IMG/VR virus record: IMGVR_UViG_3300035659_000038
Location: 1 to 43,140 of that record
Strand: one strand, 5' to 3'
Length of the DNA: 43,140 nucleotides
From: a virus
In this document: positions 1 to 43,140 of the stretch, one piece after another
Layout: each line of letters opens with the position of its first letter
Position numbering within the stretch: the stretch's first letter is position 1
Translations under genes and position numbers: made by a program
The notes under the pieces: model-generated
The model's input: only the letters and a program-made list of their open reading frames with translations
Databases searched by the model: none
Told to the model about the DNA's origin: nothing

Positions 1-2
1 AT

Positions 3-140
3 GGTGAAGGGTGGAAATGTCCCTGTCAGTTCAAATCTGTTGGTAGTAGAACCCTTCGGGCAGAAGACATCTTACCCCTATTGAGACCGCAGGTGAAGGT
101 CCGTCGTGTGCCACAGGAGGAACTTGAAACTCCACGATAA
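3..140 (+). CDS. C-terminal end of a truncated gene of unknown function
   Basis: Reading frame 3 is open from the window edge to a TAA at 138-140 and encodes 45 residues including a Cys-Pro-Cys motif and a basic tail (VKVRRV) ending ETPR. The start lies outside the window. Frame 1 is also open but only to position 84, so frame 3 is the better choice. No family is recognised. Confidence 0.45.
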   Translation, partial: GEGWKCPCQFKSVGSRTLRAEDILPLLRPQVKVRRVPQEELETPR

Positions 141-182
141 GTATTGTGCCCTGAACGAACTCTCTTGGTGAGGGGAAACAGA

Positions 183-455
183 ATGACACCAGTATGTGAT
201 GTGTGCCTCAAAATCATATGGAGTGGCAGATTTTGTGATACCTGTAAGAAGGAAAAAGGAGGTGTTAAAAAATGGCTGGTAGCCCATCCTAACTATCAAA
301 AAATATGGCGTTGGCAAAACCCAGAGAAAGTCAAGAAGAATAAATGGGTGCTTTATATGGACCCATACACCATGAAGACCTTTATTGATAAAAAACAGAA
401 GACACCTCTTGATATCCTAATAGAAAAGGAAGAAGAAGGACTACTCCAATGGTGA
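183..455 (+). CDS. Small zinc-knuckle protein, unknown function
   Basis: A 90-residue protein starting MTPVCDVCLK. The ATG at 183 follows a GAGGGG ribosome site; an upstream ATG at 144 in the same frame would add 13 residues but lacks a good site. Two CxxC pairs (CDVC, CDTC) within the first 25 residues predict one bound zinc. The following stretch (AHPNYQKIWRWQNPEKVKKN) resembles the W/NPEKVK motif that often follows the CxxC pair in phage HNH and endonuclease VII N-termini, but no nuclease domain follows. The C-terminus is acidic (EKEEEGLLQW). It is the first of several Cys-rich mini-proteins here. Function unknown. Confidence 0.7.
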   Translation: MTPVCDVCLKIIWSGRFCDTCKKEKGGVKKWLVAHPNYQKIWRWQNPEKVKKNKWVLYMDPYTMKTFIDKKQKTPLDILIEKEEEGLLQW

Positions 456-490
456 GGGTGAGGCAACAGAAGTGAAGGAGGAATGAAGTA

Positions 491-601
491 ATGGGCAGTT
501 GTTTTATGTGTGAGTATTGTATGGCAGTGAGGATATTCAAGACCCCACAAGAGGAGTGGGACCACTATCTATACCATTTCCTCAACGATATGAAGTGGTG
601 A
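491..601 (+). CDS. 36-residue Cys-rich mini-protein
   Basis: An ATG at 491 preceded by GGAGG (478-482) opens a 36-codon frame. The peptide carries Cys at positions 4, 7 and 10 (CFMCEYC), followed by an aromatic, acidic helix-like half (EEWDHYLYHFLNDMKW). The strong ribosome site and the tight fit between its neighbours support it as real. It may bind a metal; no family is recognised. Confidence 0.55.
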   Translation: MGSCFMCEYCMAVRIFKTPQEEWDHYLYHFLNDMKW

Positions 602-613
602 AAGGATAGACCC

Positions 614-907
614 ATGAAACCAGGACCAAGAATCCACTGGTGTAAGTGTTCGACACCTGAACATGATCTAAGAACCATAGTAGTTTATGGAAAACTTACT
701 ATAGTAATTGGTGAAAAAGAAGTCTCTTGGTGTGCTTACGCCGAATGGTACAAATGTTGTGAATGTGGGGACCCTTGGCACACATGCTGGTCAGAAGAAC
801 AACCAACAGAACAAGTGGTTGCTCAATCTGATAATCGTATTTTAGAACTTGAAGGTCCAGTGTATATCTGTAGTAAGTGCTACAATGAACTTTATAAAAA
901 ACCTTAA
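614..907 (+). CDS. Cys-rich protein with zinc-ribbon-like pairs
   Basis: A 97-residue protein with CKC near residue 10, CCEC near 48-51 and CSKC near 87-90, plus several His, a pattern expected for one or two zinc sites. An AAGGATAG ribosome site lies 5-10 bases before the ATG. No catalytic motif is visible. It sits in the leading cluster of small genes and its last codons overlap the next reading frame. Confidence 0.7.
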   Translation: MKPGPRIHWCKCSTPEHDLRTIVVYGKLTIVIGEKEVSWCAYAEWYKCCECGDPWHTCWSEEQPTEQVVAQSDNRILELEGPVYICSKCYNELYKKP

Positions 908-1085
908 ATGGTATTTAGCTATTCCGATTTTGAGTGTCTTGTGGATAGGATACTGGAGTTATATGTATATGTGGGTTATTCTATCACCAGATCGTTTGCG
1001 TAGTAAAAGAAAGTGGAAGAAAATGGAACAAGTATTTTTACAAGACATACAACTACAGGTTAGAGGAGAAAGAGAGCAAAGATGA
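885..1085 (+). CDS. Small single-pass membrane protein
   Basis: A 66-residue frame starting at ATG 885 inside the end of the preceding gene (the frame is open to an ATG at 849). Residues about 8-28 form a hydrophobic, Trp/Tyr-rich span (WYLAIPILSVLWIGYWSYMY), followed by a basic region (RLRSKRKWKK) and a short helix. The positive-inside rule would place the C-terminus in the cytoplasm. The ribosome site is weak, so translational coupling to the upstream gene is likely. Function unknown. Confidence 0.55.
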   Translation: MNFIKNLKWYLAIPILSVLWIGYWSYMYMWVILSPDRLRSKRKWKKMEQVFLQDIQLQVRGEREQR

Positions 1086-1288
1086 ATAGGCATACACTAT
1101 GTTCTCTTATAGTAAGGCCGAGACAGGAGTTCTCTAAAAATGGAGAAATTCCCAAGAATATGAAATGTAGCTTACCACGATGTAGGAGTCGGACTATTTT
1201 CCGTCATCAGTGGGAATGGGATTGCCAACATAATTATTGTGAAGAACACCTCGATTACTACTGGTTCAATGAACGAATGGAATGGTAG
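1082..1288 (+). CDS. Small Cys/His-rich protein
   Basis: A 68-residue frame whose ATG overlaps the upstream stop and follows GAGGAGAAAGAGAG. The second half contains a CxxxxxC, C and CxxHL-type arrangement (CSLPRC, DCQHNYCEEHL) compatible with a compact zinc fold. An internal ATG at 1160 would keep the whole Cys cluster and is an alternative start. Function unknown. Confidence 0.6.
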   Translation: MNRHTLCSLIVRPRQEFSKNGEIPKNMKCSLPRCRSRTIFRHQWEWDCQHNYCEEHLDYYWFNERMEW

Positions 1289-1303
1289 TTGGAGACATAT
1301 TAT

Positions 1304-2617
1304 ATGAAAATTTGTATTATGACGAACTTATGCGATTTTAATAGGGGTTATAGTCTCACCTCTATTATTGCTGATCAATGTAAAATGCTTCACACATATG
1401 GACATGAGGTCGTTCTTTTCGTTAATGACAACTTTCGAGACACCTATCCCGTTCCTCCTGATGTTGAGATTAGGAAGGTCATGCCAAATGTTGCTCTTAT
1501 CGACTATAACTCAGAAGAAGAACTGACAGAACAACACAGAAAGTATGTTGACGAAAAACTAAAGCCTGTTTTACTGGAACATCTAAAAGAGTTCCAAATA
1601 TGTCTGACACATGACCTGTGCTTCACGGGGTGGAACCTCTTATATGCCTTAGGGTTAAAAGAGACTGCTGACCAGACCCGACATTGCTTATTCTTACATT
1701 GGATACATAGTGTTCCTCGTAGCTATCAAAAGGACTGGTGGGACATAGGTAAATACGGAAACAACCACAAGATAGTATCTCCGTCTAAAACTAATGCCCT
1801 CCTTTTGTCAGAACGCTTTCGCGGTCTATTAGACGATGTGGTAGTGATTCCACATATCAAAGACCTTAGAACCTGGTTTGATTTCGGGGAAGATACAGAA
1901 GCATTTATCCGAGAGCACCCAGGAATGATGTGGGACGATGTAGTAATGGTTTATCCTGCCTCGTCAGATAGAATGAAAAGCAAACAATGTCATATTCACA
2001 TAATGACCGCAGCTGCGTGTAAAAGACGTTGTATCACTTGTACATTGGTATTTGCTAATCAATGGGCAACCGAAACAATCAACAGACAGGTACGAGAGCG
2101 AGAAGACATTACAAAGCTTAAGGAGATTTGTAAAGAGATGAACCTGACCTACAGCCCAGAAGGTGGTCAGCATTGTGATGTAATCTTTACATCAGACTTT
2201 GAGCATCCAAAATATGATCATGGAATACCAAAGAAGATGCTTTGTGAGTTGATGTGCTGTGCCAACCTGTTTATGTTTCCGACCATAGAAGAGGCTTGGG
2301 GACTTGTTGGACCAGAGGCTGCCCTTTGTGGAAACTATATTGTTCTCAATAGAGACTTGGATGTGCTTAGTGAGGTATTTCAAGATGAAGGACTCTACTA
2401 TGGATTCGGGAGTTCTTACAGACACCTCAACATTGAGTCAGGTCAAGAACTAAAATACACAGACGATATTGCTGCCAGTATCCTTCATAATATGTTCAAA
2501 GAGAACTTGGTCAAGACAAGAACAATTACAAGGCAGCTTTATAATTATGACAGAATCTATCAGAGATACTACGAACCTCTGATTACAAGTTGGTCCTTCC
2601 AACAAGAACAACCTTAG
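1304..2617 (+). CDS. GT4-like glycosyltransferase (GT-B fold)
   Basis: A 437-residue protein. The ATG at 1304 has GGAG nine bases upstream; the frame is open back to a TTG at 1289. It opens with a Rossmann-type strand and the loop typical of GT4 donor/acceptor domains (MKICIMTNLCDFNRGYSLT), followed by HTYGHEVVLFV. Around residues 329-343 it has EEAWGLVGPEAALCG, which matches the C-terminal E-x7-E donor-nucleotide motif of GT4 enzymes. The family transfers a sugar from a nucleotide sugar to an acceptor; donor and acceptor cannot be read from sequence. It heads a coupled run of sugar and methyl transfer genes. Cysteine is unusually frequent (CMTAAACKRRC-like region, LMCC). Confidence 0.8.
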   Translation: MKICIMTNLCDFNRGYSLTSIIADQCKMLHTYGHEVVLFVNDNFRDTYPVPPDVEIRKVMPNVALIDYNSEEELTEQHRKYVDEKLKPVLLEHLKEFQICLTHDLCFTGWNLLYALGLKETADQTRHCLFLHWIHSVPRSYQKDWWDIGKYGNNHKIVSPSKTNALLLSERFRGLLDDVVVIPHIKDLRTWFDFGEDTEAFIREHPGMMWDDVVMVYPASSDRMKSKQCHIHIMTAAACKRRCITCTLVFANQWATETINRQVREREDITKLKEICKEMNLTYSPEGGQHCDVIFTSDFEHPKYDHGIPKKMLCELMCCANLFMFPTIEEAWGLVGPEAALCGNYIVLNRDLDVLSEVFQDEGLYYGFGSSYRHLNIESGQELKYTDDIAASILHNMFKENLVKTRTITRQLYNYDRIYQRYYEPLITSWSFQQEQP

Positions 2618-2629
2618 AAAAGGAGCAAT

Positions 2630-2872
2630 ATGAGTGATCCACTTGTTATAGTTGAATGGGAAGATATAACATCGTCATCTTGTTGGCAGCCTAAGGACAA
2701 CATTGACCTTGATCCAGTTCAGTGCTATAGTTGTGGTTGGTTGATCAAGCAAACTGAAACCTCTATTACAATCGCTGGTTCTCGCAATCCCGACGATTAT
2801 GGCGACTTAACAACAATCCCGAATAGCAATGTAAAGAAGATTTATAAACTGAGGAGAAATGGGGTTCTATGA
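2630..2872 (+). CDS. Small phage protein of unknown function
   Basis: An 80-residue protein with an AAAAGGAG ribosome site seven bases before the ATG. The pattern (VEWEDI near the start, SCGWLIKQT in the middle, TTIPNSNVKKIYKL at the end) resembles a small beta-rich phage family of unknown role that I have seen next to many phage operons; this is recollection and not a search result. Its stop overlaps the next ATG by ATGA, so it is coupled to the following glycosyltransferase. Confidence 0.7.
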   Translation: MSDPLVIVEWEDITSSSCWQPKDNIDLDPVQCYSCGWLIKQTETSITIAGSRNPDDYGDLTTIPNSNVKKIYKLRRNGVL

Positions 2873-3831
2873 CTTTGCCTACCTTTCTGTTTTTACACAG
2901 CAAAAGAACAAGAGCGGACCCGTGGTTTATTAAAACAGATTGGACTACAGACTTGTTCAACTATCTGGTCAAGAGACGCTTGATTTCTAACTGGAGAGTC
3001 TGTTGGGTGGATCGGTATCTACAAGATAGGACAGGTCAGAGGTTCAGGGGGTACGAATCTGTCGAACAGATCGAGATATTACCAACTGACATCGTCTGGT
3101 TGAGAGGTCCTGCTGAGTGGTGGCAACCGCTAACTCAAAAGCTACAACACCATTCGGTGATTTCTTATCGAGCAGGTAAGAGGCCAGCATTTCAAGGTGA
3201 TTACGAGTTAGATGACTTTTCTACTGACCCGAACTTGATTCTTTATAAGCCTGCGAGTAGTTTGTTCAAGTATCAGCCAATCGAAACAGACTATGACTTT
3301 TGCCTTGGTGGCAACATATCGATCTACGATAATAAGGGACAATACAAAAGTTATCTAATGACTCTGCTTTATGACCAACTTGCCCAACAACATTCCCGTT
3401 CAGTAGTTCCAGGTAAGTTTTTATCTAACAAGCCTCAAGGCTCTGATGTTTTACGGAACAATAAAAGTGTTGATATAGTTGAGTCTATGTCAAGAGAGGA
3501 TCTCAACATATTATATAATCGTTCAAAAATATTTGTTAGCTCTACACGAGCAGGGCAAAATGATAGGTGTGTGATTGAGGCATTGTCTGCTGGATGCCCA
3601 GTTCTGATTCATAAAGATAGTTGTCAGTACTTTCCACCTTATCTTCTTCGAAATCGCTTTATTAGAATATTTAGCAATGACAATCCACTCGAACTATTAG
3701 ATAGTATCAAACATCTCCTAAGTCTTAACAGAAAAAGAGTAGCCGAAGTATCACGATCTACAATCGGTGTTGAAAGAGCGGCAACACCTTTCATTAAAAT
3801 ACTGGTAAAAGCAAAAAGAGGTCCAAAATGA
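2869..3831 (+). CDS. Second GT4-like glycosyltransferase
   Basis: A 320-residue protein. The C-terminal half shows the donor-binding signature of GT4 enzymes around residues 228-248 (GQNDRCVIEALSAGCPVLI), preceded by LNILYNRSKIFVSSTRAG, which is the usual strand and loop before the E-x7-E region. The N-terminal domain is short and divergent, so the family is assigned mainly from the C-terminal half. It overlaps both neighbours by four bases (ATGA), indicating one operon with the methyltransferase and the GT2 enzyme downstream. Acceptor unknown: candidates are virion proteins, DNA bases or host surface glycans. Confidence 0.7.
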   Translation: MTLPTFLFLHSKRTRADPWFIKTDWTTDLFNYLVKRRLISNWRVCWVDRYLQDRTGQRFRGYESVEQIEILPTDIVWLRGPAEWWQPLTQKLQHHSVISYRAGKRPAFQGDYELDDFSTDPNLILYKPASSLFKYQPIETDYDFCLGGNISIYDNKGQYKSYLMTLLYDQLAQQHSRSVVPGKFLSNKPQGSDVLRNNKSVDIVESMSREDLNILYNRSKIFVSSTRAGQNDRCVIEALSAGCPVLIHKDSCQYFPPYLLRNRFIRIFSNDNPLELLDSIKHLLSLNRKRVAEVSRSTIGVERAATPFIKILVKAKRGPK

Positions 3832-4406
3832 TTGAGTTATATGGAGACGACTTTATGAAAAATCGTCATAAATATGCTTCTCGTGCCCCCATTATGTGTA
3901 AAGGTATTATAGATATTTGGCACCCTAAAACTCTTATAGATGTCGGATGTAGTATAGGGGATTTAGTAAAAGAGTACCTTGATAAAGGAATAGATGCCAG
4001 AGGGATTGAGGGTAATCCTGCCTGTATTAAGTATTTAGTTTGCCCTACCGATAGAGTTATTATTCATGATCTTACAAAGCCGATGGACACTTTACCTATC
4101 GTTGATGTTGCTACCTGTTGGGAGGTCTGCGAGCACATCGAACCCGAGTATATAGACATATTTATAAATACTCTCGTTCTTTTATCTAACACACTTGTAA
4201 TCAGTATTTGTTGTTATGGTCCTACTACCAAGCTACATCCAAGTGTATTCCCTATTAGTTTCTGGCTAAAAAGGTTCGAGCAAAGAGGCTTTCATAGAAA
4301 GCCCGAAAAAGAACTTCTACTTAGAGAAAAGTGGGAAACAATCAAGGGTCGAGGTGCTGTAAAAGAGCAATATAAAAATCTAATAATATTTGAGAGGACA
4401 CTATGA
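3828..4406 (+). CDS. Class I SAM-dependent methyltransferase
   Basis: A 192-residue protein. Motif I (LIDVGCSIGDLV, about residues 36-47) forms the SAM-binding loop, with an acidic residue (GIEGN, about 59-63) at the end of strand 2 and a motif IV-like CWEVCEHI (about 97-104). This arrangement is typical of Methyltransf_23-like small-molecule or sugar methyltransferases. No DPPY-type DNA motif is present. Placed between glycosyltransferase genes with ATGA overlaps on both sides, it most likely methylates a glycan or nucleotide-sugar product; that role is inferred. Confidence 0.8.
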   Translation: MIELYGDDFMKNRHKYASRAPIMCKGIIDIWHPKTLIDVGCSIGDLVKEYLDKGIDARGIEGNPACIKYLVCPTDRVIIHDLTKPMDTLPIVDVATCWEVCEHIEPEYIDIFINTLVLLSNTLVISICCYGPTTKLHPSVFPISFWLKRFEQRGFHRKPEKELLLREKWETIKGRGAVKEQYKNLIIFERTL

Positions 4407-5329
4407 CAGACCTTGCTGTAATAATCCCATTCGCTTTGGAATGGCCCCAAATAGTATTCACGATTAGGGCAGCACACGAAGATCTTGTTGGGATAGACCA
4501 CAAAATCATAGTGGTCGATAACTTCTGCTATGAGTTGGAACAACAAGAGAAGGTAAGAGATAGAGCAAGTACCCAGTTAGAAGATCTTGCTAAAAGATAT
4601 GACTGGTTGAACTATCTAACCTATCAGGAGAAGTTGAGTCATTGGTGCTGTAAGAACCTTGCGATTGCCAACACAAACGCAGATATCTTCTTGTTTTTAG
4701 ATGGACATGTTGTACCAAAACAACGATCATTAAGAGATGCGTTTACTTTTTATAGAAGAAACCACGAAGGGTTAGATGGAACTCTACATCTTCCACTGAC
4801 CTATCATATATTGGAGGAACACCAACTTATTTATAGTTTAGTGTATAAACCGGAAGAGGGGATCTGTCATTATACCTTCTGCGGTAAGCCTGAAACAAAT
4901 CAGGAGGTATTTGAAGTGCCCTGTATGAGCAGTTGCGGAATGTTCATGACCAGGAACCTTTATAATCTTATGGGGCAGTGGCATTCTTCAATGACCGCCT
5001 ATGGTGGTGGAGAAAATGACATGAACTTCACATTGGCAACTATCGGTAAGAAGCATTGGATTTACAATCCAGGGTGCCTTCACCACCATGGAGACAAAAG
5101 GGAGTATAGTTGGAACTGGTTAGGTTATAACTATAATAGGGCTCTTGCTACCTACAAGTTCGGTGGAGAAGTGTGGATGTGGAAGTATCTCGCTACCATT
5201 TCAAAGCAAGTAGACAAGTCCATACTACCAGGTTTAGTCAATATGGGAAATGAGATCATGAAAATAGTCGAAAGACCAAAGCATCATATTGTAATGACAA
5301 TAGAGGAATGGAGTGAAAGATGGCTATGA
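4403..5329 (+). CDS. GT2-like glycosyltransferase (GT-A fold)
   Basis: A 308-residue protein. It starts with the GT-A nucleotide-binding strand (LAVIIPFALEW) and IIVVDN near residue 36-41, followed by a DxD-equivalent in IFLFLDGHVVP (about 95-105). A later GGGENDMNF segment (about 210-220) matches the ED-type catalytic base region, and the C-terminal CLHHHGDKR supplies metal-binding His residues as in polypeptide GalNAc-transferase-like GT2/GT27 enzymes. That similarity makes a protein Ser/Thr acceptor possible but not proven. Four-base overlap with the methyltransferase upstream; ten-base overlap with the MT-A70 gene downstream. Confidence 0.8.
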   Translation: MTDLAVIIPFALEWPQIVFTIRAAHEDLVGIDHKIIVVDNFCYELEQQEKVRDRASTQLEDLAKRYDWLNYLTYQEKLSHWCCKNLAIANTNADIFLFLDGHVVPKQRSLRDAFTFYRRNHEGLDGTLHLPLTYHILEEHQLIYSLVYKPEEGICHYTFCGKPETNQEVFEVPCMSSCGMFMTRNLYNLMGQWHSSMTAYGGGENDMNFTLATIGKKHWIYNPGCLHHHGDKREYSWNWLGYNYNRALATYKFGGEVWMWKYLATISKQVDKSILPGLVNMGNEIMKIVERPKHHIVMTIEEWSERWL

Positions 5330-5895
5330 CACCAGCACTACCAGATAACAAGTATTCGATTATATACGCGGACCCTCCGTATCACTACTATGGAGACCCT
5401 AATAAAAATGCGGCTGCTGGTAAGCATTATAGTTTGATGACCACAGATGACATTTGTAAGATGCTTGTACCGAAGGCAAAGAAGGCGGTATTATTTCTTT
5501 GGGCAACAGGACCAAAGATGCCAGAGGCAATAAGAGTTATGAAAGAGTGGGGTTTTCACTATAAAGGTGTTGCTTGGGTCTGGGTGAAAACAAACAAAGC
5601 AGGTAAGATTATCCAAGGTCAAGGTGTTCGACCTACCTTTGTAAAGCCCACAACAGAGTTTGTACTGGTTGGTGGAACAAATAAAAGAGGAAGAACCTTT
5701 CCTATTCTTGATGAAGGGATGGGTCAGGTGGTTTTGGCACCCAGAGAAGAACACAGCAAGAAACCAGATATCATAAGAGATCGAATAGTCGAACTATTGG
5801 GAGACCTACCTCGTATTGAACTATTTGCTCGTCAGCAGACACCAGGTTGGACATCGTGGGGGAATGAGGTGCCAAATGTCAATGATATTGTATAA
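5320..5895 (+). CDS. MT-A70 family adenine-N6 methyltransferase
   Basis: A 191-residue protein. The catalytic DPPY motif is at residues 18-21 (IIYADPPYHYYG), followed by HYSLMTTDDI, LFLWATGPKMPEA and a GVAWVWVKTN segment, the standard order of phage MT-A70 enzymes. These transfer a methyl group from SAM to N6 of adenine in DNA. The ATG at 5320 has GGAG upstream; a second ATG at 5326 is possible. The C-terminal ELFARQQTPGWTSWGNE is also characteristic of the family. Likely role: protection of phage DNA from restriction. Confidence 0.9.
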   Translation: MAMTPALPDNKYSIIYADPPYHYYGDPNKNAAAGKHYSLMTTDDICKMLVPKAKKAVLFLWATGPKMPEAIRVMKEWGFHYKGVAWVWVKTNKAGKIIQGQGVRPTFVKPTTEFVLVGGTNKRGRTFPILDEGMGQVVLAPREEHSKKPDIIRDRIVELLGDLPRIELFARQQTPGWTSWGNEVPNVNDIV

Positions 5896-6619
5896 TGCCG
5901 ACTGCCTCGAAATGATACCCTGCCTCACCCAGAAGTTCAGGTTGGTTCTTTGTGATTTACCCTATGGGATAACAGCCTGTGATTGGGACAAGAAGATTGA
6001 CCTTGTGAAGTTCTGGGAAGTGGTCAAGCCTATTCTAACAGAGGATGGTAGTGTAGTAATGTTTGGTAGTCAGCCATTTACTACTGATTTGATAAGTAGT
6101 AATAGGAAGATGTTCAAGTATGAGTGGATATGGTATAAAAATAAGGGAACTGGACACCTTTCTGCTAAACATAGACCCCTACGCACTCACGAAAGTATTT
6201 TGGTATTCCAAAATAAACCCTTCTATAATCCACAAATAACAGATGGACATAAGCCAATGTCTAATGTATATGCCAAACCGAGTGTGAAAGAGAAGAAAGA
6301 TGGCTATGATATATACAACATTCACAAACACAGCGAACACTTGGATAAACGAACTACCCGATTACCGCGTTCAGTGATAGAGTTTCGTGTATTGGACAAT
6401 ATCAAAAAGGAGAAGACCCATCCCACTCAAAAGCCCGTTCCTCTTCTTGAATACCTAATCAAGACATATACCAATGAAGGTGATTGGGTATTGGACCCCA
6501 CGGCTGGTAGTTTTAGTGTTGGAGTTGCGTGCCGAAACACTAATAGACATTTTGTAGGTATCGAAATGAGTGAGACTTATTATAATATAGGTTGTGAAAG
6601 GTTAGGAATAAAGCAGTAA
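5876..6619 (+). CDS. Beta-class type DNA N-methyltransferase
   Basis: A 247-residue protein. Motif IV DLPYG is at about 27-31 and motif I (DPTAGSFSVGVAC, about 207-219) follows near the C-terminus, the IV-then-I order of beta-class N4-cytosine or N6-adenine methyltransferases. The THPTQKP segment before motif I is also typical. The start at 5876 is chosen because GAGG lies six bases upstream; ATG 5882 and ATG 5864 are alternatives, and the frame is open further 5'. It overlaps the MT-A70 gene by 20 bases. No restriction enzyme is adjacent, so it is an orphan modification enzyme. Confidence 0.88.
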   Translation: MSMILYNADCLEMIPCLTQKFRLVLCDLPYGITACDWDKKIDLVKFWEVVKPILTEDGSVVMFGSQPFTTDLISSNRKMFKYEWIWYKNKGTGHLSAKHRPLRTHESILVFQNKPFYNPQITDGHKPMSNVYAKPSVKEKKDGYDIYNIHKHSEHLDKRTTRLPRSVIEFRVLDNIKKEKTHPTQKPVPLLEYLIKTYTNEGDWVLDPTAGSFSVGVACRNTNRHFVGIEMSETYYNIGCERLGIKQ

Positions 6620-6650
6620 AAGTAAGTGGTATAACAAAAGAAAGGTATTT

Positions 6651-6794
6651 ATGAAAAAAGAAAACATAATGTCCAAAGAACAAATCAAGATTTATAAGGG
6701 TATTATTAGTGGTAAGTATGTAAATGGATTTCGACATACCTTCTATTTTACAGATACCAAAAGAAAGTTTGTCATTACTTATAAGGTGAAGTGA
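6651..6794 (+). CDS. Small basic protein of unknown function
   Basis: A 47-residue frame starting at ATG 6651 after AAAGAAAGG. It is Lys/Tyr-rich and reads as a beta-hairpin-like peptide (GKYVNGFRHTFYFTDTKRKF). Its TGA overlaps the next ATG (TGATG at 6792-6796), which supports coupled translation. No family is recognised. Confidence 0.55.
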   Translation: MKKENIMSKEQIKIYKGIISGKYVNGFRHTFYFTDTKRKFVITYKVK

Positions 6795-7264
6795 TGCGTT
6801 ATCTCCAAAAATCGTTTAGCGTACCAATACAAGTAGATATGCCACAAGACGAGTGGGATGCGATTTTCAAAGAAAAAACACCAGAAAACTTCGACTTTTT
6901 CAAGTACTCTATTGAGTTTGAGAAGAGAGTGATCATTGAAGGTCTAAAACAAGGTTTGTTTGGTAAAGAGGTACAAGTCCCACTGAAGCCGAATAAGTTG
7001 TACACTTCACCGCTTGCCAAGAAGATTGGGACAAGGTTCAACTACGATAGGCCTGCTGTTATTGAGTACTATGGTGTTCAGAAACGAAGTTTTGGGTTTA
7101 TGGAGGCAGCTGTCAATCGAAACTATATGCCAACGATATTGGCAGTTGTTGTTCATTTCAATGCTATCAAAAATGAGCACATAGTTCAGTTGGCACCTGA
7201 CCTTCTACCATACTTCCCTTTCTTCAAGCAGGAAATCGTTAAAATCAGGTTTCCAAAGGAGTAA
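6794..7264 (+). CDS. Phage protein of unknown function
   Basis: A 156-residue soluble protein starting MRYLQKSFSVPI; the ATG at 6794 is favoured over the GTG at 6791 because of AAGGTG at 6784-6789. It has alternating charged helices and a C-terminal segment rich in Pro/Phe (LLPYFPFFKQE). No motif is recognised. It is one base away from the next gene, so it belongs to the same operon as the methyltransferases. Confidence 0.7.
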   Translation: MRYLQKSFSVPIQVDMPQDEWDAIFKEKTPENFDFFKYSIEFEKRVIIEGLKQGLFGKEVQVPLKPNKLYTSPLAKKIGTRFNYDRPAVIEYYGVQKRSFGFMEAAVNRNYMPTILAVVVHFNAIKNEHIVQLAPDLLPYFPFFKQEIVKIRFPKE

Positions 7265-7265
7265 T

Positions 7266-7796
7266 ATGTCTAAGTGTTCACAAGCATACGACCCCTATAG
7301 TAGGATAGGACTGATTTTCTTACCACCTGATCAAATCGATAAGTGGGTATCCCATGATATCGTTTTGACACCAGAGGATGTTGTACTAAAAGAAACAATC
7401 AGAGAGGTAAAGAGCCAGCTACTCGCAATCGCAGATCAAGGAGCAGAAGAGTTTCTAACTGACCTTCAAGAAAAGATTTATGATCTACGAAAGCAGGGCG
7501 AAAGTCAGATGGAGATTGGTAGGCGGCTTGACAGGTATGACAATCCAAGAACCGCATTTTCATGCGTTAATATAGGGCTATATGGAAGGAAGCAAAGAAA
7601 GAAGGGCAAACAGAATGGGCCAATGTGTGGTGGACTAATAAGAAAGATGAACAAAAGGCTAACCAAGATGGAACGAGTGGCATTCCTTCTTTCAATGCTG
7701 AACGAGGCTCGTAATCAAAATGTCAAGGTTTGTTTAGAATACTTGAAAACAACTGACCCATTTTGGAGTGAATGGGAAAAACAGGAGATAAAATAA
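7266..7796 (+). CDS. Putative DNA-binding protein with HTH-like segment
   Basis: A 176-residue basic protein starting after AAAGGAGTAAT. Around residues 76-105 the sequence IYDLRKQGESQMEIGRRLDR resembles a helix-turn-helix in which a short helix, Gly turn and recognition helix are followed by Arg/Lys-rich text (YGRKQRKKGKQ). The helix-turn-helix assignment is tentative. Overlaps the next ATG in a TAATG arrangement. Possible regulator or recombination accessory factor; no homologous family is recognised. Confidence 0.65.
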   Translation: MSKCSQAYDPYSRIGLIFLPPDQIDKWVSHDIVLTPEDVVLKETIREVKSQLLAIADQGAEEFLTDLQEKIYDLRKQGESQMEIGRRLDRYDNPRTAFSCVNIGLYGRKQRKKGKQNGPMCGGLIRKMNKRLTKMERVAFLLSMLNEARNQNVKVCLEYLKTTDPFWSEWEKQEIK

Positions 7797-8014
7797 TGAC
7801 TGAAAAAGAAATAGATAGTGTATTAGATGACTTTATCAAATCTCTCAAGAGACAACACAGATTAGAAGAATGCGTAAAGGTACTGCTAAAGGCTACTGAT
7901 ACTGGAACTATTGTAGCAATCAGGTTTTATCTTCAAAATCTAAAACAAACCACCATGTCGAAAAAAACATCATATCGAACATTCACTTCTCGGAGAGGCA
8001 AATGTGCTCAGTAG
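7796..8014 (+). CDS. Small helical protein of unknown function
   Basis: A 72-residue protein. ATG 7796 is chosen because AGGAG lies about eight bases upstream and it overlaps the preceding stop (TAATG); the frame is open to an ATG at 7772. The first 40 residues look helical and charged (EKEIDSVLDDFIKSLKRQHR), and the end is basic (SYRTFTSRRGK). The last 13 bases overlap the next gene. Confidence 0.6.
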   Translation: MTEKEIDSVLDDFIKSLKRQHRLEECVKVLLKATDTGTIVAIRFYLQNLKQTTMSKKTSYRTFTSRRGKCAQ

Positions 8015-8325
8015 GTTATTGTAAGCAGTTCAATGCCTGGAACCATAAAAAAAACAAACCTTACAAGGTTTGCCAGTATCATAAAGATAAGCAGACAGCC
8101 CATAACAAAACTCTTTGGACAAAATATCGAAAGCCCAAGTTCAAGATCAATACCATTAAATGGAGGGTAGCAGGGCTCTGCCCGTATTGTGGTCATCCAA
8201 GGGCACCAGGTAAAATAAGGTGTGCCAATCATATAAAGTGGAACAATGAATATCAAGCAAGAAGAAGATCAAATCGTAAGCGAATGTCAAGCGGGGTGTC
8301 AAAACTCTTGGAAGGTCTTTGTTGA
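8002..8325 (+). CDS. Zinc-binding protein paired with a sigma-like gene
   Basis: A 107-residue basic protein with GGAGAGG upstream of ATG 8002. It has an N-terminal Cys/His group (C2, C7, C24 in NKPYKVCQYHK) and a second group in GLCPYCGHPRAPGKIRCANH. A long Arg/Lys tail (YQARRRSNRKRMS) suggests nucleic acid contact. The gene at 41979 shares the layout: an N-terminal Cys site, W-N-x-K-x-NKPY-x-x-C, then G-x-C-Y/x-CG-x5-G-x-x-C. Both lie immediately 5' of a sigma region 2-like gene, so the two proteins may work together. It overlaps that sigma-like gene by 80 bases. Confidence 0.7.
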   Translation: MCSVGYCKQFNAWNHKKNKPYKVCQYHKDKQTAHNKTLWTKYRKPKFKINTIKWRVAGLCPYCGHPRAPGKIRCANHIKWNNEYQARRRSNRKRMSSGVSKLLEGLC

Positions 8326-8665
8326 TAAACATCAGCAAGCTTTATTAGAGTTCATTAAGGTAAGGCTGCCACCTGGATATGAGGCAGAAGATGTTGCCCA
8401 AGATAGTTGGCTCTGGGCTTATAAGAAGATAAACAAATACCCAGTAGAAAAGTTCATAAACAAAGTATTTCAGCACGCAAAGGGGCTTTGTATTGAAAAG
8501 TGGCGTTTATTTCAAACAGATAAAATCAAGTATTCTATTGAGGATAGAAAACAATGGATACACGAACTTCTTGATTTGAGGACGATAGATCCTTTGAGAA
8601 GAATGATTATACAAGAGGCAATAGATCAGTACATAGCAAAGTATGGTCCTATTGATTTGGAATAA
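8246..8665 (+). CDS. Sigma-70 region 2-like protein lacking region 4
   Basis: A 139-residue protein. Residues about 8-40 (IVSECQAGCQNSWKVFVDKH and LLEFI) match the ECF sigma N-terminus and region 2.1; residues 46-61 (EAEDVAQDSWLWAYKK) match region 2.2, the core-polymerase contact, and residues 65-92 the 2.3/2.4 part. The expected C-terminal region 4 helix-turn-helix is absent; the protein stops after a short helical linker. ATG 8246 keeps the N-terminal helix intact despite a weak ribosome site, so coupling to the upstream zinc protein is likely. Role inferred: redirecting host RNA polymerase. Confidence 0.72.
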   Translation: MNIKQEEDQIVSECQAGCQNSWKVFVDKHQQALLEFIKVRLPPGYEAEDVAQDSWLWAYKKINKYPVEKFINKVFQHAKGLCIEKWRLFQTDKIKYSIEDRKQWIHELLDLRTIDPLRRMIIQEAIDQYIAKYGPIDLE

Positions 8666-8879
8666 ACTCTGGAGCACCAGCAAGCACAAGCACCTCAAGA
8701 GCAGAACTCGGCTCAACACAATCATAGGGCAAAGAAGATAAAGATGCTATTGGACCTCTCCAATATTTATAAAGAATACTCCAAACAAATAACTGATTGT
8801 TATAAACAGCGAATACACTATTACACCCTATTGACCTCAATTCAGCATTGTTCTTGTAGTATTTTACTTCTGTGTTCAT
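8649..8879 (-). CDS. Minus-strand small protein of unknown function
   Basis: A 76-residue frame starting four bases after the stop of the gene at 8884-9033 and reading towards the sigma-like gene, whose 3' end it overlaps by 17 bases. The sequence is uncharged and mildly hydrophobic (FVWSILYKYW, ALEVLVLAGAPEF). The tight spacing behind a gene with an excellent ribosome site is the main support. No family recognised. Confidence 0.5.
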   Translation of the reverse strand: MNTEVKYYKNNAELRSIGCNSVFAVYNNQLFVWSILYKYWRGPIASLSSLPYDCVEPSSALEVLVLAGAPEFIPNQ

Positions 8880-8883
8880 TGTT

Positions 8884-9033
8884 TCACTCGCAATTATATT
8901 GATCTATTGCTATTTGGATACAAGGACAAGGGCATTTGATAGCGTGATAGATTTTATGGTCTTCCCACTTATAACATAACCCTATAAGCACAGGTCCCCA
9001 TTGACCATCCTCCGTTATTTCCCTTTTATCCAT
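8884..9033 (-). CDS. 49-residue minus-strand mini-protein with CPCPC motif
   Basis: The complementary strand carries AAGGAGGTAAAG followed at a good distance by ATG (9033) and a 49-codon frame ending TGA at 8884-8886. The peptide has a Cys-Pro-Cys-Pro-Cys motif near its end (IKCPCPCIQIA). The near-perfect Shine-Dalgarno sequence makes this convincing despite its size. Together with the next gene it forms a short minus-strand unit running against the surrounding operons. Function unknown. Confidence 0.6.
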   Translation of the reverse strand: MDKREITEDGQWGPVLIGLCYKWEDHKIYHAIKCPCPCIQIAIDQYNCE

Positions 9034-9093
9034 ATTCACCTTTCTTTACCTCCTTATCAACAAGGCTGATAGTGTCAGCATTAGGAGTGTTAG

Positions 9094-9099
9094 ATTATA
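9094..9099 (-). promoter_or_regulatory. Candidate -10 element for the minus-strand pair
   Basis: On the minus strand the hexamer TATAAT lies about 60 bases upstream of the ATG at 9033. A TTGACT lies further upstream (9129-9124), but the 24-base gap is too long for a standard sigma-70 promoter, so only the -10 match is claimed. Confidence 0.35.
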
Positions 9100-9142
9100 C
9101 CCAAATAAATGGGGTTATTAGTTAGTCAAGAGGGAATAGGTA

Positions 9143-9478
9143 ATGCCAGATAGGACAAACTGGGTGAGTTGTCTGGGCTGCGTGGTCCAGCCATTTGTGC
9201 CTTTCGGCGTGTCAGCCACCGCGTTATTTCTAACTTGGGTTCTCACTTCTATTCTTCTCTTATTCCTGATTTGGAACTCCCGCCGCCCTCCTAATGCTGA
9301 ACATTCCTTTGGGCAACGACAGAAACCAACTAAAAACTTGTTCTCTACTATATACGTTCTATACCACGCCTTTTCACCAAAAATCTTTTATTTATTTTTT
9401 GGAAGACATTTTTCAAAAACAGCCGATAATAGAAATATTGAGACAACAATACGAAAGGAAGAAAATGGAACACCCTGA
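9143..9478 (+). CDS. Putative single-pass membrane protein
   Basis: A 111-residue frame starting at ATG 9143 after AGAGGGAATAGG. Residues about 22-44 form a strong hydrophobic helix (ATALFLTWVLTSILLLFLIW) followed by an Arg-rich stop-transfer (NSRRPP), giving an N-out, C-in topology. The first 130 bases look richer in GC than the surroundings. Past codon 50 a competing frame (open from 9270, ATG 9294) also looks protein-like, so the C-terminal half is uncertain or there has been a frameshift. Confidence 0.5.
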   Translation: MPDRTNWVSCLGCVVQPFVPFGVSATALFLTWVLTSILLLFLIWNSRRPPNAEHSFGQRQKPTKNLFSTIYVLYHAFSPKIFYLFFGRHFSKTADNRNIETTIRKEENGTP

Positions 9479-9566
9479 AAATGAACAAGTTATAACAAAA
9501 GGCAAGCTTGCGGAAGTTAGTTGGACACCAGAAGACCAGGCCGAGGTCGAAGATGATCAAGACTAA
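9465..9566 (+). CDS. Short acidic protein
   Basis: ATG 9465 follows AAAGGAAG and opens a 33-residue acidic peptide ending TPEDQAEVEDDQD. The same frame is open back to 9270 and its upstream part (FIYFLEDIFQKQPIIEILRQ) looks like real protein, so the gene may be longer (ATG 9294, 90 aa) or the product of a frameshift from the 9143 gene. Confidence 0.45.
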   Translation: MEHPENEQVITKGKLAEVSWTPEDQAEVEDDQD

Positions 9567-9636
9567 GTATAGATTGCCGACTTGGTCCGAAACACAACGA
9601 CAACGGGCAATCATAAAAACATTAAGGAGGTATTTT

Positions 9637-10104
9637 ATGGTGAGAACACAAATAGGACCTAACACAGAGATTGATCAGGAATATGGGATTTGGCTTTATG
9701 AAAAAATCAAGAAGGGACCAAAGGCAGGTCAGTTTGCTTGGAAACTAACAGGGCAACTCAAAAAGATTTTCAATACCTGTAGCCAAAAGGCAGAGTTGGT
9801 TTTTTGTCTAAAACCAGGTGTGAAGTACTTTTATACTGCTCAGTGTCTTGGATTGAGCAAAGATATGGTGGATAGCCTTAAACAATACAACAACAACCAG
9901 TTAGTAGTGGGGTGGGTATATTATCCACAAATACATCCTGTCGATAAAAATGGAAACTCAACAGGTCCTTCATACGACGGAATCATTTCTATTGATAAAA
10001 TACGGCAGCAACAAACAAAAACATACGGAGGCAACTCAATCGAATACTGGACATCAATATCGGCGTGGAAGCCTCACACACTAAAAAGCGTACAGGATAT
10101 TTAG
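9637..10104 (+). CDS. Phage protein of unknown function
   Basis: A 155-residue protein starting MVRTQIGPN. ATG 9637 has AAGGAGG six bases upstream, the best site nearby; the frame continues upstream to an ATG at 9553 which overlaps the previous gene and would add 28 basic residues. The protein has a hydrophobic beta-rich centre (KAELVFCLKPGVKYFYTAQ, QLVVGWVYYPQIHPVD) suggesting a compact fold. No family recognised. Confidence 0.7.
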   Translation: MVRTQIGPNTEIDQEYGIWLYEKIKKGPKAGQFAWKLTGQLKKIFNTCSQKAELVFCLKPGVKYFYTAQCLGLSKDMVDSLKQYNNNQLVVGWVYYPQIHPVDKNGNSTGPSYDGIISIDKIRQQQTKTYGGNSIEYWTSISAWKPHTLKSVQDI

Positions 10105-10114
10105 GAGAGATATT

Positions 10115-10462
10115 ATGATGAAGTTATTGAAAGTATGTGATAAATGTCGAGAAGAAGTAGACGAACTTATAACCTATCGCATATCTGATGAGGGACTTGT
10201 CTTGGCAACTACAAAACCAAAGATAGAACTATGCGAGTATTGCCAAGAGATACTTGAACAATGGCTACAAAGATCAGTTGTTTGCTTGGACGAGTTGGCC
10301 TGTCTATTTCAAGAATGGTTTGAAAAGGGGCTTGAAGACACCAAGTATAAAATACAGAATCATGTATCGTTTATGGAACAACCAGAAGAGTTTCAGGATG
10401 CTATGAGGTTTGTTGCTCGAAAGGCAATAAAGTGGATAATGAATGGAGAAAACAATGACTAA
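10115..10462 (+). CDS. Zinc-binding helical protein of unknown function
   Basis: A 115-residue protein with AGGAGAG upstream. Residues 8-11 (CDKC) and about 41-44 (CEYC) form a four-Cys zinc-ribbon-like pair; the rest is acidic and helical (CLFQEWFEKGLEDTKYKIQ). ATG 10118 is an alternative start three bases on. It overlaps the next gene by eight bases. Confidence 0.7.
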   Translation: MMKLLKVCDKCREEVDELITYRISDEGLVLATTKPKIELCEYCQEILEQWLQRSVVCLDELACLFQEWFEKGLEDTKYKIQNHVSFMEQPEEFQDAMRFVARKAIKWIMNGENND

Positions 10463-10715
10463 AGCATATTTCGTACAAGATGAAGGTTGGATTTATCACC
10501 AAGCAGACAAAGGTCAAATATGGGTATATCCATTTGATGGACCACGAGCCCATGTGTGGTACCTTGTAAGTCCGATTGATACAGAAACGATCTTCGAAAT
10601 GCGGGAAGAGCTTCCAGGTGTGCCCTTTAGTACACTTGAATTACACCTGATGATTGGTTTGCCTATTGACATTTTAGATGTAGATTCTCCTAACCCTTTG
10701 GTGTTAGATATATAA
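10455..10715 (+). CDS. Small phage protein of unknown function
   Basis: An 86-residue acidic protein. ATG 10455 is chosen over ATG 10443 because GGAG (10445-10448) then acts as the ribosome site. It is Trp/Tyr-rich in the first half (GWIYHQADKGQIWVYPFDG). It is the last gene before an intrinsic terminator, so it closes this plus-strand operon. Confidence 0.65.
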   Translation: MTKAYFVQDEGWIYHQADKGQIWVYPFDGPRAHVWYLVSPIDTETIFEMREELPGVPFSTLELHLMIGLPIDILDVDSPNPLVLDI

Positions 10716-10775
10716 GGTCCTTTCCTGGCTGCTCAGCAACAGCATACTAAAAGGCTGATTTGTGTTCTTCCTTGG

Positions 10776-10805
10776 GGGAGCAGCGTAAAACCTGCTCCCT
10801 TTTTT
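10776..10805 (+). terminator. Rho-independent terminator
   Basis: An 8-bp perfect stem GGGAGCAG / CTGCTCCC with an 8-base loop is followed at once by six T. It lies 60 bases past the last plus-strand gene of the early block and ends that transcript before it runs into the convergent minus-strand operon. Confidence 0.88.
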
Positions 10806-10825
10806 ATTTGCCTCATACTTCATTG

Positions 10826-10975
10826 CTACTGGTCCTCCTCGTTAATACGCTTTGCCTCTGGACTTAATTCTACCTCCTCGATACCCTCAATATGGATACT
10901 CTCTATATTTTCGGCATCCACTTCAAAATCATAGAAGTTTCCAGAACAATATAATCTAACATTAAATGTCTTCAT
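10826..10975 (-). CDS. 49-residue acidic minus-strand protein
   Basis: On the minus strand ATG 10975 follows GAAAGGAAG and opens a 49-codon frame (MKTFNVRLYCSGNFYDFEVD...) ending TAG at 10826-10828. It begins with a beta-strand-like segment and ends with a very acidic helix (EEVELSPEAKRINEEDQ). It is the last gene of a six-gene minus-strand operon. The N-terminal pattern is loosely like that of its upstream neighbour (MTYYVSGKYTLNIILYVEAS). Function unknown. Confidence 0.6.
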   Translation of the reverse strand: MKTFNVRLYCSGNFYDFEVDAENIESIHIEGIEEVELSPEAKRINEEDQ

Positions 10976-10989
10976 TGTCTTACTTCCTT

Positions 10990-11232
10990 TCAATACTCTA
11001 CATCACTTGGAGCACAGGAACATTGTCCATCACTAACGCTGCCACCACAATCTTCACATATAAGTTCGACTTGTGCGTCTTCTCCAACGAACGCATTATT
11101 GAGGAGGTCTGCTGGTTCGCCAACAATATCTCCTTCACCCTTGTAGGCCTTTTCTCTTGCCTCTTCCTCCGAGGAAGCCTCAACATATAGAATGATGTTT
11201 AGTGTGTATTTGCCTGATACATAGTAGGTCAT
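10990..11232 (-). CDS. Small acidic protein with C-terminal Cys cluster
   Basis: An 80-residue protein with AGGAGGAAAGT before its ATG. It starts with a beta-strand (YTLNIILYVEASSEEEAREKA) resembling proteins that carry the short 'V.A.s.eeA...A' repeat found in small phage proteins, and ends with CEDC...CSC, a likely zinc site. Function unknown; fifth gene of the minus-strand operon. Confidence 0.7.
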   Translation of the reverse strand: MTYYVSGKYTLNIILYVEASSEEEAREKAYKGEGDIVGEPADLLNNAFVGEDAQVELICEDCGGSVSDGQCSCAPSDVEY

Positions 11233-11307
11233 ACTTTCCTCCTATTTTATTTCCGCTAAAACCCTCGATTTTCTAACCAATACTCGATTTTCTTTTGGTT
11301 GAACGGC

Positions 11308-11559
11308 TTAATACTCAATATCTAAATGGTCATCGAAAGGAATGTTGGGCAAATCCAACTCAATAGCCTCTTTTAAGGTCATTTCCTCGAGTTGCCAACC
11401 ACCATCGGATGGATACCAACGAAGTGGTAAGCCAACTGACTTAGCCGTATCATACCAACATTCCCACTGCTTTCCCTCATTATCTATTACGAAGATATAT
11501 CCATTCTTCGTTGTGTTGGCTGCTGGATTACGCCAAGCACCATATCTATAATACCTCAT
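11308..11559 (-). CDS. Small minus-strand protein, aromatic-rich
   Basis: An 83-residue protein starting MRYYRYGAWRNPA. ATG 11559 is chosen because it overlaps the preceding gene's stop in ATGA; a longer frame begins at 11610 but would run through most of that neighbour. It is rich in Trp and Tyr (WECWYD, LRWYPSDGGW) and ends with an acidic tail. Function unknown. Confidence 0.65.
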   Translation of the reverse strand: MRYYRYGAWRNPAANTTKNGYIFVIDNEGKQWECWYDTAKSVGLPLRWYPSDGGWQLEEMTLKEAIELDLPNIPFDDHLDIEY

Positions 11560-11687
11560 TTGCTTACCCTGGTCTTTTTTGCCTGTCCACCTTCTTTTAC
11601 AACTACCCATACGGGTATCTTTACTCCCTTTATAATTCTATATACCAACTTGATAGTTCCACCCTCCACCTTATGTTCTTTACTCAT
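11556..11687 (-). CDS. 43-residue basic mini-protein
   Basis: ATG 11687 on the minus strand follows AGGAGGAAAGT and opens 43 codons ending in TGA that overlaps the next ATG by four bases. The peptide is basic with a hydrophobic core (KLVYRIIKGVKIPVWVVVKE). The identical ribosome-site sequence AGGAGGAAAGT also precedes the gene starting at 11232, which supports both starts. Confidence 0.65.
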   Translation of the reverse strand: MSKEHKVEGGTIKLVYRIIKGVKIPVWVVVKEGGQAKKTRVSK

Positions 11688-11696
11688 ACTTTCCTC

Positions 11697-12104
11697 CTAA
11701 CTTGGGTTTGTGTTTTCTGCCTCAAACCAGGCAGCGTTGGCTATCATATAGATTTGATATCCGAAGTATACGATTGTCCGTTTATCTGGTGGGCACTCAC
11801 TCTTTACTTTGAATAGTTTGAGTTTTGCCTCTGCTTGTTGCTGTTTAGCACACTGCCTGTTGATTTCCTTTTCACACTCCCAGTATGTTGCTGGACAGCA
11901 TATCACTGCTCCTATAGTTTGTGCTCCTGTGCCCAGGATTAATAGACATTGTTCAACCAATTTCATTGGAACCTGTGTCATACAGCCTTCAACCTCTGCC
12001 TTGATGTTAGGGTCTTCTATCTCTCCCTTGAGTGTGATACACCGATTATCACCTTTTGGGACCACTGCTACTCTTATTGACTTGCCATCCCATTCATCTT
12101 TCAT
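11697..12104 (-). CDS. Minus-strand protein of unknown function
   Basis: A 135-residue protein with AAGGAGG before ATG 12104, which overlaps the upstream stop (ATATGA). It has a beta-rich first third (IRVAVVPKGDNRCITLKGEI), an apolar segment (LLILGTGAQTIGAVICCPA) that could be a membrane-dipping helix, and a helical, Lys/Gln-rich second half. Eight Cys or so are spread along it. Function unknown. Confidence 0.7.
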   Translation of the reverse strand: MKDEWDGKSIRVAVVPKGDNRCITLKGEIEDPNIKAEVEGCMTQVPMKLVEQCLLILGTGAQTIGAVICCPATYWECEKEINRQCAKQQQAEAKLKLFKVKSECPPDKRTIVYFGYQIYMIANAAWFEAENTNPS

Positions 12105-12412
12105 ATTGCCTCCTTTGCTTTATTAACAACTCTTTGTTCGAGATCTGCCACAATATTGTTGAGTTTAACTACTTGTTTTTCAAGTGTTTCAATCTGTGTG
12201 GCAAAGCCTAAACAATAACATCGGTAGTTTTCCCACTTTTCCATTAGCGGGTGAAGTATCTTGTTTTGGACATCCTCATTATTACGAATAGTCTCCACAC
12301 ACCTTAGCCACTCTTCATCCCGCTTCTTTAGTTGGTCTTGCCACTCCTTATCCCGCCTTTTCAGTTGGTCTATTTGAATCTGTAGGTCTCGAAGAACTGG
12401 TCCATCAAACAT
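12101..12412 (-). CDS. Coiled-coil protein, first gene of the minus-strand operon
   Basis: A 103-residue protein with AAGGGAG upstream of its ATG. The whole length is a heptad-like charged helix (QIDQLKRRDKEWQDQLKKRD, then IETLEKQVVKLNNIVADLEQ), so it is predicted to be a coiled coil. It faces the terminase operon across a short AT-rich promoter region. Function unknown. Confidence 0.7.
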   Translation of the reverse strand: MFDGPVLRDLQIQIDQLKRRDKEWQDQLKKRDEEWLRCVETIRNNEDVQNKILHPLMEKWENYRCYCLGFATQIETLEKQVVKLNNIVADLEQRVVNKAKEAI

Positions 12413-12453
12413 ACTATTCTCCCTTCCAAATATTTCCTTTTTTCCCTAAAATT

Positions 12454-12459
12454 ATTATA
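12454..12459 (-). promoter_or_regulatory. Candidate -10 of the minus-strand operon
   Basis: Perfect TATAAT on the minus strand about 40 bases before the ATG at 12412, in the AT-rich gap between two divergent operons. No good -35 is visible at 16-18 bases, so the element may need an activator or phage sigma factor. Confidence 0.35.
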
Positions 12460-12468
12460 AATTAGTTT

Positions 12469-12498
12469 TTGAGAAGTTTCATTTCTTGCTCTTCTAAT
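12469..12498 (+). promoter_or_regulatory. Candidate promoter for the head/terminase operon
   Basis: TTGAGA and TCTAAT separated by 18 bases on the plus strand, about 90 bases before the first head gene. The rest of the gap (12413-12586) holds no gene; it contains AT-rich DNA and a weak AATCGG/CCGATT hairpin followed by five T near 12535. The promoter call rests on two imperfect hexamers only. Confidence 0.25.
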
Positions 12499-12586
12499 GA
12501 CTCTAATCGGTGTCGGTGAAACTCCCGATTTTTAGAGGTGGATGCCTCAAAGATAGATTCCTTGGATAAGGAAGGAGTTGCCGCAA

Positions 12587-12898
12587 ATGGCTAAAAACAT
12601 TTCATTCTATGATCGTTTCTATGTTAAAGCAGACAAATCTAAAGATGCTAAAATAGGAACTTTACAAGACGAGATTGTACTTTACAAGGTGTTATTAAAA
12701 AGATACTTAGAGTCGTATGACTCTGACCCAAAGTACATTAGAGCCCTAACCAATCTTGCTGATACGATCAAAGAACTTGAAATCGCACACGCCAAATTAA
12801 CTGGAACTTCCAATGAGGGTCCAACAGAGTTCATAGTAGAGGTCCGAAGGATTTGTAAGGCAGTAGGACAATCAATCTGCCCTGAGGAACCTAAATGA
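12587..12898 (+). CDS. Small protein upstream of TerL, possible small terminase
   Basis: A 103-residue protein. ATG 12587 follows AAGGAG by nine bases. It is helical and mixed-charge (DEIVLYKVLLKRYLESYD, IRALTNLADTIKELEIAHAK) ending in KLTG and a short Cys-containing tail. It occupies the usual small terminase position, with its stop overlapping the TerL ATG, and its size is at the low end for TerS. No helix-turn-helix is clear, so small terminase is an inference from position. Confidence 0.55.
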   Translation: MAKNISFYDRFYVKADKSKDAKIGTLQDEIVLYKVLLKRYLESYDSDPKYIRALTNLADTIKELEIAHAKLTGTSNEGPTEFIVEVRRICKAVGQSICPEEPK

Positions 12899-14235
12899 CC
12901 ACACTTGCCCTCCTTCCAGTCTCCCCTCACGGGTTAAATGCCAGACAGCAAATCCGAGCGTTTTGGGAATCGACTTCTCGGTTTATTATTGTTCCAAGTG
13001 GTCGTCGTTCCTATAAGACCCTGGTAGCCAAAAAGAAGCTGATCTTTCAAGCAGTGTTGAACTGCCATGATGCTGCCTCTGCTTGGTATGTCCCAATCGA
13101 CAAGCCTAACTATTTCTGCTGTGCCCCTACATCAGACCAAGCCGACCGGCTTTTCTGGGATGACCTATTGGCAATGATACCCAGAAAGTGGATAAAGCAC
13201 ACCAATAAGTCAGCACACTTTATGGAGCTTATACACGGACCGCGTATTTATGTGCTTGGTGTTGATGCCCCAGAACGATTAGAAGGTATAGTATGGGCAG
13301 GAGGAATAGGTGATGAGTTTGGCAACTGGAAAGAAGACGTTTGGACAGCACATCTAAGACCAGCATTATCAAGTCAGCAGTTCCAGCCGTTTATGTGGTT
13401 TCTGGGAGTTCCAGAAGGAAGAAATCACTATTACAAGTTATGGATGGAAGCAATAGATAAACCTAACTGGGCAAGGTTCCACTGGATAGCAGAAGAGTGC
13501 CTTCCACCTGAAGAAATAGAAGAAGCCAAAGCCTCGATGGATGAGAATACATATGCCCAAGAGTACTTAGGGTCTTTTGTCAACTTCCAAGGAAGAGCGT
13601 ATTATAAGTTCGATACTAAGAAACATTGCCGTAAAGTTCCATATAATCCCGAGAAACCGCTGATTATTTGTCAAGATTTCAACAATTCTCCTGGTGTCGG
13701 TACTTTCCTCCAAGAACAGGAGGACCCCGACCACTTCAAGTGGACCGGACAACTTGGTGAAGTCTATGTCGCTCGAAATAGTAATACTGAGTTGATCACA
13801 GGTAAAATCATTCAAATGTGGAGGGGTCATAAAGGTCGCTTTCATATGTATGGGGACGCAACAGGTGGTGCCCACAAATCAAATAGTGCCAAATCAGACA
13901 TAGAGATTGTTGAAGGAATGATGAGGCACGCATTTCCTGGTCGCGTTGATATGATGTACAAGAACTACAACCCGTTCGAACGGGACAGAGTCAATGCGGT
14001 TAATAGTAGGCTCGAGAATACCAAAGGTGAAATAAGGTTTTACATTGACTCTGATAAGTGCCCAAGGTCAATAGAGGACTTTGATAATGTTTCAGTCAAC
14101 GATAAGGGCGAACTTGACAAGAAGATAGCACCAATGCTAACCCACCTTTCGGATGCCACTGGATACTACATTGCTGACCGATATCCTATAATTACATATA
14201 ATGAACATGGTTATGATAACACCTTCTGGAAATAG
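12895..14235 (+). CDS. terL: Terminase large subunit
   Basis: A 446-residue DNA packaging motor protein. The ATPase has a divergent Walker A at 34-42 (PSGRRSYKT), a Walker B ending GGIGDE at 136-141, and a coupling-motif region GVPEGRN at 171-177. The nuclease domain follows with the three expected acidic residues: D261 (IICQDFNNSP), D321 (MYGDATGG) and D420 (THLSDATGYY). Length and order are standard. It pumps DNA into proheads and cuts the concatemer. Whether it is a cos or headful enzyme cannot be read from the sequence. Confidence 0.93.
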   Translation: MTTLALLPVSPHGLNARQQIRAFWESTSRFIIVPSGRRSYKTLVAKKKLIFQAVLNCHDAASAWYVPIDKPNYFCCAPTSDQADRLFWDDLLAMIPRKWIKHTNKSAHFMELIHGPRIYVLGVDAPERLEGIVWAGGIGDEFGNWKEDVWTAHLRPALSSQQFQPFMWFLGVPEGRNHYYKLWMEAIDKPNWARFHWIAEECLPPEEIEEAKASMDENTYAQEYLGSFVNFQGRAYYKFDTKKHCRKVPYNPEKPLIICQDFNNSPGVGTFLQEQEDPDHFKWTGQLGEVYVARNSNTELITGKIIQMWRGHKGRFHMYGDATGGAHKSNSAKSDIEIVEGMMRHAFPGRVDMMYKNYNPFERDRVNAVNSRLENTKGEIRFYIDSDKCPRSIEDFDNVSVNDKGELDKKIAPMLTHLSDATGYYIADRYPIITYNEHGYDNTFWK

Positions 14236-14244
14236 GAGTTTATA

Positions 14245-15921
14245 ATGGCTTACGACAAATCAAAAGTGAAGTTTGATTGGAGACAGATACCGAACACCAT
14301 GGAGGGAGCAACTCAGCCTGTTATTAGCTCTTCACCAGATTATGAGGTTCATATAGGAGAATGGGTCAATCTTCGGGCAATGTATGAAGGAATAGAGGCA
14401 ATAGTTCGAGCTCGTCTTGTTGGCAAGCATGAAAGAGAAAGTGAGACCAACTGGAAAAGGCGTCAAGGTGCTTTACATTCTTTCAACTACACAAAAGCAG
14501 TAGAGGATACATATAACTCTCATATGTACCGCAAAGGTGTAGTTCCACATTATGAAGCGGTACAAGACCTTCCATGGTTCGAGGGATTTCTTGAAGATTG
14601 TGATTATGAAGGAACTCCTTTTGAAACACTTGGTAAAGAAAATGCTCCCTATAAGGGTGTCTATGGAATGACCGGGTATTTGGTTGATATGCCCAAAACA
14701 GAAGGGATTAACACAGAAGAAGATGCGGCTGCCAAGAACATCCATCCCTATGTTGCTGTTTATTACCCACCAAACATTTTAGACTGGCAGTTCGTTCGTG
14801 ATGAGTATATGCGTCCTATTCTTGTTTATATAAAACTGCTTGATAATGATGGTTATCTTCGCTGCTATTGGGATATGGGAGATAGTATCCACTGGGAAGT
14901 TTATAACCTCAACTATCAGACCTCGGTCAATAACATAGTTCCTATTCAAGATGTTCAAGGGCAGGTAGTAGTTGGTCTTACAGCAGTTGGACAACTTCTA
15001 TACTCTGCTGACACCACAAAGGTCAATCGTATTCCTTTTGTCCCTAACTATAATAAAGAAAGTGGGATACGAATGATTGGGGTCTCTGACGTCAAAGATA
15101 TTGCCCATAGTGATTTAGACATAGTCAACTCATTATCAGATATTGCCGAGATTAGAACATTTGCCTCATTCCCGATTCAACGGAGACCTTGGCCACGAGC
15201 TGGTAGAGAAGATGAATCCGAGCCAGAGGTTGGAGCAACCGCTATTGCTGGATTTGATCCTAATACACCTGAAAGCAAACCAGACTTCATTCAAGCAGAT
15301 GTTGCCGCTCCAATAAGTGCGATCTGGGAGCATATCAACAATACAAGGGCAGAGATCTTCCGTTCAGCGTGCTTTGGTGGAATGGCATCAGGAGAGATTA
15401 CAATGGCATCGGGTGTCTCACTAAAGCAGCAGTATCAAATGTTGAATGCTCGACTTATAGAAAAAGCATCATACGAAGAACAGGCAAATAACCAAATACT
15501 CGATCTTGCCTGTCAATGGGAAGGTGTTGCCCTTCCCAAAGAAAAGATGCCTCGTGTTGAGATGCCAAAGGACTACAATATAGAAGAGCTTACACAAGAC
15601 CTCGAAGAGGCAACAGCAGCAGTTGAGTTTGTACAAAGCAATACATTCAAAACAGAACTTCGTAAGATTATGGTATCGAAGTTCTTGCCTGGTGCTTGCC
15701 AAGATGTTCAAAATGCTATTTATGAAGAACTTGAAAATGAAGAAGAGTACTTTATAGCCGAAATCCCAGCAACGCCAGAAGATGTTGCTCAAGAGCAGAC
15801 TGGACAACCAGTTCAACCTGGTCAACCTCTTCCTTCACCGGGGCAACCAAAGGCTCCCACTTCACCAGGACCATCAGCACCAAAGGGGTCGGTGAGCCAG
15901 AATAATGTAGAGCAAATATGA
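14245..15921 (+). CDS. Portal protein (DUF4055-like)
   Basis: A 558-residue protein directly after TerL with a TAGGAG site. Features that fit the DUF4055 portal group are the early YKGVYGMTGYLVD region, the HSDLDIVNSLSDIAEI stem-helix region, and ASGEITMASGVSLKQQ followed by a long helix. The last 45 residues are Pro/Gly/Gln-rich (QPVQPGQPLPSPGQP) and likely disordered. Twelve copies would form the head vertex channel through which DNA passes. Confidence 0.88.
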   Translation: MAYDKSKVKFDWRQIPNTMEGATQPVISSSPDYEVHIGEWVNLRAMYEGIEAIVRARLVGKHERESETNWKRRQGALHSFNYTKAVEDTYNSHMYRKGVVPHYEAVQDLPWFEGFLEDCDYEGTPFETLGKENAPYKGVYGMTGYLVDMPKTEGINTEEDAAAKNIHPYVAVYYPPNILDWQFVRDEYMRPILVYIKLLDNDGYLRCYWDMGDSIHWEVYNLNYQTSVNNIVPIQDVQGQVVVGLTAVGQLLYSADTTKVNRIPFVPNYNKESGIRMIGVSDVKDIAHSDLDIVNSLSDIAEIRTFASFPIQRRPWPRAGREDESEPEVGATAIAGFDPNTPESKPDFIQADVAAPISAIWEHINNTRAEIFRSACFGGMASGEITMASGVSLKQQYQMLNARLIEKASYEEQANNQILDLACQWEGVALPKEKMPRVEMPKDYNIEELTQDLEEATAAVEFVQSNTFKTELRKIMVSKFLPGACQDVQNAIYEELENEEEYFIAEIPATPEDVAQEQTGQPVQPGQPLPSPGQPKAPTSPGPSAPKGSVSQNNVEQI

Positions 15922-16082
15922 TTGAGAAGACCGGGCCCACAAGTTGGATTATCGTTTCCTTACACAAAGATCCTAAAACAGGAAAGCGTAAGGTGTTAGG
16001 ACATTTCTCTTCACACGAAGCAGCTGTAAAAAGGCTCCGTCAAATAGAGGCTTATAAGCACGGATGGAAACCAAACAAATGA
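15918..16082 (+). CDS. 54-residue basic protein of a common phage family
   Basis: ATG 15918 overlaps the portal stop (ATGA) and opens 54 codons. The core WIIVSLHKDPKTGKRKVLGH then FSSHEAAVKRLRQIEAYKH matches a small phage family with a beta-strand, Gly-x-F turn and an 'A.kRLrQIe.fKh' helix that I recall near head genes. Function unknown. Its end overlaps the endonuclease VII start. Confidence 0.65.
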   Translation: MIEKTGPTSWIIVSLHKDPKTGKRKVLGHFSSHEAAVKRLRQIEAYKHGWKPNK

Positions 16083-16528
16083 AGACCTGTTCTAAATGTA
16101 AGACAGATCAAGATTTAGACCAGTTTATAAAATCCAGTGGTCAGTGTCGCACTTGTCGTAGAAGAAGAAACTTAGTTTGGAGACTTGCTCATCCCGAAAA
16201 GGTGAAGTATCAGGCAAGTGATAAGACAAGAGAAAGAAGTAGGGTCTATTGGGAGAATGGTGGTAAAGAGGTTGCCCTAATGACCCGATATGCCCTTACA
16301 AAAGAAGATTATGATAGGCTGTTTCAAAGTCAAAATGGTCAATGTGCTATTTGTTTTACAGATTTAGATAAATATACTCACATAGACCATAGCCACGAAA
16401 CAAGTGAAGTTCGTGGGTTATTATGCCAACTCTGTAATAGGGGGTTGGGACATTTCAAAGACGATGTTGAACGATTATCAAACGCAATAAATTATTTAAT
16501 CAAGCACGGCGGAAAGATGACAAGGTAG
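16079..16528 (+). CDS. Endonuclease VII-type HNH nuclease
   Basis: A 149-residue protein. An N-terminal zinc knuckle (CSKC at 4-7, CRTC at 23-26) is followed by RLAHPEKV, then the endonuclease VII core: YALTKEDYDRLFQSQ, CAIC at 89-92, the catalytic IDHSHETSEVRGLLC at 102-116, CQLCN and GLGHFKDD. Phage T4 gp49 of this family resolves branched DNA before packaging. The start at ATG 16079 overlaps the previous stop by four bases; ATG 16064 is an alternative. Inside the head operon it may trim branched DNA or act as a homing-type nuclease. Confidence 0.88.
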   Translation: MKTCSKCKTDQDLDQFIKSSGQCRTCRRRRNLVWRLAHPEKVKYQASDKTRERSRVYWENGGKEVALMTRYALTKEDYDRLFQSQNGQCAICFTDLDKYTHIDHSHETSEVRGLLCQLCNRGLGHFKDDVERLSNAINYLIKHGGKMTR

Positions 16529-16572
16529 GCTTTGGAAAAAGCCATAACGCTCGGATGAGCAAGGAGTTAAAA

Positions 16573-17367
16573 ATGCCGTATCAACCAAAGAAAGACGAAA
16601 AGGGAATGATCGTTGTTAATACAGAAGGTCTTCCAGTTTGGGTGGACACCGAAACAAAGGAAGAGTCAGCATTTGATGTAAATACCCTTCGAAACACGAT
16701 TACAGACAGACGACAGAAGGCAAAGACGTTCGAAGATGAGGCAAAGGGTCTTCGAGAAAAACTAAAGGCAGTTGAAGATATTGAAGACCTATCAGCTTTT
16801 CGTAAACAAGCCGAAGAGGCAATCCAGAAGAGTAAATCGAAAACATCTGAACCAGCAGAAGTTGAATCTAACCTTCGGAAGCAGTGGGCAGATGAAGTTA
16901 AGCAAAAGGATGAGGCTATTACTGATCTCACTAAAAAGAATCACAGCCTAATCATTGGTGGAGCATTTCAGCGTTCGCCTTTATTCGCAAGAGACGGCAA
17001 GATCAATCTTTCAGCAGATATCGCATATGATGTCTTTGGTTCCTTGTTCAAGTACGAGACTGATCAAGGAAAAAGCCAAATCGTGGCTTATAGCCAAGGA
17101 CAACCAATATATTCAAAAAAGGACCAGACATCTTACGCTGATGTCGACGAGGCATTGGAAATCCTCATTAGTCAGCGACCTGATAAAGATAGACTTTATC
17201 GATTTCAGGGTGGGTCCGGTTCTGGAGCAACTGGCGGAAGAAGTGGTGAAGGAGTGGACACTCTACAGATACAACTTCGAGAAGCCGAAGCAAAGGGTGA
17301 TGTCCAAAAGATGATGGACATCAAAAACAAACTAATTCAACGACAATTAGAGGCAATGAAGTCTTAA
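16573..17367 (+). CDS. Capsid scaffolding protein
   Basis: A 264-residue protein. ATG 16573 follows AAGGAG by six bases, better than ATG 16555. Residues about 50-125 are a long charged coiled coil, then a globular middle (FGSLFKYETDQGKSQIVAY), a Gly/Ser linker (GGSGSGATGGRSGEG) and a C-terminal basic helix. This layout and its place directly before the major capsid gene fit phage scaffolds that guide prohead assembly through the C-terminal helix. No protease motif is visible. Confidence 0.78.
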   Translation: MPYQPKKDEKGMIVVNTEGLPVWVDTETKEESAFDVNTLRNTITDRRQKAKTFEDEAKGLREKLKAVEDIEDLSAFRKQAEEAIQKSKSKTSEPAEVESNLRKQWADEVKQKDEAITDLTKKNHSLIIGGAFQRSPLFARDGKINLSADIAYDVFGSLFKYETDQGKSQIVAYSQGQPIYSKKDQTSYADVDEALEILISQRPDKDRLYRFQGGSGSGATGGRSGEGVDTLQIQLREAEAKGDVQKMMDIKNKLIQRQLEAMKS

Positions 17368-17379
17368 TAGGAGTTTTAT

Positions 17380-18342
17380 ATGGTAGTGAACACTACATTC
17401 GTCCCAGTCAGTTATACTGGTGAACTTTTCCTCGTTGGCAAGGGTGTCCAGACACCTCTACTTTCCCAGATTGGTGGGCTCAATGGGAGCAATGCTCGCA
17501 TCGTCCAAGATTGGGAGTTCGTAGAAGGTGTATTCTGTCAGCTAAATGCTGCGTCTATTCAGGATATTGATGAAGACGAAATGAACACAGCACCAACACC
17601 ATCCCAGTATACACATTCACAAGCCAAGAATTGTATTCAGATTTGGCGTGAATCTTACTCAATCGGTGATGCTAAGCTGGCTATGCCAGGTCGCGTAAAG
17701 ACAACTAACGCACAAGGTTGGTATGACTCTACACAGCCTCCTGCTATTCAAGATCCGTTGGCTGCTGAACGTCAGTATCACGTTCTACAGATGGCAACCA
17801 ATATAGAGCTTGCTTTGATTACAGGAACCAAGCAGATTGCTACAGCTTCTAACGTAGCACCTAAGATGGGTGGGTTCCTCGAGGCAGGGTTTATCACAAG
17901 CCACGTTGTAGATTGTGGTAGTGCTGATATTACCCGTCTCAAGTTCAACGAACTCGTCCGTAAGATGGTAGATGATGAAGTTCCTATGGATCAGCTTGTT
18001 CTATATGCTGGTTCTTATGTTCTTCAAACTCTGTCCCAGTTATTCACTTGGGCACCTGCTGACCGCAATGTTGGTGGGACCCAGTTGAAGGTTCTTTTGA
18101 CTGACTTTGCCCCAGTGGCAGTTCAGTTCATTCCAAAACTTAGTGCTCTTGATTCCGCACTGCTTCTACACATCAACGATGTTTATCCAGTATTTGCCCA
18201 AGTTCCTAGTAAGCCACTTGTTTTCCATGACATCCTTCCAGTTGAAGGTTCGGCACATCCTGAGATGATCACCACGATGTTTGGAGTTGATCGCGGTCCT
18301 CAAATCAGACACGGCAAGTTTACTAACGTAAAGTCTTCATAA
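17380..18342 (+). CDS. Major capsid protein (SU10 / DUF5309-like)
   Basis: A 320-residue protein with TAGGAG seven bases before the ATG, following the scaffold gene. The segment YTHSQAKNCIQIWRESYSIG resembles the N-Y/C-x-Q-I-F/W-R pattern of the SU10 major head protein family, and the later MDQLVLYAGSYVLQTLSQLF fits the A-domain helix. The length is typical for an HK97-fold shell protein. It ends VKSS. It should be the most abundant virion protein. Confidence 0.82.
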   Translation: MVVNTTFVPVSYTGELFLVGKGVQTPLLSQIGGLNGSNARIVQDWEFVEGVFCQLNAASIQDIDEDEMNTAPTPSQYTHSQAKNCIQIWRESYSIGDAKLAMPGRVKTTNAQGWYDSTQPPAIQDPLAAERQYHVLQMATNIELALITGTKQIATASNVAPKMGGFLEAGFITSHVVDCGSADITRLKFNELVRKMVDDEVPMDQLVLYAGSYVLQTLSQLFTWAPADRNVGGTQLKVLLTDFAPVAVQFIPKLSALDSALLLHINDVYPVFAQVPSKPLVFHDILPVEGSAHPEMITTMFGVDRGPQIRHGKFTNVKSS

Positions 18343-18353
18343 TAGGAGGTAGC

Positions 18354-18497
18354 ATGTCTTACACAGAAAAAAAGCTGGTAAGAGAGATAGTGCTAACTAA
18401 TCCTGCTATTCCTCCGATTTTGAGGGAGTTCTTTCAGCAGGTCGTCGCAGCTCTACCTGCTCTTACAAGTACCACTACAAGTACGACTACATCATAA
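18354..18497 (+). CDS. Small head-associated protein with TTTS tail, copy 1
   Basis: ATG 18354 follows AGGAGG. The 47-residue product has a charged N-terminus, the core PPILREFFQQVVAALPALT and a Ser/Thr tail (TSTTTSTTTS). It is clearly related to the next gene (shared MSYTEK, I-V, IPP-x-LR-x-FF-x-QVVA-x-LPALTSTT). Located directly after the major capsid gene, it may be a decoration or minor capsid component; that is inferred from position. Confidence 0.7.
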   Translation: MSYTEKKLVREIVLTNPAIPPILREFFQQVVAALPALTSTTTSTTTS

Positions 18498-18508
18498 GGG
18501 AGGTGTAA

Positions 18509-18910
18509 ATGTCTTATACAGAGAAACTCAGAGTTAGGACTATTGTCCAAGAGAACTCTGGGATACCTCCCCGTTTACGTGATTTCTTCAAACAGGTAGT
18601 GGCGTGGTTGCCTGCTCTAACGAGCACTACGACAAGTACGACAAGTACGACATCAAGTACAACAAGTTCTACTACGAGTAGCACCACTTCGAGTACAACA
18701 TCGAGTACAACATCTACTACAAGCACCACGAGTAGTACAACAAGTTCTACGACTTCGAGCACTACCAGCACTACCAGCACGACTTCAAGTACTACATCTT
18801 CAACCACGTCAACCACAACCAGTACGACCACGAGTACTACGAGTAGCACGACAAGTTCAACAACTTCGAGTACTACGTCAAGTACCACGTCGAGTACGAC
18901 AACATCATAA
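18509..18910 (+). CDS. Paralogue of the preceding gene with 96-residue Ser/Thr tail
   Basis: A 133-residue protein with GGGAGG upstream. Residues 1-37 repeat the preceding protein (MSYTEK...IPPRLRDFFKQVVAW, then LPAL). Residues 38-133 are exclusively Ser and Thr, arranged mostly as TTS or TTSS units and ending TTTS. Codons for Thr (ACA, ACC, ACG, ACT) and Ser (AGT, AGC, TCN) are mixed, so the tract is kept at protein level. It looks like a mucin-type stalk. With glycosyltransferases in the same genome, O-glycosylation is plausible. A gene duplication followed by tail expansion explains the pair. Confidence 0.75.
   Translation: MSYTEKLRVRTIVQENSGIPPRLRDFFKQVVAWLPALTSTTTSTTSTTSSTTSSTTSSTTSSTTSSTTSTTSTTSSTTSSTTSSTTSTTSTTSSTTSSTTSTTTSTTTSTTSSTTSSTTSSTTSSTTSSTTTS
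18620..18907 (+). repeat. Ser/Thr-coding degenerate tandem repeat
   Basis: 288 bases of degenerate (ACN ACN AGY/TCN) units within the 3' part of the 18509 gene. Unit lengths alternate between 9 and 12 bases. Stretches such as AGTACGACAAGTACGACA recur with small changes, so length variation between isolates is expected. Confidence 0.85.
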
Positions 18911-18918
18911 GAGGTGTT

Positions 18919-19047
18919 ATGGCAAAAGCACAACATAAGAACATAGGAGCCAATATCAAACGGCTCCGTCATAAAGGCTACCCAGAAAAACAGGCAATCG
19001 CTGTTGCGTTTAGTGAAGCTGGGAAAGGCAGAAAGAAAAAGAAGTAA
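18919..19047 (+). CDS. 42-residue basic protein, conserved phage type
   Basis: ATG 18919 follows AGAGGTG. The 42-residue product has the pattern NIGANIKRLRHKGYPEKQAI then AVAFSEAGKG and a Lys-rich tail. The 'RL+..GyP.KQAiAvA...AGkg' pattern is a small family I recall near phage head genes. Function unknown; the charge suggests contact with DNA. It ends just before a strong hairpin. Confidence 0.65.
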   Translation: MAKAQHKNIGANIKRLRHKGYPEKQAIAVAFSEAGKGRKKKK

Positions 19048-19059
19048 TATTGAAGTGGA

Positions 19060-19104
19060 AGTGGACGGGGAAGGCTTTCGCATTCTTTCACTTCTCCGTC
19101 CACT
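19060..19104 (+). terminator. Strong hairpin after the capsid gene block
   Basis: A 14-bp stem (19060-19073 with 19091-19104, one G-T pair) and a 17-base loop. No T tract follows, so it is not a standard intrinsic terminator. It may act as a partial terminator, an RNase barrier that stabilises the upstream capsid mRNA, or a processing site. Confidence 0.55.
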
Positions 19105-19123
19105 AACCATATAAGGATAAAAT

Positions 19124-19570
19124 ATGGCATATTCAACAGACGATGACCTAATCCAGTTTCGTCCTCAGATCATGAACAATGGTGTGATGGATTTCACAGC
19201 ATTTCATCAGAATACCGAAACGTTCATCAATACTATGCTCGAGTCAGAATGGTACCTTTCAGTGGCAGCAGACAGAAATGTTGATCCAATCACGGCACCT
19301 TTCGATCCAGCAAGGATGCTCGCTTCAGGTGCTCTGAAACTGAAATACTTATCGGTATGTAAAGTATTTGAATGGGTTTATCTGAGTCTTGCGAAGGATA
19401 CTCCTACTGAAGATGGATATTTCCAGTGGGCTACTCATTACAGGCAAGAGTTCAATGATGAGTGGGGTAGGCTTCTGAAAGCAGGAATCGACTATGATTG
19501 GGATAATCTTGGTACGATTACTGAAGACGAAAGATTTACTCAAAGGCACTGGAACCTTAAAAGATGTTAG
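19124..19570 (+). CDS. Head-tail connector protein
   Basis: A 148-residue protein starting MAYSTDDDLIQFRPQI after ATAAGGAT. The N-terminal 'Y.tdddL...rP.i' and the C-terminal helix FNDEWGRLLKAGIDYDWDN followed by a basic tail (FTQRHWNLKR) match the gp6/adaptor type connectors that bind beneath the portal. Position after the capsid genes agrees. The last seven bases overlap the next gene. Confidence 0.7.
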   Translation: MAYSTDDDLIQFRPQIMNNGVMDFTAFHQNTETFINTMLESEWYLSVAADRNVDPITAPFDPARMLASGALKLKYLSVCKVFEWVYLSLAKDTPTEDGYFQWATHYRQEFNDEWGRLLKAGIDYDWDNLGTITEDERFTQRHWNLKRC

Positions 19571-19992
19571 TTGGACTTCCGGAACTGATTACAAAGCTTC
19601 GGGCAATAGTAGATGTTGCCAACTGGCAGCCTACCCTTACCGAATGTGGTCAGGTAGTTAGAGACAGCATTCAATCAAAGACCGGTTCAGGTTTTGATAT
19701 TAATGATAAAAAGTTTAATCCTTACAGCCTGATTTATAAGAAGTTCAAGCAAAGTCGAGGGTTGTCTGGAACACTTGTCAACCTACGATTGACAGGAAAT
19801 ATGCTGGACAACCTCAAACAACAAACATCAGGAAACATCTGTAAAATCTTTATACAGGGAGGTTTCAATAACCAAAAAGCAAATCGCAATCAACAAGGTA
19901 AAAAGCCAAGGGTATTCTTTGGAATATCAACACAGGCACAACAAACTATACACGATATACTCGAAAAGCGTCTACAGGAGCTACTGAAATGA
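19564..19992 (+). CDS. Neck / tail-completion protein (HK97 gp10 or gpS-like)
   Basis: A 142-residue protein. The segment SGFDINDKKFNPYSLIYKKF followed by VNLRLTGNMLDNLK and RVFFGIST is the signature layout of the phage virion morphogenesis/gp10-like proteins, which join the head to the tail. It overlaps both neighbours by a few bases, in line with the usual connector cassette. Confidence 0.75.
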   Translation: MLVGLPELITKLRAIVDVANWQPTLTECGQVVRDSIQSKTGSGFDINDKKFNPYSLIYKKFKQSRGLSGTLVNLRLTGNMLDNLKQQTSGNICKIFIQGGFNNQKANRNQQGKKPRVFFGISTQAQQTIHDILEKRLQELLK

Positions 19993-20450
19993 AGCCAACG
20001 ACCAGAGAGATAATCACAACCAAGTTGCTTGATATTCTCGAAACATCGATGGCTCACAAAGTACTTCGAGGTAAGCGAAGCATAATCGAAAAGGAGTTTC
20101 AAACAATCTCTGATACTGATTTTCCTATCATCATAGTAGATGTGGGATTACCACAGCCAGAGATAAAGTTCTCTGATAAAAATTATGGAGTTGTAGACCA
20201 AGCAATATCAGAACTCAATGTTCAGTTGTTCTGCTATTTACGAGTTGAAGAAACAAAGTTAGGGCAAGAGGACCAAGTAGTGTCGGCATTCTTGTCAAGT
20301 TTATGGAAGGTTGTTTGTCATAATCCAAACATAGGGGATGCCCTAATGGTTATACCAACTTTCAGTAAATCACTGACCTATGATGGTCCTTACACTTATT
20401 TTACAACTAATCTAATGGTTAAATATCTCAATAGTCGGGATAGTATCTAA
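19989..20450 (+). CDS. Probable tail terminator protein
   Basis: A 153-residue protein whose ATG overlaps the preceding stop (ATGA). Beta-rich text with FPIIIVDVG near residue 46, then a mid-protein strand (ISELNVQLFCYLRVEE) and a C-terminal strand (YTYFTTNLMVKYL) fits the tail terminator/minor tail fold that caps the tube. Its place just before the tail tube gene supports this. No diagnostic motif, so the call is mainly by position and length. Confidence 0.62.
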   Translation: MKPTTREIITTKLLDILETSMAHKVLRGKRSIIEKEFQTISDTDFPIIIVDVGLPQPEIKFSDKNYGVVDQAISELNVQLFCYLRVEETKLGQEDQVVSAFLSSLWKVVCHNPNIGDALMVIPTFSKSLTYDGPYTYFTTNLMVKYLNSRDSI

Positions 20451-20459
20451 GGAGAAAAT

Positions 20460-20978
20460 ATGAGTACACCCCCAAGTGTTAATAACTACACTCTCGGTCG
20501 CGGCAAGCTTTCGATTGATGCTTATGGTGGAAGCAGCTATGTTGCTCTTGGCAACGCACCTTCGGTTGAAGTCAATGAGGCGGTTGAGTATCTGGAGCAC
20601 TTTAGTTCTCAGGCAGGTCTCAAGCTGAAGGACAAGAAGATTGCCACACAAGTTGGTGCTTCTGTCAACTTTGAACTTGATGAGCCAGTGCTCGCCAACC
20701 TCGTGTATTTCTGTCTTGGTGAGGTTGTTGGCAACAGCATTTATGCTTTGACACAGATTACCAAGGAATACAAGTTGAAGTTTGAGTCGTTCAATGGTGT
20801 TGGACCAAACGTGGTCTGGGAGTTCCCAAGAGGCATTATTACACCCAATGGGGCAATGCCATTGATTGGTGATGATTGGCAAAAGATTCCTTTGACATTC
20901 GAGTGTCTCGCTGATGTGGCTGGGAATCCTACAAGTCCATTCTTCACAATCACAGAGATAACAACCACAACGTCATAA
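20460..20978 (+). CDS. Major tail (tube) protein, ends in TTTTS
   Basis: A 172-residue protein with AAGGAG before ATG 20460. It opens YTLGRGKLSIDAYGG, followed by LGNAPSVEVNEAVEYLEHFS and DKKIATQVGASVNFELDEP, a pattern typical of siphophage tube proteins. The C-terminus ITEITTTTS matches the Ser/Thr ends of four other proteins here. Many copies stack as hexamers around the tape measure. Confidence 0.8.
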   Translation: MSTPPSVNNYTLGRGKLSIDAYGGSSYVALGNAPSVEVNEAVEYLEHFSSQAGLKLKDKKIATQVGASVNFELDEPVLANLVYFCLGEVVGNSIYALTQITKEYKLKFESFNGVGPNVVWEFPRGIITPNGAMPLIGDDWQKIPLTFECLADVAGNPTSPFFTITEITTTTS

Positions 20979-20994
20979 TAAACTAACGACATAA

Positions 20995-21028
20995 GGAGGA
21001 GTGGGTCAAGCATTCAGCCCACTCCTCC
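20995..21028 (+). terminator. Perfect 11-bp hairpin after the tail tube gene
   Basis: GGAGGAGTGGG (20995-21005) pairs perfectly with CCCACTCCTCC (21018-21028) around a 12-base loop. No T run follows. Like the hairpin after the capsid block it lies behind a highly expressed structural gene, so it may protect that mRNA or partly terminate transcription before the tail chaperone. Confidence 0.55.
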
Positions 21029-21079
21029 CTATGTTCAAAATAGGCAAAACAGAGTGTGTAAACACAAACAGGAGCCAAT

Positions 21080-21547
21080 ATGCGTAAGACAAAAGAGCTA
21101 CAAATCGAAATCGAAGACAACAAGGTCCTCAAGGTTGTAGTAAAAGAACTCACCTATCGTCAGCTTCTCAACCTCACTGAATCGTTCGAGATTATGAAAG
21201 TGCTTGGAGACCTAAAAACTCTACCAGGTGAGATCAAGAAGTTCCTTCAAGACACCCTAATCCCAATCTGTACTAATCTAACTTATGACCAGGTATTAGA
21301 TTTCCCACCTTCTGATGTTGATCTAATCATATCTGCGATTAGGGAGGTTAATGCCTCTTTTTTCGAGAAAGTGGTCCAACTGGACCCGATAACCTGGATC
21401 AAGCAGATTCTACGACAATACCAAACAAGGATAGTAAGCACGCTGGCGGTCAATGCTGGCTCCTCTGTTGTGAGCTCATTACAGCAGGACACATTGAAGC
21501 CCTCGACTATGGATACTCCTATGGACTCTCCGCCTATCAGCACCTGA
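21080..21547 (+). CDS. Tail assembly chaperone, unshifted form
   Basis: A 155-residue protein between the tube and tape measure genes, the standard chaperone position. The first 110 residues look conserved (beta start LQIEIEDNKVLKVVVKELTY, then helical text). The C-terminal 25 residues (LQQDTLKPSTMDTPMDSPP) look unstructured because the overlapping -1 frame carries real coding text there. It helps wrap the tape measure during tail assembly. Residues 94-95 are the Phe-Phe of the candidate slippery site. Confidence 0.8.
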   Translation: MRKTKELQIEIEDNKVLKVVVKELTYRQLLNLTESFEIMKVLGDLKTLPGEIKKFLQDTLIPICTNLTYDQVLDFPPSDVDLIISAIREVNASFFEKVVQLDPITWIKQILRQYQTRIVSTLAVNAGSSVVSSLQQDTLKPSTMDTPMDSPPIST

Positions 21548-21774
21548 TTACAAGTAAGCACTATAATCAAAGAGAGCTTGCTGTAGCGTGCCGAGCAGCA
21601 CAGCTTGATAAGAATGGTTGGCAGCAGTGGTTCAAAGCCGAACCTCCAAAACCAAAAGATCAGCAAAAGATAGCAACATTGAAAGATCTAAAACAACGAC
21701 TACCCGCAAGATGTTTCAAGAAGAGGAAGCGTAATGCCAAACGATATAAGTCAACTCCTGGAAATTCTACTTAG
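21080..21774 (+). CDS. Tail assembly chaperone, -1 frameshift fusion
   Basis: If ribosomes slip back one base at T TTT TTC (21358-21364), translation continues in the frame that is open from 21352 to TAG at 21772-21774, giving a 231-residue fusion. The -1 frame encodes convincing protein: CWLLCCELITAGHIEALDYG, YSYGLSAYQHL, then a Trp-containing helix (LDKNGWQQWFKAEPP) and a very basic end (CFKKRKRNAKR). It has no start codon or ribosome site of its own. The overlap with the tape measure start (41 bases) is also usual. Lambda G/GT and P2 E/E' are the known precedents; P2 uses T TTT TTG. Confidence 0.75.
21358..21364 (+). promoter_or_regulatory. Candidate -1 ribosomal frameshift site (TTTTTTC)
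   Basis: In the zero frame the heptamer reads T TTT TTC, a canonical X XXY YYZ slippery sequence. It is only 6 bases past the last stop of the -1 frame, so it lies at the start of the possible shift window. Confidence 0.65.
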
Positions 21775-24700
21775 CTTTGATGGGAGTGGAGCACTCGATC
21801 AAGTTGACGCTCTGATAAAGGGTTTTACATCCTTAGATACACAAACTAAAAACACAGATAAAACCCTATCAGACCTTACCAAGTCTCTTGATAGTATTAC
21901 AGGTCGAACACTACCGAATCTCAAGAAAACATTCAACGATGTAGTTCAGTCTCAAAAAGCGTTCGTCGATATGGAGAAGACTAAAATCAGTGTTCTCCGT
22001 GATTTAGAACAACAAGCACAGAAGACAGGGGCTGCCCTTAAGGAAGCACTCTCGATTACAGGTACCAATCTTACAGCTTCTATAAGGGCAGCCTCGTCTG
22101 CCTTACCCGCAATAGTAGGTGGAGCCCTTGGTGCCGCTGTAGGAGGTGCTGTAGGTGGAGGAGCAGGAAAAGCAGTAGCGGCTCCAATAAGCGTAATGCC
22201 TTCACCAGAAGATGTTTCTAAAAGTCAAGCAATCTTGGACAAGTTGTTTGGTCCAAGGAAGGTTGAAGTCGAAGTAGATAAAGGCAAGATTTCCGAAGAT
22301 ATTAGTGATGCTATTCAGGTTGGAGTAGCAGAGGGAACGAATAGGCTCAATCAAGAGTTAAATAAGCTAAATCTTGGAACACCAACAGGAACTCCACCAG
22401 GATCACCAGCAGGAACTCCACCAGGATCACCAGCAGTCAAGGTAGGAGGCTTCACTCCTCCAGAAGAAACTCAAGACTCATTAGAAGGTGGTAAAAAGGC
22501 AGGGTATGAATTTACAAAAGGGTTTGTTGAAGCATTTAACAAAGTGATTCCAGATGTAAATTCTACGATCGACTTTATTGCTCGAAATGCTAGTAAACTT
22601 GGTAGTGTATCTTGGCTTGTAGACTGGAATAAGCAAACCTTGGAGTTGGCAGAGAATTACAAAGGAAGTTATCAAGAGGTTCAAAAACTTGATTCAGTTA
22701 TTTTAAGAGCAAGTCAAGATCAGAGTGATTACTCTGTGTTTTTGACAAAAAGCACTGGAGAAACAGAATACCTTGTAAAAGATAATAAGGTTTTAAATCA
22801 AACCTTGTTGGACCAGCTCAACACTATTATTAAAATAAATGAGTTCAAATCTAAAGCACCTCTCCCTACTACGCCGATCGTAGGTGAAAATCCGATCGGT
22901 TTCTATCCATTAGGTCCAGGTGGAAAGCCACCAACAGAAGAACTTGCCACTGACCAGAAGACGATTGAGCAACTGAAAAAGGAGCTAAAGGATTTAGGAA
23001 ACACAGGAGAAAAGACAGGCACAGAACTAAAGATGTCGTTCTTTGGTGTGGGGGAAGCAATAACCGCCCTTATCCCTGTAATAACGGCAACATCAATTGC
23101 TATAGTAGTAAATCTTCCCAAAATCGCAACATTACTAAAAAAGGGATTTGTTGAAGCAGTAAGTGGAATATCCTCACTATTCAAGGGTATAATGAAAGCA
23201 GGCAAAGTAGCAGGTGATTACATTGCCAACTCTTTTGCCTCCGTTGGAAGCTCTATTAAGGCAGTTTTAGGTAGAATACTTAGCTTCTTTGCTCCAATTA
23301 CTGCCTTACTATCAACAACTTTCAGCATTTATGGGATTGAGAGGTTTAGCAAAGCACTTCTTAAGTTGGGATCAGAAACAGAGCAAACACAAAAAAGGTT
23401 GTCTCTTTTGTTTAGTTCGACTGAAGACGGAGCCAAAGCATTTAGGGATATCTATGAGCGAGCACAGCAGTCTGGTATCAGTATAAAAGACCTGACCACT
23501 GCTACGGAAGAGTTTGCTCTGATTATTGGTAAGAAGGGTCCAGAAGCAGTTGGGCAGTTCGTAAAAGCAGCAGCAGATATTAGTGCCTATACCGGACTGA
23601 CAATGGAACAGACCACTCAATCTATTCAACAAATGTGGGAGAGTGGAGCAGCAGCGGCAAGGCAGTTCAAGACTCACGGCGTTCTTGAGATGCTTGGGTT
23701 CCAGCGAGGTGTTGAATACTCTATTGGAGAAACACGGAAGAAACTAACAGAAGCATTCGGTGAAGAAACATTAGCACCTTTCACTGGTGCTGCCGACAAA
23801 ATGAAGTCCTCATTCGAGGGACTAACGAATACTCTTCTTGGATTCTGGGAAGAGTTCGAACACGCTGTACTTGGTAGTGGAGTATTTGATTGGATCAAGG
23901 CAGCACTTGGTGTTCTGGTTGATAGAGTATCGGGGCTAAAGAAAGACACCAAGGACTGGGGAGATATAACCTCCTCTGTTGGTGAGTTCATTGTGAATGC
24001 TCTTGAGGGTGTAATCAAGGCAGGTGGCTACGCAATAGATCTGTTTAGAAAACTAAAAGAAACAGGTTATGCCTTACAAGAGGTTTATGCTATTATTGCC
24101 TCTAAAATAAACAAGTTCTTCTTGGGAGCACTTGAATCGGCCAAAGAAGCAGTCAAGAGTTTAGCAGAACTTTACAACAAAGTAATTTATGCTTTGACTG
24201 GTGATATCAGTAAGCTAATCAATGTAAATACTTTGGATGAAACCATAAAGGCACTCAATCAAAAGAATCAAAAGTATTGGGATGATACAGCCAAAGAAGC
24301 AAAGAAGGCTATGGAAGCACTGGTTCGTATGCCGAGTGCTATGGGTGAAGCGACTCGTATACTCGATGATATTCGAATCAAGATAGTTCAAAATAAACTT
24401 GAACAACAGAAGCTAAATCAGGTACTATCAGACCAAAAGGCTATCAGTGATGCCAATAAAAAGGCAGAGGATGATAGATGGGCATCCGCAAAGACCGCTG
24501 CCCAGAAATACGCACTTGTGGTAGAAGGGCTTTCAGGGCTCGCACGATTACGGGAAGACACAGCAGCCCTGAAAGCCGAGTTAGCAACACAGCAGGCATT
24601 AAAGGAAGAGTTCTTTGCGTTGGGGCTACAAGGAGTAAGAGCCTATTATGACAATAAGCTTCAACTTGCTCAAAAAGAGATTGATGCCGAATCTGAACTC

Positions 24701-25735
24701 GATAGAAGATTAGCCGAAGAGGAAACCAATCCAGAAAAGAAGGCTGAATACTACCGGAAAATCGAGGAAATGGCTCGTACTTCCAAGGAGAAACAACTCG
24801 AAATAGAGAAAGAACGCTTCGACGCTGAACAGAAGTTATCTGAACAAGAGTTCGAAGCAAAAGCAGGATGGTCTCGAGATAAGGACCTTGTCCTTCTTGA
24901 ACAAGAACGAGCATTTATTGAAAAAGAAAAGGAGATGCGGCTTGCTGCTTTAGAAAGCCAAGCAGATAATGGTTTGATCTCTGAAAGCGACTATGCCAGT
25001 AAAAGAGAACAGATTGTCAGTACTTCTGAAACCAAGATTGCTGCCTTACGAGCGAAATCATTACAGATATGGCTAAGCAACTCAAAACAGACAGCAGATG
25101 CGTTAGCAGACGCATTCTCCAATCTTTATGAGGCGACTGGTAAGAAAATAAAAGCATTCTTCTATTTGATGAAGGCTGCGTCAATCGTATCAACAATCAT
25201 TAGTACTTATGAAGGTGCTCAAAAGGCATTCTCGTCATTGGCAGGTATTCCTCTTGTTGGACCTGCTCTTGGAGCGGCTGCTGCTGCTGTTGTGATTGCT
25301 GGAGGGTTGGCAAAGGTAGCAATCATCAGCTCACAAAATCTTGCTGAAGGTGGTGTGGTCGGAGGGACTTCACCCTCTACCACAGCAGATAACATTCCTG
25401 CCCACTTGACCGCTGGTGAGTATGTTCAGCCAGTAGGTAGTGTTCAATACTATGGACGAGGAGCAATGGAGGCAATCAGGACACGAGCGATTCCTCGACA
25501 AATGTTGGCAGGATTTGGAAATTATTCAAGATTAGGGGTGTCAAACTTTGCGTTAGGTGGGATGGTAGCAAATACATCGAAGCCAGAACCAAAGCAGCAG
25601 CCAATCAACATTGTCAATCTGGTTGATCCAAATACATATGACCAATACTTGAATAGCAAACCAGGACAACAGGCTGTGCTAAATGTACTATCTAAGAACG
25701 CTTACAAAGCAAAACTAATATTAGCAGGAGACTAA
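21734..25735 (+). CDS. Tape measure protein
   Basis: A 1333-residue protein, the longest of the tail block except the fibre. It is mostly alpha-helical with long charged coiled coils (about residues 860-1110), Ala/Gly-rich apolar segments near 135-150 and 1170-1200, and LEMLGFQRGVEYSIG in the TMP-like middle. Residues about 219-235 are a Thr/Pro/Gly linker (GTPPGSPA repeated). It sets tail length at about 0.15 nm per residue in known phages, predicting a tail near 200 nm. It overlaps the chaperone -1 frame. Confidence 0.93.
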   Translation: MPNDISQLLEILLSFDGSGALDQVDALIKGFTSLDTQTKNTDKTLSDLTKSLDSITGRTLPNLKKTFNDVVQSQKAFVDMEKTKISVLRDLEQQAQKTGAALKEALSITGTNLTASIRAASSALPAIVGGALGAAVGGAVGGGAGKAVAAPISVMPSPEDVSKSQAILDKLFGPRKVEVEVDKGKISEDISDAIQVGVAEGTNRLNQELNKLNLGTPTGTPPGSPAGTPPGSPAVKVGGFTPPEETQDSLEGGKKAGYEFTKGFVEAFNKVIPDVNSTIDFIARNASKLGSVSWLVDWNKQTLELAENYKGSYQEVQKLDSVILRASQDQSDYSVFLTKSTGETEYLVKDNKVLNQTLLDQLNTIIKINEFKSKAPLPTTPIVGENPIGFYPLGPGGKPPTEELATDQKTIEQLKKELKDLGNTGEKTGTELKMSFFGVGEAITALIPVITATSIAIVVNLPKIATLLKKGFVEAVSGISSLFKGIMKAGKVAGDYIANSFASVGSSIKAVLGRILSFFAPITALLSTTFSIYGIERFSKALLKLGSETEQTQKRLSLLFSSTEDGAKAFRDIYERAQQSGISIKDLTTATEEFALIIGKKGPEAVGQFVKAAADISAYTGLTMEQTTQSIQQMWESGAAAARQFKTHGVLEMLGFQRGVEYSIGETRKKLTEAFGEETLAPFTGAADKMKSSFEGLTNTLLGFWEEFEHAVLGSGVFDWIKAALGVLVDRVSGLKKDTKDWGDITSSVGEFIVNALEGVIKAGGYAIDLFRKLKETGYALQEVYAIIASKINKFFLGALESAKEAVKSLAELYNKVIYALTGDISKLINVNTLDETIKALNQKNQKYWDDTAKEAKKAMEALVRMPSAMGEATRILDDIRIKIVQNKLEQQKLNQVLSDQKAISDANKKAEDDRWASAKTAAQKYALVVEGLSGLARLREDTAALKAELATQQALKEEFFALGLQGVRAYYDNKLQLAQKEIDAESELDRRLAEEETNPEKKAEYYRKIEEMARTSKEKQLEIEKERFDAEQKLSEQEFEAKAGWSRDKDLVLLEQERAFIEKEKEMRLAALESQADNGLISESDYASKREQIVSTSETKIAALRAKSLQIWLSNSKQTADALADAFSNLYEATGKKIKAFFYLMKAASIVSTIISTYEGAQKAFSSLAGIPLVGPALGAAAAAVVIAGGLAKVAIISSQNLAEGGVVGGTSPSTTADNIPAHLTAGEYVQPVGSVQYYGRGAMEAIRTRAIPRQMLAGFGNYSRLGVSNFALGGMVANTSKPEPKQQPINIVNLVDPNTYDQYLNSKPGQQAVLNVLSKNAYKAKLILAGD
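22388..22435 (+). repeat. 24-bp direct repeat in the tape measure gene
   Basis: Two exact 24-base copies (22388-22411 and 22412-22435), each encoding GTPPGSPA, preceded by a partial copy. They form a flexible Pro/Thr/Ser linker between the N-terminal part and the body of the tape measure protein. Confidence 0.85.
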
Positions 25736-25736
25736 A

Positions 25737-27029
25737 GTGCCGAGTATCAATCAGTATTACACTTCAGGAACAATCCTAACTCCATTGGATGGTGGCGGTC
25801 TTCTTGAAACGATTAGACCTTTGATAAAAGGAACACAGGTCGTTCTCGAAACAATCGATAGTACGCCAGATGGGTTTATAACCTCATTTAGTGGAACATT
25901 GGCTAACTTTCCCTGTACTCCGAGAAGGCTGGTTATTACTTATACAATATCGGGGACACCTTACACCTGTTCTGACGATGGAATGGGCAACATCAGCGAC
26001 GATGGAACACCCTCCTACCTAACAAGTGGAACAATCGTTCATGCTGATGGCTCCTGGACACTTACCTTCAACACACCGCCAGATAATCTTTCCGATATTA
26101 CCGCTACCTATTGGTATGGGATACCAGGAAGAGACTGGGTTGAGTTAGTTTATAGAAACTCAAGAAATAGTGTTGGTAATGATGTTGCTCTAAATGATGG
26201 TGGGGCAGGACACGGATGGACACCTGGCAGCTGTAAAGAGGCAATCTTCCACAACACAGGACTTTCAGGAACAGAAGATGTTTATATTGGAATAAGAGAG
26301 TGGAAGGACGTTCCTAACAACGCTTATGGTTGGGATTTAAATGTTTATACTAACTACACACCTGCTCAACAATGGAACGCCAATAGTGCTCAACATGGAC
26401 ACTCTGCGTTCTCGGCAACATACAATCATTGGAGTGAGATGCCATTGTTGCCTCTTGCCAACTCAACAATGGGCTACTGGTTGTTTAGCAATAGACAGAG
26501 GATTATAGTTGGAGTAAGAGCAGCCTCAAGATATCAGGAGTGCTATCTTGGATTTATGCGTAGATATGGGACACCAACACAATATTCCTGTCCAGGTGTT
26601 GCCAAGGGCACCCATTACGGAGACATCAACTATACTAATGTCAATTGTAAGATGATTGCGAATGTCGGGACATCGAGTGGCTACAGCCTTTTAGGTATAA
26701 GACCAGATAATACCTACTTTGATTTATCAGGCTCGCATGATATGATTATGCCTCCTCGATATAACTTCGACGCTACACCAGGGATTATAGCACCAACAGC
26801 GACATTAAATAGAACGCCAATGACACCAGTTTATATAGCAGAACTTGGCACTGCCAATGTCCTTTATGGAGATTTGGATGGAGTCAAGTTAGCATTTAGT
26901 AATGGTATAACAGCAGAAGATGTAATGACTGCCGATAGCATCAAGCACATTATATTCCCTGACCCAAATCTAAATAACTATTACGACTGGATTGCGATTG
27001 AACAAGAATATCAAACTACTACTTCATAA
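25737..27029 (+). CDS. Tail-associated structural protein ending in TTTS
   Basis: A 430-residue protein with a GTG start (AGGAG six bases upstream). It is beta-rich and Tyr/Trp/Asn-rich, with EDVYIGIREWKDVPNNAYGW and YWLFSNRQRIIVGVRAASRY then YLGFMRRYGTPTQY, a pattern I recall from phage structural proteins of unknown role. The last residues are EYQTTTS. It follows the tape measure, where distal tail proteins are encoded. No enzymatic motif. Confidence 0.65.
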   Translation: MPSINQYYTSGTILTPLDGGGLLETIRPLIKGTQVVLETIDSTPDGFITSFSGTLANFPCTPRRLVITYTISGTPYTCSDDGMGNISDDGTPSYLTSGTIVHADGSWTLTFNTPPDNLSDITATYWYGIPGRDWVELVYRNSRNSVGNDVALNDGGAGHGWTPGSCKEAIFHNTGLSGTEDVYIGIREWKDVPNNAYGWDLNVYTNYTPAQQWNANSAQHGHSAFSATYNHWSEMPLLPLANSTMGYWLFSNRQRIIVGVRAASRYQECYLGFMRRYGTPTQYSCPGVAKGTHYGDINYTNVNCKMIANVGTSSGYSLLGIRPDNTYFDLSGSHDMIMPPRYNFDATPGIIAPTATLNRTPMTPVYIAELGTANVLYGDLDGVKLAFSNGITAEDVMTADSIKHIIFPDPNLNNYYDWIAIEQEYQTTTS

Positions 27030-27038
27030 GGATAACCT

Positions 27039-28064
27039 ATGACTTTCAGCGATCTCCCAGTATTGACAACAGCCACATATACAAACCTTGCTGGAGGCAC
27101 AGAGTACATTCGAAGGCTAAGGAACTTCTTCTCGACCTTGGGATGGACAGAGAATGAATGGCATGACAATAATGTGGTCTGGAAAACCCTTACCCCATTT
27201 GGCTGGATAGCAGGAAGCGAAAGTTTCCTTGATGTCAGCACAACAGGATATGGAGCACAGGCAATACGCTTCAACTTTAGAATGGAACTCTCTGATGCCA
27301 CAAGGCACAAGTTGTGGATTGCTCCCGTTGATCCAGTGGTTCCCAACTACTCTCTTCAAGCAACTCGACCTTGTGCCCAGACCAGTCCTCACCATGTGTG
27401 GCAAGCCCCTGGTTACTTTCATGGAACTAATATGCCAGCAGGAACTATTCCACAGGTATGGTTCTTTGGAAATGCTCACTTCTTGGCATCGGTTATTCAA
27501 TGTACAACGGGCACAAACATAATCTGGGGACTTGGAAGCCCAACCCTGGTCGATGAGTACCAGTCAAGAACCGATCTCTGGTTTCAGTGGTTGCCACAAG
27601 TAATAGGCGACCCAATGATCTCTAGTCAGTATTGGGATAATATGCTCTCCAATCCAACTGCCTGGTGGAATGGATTCTCTTATCCATTTTTGGATAACCC
27701 TGCGAGTGGAGCAGCTTATGCTTATGTTGAGTCTGCTGTAAGAGATCAAACAAACTATTATTATTATACTAATGCTTGCCAAGGGCAGAATGCTCTTACA
27801 ATAACTGGTGGTAAGTTTGACAACCTCAATCAAATCGCATTGTTCAATAGTTTCTCCAATCAAAGACCTGGAATCATTCCAAGCATCTATATCAAGAAGG
27901 TATCAACACAGCAGTGGAGCAGAGTTGGTATGCTTCCCTTGGCTTATGTAAGATCGTCAGGAATAGCGATAGGAGACGAACTCGATTATGGAGGTCAAAC
28001 CTATATTGCTTTCCCAAATCGTTATTCTACTGATACAACAGGGGTTATATTCAGGGTCAGCTAA
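27039..28064 (+). CDS. Tail-associated structural protein, unknown role
   Basis: A 341-residue protein starting with AAGGAT upstream. It is rich in Trp, Tyr, Asn and Pro (PCAQTSPHHVWQAPGYFHGT, DLWFQWLPQVIGDP) with no catalytic motif. The early FFSTLGWTENEWHD resembles a motif shared by phage virion proteins. Overlaps the next ATG by one base. Probably part of the distal tail. Confidence 0.6.
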   Translation: MTFSDLPVLTTATYTNLAGGTEYIRRLRNFFSTLGWTENEWHDNNVVWKTLTPFGWIAGSESFLDVSTTGYGAQAIRFNFRMELSDATRHKLWIAPVDPVVPNYSLQATRPCAQTSPHHVWQAPGYFHGTNMPAGTIPQVWFFGNAHFLASVIQCTTGTNIIWGLGSPTLVDEYQSRTDLWFQWLPQVIGDPMISSQYWDNMLSNPTAWWNGFSYPFLDNPASGAAYAYVESAVRDQTNYYYYTNACQGQNALTITGGKFDNLNQIALFNSFSNQRPGIIPSIYIKKVSTQQWSRVGMLPLAYVRSSGIAIGDELDYGGQTYIAFPNRYSTDTTGVIFRVS

Positions 28065-29134
28065 TGGTTATAAAGCAGGGTATTCTCAATAACAATAACA
28101 CATTTAGCCTCGTGGCACCAAATATGCTATCAACACCTATCAATAAGCAGACTCTCGATTTAGGTATGACCGAGACAGAGTTCAAGCAAGGGTTAGGGGA
28201 ACTTGGACCATACCTTTATGAGCATCTTGATAGTTCGCAACATTACGATGGTATTTATGTTGGTTATCCAGAGGGATTGCTTTACAACAGAATCTGGGTA
28301 AGACCACGTGAGGTTGATGGTGGGTTTATTATTGCCGATGCCAACTTTCCGATATCACTTTGGAATGCTTATCAATATAGTTTCGTGTCAATGACCGATG
28401 TTCAGGTTGAGAATCAACCAGGGACAACGCTAACCTATCCACACTTACCATTCTTGTTCGGTCCAATGGGTGAGTTATCAGTTGTGCTAACAATCCTCAA
28501 GTTTGGACCCTCTCTACAAAGCACCCAATGGAAGCTAACAATAGCGGGTGTTGAATATGTAATAGACGTGTTTGGGCTTCGAACGCTTGGATTGCCTGAT
28601 ATTCATAACTGGGTTGAAAATCATACAATGATATATAAATTTGAGACACTTATATATCAATCGGCTACACTGAAGGAGCAACGAAGACCTTTACAACTCG
28701 AGCCGACAAGAGCAACAAAGATTGGTTTCCTTGTTCAAAGAGTTTCGTCAGAGATCTTCTTCAATAGATTGAACTATGGGCACGACAAGGTGTTTTCTGT
28801 CCCAGTTTATAACGAGCCAATCGTGGCAACTTCTATTCCACAAGGTGGAAGCACCCTGACTTTGACAACCGATACAACCGACTTGTACGACTTGAATAAC
28901 TTTGCCGATTATGTTTGCCTCATTCAGGCAGAAGATAACTTGATTGAAGTGCTTCAAATCGATTCTATCAGTCAATACTCAATAACAACCACAGGGAATG
29001 TTGTATCACTATTTACTCCAGAAAAAACGACGATTTTCCCAGTTTTTTGGGGTGTTCTAACTAACCTTGAGATCGAACATGCTACAAGTGTGGTAGATAG
29101 AATATCAACAGAGTTTCAGGAGTACAAGGCATAA
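28064..29134 (+). CDS. Tail tip protein, first of the tip module
   Basis: A 356-residue beta-rich protein. The region LIYQSATLKEQRRPLQLEPT resembles the 'S...EQRR.LR..PR' segment found in tail tip proteins that precede DUF2163-type genes. The C-terminal half (SIPQGGSTLTLTTDTTDL) contains Ser/Thr strands. One-base overlaps on both sides (TAATG) show tight coupling with the rest of the tip operon. Confidence 0.65.
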   Translation: MVIKQGILNNNNTFSLVAPNMLSTPINKQTLDLGMTETEFKQGLGELGPYLYEHLDSSQHYDGIYVGYPEGLLYNRIWVRPREVDGGFIIADANFPISLWNAYQYSFVSMTDVQVENQPGTTLTYPHLPFLFGPMGELSVVLTILKFGPSLQSTQWKLTIAGVEYVIDVFGLRTLGLPDIHNWVENHTMIYKFETLIYQSATLKEQRRPLQLEPTRATKIGFLVQRVSSEIFFNRLNYGHDKVFSVPVYNEPIVATSIPQGGSTLTLTTDTTDLYDLNNFADYVCLIQAEDNLIEVLQIDSISQYSITTTGNVVSLFTPEKTTIFPVFWGVLTNLEIEHATSVVDRISTEFQEYKA

Positions 29135-29775
29135 TGGACAATCTTCAAGACCTTGCTTCACAGCCATTGTTTTCATTTGCCTTTGATTGGAGTACACAGC
29201 CAAAGACAACTTCGACTATGCTTCGTAGGTGGTTCTTTTATCCAGGGACAGCACAGAAGTTATACAGCCTTAATCCAATAGGGGCAATCAACGTTAACGG
29301 AAGTCTTACATTCTTTACACACGCAGAGTTGAACCTGTTTCTGGATTTTATGAGAGCAAGAAGAGGTAGAGTAGAAAGGTTTTGGATAAGACACCCAAAG
29401 CAAACATTTACACTAAAGACAACAGCGGGAACAGGTACGCTTGTTTTGGTTTGTCAAAGAAATGACTTTCAACTCCCATGGCAAGGCTATGAACGAGTCT
29501 ATATAACGATGAACAATGGAGATACAATAACACAAAAGATTACAGGTGTTTATGATAACATCCTTGGTGATCAGTTAGAAATAACTCTACAACATCCTTT
29601 AGATAGAGATGTATTTGTTGATACCCTATTTACGACAAGAAACTATAACTCGATTGGAAGATTGCTGTTAGTTCGATTTGAAAGTGATGAGTTTGAGATA
29701 AAGAGTATAACAGAAGGAATATCTCAAGTTGATATCCAAGTGGTCGAACTAATCAAGGATTATGGAGATCTATAA
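29134..29775 (+). CDS. Distal tail / DUF2460-like tip protein
   Basis: A 213-residue protein. FLDFMRARRGRVERFWIRHP is the pattern 'f..f...r.GR...Fwi..p' of tip proteins that hold the tail tube end, comparable to the DUF2460 protein of gene transfer agents. It lies directly before a DUF2163-like gene, matching that order. The DUF number is given by comparison of pattern and context only. Confidence 0.6.
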   Translation: MDNLQDLASQPLFSFAFDWSTQPKTTSTMLRRWFFYPGTAQKLYSLNPIGAINVNGSLTFFTHAELNLFLDFMRARRGRVERFWIRHPKQTFTLKTTAGTGTLVLVCQRNDFQLPWQGYERVYITMNNGDTITQKITGVYDNILGDQLEITLQHPLDRDVFVDTLFTTRNYNSIGRLLLVRFESDEFEIKSITEGISQVDIQVVELIKDYGDL

Positions 29776-30581
29776 TGACACTTGCGACAAATATGGAAGA
29801 TACTCAACAACTTCAAATGCCCGAGTTCTACCAACTTTCGTGTGGGTCAAGACACGAGTACTGGACTTCGGGAAAGGAAACACTATTCTGGGGTGCTCAT
29901 GATTGGATTGCGGCACCAATAAAAAGGACCACGCTTTCAAGAGATAACGACTTTGGAACAATCAGTATAACAATCACTACATTCATTACTGATCTACTTG
30001 GTTCGTTTATTGCGAATAATCCGATTGAGCCTTGTGTTATCACTATTTATAGAGCTTTAGAAACTGATCTTACTGACCTGGCAACAATATTTAGTGGGGT
30101 GGTAAAGGATATTAGTGTCAAGGATAGACAAATCCAGGTAAGATGTGAAGCACAAGCACAATACCTAAAGAAGAAGCTGCCGAAGTTTATCTATCAATCG
30201 TTTTGTAATCATACTCTATTTGATACCGGTTGTCAGGCAAACCCTAACCTATTCAAAGTGAGTGATCTGGTCTCACTTGTTAGTGGAGCAGACATTATTG
30301 TTCCTGCTGCTGCTACAAAACCAGATGGCTATTTTATTCAAGGAAAGGTTGTTGCTGACCAAGATATCAGGCTTATACTCAACCATGTTGGCTCAACATT
30401 GACTCTACAAATACCCTTTGATAGTAGAGTGGGACCAGGAACTTCTGTTGTTGTATATGCTGGATGTGATAAGGACCCAGCAACCTGTATAGGGAAGTTC
30501 AATAACTTTGATCACTTCTTTGGTTTCCCTTATATTCCTAACAAGAATCCTGTGATCGATGGATTCAAGGTAAATGTGTAA
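29775..30581 (+). CDS. DUF2163 (BR0599-like) tail tip protein
   Basis: A 268-residue protein. The middle NHTLFDTGCQANPNLFKVSD and the C-terminal YAGCDKDPATCIGKFNNFDH then FFGFPYIPNKNP match the Cys-containing signatures of this family (C..l.D..C and gCd....tC..kF.N...F.GfP..P). Family members form the hub-adjacent ring in GTA-like and other siphophage tails and may bind an iron-sulfur centre or metal through the four Cys. Confidence 0.82.
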   Translation: MTLATNMEDTQQLQMPEFYQLSCGSRHEYWTSGKETLFWGAHDWIAAPIKRTTLSRDNDFGTISITITTFITDLLGSFIANNPIEPCVITIYRALETDLTDLATIFSGVVKDISVKDRQIQVRCEAQAQYLKKKLPKFIYQSFCNHTLFDTGCQANPNLFKVSDLVSLVSGADIIVPAAATKPDGYFIQGKVVADQDIRLILNHVGSTLTLQIPFDSRVGPGTSVVVYAGCDKDPATCIGKFNNFDHFFGFPYIPNKNPVIDGFKVNV

Positions 30582-31069
30582 TGTACTACTTCGAAAACGA
30601 GCAACATTGGCAAGATTACAAGGTAGTCCTAACCTCTTGGATTGGGACACCATATAAACATTGTACTTGTGTCAAGCAGCGTGGTGCTGATTGTACATTG
30701 TTCATAGCTGCTGCCCTTGTGGAGGTCGGTGTATTCACTTCTATGCCGAAGTTTGAATATTATCCGAAAGATTGGTTTCTTCACACAGATAACCAAATAC
30801 TTTTAGAATCAGTCAAGTATCATACGGAAAACTTGTTGAGTTCTAACTGCGAGTTTGTGGAACTCCCCTTGGATACACCACTTATGAGAGGCGATATGAT
30901 TCTTTTTACAACAAGAAACCCAGAAATACCTAATCATTCAGGAGTTTATTGGGACGATCAAGAGCAGTTTATTCATTGTACCCCTTGGAAGGGTGTCTCA
31001 ATGAGGCACCTACAATCTGGGTACTTCGAGTCAAGAGTACATAACATATTTAGAGTAGAGGAAGTATAA
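30581..31069 (+). CDS. NlpC/P60 family tail peptidase
   Basis: A 162-residue protein. The catalytic Cys is C38 in RGADCTLFIAAAL, after GTPYKHCTC; the catalytic His is H119 in NHSGVYW and the third polar residue is H132 in FIHC. RGDMILF before the His is also typical. These enzymes cut peptidoglycan stem peptides and help DNA entry. Two extra Cys near 28-30 are unusual. The gene lies between the DUF2163 and hub genes, as in gene transfer agents. Confidence 0.88.
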   Translation: MYYFENEQHWQDYKVVLTSWIGTPYKHCTCVKQRGADCTLFIAAALVEVGVFTSMPKFEYYPKDWFLHTDNQILLESVKYHTENLLSSNCEFVELPLDTPLMRGDMILFTTRNPEIPNHSGVYWDDQEQFIHCTPWKGVSMRHLQSGYFESRVHNIFRVEEV

Positions 31070-33348
31070 TGGGAGTTGAAACAATAATAGGATTAGCAGT
31101 TGCGGCTGTTGTCCTTGCTGTAATAGGAGTAGTGGTTGCCACAACCAAGCGTTCTTTACAAACTGACAAGATGGCACCTCTTGGAGCAGACCAGTTCCAG
31201 ATTACTCAAAATGCTGAAGGTGAAGCAGTTCCAATAATCTATGGGACCAATAAGATTGTTTCAAATATCCTTTGGTGGGGCAATCTACGATCAGAAGAGG
31301 TAAAAGAAAAGGTTCAAGGTGGTAAGGGTGGAGGAGGAAGTCAATCAACTACAACTGGTTATAACTACTACATGGACATCTGGCATGGTCTTTGTATGGG
31401 ACCAGGAGTTAGCCTATTAGCAGTTCTTGTCAATAACGATTACACAATCGACCTTGCGAAAGCACTTGGGACTTACACACTAAATCCAGGTAGTAGTTCA
31501 TTTTATCCAACTGAACCAGGTCCTTATGCTAACAAGTTAGCAGGAATGGCACACCTATTTCTTGATGGCTATTTTGCTGGGTTCAATACTAACTCAATAC
31601 CAAATCTGAACTTCATAGTTCAAAGAACGATTACTTCTCCAATAACTGGTGCCAATATGTCAAATGGTACCAATCCAGCAGCAATCGTTTATGACCTTCT
31701 AATACAATCTGGTGTAGAGGTTGGACAGATAAATCTCACCTCCTTCCAAACTGCTGCTGACTACTGGACCTCAAAGGGATATGGTCTCAATCTTGTACTA
31801 AATCAACAAAGTGATGTTCAAGATCTAATAGCAAAGATCTTTACCTATGTTGATGGAGCAATGGAGCAGGGTCCTGATGGAAAGATTTATCTAAAAGCAT
31901 ATCGAACAACTGACTTATCAGTAGCTACACTAACTACCGACGATTATAAAGACTTCACATTTATTAGAAAGAGTTGGGACAGCACATATAATGACTTTAG
32001 GGCAAACTTTATTGATGATACTCAACAATATACACAAAGAACGATTACAAAAGATAATCAAGCTTCGATTAGTCTTATTGGACATAAAATCCAGAAAACA
32101 ATAGATTTATCAGCATTTAGAGATATTCTAACCGCGTCTAAAAGACTAACCGAGATTATGAACATTTACTCCTATCCAGAGGCACAAGTACAATGCGTAG
32201 TCGGAATAAAATATCTTTCTTTGAGGGTTGGCGACATTGTGTCAGTCAGCAACACCGAATATGGTATCAGCAATGCGAGCTTCAGAGTAATCAATGTTGA
32301 TGAAGATGATGTTGATAATAATAGTGTAAGGCTTGTATTAGCACAACAACTCGAAACACTATTCGATGATACATTCGAGGTAGCAGGTGGGACCTCATGG
32401 ACACCACCAGACCTTGACCCTGTTCCACTTGCTTATCAGAAGATTTATGAAATACCAGCAAGTGGTCAGTTTGGAAATACGCCAATGTGGTGGTGCTTTG
32501 GGGCAAGAGTCGGTCAAGAAGATGGGTTTGCCATTCTAAAGTCGATCAATGGTGTTGATTGGTCTCAAATAGGAACATCGACAACATTTGCTGTAAGGGG
32601 AACCCTGAATACCACCTACCCAGCAACCACTTATACAATAGACGACGAAACAGGAATAGTATTTACTCCTTACAGATTAGATGGAGACTGGGACAACCTA
32701 AGCAGAGCCAACTTATTTGGAACCAATCGATTTGCTCTGATTGGAGACGAAATAGTCTCATTCCAAAGTGTTATTCCTTTTGGTCCTACCTCTTATAAGT
32801 TGCTTGGAGTGATCAGAGGAGTACTAAACACAACCATTGCCTCACATTCAGGAGGTGCTGAAATATGGTTGAGCCACTTTGCTGCTGACGATGGAGTTAT
32901 AGGTGCTTTCCATAACAGCACATTCTATGTCAAGTTCGTTCCATTCTATGGAAGTAAGATAGTATCAGAAGTAAGTTGTACTCCTTTGACAGGGTATTAC
33001 ACAGGGAAGGAACTCTATTCTTGGGCACCAGCAAGACTGGTCGCAACAAGAACAGGAGTCAATATAAGTGTAAAGGTTTATCCGACTAATAGAATCATTG
33101 ACAAGGGGGCAGGATTTACAGCAGTCCAACAAGATTGGTGGAATGGAGCCTGGACCTATGAATATGACACCCATCAGTATTATACATCTTATAGTGGGAC
33201 AATAATTCAAGTAGCACCAGCCTCTACACCTCTTACAATATCACATGCTGGAGCATTTACATTATATGTTAGATCAATGTTCCACGGATTTACAAGCGAA
33301 TACCTACCTGTTTCTATCGGAGCAGGTGATGGTGTTTATTATGGATAA
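31069..33348 (+). CDS. Central tail hub / baseplate protein
   Basis: A 759-residue protein. It begins with a hydrophobic stretch (IIGLAVAAVVLAVIGVVVAT, residues 4-25) and then the conserved EAVPIIYGTNKIVSNILWWG of tail-hub proteins. The middle includes LNLVLNQQSDVQDLIAKIFT then YVDGAMEQGPDGKIYL, typical for the hub segment, and YLSLRVGDIVSVSN as the beta-barrel region. The end carries fibronectin-like beta text. It is the docking site for fibres and the point where DNA exits. Confidence 0.83.
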   Translation: MGVETIIGLAVAAVVLAVIGVVVATTKRSLQTDKMAPLGADQFQITQNAEGEAVPIIYGTNKIVSNILWWGNLRSEEVKEKVQGGKGGGGSQSTTTGYNYYMDIWHGLCMGPGVSLLAVLVNNDYTIDLAKALGTYTLNPGSSSFYPTEPGPYANKLAGMAHLFLDGYFAGFNTNSIPNLNFIVQRTITSPITGANMSNGTNPAAIVYDLLIQSGVEVGQINLTSFQTAADYWTSKGYGLNLVLNQQSDVQDLIAKIFTYVDGAMEQGPDGKIYLKAYRTTDLSVATLTTDDYKDFTFIRKSWDSTYNDFRANFIDDTQQYTQRTITKDNQASISLIGHKIQKTIDLSAFRDILTASKRLTEIMNIYSYPEAQVQCVVGIKYLSLRVGDIVSVSNTEYGISNASFRVINVDEDDVDNNSVRLVLAQQLETLFDDTFEVAGGTSWTPPDLDPVPLAYQKIYEIPASGQFGNTPMWWCFGARVGQEDGFAILKSINGVDWSQIGTSTTFAVRGTLNTTYPATTYTIDDETGIVFTPYRLDGDWDNLSRANLFGTNRFALIGDEIVSFQSVIPFGPTSYKLLGVIRGVLNTTIASHSGGAEIWLSHFAADDGVIGAFHNSTFYVKFVPFYGSKIVSEVSCTPLTGYYTGKELYSWAPARLVATRTGVNISVKVYPTNRIIDKGAGFTAVQQDWWNGAWTYEYDTHQYYTSYSGTIIQVAPASTPLTISHAGAFTLYVRSMFHGFTSEYLPVSIGAGDGVYYG

Positions 33349-33351
33349 TAT

Positions 33352-33585
33352 ATGAAGTTATCACCGACTCAACTCGAAAAGGTTCGTTATAGTGCTGAAG
33401 GCTGGACGAAGATACTCAACTTCAACTTTCAGCTAATGAACGATAGCCTGCTTTATGTAAATGCTCTACAAGATGTTAGTATTGTTGGACTGGCAGATAA
33501 GCAAGTGCTCAAATACTCAACAGGAGATAGTAAGTGGCACAACGTCAGTAGCGGTTTTCTAACTTCAACAACCACCACCTCTTAA
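33352..33585 (+). CDS. Small tail-associated protein, repeat family copy 1, TTTTS end
   Basis: A 77-residue protein. It shares with the next two genes a common layout: a short helix with GW-x-x-I-x-N, then LLYVNALQDVSIVGLADKQV, then LKYSTGDSKWHNVS. The latter half matches the 'L.DV...gl.dgqvL.w....kW' repeats of phage virion proteins. It ends LTSTTTTS. Likely a small fibre-base or tip component. Confidence 0.65.
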   Translation: MKLSPTQLEKVRYSAEGWTKILNFNFQLMNDSLLYVNALQDVSIVGLADKQVLKYSTGDSKWHNVSSGFLTSTTTTS

Positions 33586-33631
33586 CAAAGTAAGTGTCGG
33601 TAAAAATCACGAGATTTATGAAGGATATTGT

Positions 33632-33835
33632 ATGACCCAACTCACATCTGGATTAGAAACAGCAGATTATGGGACACCTGGTTGGAACACCATCTATAAT
33701 AAAGATATGGAACTGATCAATGCGGTTCTTCTAAAGCTGTTGGCATTACGAGATGTGGTATCAACATCACCCTCCAATAATAGTGTCCCGACTTGGAGCT
33801 CGGCTTTGGTCAAGTTTGAACACAGGATCTACTGA
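33632..33835 (+). CDS. Small tail-associated protein, repeat family copy 2
   Basis: A 67-residue protein with GAAGGAT upstream. PGWNTIYNKDMELINAVLLK then LLALRDVVSTSPSNNSVPTW repeats the layout of copy 1. It lacks the full C-terminal KW strand and TTTS end. Stop and next start overlap (TGATG). Confidence 0.6.
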   Translation: MTQLTSGLETADYGTPGWNTIYNKDMELINAVLLKLLALRDVVSTSPSNNSVPTWSSALVKFEHRIY

Positions 33836-34062
33836 TGACCTATACAACACTTACACCATCAGGATTTAGAGTTATGTTGGATGGAGAGATTGATTTCCTA
33901 ACCCATTATAACTACAACATTTCTCTACTTGATAGCACACTTCTCAAGCTTCATAATCTGTTGGATGTCAACTCAACAGGGATTGTCAATGGAAGTGTGC
34001 TTCGATGGGATGTTGGCACATCGAAATGGGTAATGTGGAAACCAGGAAAGAGTCCGCTATAA
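33835..34062 (+). CDS. Small tail-associated protein, repeat family copy 3
   Basis: A 75-residue protein. HYNYNISLLDSTLLKLHNLL followed by DVNSTGIVNGSVLRWDVGTS and KW is the third instance of the same pattern. The stop overlaps the holin-like ATG (TAATG). Three adjacent divergent copies imply old tandem duplication. Confidence 0.62.
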   Translation: MTYTTLTPSGFRVMLDGEIDFLTHYNYNISLLDSTLLKLHNLLDVNSTGIVNGSVLRWDVGTSKWVMWKPGKSPL

Positions 34063-34253
34063 TGGCTAACAAGTTCCCAATAGAAGTTTTCGAAAGACTT
34101 ACAAGAATCGAAGATAAGATCGATTTTATCTGTTATATTTACAAGGCTGCTCTATGGGTATTCGGGTCAGTAGGGGCAGCCGTTGGAATAGTCGTAGTTA
34201 GTTTTCCGTGTTGGTGTTTATCTTTTGTAAAACACCTTCTTCTAATCAGTTAG
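34062..34253 (+). CDS. XhlA-like small membrane protein, possible holin
   Basis: A 63-residue protein from ATG 34062 with AGGAAAGAG upstream. It starts with an amphipathic helix (FERLTRIEDKIDFICYIY) followed by one strong membrane helix (LWVFGSVGAAVGIVVVSFPC), the layout of XhlA-type holins or hemolysins. No endolysin is adjacent; the NlpC/P60 gene is a tail protein. A role in lysis is therefore uncertain. Confidence 0.55.
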   Translation: MANKFPIEVFERLTRIEDKIDFICYIYKAALWVFGSVGAAVGIVVVSFPCWCLSFVKHLLLIS

Positions 34254-34270
34254 AATAAAGGACGAGCCTT

Positions 34271-37200
34271 ATGTCTATTGCGTTCAATCAAGTACAACTT
34301 GATGCCTTCCTTATTGCCAAACAGCGATATATAACTATTCGTTTTGGCACAATCCTCACACCCGCAATCCTTACAGGGACCTGTGATTGGGGTTGCTTTA
34401 TAACCAAGGGAAATAATACCGCTCAGTTTGTGTCTTGGATTGCCAATGGACATCCTTATAACTTTGTGTGGGTAGCAACAACAGAAGATCAAACTTGTGC
34501 GTTCAATGAGAACACAGGACCAGTTGGGGCCACAGGACCTCAAGGCATTCAAGGTGAAACTGGGATAAGTGTTGGAGCTACTGGAATAGGAATCCAAGGG
34601 GCTACGGGGCTTACAGGTTCAAAGGGAGATACAGGTGTTCAAGGGCTACAAGGTAATACAGGAGTACAAGGCGGTATTGGACCAGTAGGATCCAAAGGTA
34701 ATACTGGCTTACAAGGTCTTACCGGACTACAGGGTTCAAAGGGAGATACAGGTGTTCAAGGGCTACAAGGTAATACAGGAGTACAAGGCGGTATTGGACC
34801 AGTAGGATCCAAAGGTAATACTGGCTTACAAGGTCTTACCGGACTACAGGGTTCAAAGGGAGATACAGGTGTTCAAGGGCTACAAGGTAATACAGGAGTA
34901 CAAGGCGGTATTGGACCTCAAGGTTCAACAGGAGTTAGAGGATCAACAGGACCACAAGGAGTAAAGGGTGATACAGGAAGTATTGGACAGCAAGGCTCTA
35001 CGGGTGTTCAAGGTATTACTGGACTGGTTGGAAACACAGGAGCCCAAGGTAGTACAGGCGTACAAGGAACTACCGGTATATCAGGTTCCACAGGACCTCA
35101 GGGGACAAGTGGAACAATGGGGACCACTGGTTTACAAGGAGATCCAGGAAGTATTGGAGAGACTGGAATACAAGGTCTCCAAGGAAATCCAGGTAGCCAA
35201 GGAAGCACAGGAATACAGGGAGCTACTGGAACAGCAGGCATCCAAGGAAATACAGGATTGGATGGAGTTCAGGGACAAACAGGAGTAAGGGGTGAAACCG
35301 GTATACAAGGTTCTACTGGTATTGTTGGACCTGCTGGCACGACTGGTATTCAGGGTACTACTGGTGCTGATGGTGTCCAAGGTCAAACTGGCATACAAGG
35401 TCAAACAGGGGTAAAAGGAAATGATGGTAATACAGGAATCCAAGGAGCCACAGGAGTTCAAGGCACTACAGGACTTATTGGTGCGACTGGAACTTCTGGA
35501 ACAAATGGTAATGATGGCTCCACAGGTATTCAAGGGACAACAGGAGTTGGTAGTCAGGGCACAACAGGAATCCAAGGTCAAACTGGCACACAAGGTCAAA
35601 CAGGTATCCAAGGAATAACCGGTGCTGATGGTTATGTTGGTGCTGATGGACAAACAGGACCTCAAGGAATAACTGGTCTTCAAGGCCTTACGGGAGTTCA
35701 GGGTACCACTGGCACACAAGGGCTACAAGGCGATACTGGTCTCCAAGGGCAAACTGGTCTTCAAGGCACTACAGGAGTTCAGGGTACCACTGGCACACAA
35801 GGGCTACAAGGCGATACTGGTCTCCAAGGGCAAACTGGTCTTCAAGGCACTACAGGAGTTCAGGGTACCACTGGCACACAAGGGCTACAAGGCGATACTG
35901 GTCTCCAAGGGCAAACTGGTCTTCAAGGCACTACAGGAGTTCAAGGGCAAACAGGCATCCAAGGAGTAACAGGAACAGCAGGCGGAGCAACAGGATTACA
36001 AGGTGTAACCGGTGAGGCTGGCACAATCGGTATAGATGGTCAAACTGGGCTACAAGGAGTAACCGGTGTAAAGGGAACAACCGGTATTCAAGGTGTCACA
36101 GGAACATTTGGTGGAACTCTTTCATTACAAGCAGCATATAATGGTGGAAATACAATAGGATGTTCTGGTATTGCTGTCCAAATGTCAAGCACTAATGGTG
36201 CCAATATATTAGAAATCAACTATGGAAAGTATGTTCAGGACATTTTACATACCAATCAAAACCTCAATGGAACTAATCCACCAAATGGAATAACATTGGA
36301 GTTTGGAACAGATTTTTCTGGAAATACCCATCTAACAACACCAGTCAAACATGTCGCTTGTAGATTTAGATACACAATAGGTGGAACTCCATATTATACA
36401 AACTACATAAATTTTGATACTGGTGGTGTCATAACAGGAACCTATATAGATATTTATGGTGGTAGTTATTGCACCGATAGTGGAAACTGGTATATTTTAT
36501 TTACAACTCCACCTGATGTATCAACCAATATTACTGCCGACTACACAAGCATATCCTATTTTGACCCAGTAGCAATAACAATCAACAACACTAATGGAGA
36601 TTTAGGAAGTTGTTATGATATGAGAGGCACCGACGGCAACTGGTGGATAAAACCAGATGGAAGTGCTTCATTTACTTTAGTAAATGAAATAGAGGCAGGT
36701 GAAATTTGGGCAACTGCTGGTTGCCGTCTCATTTGGCAGGCACAGCAAAAATACTTTGCTGCCCACGGGGACTATGCGGTTACTCTAACTAACCTTGGGC
36801 CTGCCCCTGGAGACAATTTTATAGATGTTCTGCTTGCTGCGGGCAACAAGTATGGTTATCAATACACTTACGATTATAATCAAGGGTCTTGGACACTCGT
36901 AGCCGACCCTATTGTCCTCAATATCACAGGAATAAACTCATTTTATATAGACCAAGATAATATTATTCACTACAACTCAAGTGGTGCCGCAACCATTAGC
37001 AGCCCACTCTGGTTTGATTTAGATTATTCGAATGCTACGGGTGCTCAAGGTGCCACAGGTATTCAAGGGCAAACTGGTCTCCAAGGTTCAACTGGATTAC
37101 AAGGTCCAACGGGTATTCAGGGTCTTACGGGTCTGCGGGGTGAAACTGGCTTACCAGGTTCCCAGGGACAAACTGGTATTGATGGTATTCCAGGAAATAC

Positions 37201-38803
37201 GGGAATAGATGGTATTCAAGGTGAAACAGGCATACAAGGTAATACTGGTATTGATGGAGTTCCTGGAACAACTGGAATACAAGGAGTTACGGGACTTACA
37301 GGTGCAACAGGTATTCAAGGAGATCAGGGAAATACTGGAATCCAAGGACAAACTGGTCTTGGTATTCAAGGCGAGACTGGAATCGGGACCCAAGGAGTAA
37401 CTGGTCTAATCGGTGAAACTGGTATTCAAGGAGTTCCAGGTGCGACAGGTGCAGCACCAGATAATCAAGGAACAACTGGTATTCAAGGTAGTACTGGTCT
37501 TCAAGGTGCCACTGGTATTGGATATGTTGGTAGTGATGGGCAGACTGGAATACAAGGAGTAACAGGTGCAGGAGTTCAAGGTGTAACAGGACTTCCTGGA
37601 CCACAAGGCACCACAGGAACCGCTGGAACAATTGGTATAGATGGTGTAACTGGAATCCAAGGTGAAACTGGCATTCAAGGAGTAACAGGAACTGGAACTG
37701 CTGGTAGTGATGGTGCCACAGGTATTCAGGGTCTAACTGGTAGTCAAGGACTAACGGGTATTCAGGGTATTACAGGACCTGCTAACTTACAAGCTGCGTA
37801 TGATGGTGGTCGTGATATTGCGATGACCGCAACTGGTATTGGTATCACACAATCAGGAACACAATCAGCAGTAAGTATTACGACAAGCAATACCACTTCA
37901 CAAACTGCTGAACTGATTACATTATCTGGTAATCAAACTGGTCTATACATCAATAAGGCTAATACGGGAAATGCTGATGCTGCTTCTATTACAAATGCTG
38001 GCACAGGAAATGCCCTACTAATCACACAAAATGGTGAAGGGTATGGACTTCAAATCACAAGTGCCTCAACAACTGCCAATGCTGCCATATTCAAAGCAAG
38101 ATATGGTCCAATCTGCCGTATGGATGCCGCTACGGGATACGCATTGAATGTTTATGACCTCAACTCTACTATTGAACCAAATACCAACTATGGATTATTC
38201 CGCTTATTGAAGAATGGAACAGGTGCCCAGCCCGCTGCCTATTGGTTCAATCAAGGCACTGGACCCTGTTTGAAGATTGCCCAAAATGGAAATGGCATCG
38301 CTATTGACTGCCAAAAGACCGCCACTGGTGCTGGCACAATAATCAACATTGTCAACTCTGGCATAGGTAAGGGAATAGTAATCAACCAAGTATCAACTGC
38401 TACAAATAGTGGTATAGCATTAGATATCGTCCAATCGGCAGCAGTGGGTGCTGTAACAATCCTGAAAAACTCCACAGGTGTTGGTGTCTTGATTGCTGCC
38501 ACCGATAGCGGCACGGGTGGATGTATCACATTATCACAAGTTGGTTCGGCAAGTGCCATCGTAGTAAATCAAAGTCATACAGGAACTTCTAATACCATTG
38601 TTGTAAATAATAGTGGAGGGGCACCAGGATTAGTTTTGAATAATACAGCCACTACTAGTTCAGCATTGAGGATTTCAACCGCTATTACAATAGCAGCAAG
38701 CAACTCAACTGGAACAACAGGAGATATTTGTTGGAATGCCGATTATTTATATGTTTGTGTAGGAACTAATAACTGGAACAGATTTGCTAAATCTGCTTGG
38801 TAA
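34271..38803 (+). CDS. Giant collagen-like tail fibre
   Basis: A 1510-residue protein with AAGGACGAG upstream. Order: N-terminal domain about 1-80; Gly-X-Y collagen block about 81-616; a globular beta domain starting LQAAYNGGNT (about 617-920); a second collagen block about 921-1170; then a second LQAAYDGG element and a C-terminal region of repeated Gly/Asn/Thr beta text, ending with WNADYLYVCVGTNNWNRF. Y positions are mostly Thr or Gln (GNTG, GVQG, GATG). Such proteins trimerise into a triple helix. It is the likely receptor-binding or adhesive fibre. Two internal DNA repeats indicate recent length change. Confidence 0.9.
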   Translation: MSIAFNQVQLDAFLIAKQRYITIRFGTILTPAILTGTCDWGCFITKGNNTAQFVSWIANGHPYNFVWVATTEDQTCAFNENTGPVGATGPQGIQGETGISVGATGIGIQGATGLTGSKGDTGVQGLQGNTGVQGGIGPVGSKGNTGLQGLTGLQGSKGDTGVQGLQGNTGVQGGIGPVGSKGNTGLQGLTGLQGSKGDTGVQGLQGNTGVQGGIGPQGSTGVRGSTGPQGVKGDTGSIGQQGSTGVQGITGLVGNTGAQGSTGVQGTTGISGSTGPQGTSGTMGTTGLQGDPGSIGETGIQGLQGNPGSQGSTGIQGATGTAGIQGNTGLDGVQGQTGVRGETGIQGSTGIVGPAGTTGIQGTTGADGVQGQTGIQGQTGVKGNDGNTGIQGATGVQGTTGLIGATGTSGTNGNDGSTGIQGTTGVGSQGTTGIQGQTGTQGQTGIQGITGADGYVGADGQTGPQGITGLQGLTGVQGTTGTQGLQGDTGLQGQTGLQGTTGVQGTTGTQGLQGDTGLQGQTGLQGTTGVQGTTGTQGLQGDTGLQGQTGLQGTTGVQGQTGIQGVTGTAGGATGLQGVTGEAGTIGIDGQTGLQGVTGVKGTTGIQGVTGTFGGTLSLQAAYNGGNTIGCSGIAVQMSSTNGANILEINYGKYVQDILHTNQNLNGTNPPNGITLEFGTDFSGNTHLTTPVKHVACRFRYTIGGTPYYTNYINFDTGGVITGTYIDIYGGSYCTDSGNWYILFTTPPDVSTNITADYTSISYFDPVAITINNTNGDLGSCYDMRGTDGNWWIKPDGSASFTLVNEIEAGEIWATAGCRLIWQAQQKYFAAHGDYAVTLTNLGPAPGDNFIDVLLAAGNKYGYQYTYDYNQGSWTLVADPIVLNITGINSFYIDQDNIIHYNSSGAATISSPLWFDLDYSNATGAQGATGIQGQTGLQGSTGLQGPTGIQGLTGLRGETGLPGSQGQTGIDGIPGNTGIDGIQGETGIQGNTGIDGVPGTTGIQGVTGLTGATGIQGDQGNTGIQGQTGLGIQGETGIGTQGVTGLIGETGIQGVPGATGAAPDNQGTTGIQGSTGLQGATGIGYVGSDGQTGIQGVTGAGVQGVTGLPGPQGTTGTAGTIGIDGVTGIQGETGIQGVTGTGTAGSDGATGIQGLTGSQGLTGIQGITGPANLQAAYDGGRDIAMTATGIGITQSGTQSAVSITTSNTTSQTAELITLSGNQTGLYINKANTGNADAASITNAGTGNALLITQNGEGYGLQITSASTTANAAIFKARYGPICRMDAATGYALNVYDLNSTIEPNTNYGLFRLLKNGTGAQPAAYWFNQGTGPCLKIAQNGNGIAIDCQKTATGAGTIINIVNSGIGKGIVINQVSTATNSGIALDIVQSAAVGAVTILKNSTGVGVLIAATDSGTGGCITLSQVGSASAIVVNQSHTGTSNTIVVNNSGGAPGLVLNNTATTSSALRISTAITIAASNSTGTTGDICWNADYLYVCVGTNNWNRFAKSAW
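34616..34918 (+). repeat. 117-bp exact tandem repeat in the fibre gene
   Basis: The unit starts with GGTTCAAAGGGAGATACAGG at 34616, 34733 and 34850, so the period is 117 bases or 39 residues (13 Gly-X-Y triplets). Two full copies and a partial third appear identical by eye, indicating recent duplication or unequal recombination. Confidence 0.85.
35701..35943 (+). repeat. 81-bp exact tandem repeat in the fibre gene
   Basis: The unit beginning GGGTACCACTGGCACACAAG recurs at 35701, 35782 and 35863. The 81-base period is 27 residues (9 triplets). Three copies are nearly identical at the DNA level. Confidence 0.85.
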
Positions 38804-39272
38804 ATCTACCAGTAATAGGATTTCTGGATTTAGGATGGTATTTCATATGTTCAGTATGATTAGCACACAGAACAAGACTTTCAAGCCGATTGTCGGTCTT
38901 GATATGATTGATGTGATGGACCTCTTCCTCTTCGGTGAGGTAGCGTCCAAGATGTGCCTCCATAACGAGAATGTGTTCCCTAACATAACCAAGATAATCG
39001 GTATTAGGATGCGTAGGATTATGAACAATGATATACCCAAGTTTAGACCCTCGTCCCTCTTTACATTGATGTCTTCCACCTTGCCAGTGCCAATGATTGG
39101 AACCAGACATAATCTCACTTTGAGTTCGTGCCGTGATATCAAAACGCTTGAAGAGGATGGAAACTTGTGCTTGGGTCGTATGAAGTTGTTCAGCAATAAG
39201 TCTTTGAGAAAGTCCTTGATTGTAAAGGTCTTGAATAACTTCTTTCGTAAGGTCTTTTCGTGGTGCGGGCAT
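38787..39272 (-). CDS. HNH endonuclease with N-terminal HTH (mobile gene)
   Basis: A 161-residue protein on the minus strand with AAGGAGG five bases before the ATG. Residues 8-45 form a helix-turn-helix (VIQDLYNQGLSQRLIAEQLH, TTQAQVSILFKRF), followed by the HNH core VREHILVMEAHLGRYL and EVHHINHIKTDNRLESLVLC. This is the standard layout of free-standing phage homing-type HNH genes. It converges with the fibre gene and overlaps its last 17 bases, so it is a probable late insertion. Confidence 0.88.
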   Translation of the reverse strand: MPAPRKDLTKEVIQDLYNQGLSQRLIAEQLHTTQAQVSILFKRFDITARTQSEIMSGSNHWHWQGGRHQCKEGRGSKLGYIIVHNPTHPNTDYLGYVREHILVMEAHLGRYLTEEEEVHHINHIKTDNRLESLVLCANHTEHMKYHPKSRNPITGRFTKQI

Positions 39273-39349
39273 AAATGCCTCCTTTCTATAAATGAACCAG
39301 ATGTTATCATATATAAGAACATTCCTGGATTTGACACGAAGGAAACCAA

Positions 39350-39610
39350 ATGATTATCAACACACAAGAAGAGTTCATTCAAGCAGGTATGAATAAGGCA
39401 CCAATCATTGAGTTGATGTCTGGAACATACTATGTTGTGGATTATGACATAGACTGGGCACTAAAACTGATAATGAATGCTGGTGCTACTTTGATTAGTA
39501 TAAATGTCAAGGTAGGTGGAATACCAAGGGAAGACTTCACCCATACTTGTGAAGAAGGTGTGAGTATTGGATACTTCAATAGGTATGAAGACCCAGTGGG
39601 TGAAGTATAA
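39350..39610 (+). CDS. Small protein of unknown function
   Basis: An 86-residue acidic protein with GAAGGAAA before ATG 39350. It contains PIIELMSGTYYVVDYDIDWA and LKLIMNAGATLISINVKVGG, a beta-alpha-beta-like layout. The stop overlaps the next ATG (TAATG), so it is coupled to the LamG-like gene. Function unknown; possibly a fibre chaperone by position. Confidence 0.6.
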   Translation: MIINTQEEFIQAGMNKAPIIELMSGTYYVVDYDIDWALKLIMNAGATLISINVKVGGIPREDFTHTCEEGVSIGYFNRYEDPVGEV

Positions 39611-40461
39611 TGGCTATACCTCAAATAGATAACATCATAGCCGCCTGGGACTTCACAAGACTGGCAGTAGGAGATGTAGTATTGGATGTTTCTGGTAATG
39701 GAAATCACCTTACTCATAGTGATAATCTTTATCTACTACGATTGGGTAAGATAGCAAGACACTATGATAATCCAGTAATCTATGTGGGGAATGGAGTGAG
39801 TGTCTCGGGAAATGCTTTTCGTATTGCCCGAACCTCATTCAGCCATAATCTATCACAGGTTAGTTGGAGTATGGCGGGTTGGTTTAGTAGTGGAAGTCAA
39901 TATCAGTATGATGGCTGGTATGGTATCTCACATTGGCAGAGTTGGACCAATATCGGTATGATAGTTGATGTGACAAGCCAGGAAAAGCCACGGGACAAGA
40001 TTGATTTTAGGACTTGGGATACATCTGGCAATACACATATGCTTCAAAGTTCAGTAGTAAATACTGGTGTTGGATGGTATCATTTAGGCATCACATATAA
40101 TCATTCAACAAAAGAAAAAATCACCTACTTCAATGGAAATGTTATAGCACAGGGAACAGCCACGCATAATGCGGATATAAGATGGACAGGTGATTATATA
40201 ACTATACCTGGTATGGCAGGTAATGCCACTAACGCACCATATATAGGTGGTTTAGATACTCAAATAATCACAAATGATGTAATGACACAAGCAGATTTTG
40301 ATGTTTTATATGCCGCTGGTGTTGGTATTGGTTATCAATGGAACGAGTTTGGTAGCAAAATCCAAATCAACGCTGGGGTAGGAACAGGCTATGGCACGAA
40401 AATCCAGATAAATAACACAGATGCTTCGACAGGAATAGGTAAAGACATAGAGGTTATATAA
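39610..40461 (+). CDS. LamG-like lectin domain virion protein 1
   Basis: A 283-residue protein. IIAAWDFTRLAVGDVVLDVS then GNGNHLTH is the signature start of a Laminin_G_3 / concanavalin-like jelly roll, and WSMAGWFSS, WYHLGITYN and YFNGNVI are the matching inner strands. The last 55 residues hold two copies of a K-I-Q-I-N-x-G-x-G-T-G-Y-G-type segment. It likely binds glycans as a receptor-binding or decoration protein. Confidence 0.8.
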   Translation: MAIPQIDNIIAAWDFTRLAVGDVVLDVSGNGNHLTHSDNLYLLRLGKIARHYDNPVIYVGNGVSVSGNAFRIARTSFSHNLSQVSWSMAGWFSSGSQYQYDGWYGISHWQSWTNIGMIVDVTSQEKPRDKIDFRTWDTSGNTHMLQSSVVNTGVGWYHLGITYNHSTKEKITYFNGNVIAQGTATHNADIRWTGDYITIPGMAGNATNAPYIGGLDTQIITNDVMTQADFDVLYAAGVGIGYQWNEFGSKIQINAGVGTGYGTKIQINNTDASTGIGKDIEVI

Positions 40462-40465
40462 TATA

Positions 40466-40753
40466 ATGTCTAAAAAATCATTAGAGGCCTACAACAATGT
40501 CGATTATAAACAAGTCTGGATTGATGCCAATGGACCAATACCCAAAAACTGGGTCGTCCATCACTTGGACCATTGTAAGACCCATAATAACATAAACAAC
40601 CTTATGGCTATGTCTCGTGGGCTTCATATTATTTATCATAGAATAGCCCGATTTTTATCATTACAGGACCTATTTAGATTAGCCGACGGGCTGATGAAAT
40701 ATGTAATAGCCGAACAAAAGAAGAACGACAAGGATGGAAATGGGGTTGTATGA
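40466..40753 (+). CDS. Small HNH-type protein between two LamG genes
   Basis: A 95-residue protein. WVVHHLDHCKTHNNINNLMA and MSRGLHIIYHRIA form the HH...N...H core of a compact HNH_3-type nuclease, with an N-terminal YKQVWIDANGPIPKN typical of that group. It has a weak ribosome site and its stop overlaps the next ATG by four bases. It appears to be a second small mobile gene in the receptor-binding region. Confidence 0.72.
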   Translation: MSKKSLEAYNNVDYKQVWIDANGPIPKNWVVHHLDHCKTHNNINNLMAMSRGLHIIYHRIARFLSLQDLFRLADGLMKYVIAEQKKNDKDGNGVV

Positions 40754-41520
40754 CTATTTCAGCATCTAATGCCTTCGGTTTCGAGGAGGTCATCTCTACA
40801 AGATTTGACTCAATAGGCTCCAATGATCTCACCCCATACTTCGAGAATGGCCGAAGACCAGGTAAGCACAACTATGGGCTGAACGTAGTTGCCAATCAGT
40901 TCTTGGCAGGTGGGCACTTATCAACCAGAGTACAGAATGACGACATCAATCTTCCTATATTGAGTGCGTTTTTCTGGTTCAATAGTGATCTTCCATTGAC
41001 AATCAATACTCTGTTGGCACATAAAAGGTGGGGACAACCAATATGGTCGATAGAGATTGTCGATGGTAAGTTGGTATTCGAAACCAGTGATGGTAATATG
41101 TGCCATTGGCTCGAAACAGCAGAACCAAGTGTCGGAGTAGATCACTTTGTAGGGATTTCACTAAACATTGCTACAAAGCAAAAGTTGCTTTATTTTGATG
41201 GTGCGATCATTGACACAGCGATTGCTCCACATAATGCCATCCCAACTGACCCCGTCGGCATTTCATTTGGGACCTTGGTTGATGGTGGAAGACCCTTTGA
41301 TGGAATGATAGATAGTGCCGTGATTGTTCCTTACATTCTTACATCAGACCAGTGGGATGAAGTTTATGATAATGGAGCTGGAAGAGACATCAGTTATTTC
41401 CTTCCAAAGATCACGAGAAACACCCCGTTTTTCCTTCTAAAACGTGAGAAAATAGAGTTAATGGAGCATTCATACCTCAAGCCGATTGAACGAGAAGAAA
41501 TACCTCAACTCGAGGAGTAA
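40750..41520 (+). CDS. LamG-like lectin domain virion protein 2
   Basis: A 256-residue protein. LSAFFWFNSDLPLTINTLLA, then WSIEIVDGKLVFETSDGN, HFVGISLNIATKQKLLYFDG and FDGMIDSAVIVPYILTSDQW are jelly-roll strands in LamG order. The C-terminal 40 residues hold repeated acidic/basic text (REKIELMEH, EREEIPQLEE) that looks like a linker. It overlaps the HNH gene by four bases. Confidence 0.75.
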   Translation: MTISASNAFGFEEVISTRFDSIGSNDLTPYFENGRRPGKHNYGLNVVANQFLAGGHLSTRVQNDDINLPILSAFFWFNSDLPLTINTLLAHKRWGQPIWSIEIVDGKLVFETSDGNMCHWLETAEPSVGVDHFVGISLNIATKQKLLYFDGAIIDTAIAPHNAIPTDPVGISFGTLVDGGRPFDGMIDSAVIVPYILTSDQWDEVYDNGAGRDISYFLPKITRNTPFFLLKREKIELMEHSYLKPIEREEIPQLEE

Positions 41521-41574
41521 ACAGGCCCAGTGGTCATTTTAGATAGAGAACAAGTCTCTGTGTTGGAGGAGTAA

Positions 41575-41907
41575 ATGTACGAACGAATATTCAAACTTTC
41601 TGGGGAACGCTTTCCTTTACTTGGAAGCATTGTCAATCCAAGAGCCACAAATGAGGTGGTTGTCCTATCGAGCTCTTCTGTCTCTGCCAAAGATAATACG
41701 GGTGCCGATGTCTCAACAACACTTTTAGATCAAACAACAAAGGCTGTCGTTGATCACCCTATTCGTGATGATGGGCAGGATAGTTGCCTCTCGATTAGGG
41801 TCAGAGCAGGTACAACAGCCAAATCTCCTTATATTATAACTTTCACCTTGGCAACTAATCAAGCTAACATTTATCAAGTTGGTTGCCAGTTAGTAGTAAA
41901 AACCTAA
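41575..41907 (+). CDS. Small beta-rich virion-associated protein
   Basis: A 110-residue protein with TTGGAGGAG before the ATG. Ser/Thr/Val strands (EVVVLSSSSVSAKDNTGADV, STTLLD, SIRVRAGTTAKSPYIITFTL) suggest an immunoglobulin-like beta-sandwich, as in phage fibre accessory proteins. It is the last gene before the terminator, so it closes the late operon. Confidence 0.65.
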   Translation: MYERIFKLSGERFPLLGSIVNPRATNEVVVLSSSSVSAKDNTGADVSTTLLDQTTKAVVDHPIRDDGQDSCLSIRVRAGTTAKSPYIITFTLATNQANIYQVGCQLVVKT

Positions 41908-41922
41908 ATATCACCTCCTGTC

Positions 41923-41960
41923 AATAGTAGGGCTTCGTTATTGGAGCCCTATTATTTTGT
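41923..41960 (+). terminator. Rho-independent terminator of the late operon
   Basis: AATAGTAGGGCT (41923-41934) pairs with AGCCCTATTATT (41945-41956), one G-T pair in 12, around a 10-base loop and followed by TTGT with a short T run. It marks the end of the structural transcript. Confidence 0.75.
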
Positions 41961-41978
41961 AAAGATTTTTGGTGTCAA

Positions 41979-42245
41979 ATGTTAGATAACAATGATACAC
42001 ATAGCATGAGCACAGATATTGAAAATCCTTGTATTAGATGTAAAACAAAACTGACTGAATGGAATGAGAAACTCAATAAGCCTTATTCAAAGTGCCCAGA
42101 TTGTCGGCAACTTGATCTTGCCTATGGAAGAAAGATTCGTGCTCGTTATAGACAAGAAGGTAGGTGCTATTGTGGTAGGCAGGTAGCACAAGGCACGATT
42201 TGCCAAGATTGTAGAGACGACAGAACGAAGTATAACCACAGATGA
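41979..42245 (+). CDS. Zinc-binding protein paired with a sigma-like gene, copy 2
   Basis: An 88-residue protein with CIRC (18-21), CPDC (about 39-42), CYC (about 61-63) and CQDC. It shares with the 8002 gene an N-terminal Cys site, W-N-x-K-x-NKPY-x-x-C, and GxCxCGRQVAQGTICQDC compared with CPYCGHPRAPGKIRCANH. ATG 41979 is used; ATG 42006 is an alternative start. The stop overlaps the next ATG (ATGA), so the two are translated together. Confidence 0.72.
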   Translation: MLDNNDTHSMSTDIENPCIRCKTKLTEWNEKLNKPYSKCPDCRQLDLAYGRKIRARYRQEGRCYCGRQVAQGTICQDCRDDRTKYNHR

Positions 42246-43015
42246 AAAATACAGCAGTTAGAAAAGATTTAGACAGGAACGCAGCGGCAAATGCCCTACA
42301 ACAGATACACTCTCTTCCACAACATCGAAAACAATATCAAAGGGATCATAACTACTTCAAAAGACATCCAGAGTTGAAGCCCGATTGTTGCCCTAAATGT
42401 GGAAACACAGAAGATATGACCTTTCATCACCATATCTACGACGGATCGAGAGAAGGGGAATGGGTATGTCGTGATTGCCACGATAAGGAACATGGCTTTA
42501 CCCCTCAACAAAGACCATATTCACCTCTACAAACAAAACAAGTAATCGAGGAGAGTGGATTTAGTGAATGTGTAAAGAAGTATGAAAAGCATGTGTGTAG
42601 GTTTATAAAGTCTCATGTTCGTGATCAACAAGCATCAGAAGAACTTACACAGGATGTACTTATTGCGTTTTGGCAAAATCAGGTGAAGACAGGTTGGCAG
42701 GCTGAACTATCGTTGCCCTCTTATCTGTTTGGTATAGCAGAATATAAAATAAAAGACCACTATAAAGCTATTGTGAAGGGAGAAAAGCAGGTTGAGGCAG
42801 AAAGAGATTTAGATAAGTGGATGGGTAATCCATTGACCCACACCCCTCGTGTAGTAGGTCCTTATGATTATGCCTACCTCAATGAGAAGTATGGTGGTGA
42901 GACAGGACTGGCACTTGGATTTGATAAGAGGGCTTATGTCGAACAGCCGCTAAATCCAACTGGAATACAAGGTCCCAGTGATATAAACAGCACCCAATCG
43001 GGCCCAGTGATATAA
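42242..43015 (+). CDS. HNH-like zinc domain fused to sigma-70 region 2
   Basis: A 257-residue protein. Residues 50-85 form a His/Cys zinc domain (CPKC at 50-53, FHHHIYDG at 61-68, CRDCH at 76-80) like an HNH core. Residues about 110-182 match sigma-70 region 2: KKYEKHVCRFIKSHVRDQ, then SEELTQDVLIAFWQNQ (the 2.2 helix) and LPSYLFGIAEYKIKDHYKAI (2.3/2.4). No region 4 follows; the tail is Pro/Gly-rich. An unusual fusion; likely a transcription regulator. Confidence 0.75.
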   Translation: MKNTAVRKDLDRNAAANALQQIHSLPQHRKQYQRDHNYFKRHPELKPDCCPKCGNTEDMTFHHHIYDGSREGEWVCRDCHDKEHGFTPQQRPYSPLQTKQVIEESGFSECVKKYEKHVCRFIKSHVRDQQASEELTQDVLIAFWQNQVKTGWQAELSLPSYLFGIAEYKIKDHYKAIVKGEKQVEAERDLDKWMGNPLTHTPRVVGPYDYAYLNEKYGGETGLALGFDKRAYVEQPLNPTGIQGPSDINSTQSGPVI

Positions 43016-43025
43016 GGAGTAAGAT

Positions 43026-43140
43026 ATGAAGCGACTGACATGTAAGTTTTGTAATATAGAGTTTGATGATGATTTTTCAGGTGAAGTAATGTTGTATGAT
43101 GCCAACATTTGTTGGACAGGGCATGAAGGTTGGTGGTATT
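43026..43140 (+). CDS. Start of a truncated Cys-containing gene
   Basis: ATG 43026 follows AAGGAGTAAGAT and the frame is open to the window end (38 codons). It begins MKRLTCKFCNIEFDD with a CxxC pair, so it looks like another small zinc-binding protein. The rest is outside the window. Confidence 0.55.
   Translation, partial: MKRLTCKFCNIEFDDDFSGEVMLYDANICWTGHEGWWY

Follow-up and report, generated by a model that had tools for sequence, protein, structure and literature searches.

Overlapping zinc-protein and sigma region 2 genes at two loci of a phage genome fragment

The window, the whole 43,140-nucleotide stretch analysed here (IMG/VR record IMGVR_UViG_3300035659_000038), comes from a virus of bacteria in an environmental sample and belongs to a small, siphovirus-like genome. 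It contains two cassettes, each formed by a zinc-protein gene whose 3′ end overlaps a second gene, one encoding sigma-70 region 2. All four open reading frames (ORFs) are present where a preliminary description of this DNA had placed them, on the plus strand: ZnA (8002–8325, 107 aa) and SigA (8246–8665, 139 aa) in the first cassette, ZnB (41979–42245, 88 aa) and SigB (42242–43015, 257 aa) in the second. ZnA and ZnB are predicted two-knuckle zinc proteins. SigA consists of an ECF-type sigma region 2 plus linker and ends ahead of region 4, and SigB comprises an HNH-type zinc module, sigma region 2 and an 82-aa tail. The ZnA ATG is preceded by a good Shine-Dalgarno sequence (ggagagg). SigA starts 80 bp inside ZnA, past its last zinc knuckle and at about the point homologous to the SigB start, which lies within the final codons of ZnB (a 4-bp overlap, ATGA). 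If genes were ordered at random, both zinc genes would each lie directly 5′ of a sigma gene with a probability of ~6e-4, as given by a simple permutation of 57 genes. Several other small Cys-rich ORFs in the window are unrelated to the cassettes. A terminator-like hairpin (41928–41959, plus strand; fold −20.5 kcal/mol, z −7.0), its loop outside the limits of the consensus scan, closes the tail-gene run just 5′ of ZnB, and a short T-rich stretch comes after it.

ZnA and ZnB had been described as sharing the pattern W-N-x-K-x-N-K-P-Y-x-x-C, and this is borne out; the two proteins are distant homologues (E = 4e-6; Z = 9.4, 0 of 2000 shuffles) whose similarity exceeds the effect of composition. 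In their alignment, the WNHKKNKPYKVC motif of ZnA (8038–8073) corresponds to the first zinc knuckle and CPYCG...C..H (8179–8232) to the second, whereas in ZnB the WNEKLNKPYSKC motif (42060–42095) lies within a first knuckle spanning 42030–42104 and CYCG...C..C (42165–42212) makes up the second. The C-terminal CxCG..C..C site ascribed to both is literal in ZnB only, as ZnA reads CPYCG..C..H. ZnA is very basic (26 K/R against 3 D/E). Neither protein contains Sigma70_r4 by Pfam or the HxxxCxxC motif of ZAS anti-sigma factors, and no third member of the family was found in the record. The structure model of ZnB, with a pLDDT of 59, is of too low confidence for any interpretation. A WNxKxxKPYxxC motif also occurs in the phage protein L092, without a sigma factor.

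The assignment of sigma region 2 to the overlapping genes is confirmed, with both above the Pfam cut-off of 24 bits for Sigma70_r2 (PF04542) and the NCBIfam ECF models in agreement. SigA scores 24.4 bits (E = 2.5e-5), aligns to positions 4–133 of the 190-residue NCBIfam RpoE model, matches SigW at 6.8e-8 and also matches ECF sigmas in the PDB; alignment to SigW/AlgU places its regions 2.1–2.4 at 8267–8521, with the core-binding motif EDVAQD inside. SigB scores 31.5 bits (E = 1.6e-7), matches the NCBIfam ECF model TIGR02985 (1.9e-10) and has weak Foldseek matches to ECF sigmas, which together place region 2, including EELTQD, at 42572–42766. The acidic-x-x-Q-D core-contacting motif is, by sequence, intact in both. 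Region 2 of both resembles that of the ECF (group IV) sigmas SigW, RpoE and TIGR02985 in sequence and fold, and the sigma similarity is confined to domain 2 in Pfam and NCBIfam. As regards ECF membership, region 2 is found in both proteins and region 4, which ECF sigmas have, in neither: it is missing in SigA and not detectable in SigB. SigA and SigB have no detectable similarity to each other (Z 1.5–2.1), so the notion of two copies of one cassette holds for the zinc genes and not for their sigma partners.

The claim that both sigma proteins lack region 4 is firm for SigA, which stops short of it, its alignment ending at position 133 of the RpoE model. In a six-frame search of the 43-kb record, itself a fragment, no sigma gene contained a Pfam sigma region 4, and the sole match was the helix-turn-helix (HTH) of an HNH endonuclease. 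A sequencing frameshift concealing region 4 behind SigA was ruled out, as this search found none nearby. For SigB, Pfam and NCBIfam detect no region 4, and ‘not detectable’ is the appropriate wording. Part of its tail (42788–42937) is collinear with region 4 of one Paraburkholderia sigma (Z = 8.0), a protein picked as the best match from 7.3 Gb. The tail might possibly be a degenerate remnant of region 4; the similarity is suggestive against that one protein, and the assignment, which independent checks did not bear out, was not adopted.

‘Region-2-only’ is likewise an apt label for SigA and not for SigB, whose N-terminal HNH-type zinc module (42278–42499; CPKCG..HHH..CRDCH) had been missed. 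Residues 13–86 match the phrog_2340 endonuclease (E = 1.8e-6), and the module shares 46% identity over 41 aa with the phiVC8 p30 endonuclease. By these matches the N terminus of SigB is assigned to the HNH-type zinc-fold family; nuclease activity is only putative. No fusion of such a module to sigma region 2 was retrieved elsewhere.

A survey of co-occurrence had been proposed as a check on the cassettes. Neither the 15 phage sigma loci surveyed nor the 50 records of related phages contain the zinc and sigma pair, but no relative of ZnA, ZnB, SigA or SigB was retrieved, so the survey in other phages has no power. Close relatives of SigA, SigB, ZnB or a ZnA/ZnB profile were not found in IMG/VR, nor were close relatives of SigB in GTDB genomes. 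Among 50,697 phage records searched by tblastn, SigA has no match, the zinc proteins have chance-level matches, and SigB matches only through its HNH part, besides two weak ECF-like records. The DNA pattern for W-N-x-K-x-[NG]-K-P-Y-x-x-C gave two matches, both discarded: at one site no zinc ORF was recovered, and the other is the N terminus of a large-phage protein without a sigma factor. Patterns for the region 2 cores returned only ordinary, complete-looking phage ECFs and unrelated matches. Among the relatives identified by terminase, 5 of 50 whole records contain region 2, a zinc neighbour being absent from all five, and the zinc profile matched nothing in the 50. The suggested check for a conserved promoter motif turned up no shared element in a crude search, in which T4-late and phiEco32-like promoter elements were also not above chance. 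The suggestion that the two versions serve different gene classes is not supported.

We tentatively favour, at somewhat less than an even chance, the reading that SigA and SigB are ECF-derived, −10-only phage sigma factors with the co-translated zinc protein as a likely accessory. The retained region 2 would dock on host RNA polymerase and melt a −10-like element, region 4, the −35-reading part, having presumably been lost or nearly lost. The upstream zinc protein, translationally coupled, would most likely join its sigma as a nucleic-acid-binding accessory, and the two together would correspond in function to gp55 and gp33 of T4. While the ORFs, region 2, the zinc-protein homology, the gene overlaps and the lack of a recognisable region 4 are observed, we infer that the sigmas bind polymerase, which type of promoter they use and that zinc protein and sigma act together. 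In SigB, the predicted fusion of a zinc module to region 2 links both functions in one chain. Also in favour are the intact core-contacting motif of region 2, the homologous zinc genes that twice overlap a sigma gene at the same place, the six-frame search without a sigma region 4, and the phage precedents T4 gp55 with gp33 and phiEco32 gp36. Against this reading stand the failure to find the pair in any other phage, the lack of a detectable duplication relationship between SigA and SigB and of a shared promoter motif, the chance that the SigB tail is a degenerate region 4, the L092 motif without a sigma, and the poor zinc-protein model. The earlier suggestion that the zinc partner takes over DNA recognition at the −35 is not supported, and phage sigmas lacking region 4 are known to function with no −35 element, phiEco32 gp36 among them (PMC8948821). 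A more far-reaching proposal, a split sigma family in which a zinc protein unrelated to sigma replaces region 4 in contacting upstream DNA or in docking on the flap, twice and with differing specificities, we consider unlikely.

The sigma proteins could instead act alone as −10-only factors, the zinc proteins being unrelated neighbours that are DNA-binding or HNH-associated; we regard this as possible though doubtful. A missing region 4 does not by itself require a partner, because phiEco32 gp36 works without one, reading a single element, tAATGTAtA (PMC8948821). The zinc neighbour is absent at the other phage sigma loci examined, and the window has unrelated small Cys-rich ORFs to spare. However, the same zinc family overlaps both sigma genes, an arrangement improbable under random order (~6e-4), and no further member of it was found in the record. 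Decay offers a different account of the same architecture, and a rather unlikely one: SigA would have been cut off in helix 1 of region 4 and SigB would carry a degenerate region 4, both being former full ECF factors of the sort that related phages have. By Pfam, 8 of 10 phage sigmas examined have region 4, the SigA alignment reaches its start, and the SigB tail is collinear with one (Z = 8.0). Yet this tail signal is not independent, both frames are intact and overlap a zinc gene, and the lost region 4 is in no frame near SigA.

Slightly less probable still is that SigA and SigB block the docking site of the host sigma without initiating, with the zinc protein as an anti-sigma-like regulator. 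As a general property of sigma factors, region 2 alone suffices for core docking. Co-translated zinc proteins beside ECF sigma genes are often ZAS anti-sigmas, but their genes sit downstream of the sigma gene (PMC4960319), whereas the zinc genes here lie upstream. This and the absent HxxxCxxC motif led us to reject ZnA and ZnB as ZAS proteins, and the strongly basic ZnA better suits DNA or RNA binding. Very unlikely, finally, is a region 4 supplied by another protein, as the preliminary description had envisaged in naming what would refute it. No such partner gene was found in the record, yet the record is a 43-kb fragment, against 50–84 kb for several related records, and the missing part could hold one. 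The alternative candidate at hand is an HTH protein (7266–7796, plus strand) in the same gene run, co-directional and two genes upstream of ZnA. Its matches to HTH_38 (E = 9e-4) and the Tfx family (E = 0.002) are both below cut-off and are not to Sigma70_r4, and cassette B has no such gene nearby.

Cut-down sigma factors are already known from other phages. The closest likeness to our preferred reading, the −10-only sigma with a zinc accessory, is T4, in which a domain-2-only phage sigma works with a separate small protein: the late sigma gp55 resembles sigma-70 in domain 2 only, its co-activator gp33 contacts both the beta flap and the sliding clamp, and the two are called a split sigma (PMC2988020). 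The available text does not describe gp33 as a zinc protein, unlike ZnA and ZnB; no gp33 homologue was identified here, and SigA and SigB are ECF-like and present twice. phiEco32 gp36 is likewise a phage-encoded sigma without recognisable region 4, and PMC8948821 reports no homology to region 4 and single-element promoters without a −35, its available text describing no zinc partner; the likeness is one of description. Bacillus subtilis SigO/RsoA, cited earlier as the precedent, is also a two-subunit sigma factor, but the region-2-like RsoA has as its partner a sigma-type protein with region 4 (see also the table in PMC10141391), whereas the neighbour here is a zinc protein and no Sigma70_r4 partner was found within the record. 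T4 gp55/gp33 is closer and already a split sigma (PMC2988020). Should the zinc protein indeed stand in for region 4, the way in which sigma reads promoters would prove modular enough for a zinc fold of unrelated origin to rebuild it, and the pair would amount to a compact orthogonal transcription system. Even otherwise, two divergent sigmas without detectable region 4, one of them HNH-fused, enlarge the short list of minimal phage sigmas. The N-terminal module of SigB resembles the HNH-type zinc proteins phrog_2340 and phiVC8 p30, to which SigB adds a fused sigma region 2.

Both cassettes, each a small zinc protein followed by a sigma-like gene, lie where the preliminary description had placed them: ZnA (8002-8325, +) with SigA (8246-8665, +), and ZnB (41979-42245, +) with SigB (42242-43015, +). 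As it had also reported, both sigma-like proteins contain the core-docking region 2 (Sigma70_r2, above the Pfam cut-off at 24.4 and 31.5 bits), and ZnA and ZnB, when aligned, share the motif W-N-x-K-x-N-K-P-Y-x-x-C. A second knuckle aligns as G-x-C-x(1,2)-CG-x(3)-A-x-G-x-I-C, whereas the C-terminal C..C site attributed to both is present in ZnB and reads C..H in ZnA. The similarity (BLASTP, E 4e-6) is not due to composition alone, since the Smith-Waterman score lies 9.4 standard deviations over shuffles and is reached by none of 2000. ZnA is extremely basic (26 K/R vs 3 D/E) and ZnB mildly so; neither has anything above the Pfam cut-off or a convincing match to any described family. In a set of 11,423 ORFs, drawn from the window and the fetched phage loci, they match each other only, save for one weak match to a large-phage protein, in which the first knuckle (CRYCHNLTPWNEKAGKPYQIC), as in ZnA and ZnB, is followed by unrelated domains. 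Having the first knuckle is thus not specific to sigma-linked proteins.

The sigma genes start at a nearly equivalent point relative to the last zinc knuckle and overlap the zinc genes by 80 bp (cassette A) and 4 bp (cassette B), an arrangement that suggests translational coupling. By eye, no strong Shine-Dalgarno precedes the SigA start. The chance of both zinc genes directly preceding sigma genes is ~ 6 in 10,000 by a simple permutation that ignores duplication of the cassettes as units.

ECF models cover SigA from its N terminus (SigW, 6.8e-8; RpoE, model positions 4-133 of 190), and it also aligns to the solved structures of SigW and AlgU, with its C terminus falling inside the would-be first helix of region 4. 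In SigB, the TIGR02985 match (1.9e-10) is limited to region 2; AlphaFold's best model (mean pLDDT 65) predicts parts of this region confidently, and its Foldseek matches are weak (none with E < 0.001), the top ones being mostly ECF sigma factors. Overlooked previously was a fusion of region 2 to an HNH-type zinc module at residues 13-86 (42278-42499; phrog_2340, 1.8e-6). This module is 46% identical over 41 residues to a phiVC8 protein that also ranks among the top viral fold matches of SigB and whose gene sits between those for SSB and DNA polymerase. No second fusion of this kind was retrieved.

The claim that both proteins lack region 4, the -35-reading part, is firm for SigA, which is too short to hold one, and not quite firm for SigB. 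Pfam and NCBIfam reveal none in SigB, but its tail is collinear with the region 4 in a sigma protein from a Paraburkholderia plasmid (Z 8.0), itself picked as the top hit when 7.3 Gb were searched. The tail alone has no match in plasmids, phages, PDB, Pfam or NCBIfam, and scores no better than shuffles against a region 4 profile built here. Invisibility alone is no proof of absence, as two of ten full-length phage sigma proteins (from comparison loci L088 and L091) have no Pfam-visible region 4. Elsewhere in the record, all six frames yield no Sigma70_r4_2 match and a single Sigma70_r4 match, below cut-off, to the HTH of an HNH endonuclease (38787-39272, -).

How might such proteins work? Phage sigma proteins without region 4 have precedents: PMC2988020 describes T4 gp55, whose partner gp33, without sequence similarity to sigma proteins, takes the flap, and PMC8948821 describes phiEco32 gp36, which uses single-element promoters with no -35. 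Judged from sequence, the steps with support here are a region 2 with an intact core-contact motif and a putatively co-translated zinc protein, which would act as an accessory to the sigma-like protein. Since members of one zinc family lie ahead of both sigma genes, and since SigB has a zinc module fused to it, this role is judged somewhat likelier than adjacency alone. Hypothetically, the zinc protein might also stand in for region 4 as the reader of DNA; an HTH_38/Tfx-like protein (7266-7796), whose gene belongs to the run containing SigA, is a candidate alternative partner or regulator. Two versions for different gene classes had also been proposed, but this is unsupported, since no promoter element common to 18 upstream regions emerged from a crude motif search. 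The original observation was largely right and its interpretation overreaches it. The phage split sigma is a known concept, of which the zinc protein and sigma combination is a new variant.

The pair appears rare in the sets searched. Among 50 whole records of relatives chosen by terminase, five contain region 2 (four above cut-off) and none of these loci has a zinc neighbor; phage ECFs found by DNA patterns have region 4 and likewise no zinc neighbor. Relatives of the four proteins were absent from the IMG/VR and phage records searched and, for SigB, from GTDB genomes, in a set that may omit records very near the window. Two fetched loci deserve comment. In L087 (MW202657.1, 8386-9126, -), the sigma gene annotated as cnrH (8386-8973) starts too late; extended upstream, the ORF takes in region 2, and two HTH segments resembling region 4 are present as well. 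L136 (DQ115812.1, 'Cyanobacteria phage AS-1' contig 5) has a bacterial-ECF-sigma-like ORF in arginine-/alanine-rich surroundings, possibly host or other contamination.

On inspection of its termini the 43,140-bp record shows no end repeats and is thus possibly a fragment. Cassette A ends a rightward gene run that holds glycosyltransferase-like ORFs (by eye) followed by two adjacent DNA methyltransferase genes (5320-5895 and 5816-6619, overlapping by ~ 80 bp). A siphovirus-like structural block spans ~ 12.6-41.9 kb; its terminase (12895-14235) shares 42% identity with the one in an environmental Caudoviricetes genome (Manatee Spring). Cassette B directly follows a strong terminator-like hairpin (z -7.0) at the end of the tail-gene run. 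HNH or endonuclease VII genes occur at three scattered places among the structural genes (16064-16528, 40466-40753 and the endonuclease at 38787-39272), a Thr/Ser repeat ORF (TTSTTSS..., 18509-18910) lies downstream of the capsid gene, and a 1510-aa collagen-like (G-x-TG-x-QG) protein (34271-38803) is probably a tail fiber.

Follow-up and report, generated by a model that had tools for sequence, protein, structure and literature searches.

Threonine/serine-rich C-terminal tails on virion proteins of an uncultivated phage lineage as probable acceptors of phage-encoded O-glycosylation

Why several virion proteins of one phage should end in the same four residues is the question raised by the viral stretch analysed here (IMG/VR record IMGVR_UViG_3300035659_000038, 43,140 nucleotides; hereafter the window). 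Five + strand open reading frames of plausible size end in TTTS at the stops listed in an earlier note: ..TSTTTSTTTS (18497), ..SSTTTS (18910), ..EITTTTS (20978), ..EYQTTTS (27029) and ..TSTTTTS (33585). A pattern scan of the record for TTTS ends returned five on the forward strand, none on the reverse strand and none in the reversed control. TTTS ends occur in 5/50 selected genes, while internal TTTS was counted 0 times in 12,288 residues of this set, two Ser/Thr-rich paralogues being left out of the count; with a conservative internal rate, the chance of at least five such ends is P = 8e-15. The two post-capsid proteins, PC1 and PC2, are alike over their N-terminal 37 residues and are paralogues, so the tagged proteins, taken earlier to be otherwise unrelated, represent four independent families and not five. 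Counting the paralogues once (4/49 ends) gives P = 9e-12 at the conservative internal rate. The codons, said to differ between the genes, do so for threonine, but the serine codon is TCA in 4/5 and the stop TAA in 5/5. A check on non-structural genes found TTTS ends in 0/18 left-arm genes.

The tails lie past the conserved domains of the structural proteins (Table 1). In the tail tube, the tag ITTTTS starts directly past the last conserved segment, the same place at which relatives carry their Thr tails. A profile of T-tailed relatives, from which the window was excluded, matches the protein encoded after the tape measure over residues 3-424 (E=4.5e-110) and stops just short of its tag. The tip protein is matched by a profile built from T-tailed proteins that other members of the lineage encode (E=2e-10); its two untagged paralogues end in ..FEHRIY (33632-33835) and ..PGKSPL (33835-34062). 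The major capsid protein ends in NVKSS and has no Thr tail; the protein encoded directly after its gene is tagged. The longest tail of the window, the 96 consecutive Ser/Thr residues of PC2, is a feature absent from the earlier note, and the Thr/Ser tags of the tube and post-tape-measure proteins comprise only 4-5 residues.

Table 1. Tagged and untagged structural proteins of the window and its glycosyltransferase cluster
Feature	Positions	Strand	Length (aa)	Basis and remarks
GTa, GT4-type (GT-B fold) glycosyltransferase	1289..2617	+	442	PHROG 2170
GTb, second group-1 glycosyltransferase	2869..3831	+	320	PHROG 2170; weak Pfam group-1 matches
Class I SAM methyltransferase (Methyltransf_23)	3828..4406	+	192	Above Pfam cut-off; cluster position conserved
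GT2, polypeptide GalNAc-transferase-like glycosyltransferase	4403..5329	+	308	Motifs, profile, fold
Major capsid protein, SU10_MCP family	17380..18342	+		PF17236, E=4e-24
Post-capsid protein PC1	18354..18497	+	47	Thr/Ser tail 18465-18494 (TSTTTSTTTS); paralogue of PC2
Post-capsid protein PC2	18509..18910	+	133	Pure Ser/Thr tail, 96 residues, 18620-18907
Tail tube	20460..20978	+	172	PHROG 807; NCBIfam tail_tube_6XGR above cut-off
Structural protein after tape measure	25737..27029	+	430	PHROG 687; tag QTTTS
Small tail-tip protein	33352..33585	+	77	Tag TSTTTTS; profile match; blastp relatives
Two untagged tip-protein relatives	33632-33835, 33835-34062	+		Same tip profile, E=8e-9 and 2e-4

Orthologues of the tagged proteins also carry tails, and tagged relatives exist for all five (post-capsid, tube, post-tape-measure and tip). 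A scan of IMG/VR with the capsid protein added 79 relatives, and Thr- or Ser-rich C-terminal tails were found in 55/76 capsid relatives readable downstream of the capsid gene and were absent in 21; most IMG/VR records compared are fragments, and the tail status of L187, which a loose rule had called Ser-tailed, was set by hand. Tagged PC proteins are present in about 50 relatives. The closest relative of the tube (L033, 46% identity) has the same gene order and poly-Thr tails on its tube and post-capsid protein, the latter (L033:1381-1545) being related to PC1. By contrast, 79/80 tube relatives from a broad IMG/VR alignment have no tail, which makes the tag a trait of the lineage and not a property of the tube fold. 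Nor do the isolated phages L025, L028 and L029, or L031, have clear tails on their relatives of the tube and post-tape-measure proteins. The IMG/VR relatives were found only via alignments, as scans of that database with the single tube or capsid protein gave no match. A DNA-pattern search for TTSTTTS before a stop returned 17 loci, mostly by chance; the sole real one, L011, encodes three Ser/Thr-tailed proteins, all downstream of a probable capsid gene. Tails in the lineage are low-complexity stretches of 10 to nearly 100 residues, with the window tags at the short end of this range. The letters TTTS are the window phage's version of a lineage-wide trait, a short form of longer tails.

Further analysis revealed that the tails are associated with a cluster of glycosyltransferase genes at 1289-5329. 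Pfam glycosyltransferase families occur in 9/10 tail-bearing and 2/29 other contigs of at least 30 kb (p=2e-6), or in 9/11 and 2/28 if L151 is counted as tail-bearing (p=1e-5). By profile, the GTa family is present in 9/12 tail-bearing contigs and 0/26 tail-less ones at the same length threshold, with two of the nine (G003 and G008) holding remote members (E about 1e-48). GTa orthologues in tail-bearing phages share 33-45% identity, and GTa has no match in 50,697 annotated phage records. Its AlphaFold model (pLDDT 91.4) is nearest to the GT4 enzymes MshA and BshA in a Foldseek search (E about 1e-13). As a reverse test, IMG/VR was scanned with GTa, blind to capsid and tail, and the flanks of most of the resulting 36 loci contain tailed ORFs. 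Runs of six Thr occur in 19/24 whole GTa records versus 2/26 controls (p=2e-7), confined to one strand in each GTa record, and inspection of the cluster proteins themselves found tails on 0/58. Scans of genome contigs gave no tube locus and four GTa loci, three of them with both GTa and GT2. One relative adjoins bacterial genes in a Desulfobacteraceae assembly.

Many relatives found through GTa keep the order GTa-GTb-methyltransferase-GT2, and the methyltransferase likely acts on the glycan. The clusters of relatives also hold hexapeptide transferases, other methyltransferases, sulfotransferase-like proteins and epimerases near UDP-sulfoquinovose synthase (E about 1e-98, below the equivalog cut-off), as expected for a variable glycan locus. 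Two contigs, L166 (49 kb) and L151 (37 kb), both possibly fragments, carry tails but no glycosyltransferase of these families. In a quick capsid tree, which is rough and places the window on a long branch, tail state requires 3 changes and Thr/Ser type 3. As this tree groups most tail-bearing phages into a single lineage, the association of tails with glycosyltransferases rests on few independent events. The support most independent of shared ancestry is the reverse GTa test together with the likeness of GT2 to protein Ser/Thr glycosyltransferases.

GT2 shares three motifs with polypeptide GalNAc-transferases (ppGalNAc-Ts): DxH, GGEN and a His. In an alignment of 22 GT2 sequences, D100-x-H102 and H228 are invariant and GGE(N/H) is present in all. 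In ppGalNAc-Ts, DxH and the third His bind the metal, and the animal enzymes start mucin glycosylation. A GT2 profile searched against PDB sequences matched the GalNAc-transferases T10, T9, T4, T12, T7, T1 and T2 (E 2e-6 to 0.03), in some cases over most of the catalytic domain, whereas the best single match, a beta-1,3-GlcNAc-transferase (6h1j), is limited to the N-terminal part; phmmer searches with the single glycosyltransferases gave nothing useful against PDB. Structural similarity search with the AlphaFold model of GT2 (pLDDT 94.2) using Foldseek gave ppGalNAc-Ts as 50/50 PDB matches listed, many of them entries of the same enzymes, with a TM-score (query) of 0.64-0.74 and E down to 9e-16. 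GT2 thus resembles the eukaryotic ppGalNAc-Ts (CAZy GT27) in its predicted GT-A fold, DxH, third His of the metal site and GGEN, and the acceptors of these enzymes are Thr/Ser-rich, as are the phage tails. However, it shares only 11-16% identity with them, is phage-encoded and presumably cytoplasmic, and lacks the C-terminal ricin-type lectin domain, the model having only helices past the catalytic domain. Among tail-bearing contigs of at least 30 kb, about half lack GT2 or have no recognisable copy; the enzyme is therefore not a universal initiator, and different phages may start the glycan with different enzymes.

Taken together, the TTTS ends are probably a short form of mucin-like C-terminal tails serving as acceptors of phage-encoded O-glycosylation. 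Among the roles that the earlier note had considered, a glycosylation site is the one well supported by the sequences and models, in which the glycosyltransferase cluster tracks the tails in both directions and GT2 appears ppGalNAc-T-like. We infer glycosylation, its acceptor residues, the sugar, the responsible enzyme and the purpose from these data, and propose that the Thr/Ser tails probably bear sugars that coat the particles. Flexible tails would hang off the post-capsid, tube, post-tape-measure and tip proteins, and in the host cytoplasm the four cluster enzymes would attach and elaborate a glycan on Thr/Ser hydroxyls, with GT2 the likeliest initiator and GTa, GTb and the methyltransferase extending and methylating it. 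The resulting virion, partly covered with sugar, could be shielded, stabilised or changed in its adsorption. A more tentative proposal, to which we give slightly less than even weight, is that the lineage has a mucin-type protein O-glycosylation system of its own, in which a GT2-like enzyme starts the glycans and a variable cassette makes phage-specific coats. The cassette would then include extra glycosyltransferases, methyl-, acyl- and sulfotransferase-like genes and a UDP-sulfoquinovose synthase-like gene, and the coat would be somewhat O-antigen-like.

Alternatively, the tails might be unmodified, disordered hydrophilic bristles for solubility or spacing, and the glycosyltransferases, serving the host envelope or DNA, would be co-inherited only. 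We consider this unlikely, although low complexity and variable length would suit bristles and a shared lineage could create the association between tails and glycosyltransferases. The cluster could modify DNA or the host surface, roles that PMC12619734 and PMC10202952 consider for phage glycosyltransferases. Against bristles, GTa predicts Thr runs even in records retrieved with no reference to capsid or tail, GT2 looks like an enzyme that glycosylates protein Ser/Thr, and the restriction to Ser and Thr and the coordination of tail type within genomes exceed what a generic bristle needs. In 30 non-redundant genomes, the last residue of the post-capsid and tube proteins is identical in 67% versus 26% of permuted pairs (p about 5e-5, with relatedness between genomes still contained in the permutation test), and across the same number of genomes the two tails correlate in Ser fraction (r=0.82) and acidic residues (r=0.72). 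For example, tails in L159 end in TTTAP, TTTTAA and TTTAP, both proteins of L129 and L161 have Ser-Asp/Glu tails, and unrelated proteins of L151 end in ..SSASSESSTP and ..SASSASSESSASTP.

It is very improbable that TTTS serves as a docking or assembly tag to which an assembly partner or a host protein binds. T-T-T-S-COOH is indeed common to four families here, and the within-genome agreement of the last residue would fit such a tag; however, this residue varies between phages (S, T, A, V, E, P and G), and whole tails are Ser-rich or Asp/Glu-rich in some branches, which speaks against a fixed C-terminal sequence in the docking tag suggested earlier. Moreover, tails spanning 10 to nearly 100 residues are too long for a docking motif, and no candidate receptor was found. 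Least probable of all is a DNA-level effect, in which a Thr-rich repeat spreads from gene to gene by repeat expansion or gene conversion and has no selected function: it would accommodate the widely varying lengths, and gene conversion would yield within-genome coordination, but tails draw on all four Thr codons at roughly equal frequency and identical adjacent ones are rarer than after shuffling (0.238 vs 0.299 +/- 0.012), which indicates selection on the protein instead of simple repeat expansion, and in addition the five window tags are written in different codons, the tails sit on structural genes immediately before the stop, and Thr runs keep to a single strand per record.

O-glycosylation of phage-encoded tails would have a counterpart in mycobacteriophages. 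According to PMC12619734 and PMC12363180, Freeman et al. 2023 reported C-terminal virion O-glycosylation in Che8, Corndog and Myrna, the glycans being located at the ends of the capsid and tail-tube proteins; the earlier statement that a shared C-terminal tag fits no assembly scheme known to its author overlooks these cases. Phage-encoded glycosyltransferases (here GTa, GTb and GT2) are, on the same accounts, common to both. The capsid and tube proteins of Che8 are both Ser-ended (..FNKTGS and ..YSDGS), yet the Che8 structural proteins checked lack Thr-rich tails, unlike those of the window phage, and profile searches linked Che8 gp108-110 to neither GTa nor GT2. With such dissimilar enzymes and ends of the TGS/DGS type, the window phage would work like the mycobacteriophage system without necessarily belonging to it. 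Further differences are that the capsid protein is untailed here while tags occur on at least four further families, that the mucin-like tails reach 96 residues, and that the genomic signature marks a large uncultivated lineage. Eggerthella, propionibacterial and mycobacterial siphophages with an SU10-type capsid have a homologous major capsid protein (22-29% identity); Mendokysei and EL753P1 show no Thr tails in the stretches examined. The literature examined, an incomplete collection, contained no description of poly-Thr or mucin-like tails on the virions of tailed phages.

In the literature surveyed, only a few mycobacteriophages provide firm cases of virion glycosylation among tailed phages. 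Thr/Ser C-terminal tails combined with GTa provide a sequence signature of a broad uncultivated lineage, one that points to the acceptor proteins, the sites on them and candidate enzymes, and the frequency and purpose of phage glycosylation thereby become testable. A small soluble GalNAc-transferase-like enzyme would, in addition, be relevant to how mucin-type glycosylation arose and make a useful tool.

The long-tailed post-capsid paralogue of the window is paralleled by second copies of this protein in three other records (L130, L156 and L158). Thr/Ser-rich tails also occur on L011, a virus contig apparently unrelated to the window lineage, where each of three adjacent small proteins combines a fibre-like GDxxY..W motif with a Ser/Thr mucin-like tail. 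Neither GTa (the GT4-type glycosyltransferase) nor GT2 (the polypeptide GalNAc-transferase-like glycosyltransferase) was found on this 15 kb contig. Because L011 appears unrelated, the tail trait may have more than one origin. Tunturiibacter phage Tunturi_4 possesses a GT2 homologue flanked by terminase and portal genes, and Thr tails are absent from its structural proteins that were checked.

Coordinates of the features
Record	Positions	Feature	Details
L130	3382-3744	post-capsid protein, second copy	very long, nearly pure poly-Thr tail
L156	4521-4877	post-capsid protein, second copy	same tail type
L158	2396-2749	post-capsid protein, second copy	same tail type
L011	4596-5511	three adjacent small proteins	downstream of probable capsid gene
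L032 (Tunturi_4)	1567-2565	GT2 homologue	E=4e-28 vs GT2 profile
L192	6904-8142	epimerase	UDP-sulfoquinovose synthase match, E about 1e-98, under curated cut-off
L196	6034-7296	epimerase	same match, E and cut-off status
L241 (DIKO01000052.1)	6689-15727	GTa, GT2, Thr-tailed protein	Desulfobacteraceae bacterium UBA5616
Window	16064-16528	Endonuclease VII-like gene	between portal and scaffold genes
Window	34271-38803	tail fibre	1510 aa, long collagen-like repeats
Window	42242-43015	one ORF	HNH-endonuclease-like N-terminal part fused to sigma-factor-like C-terminal part

The window's Endonuclease VII-like gene possibly encodes a homing endonuclease.

The L192 and L196 epimerases lie within phage glycan clusters with adjoining sulfotransferase-like genes, a gene content that raises the possibility of virions bearing a sulfonated sugar.

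In L241, ordinary bacterial genes (gluconolactonase-like, FAD oxidoreductase and citrate transporter) adjoin those for GTa, GT2 and the Thr-tailed protein, and the stretch is likely a prophage. It hints that the lineage has Thermodesulfobacteriota as hosts.
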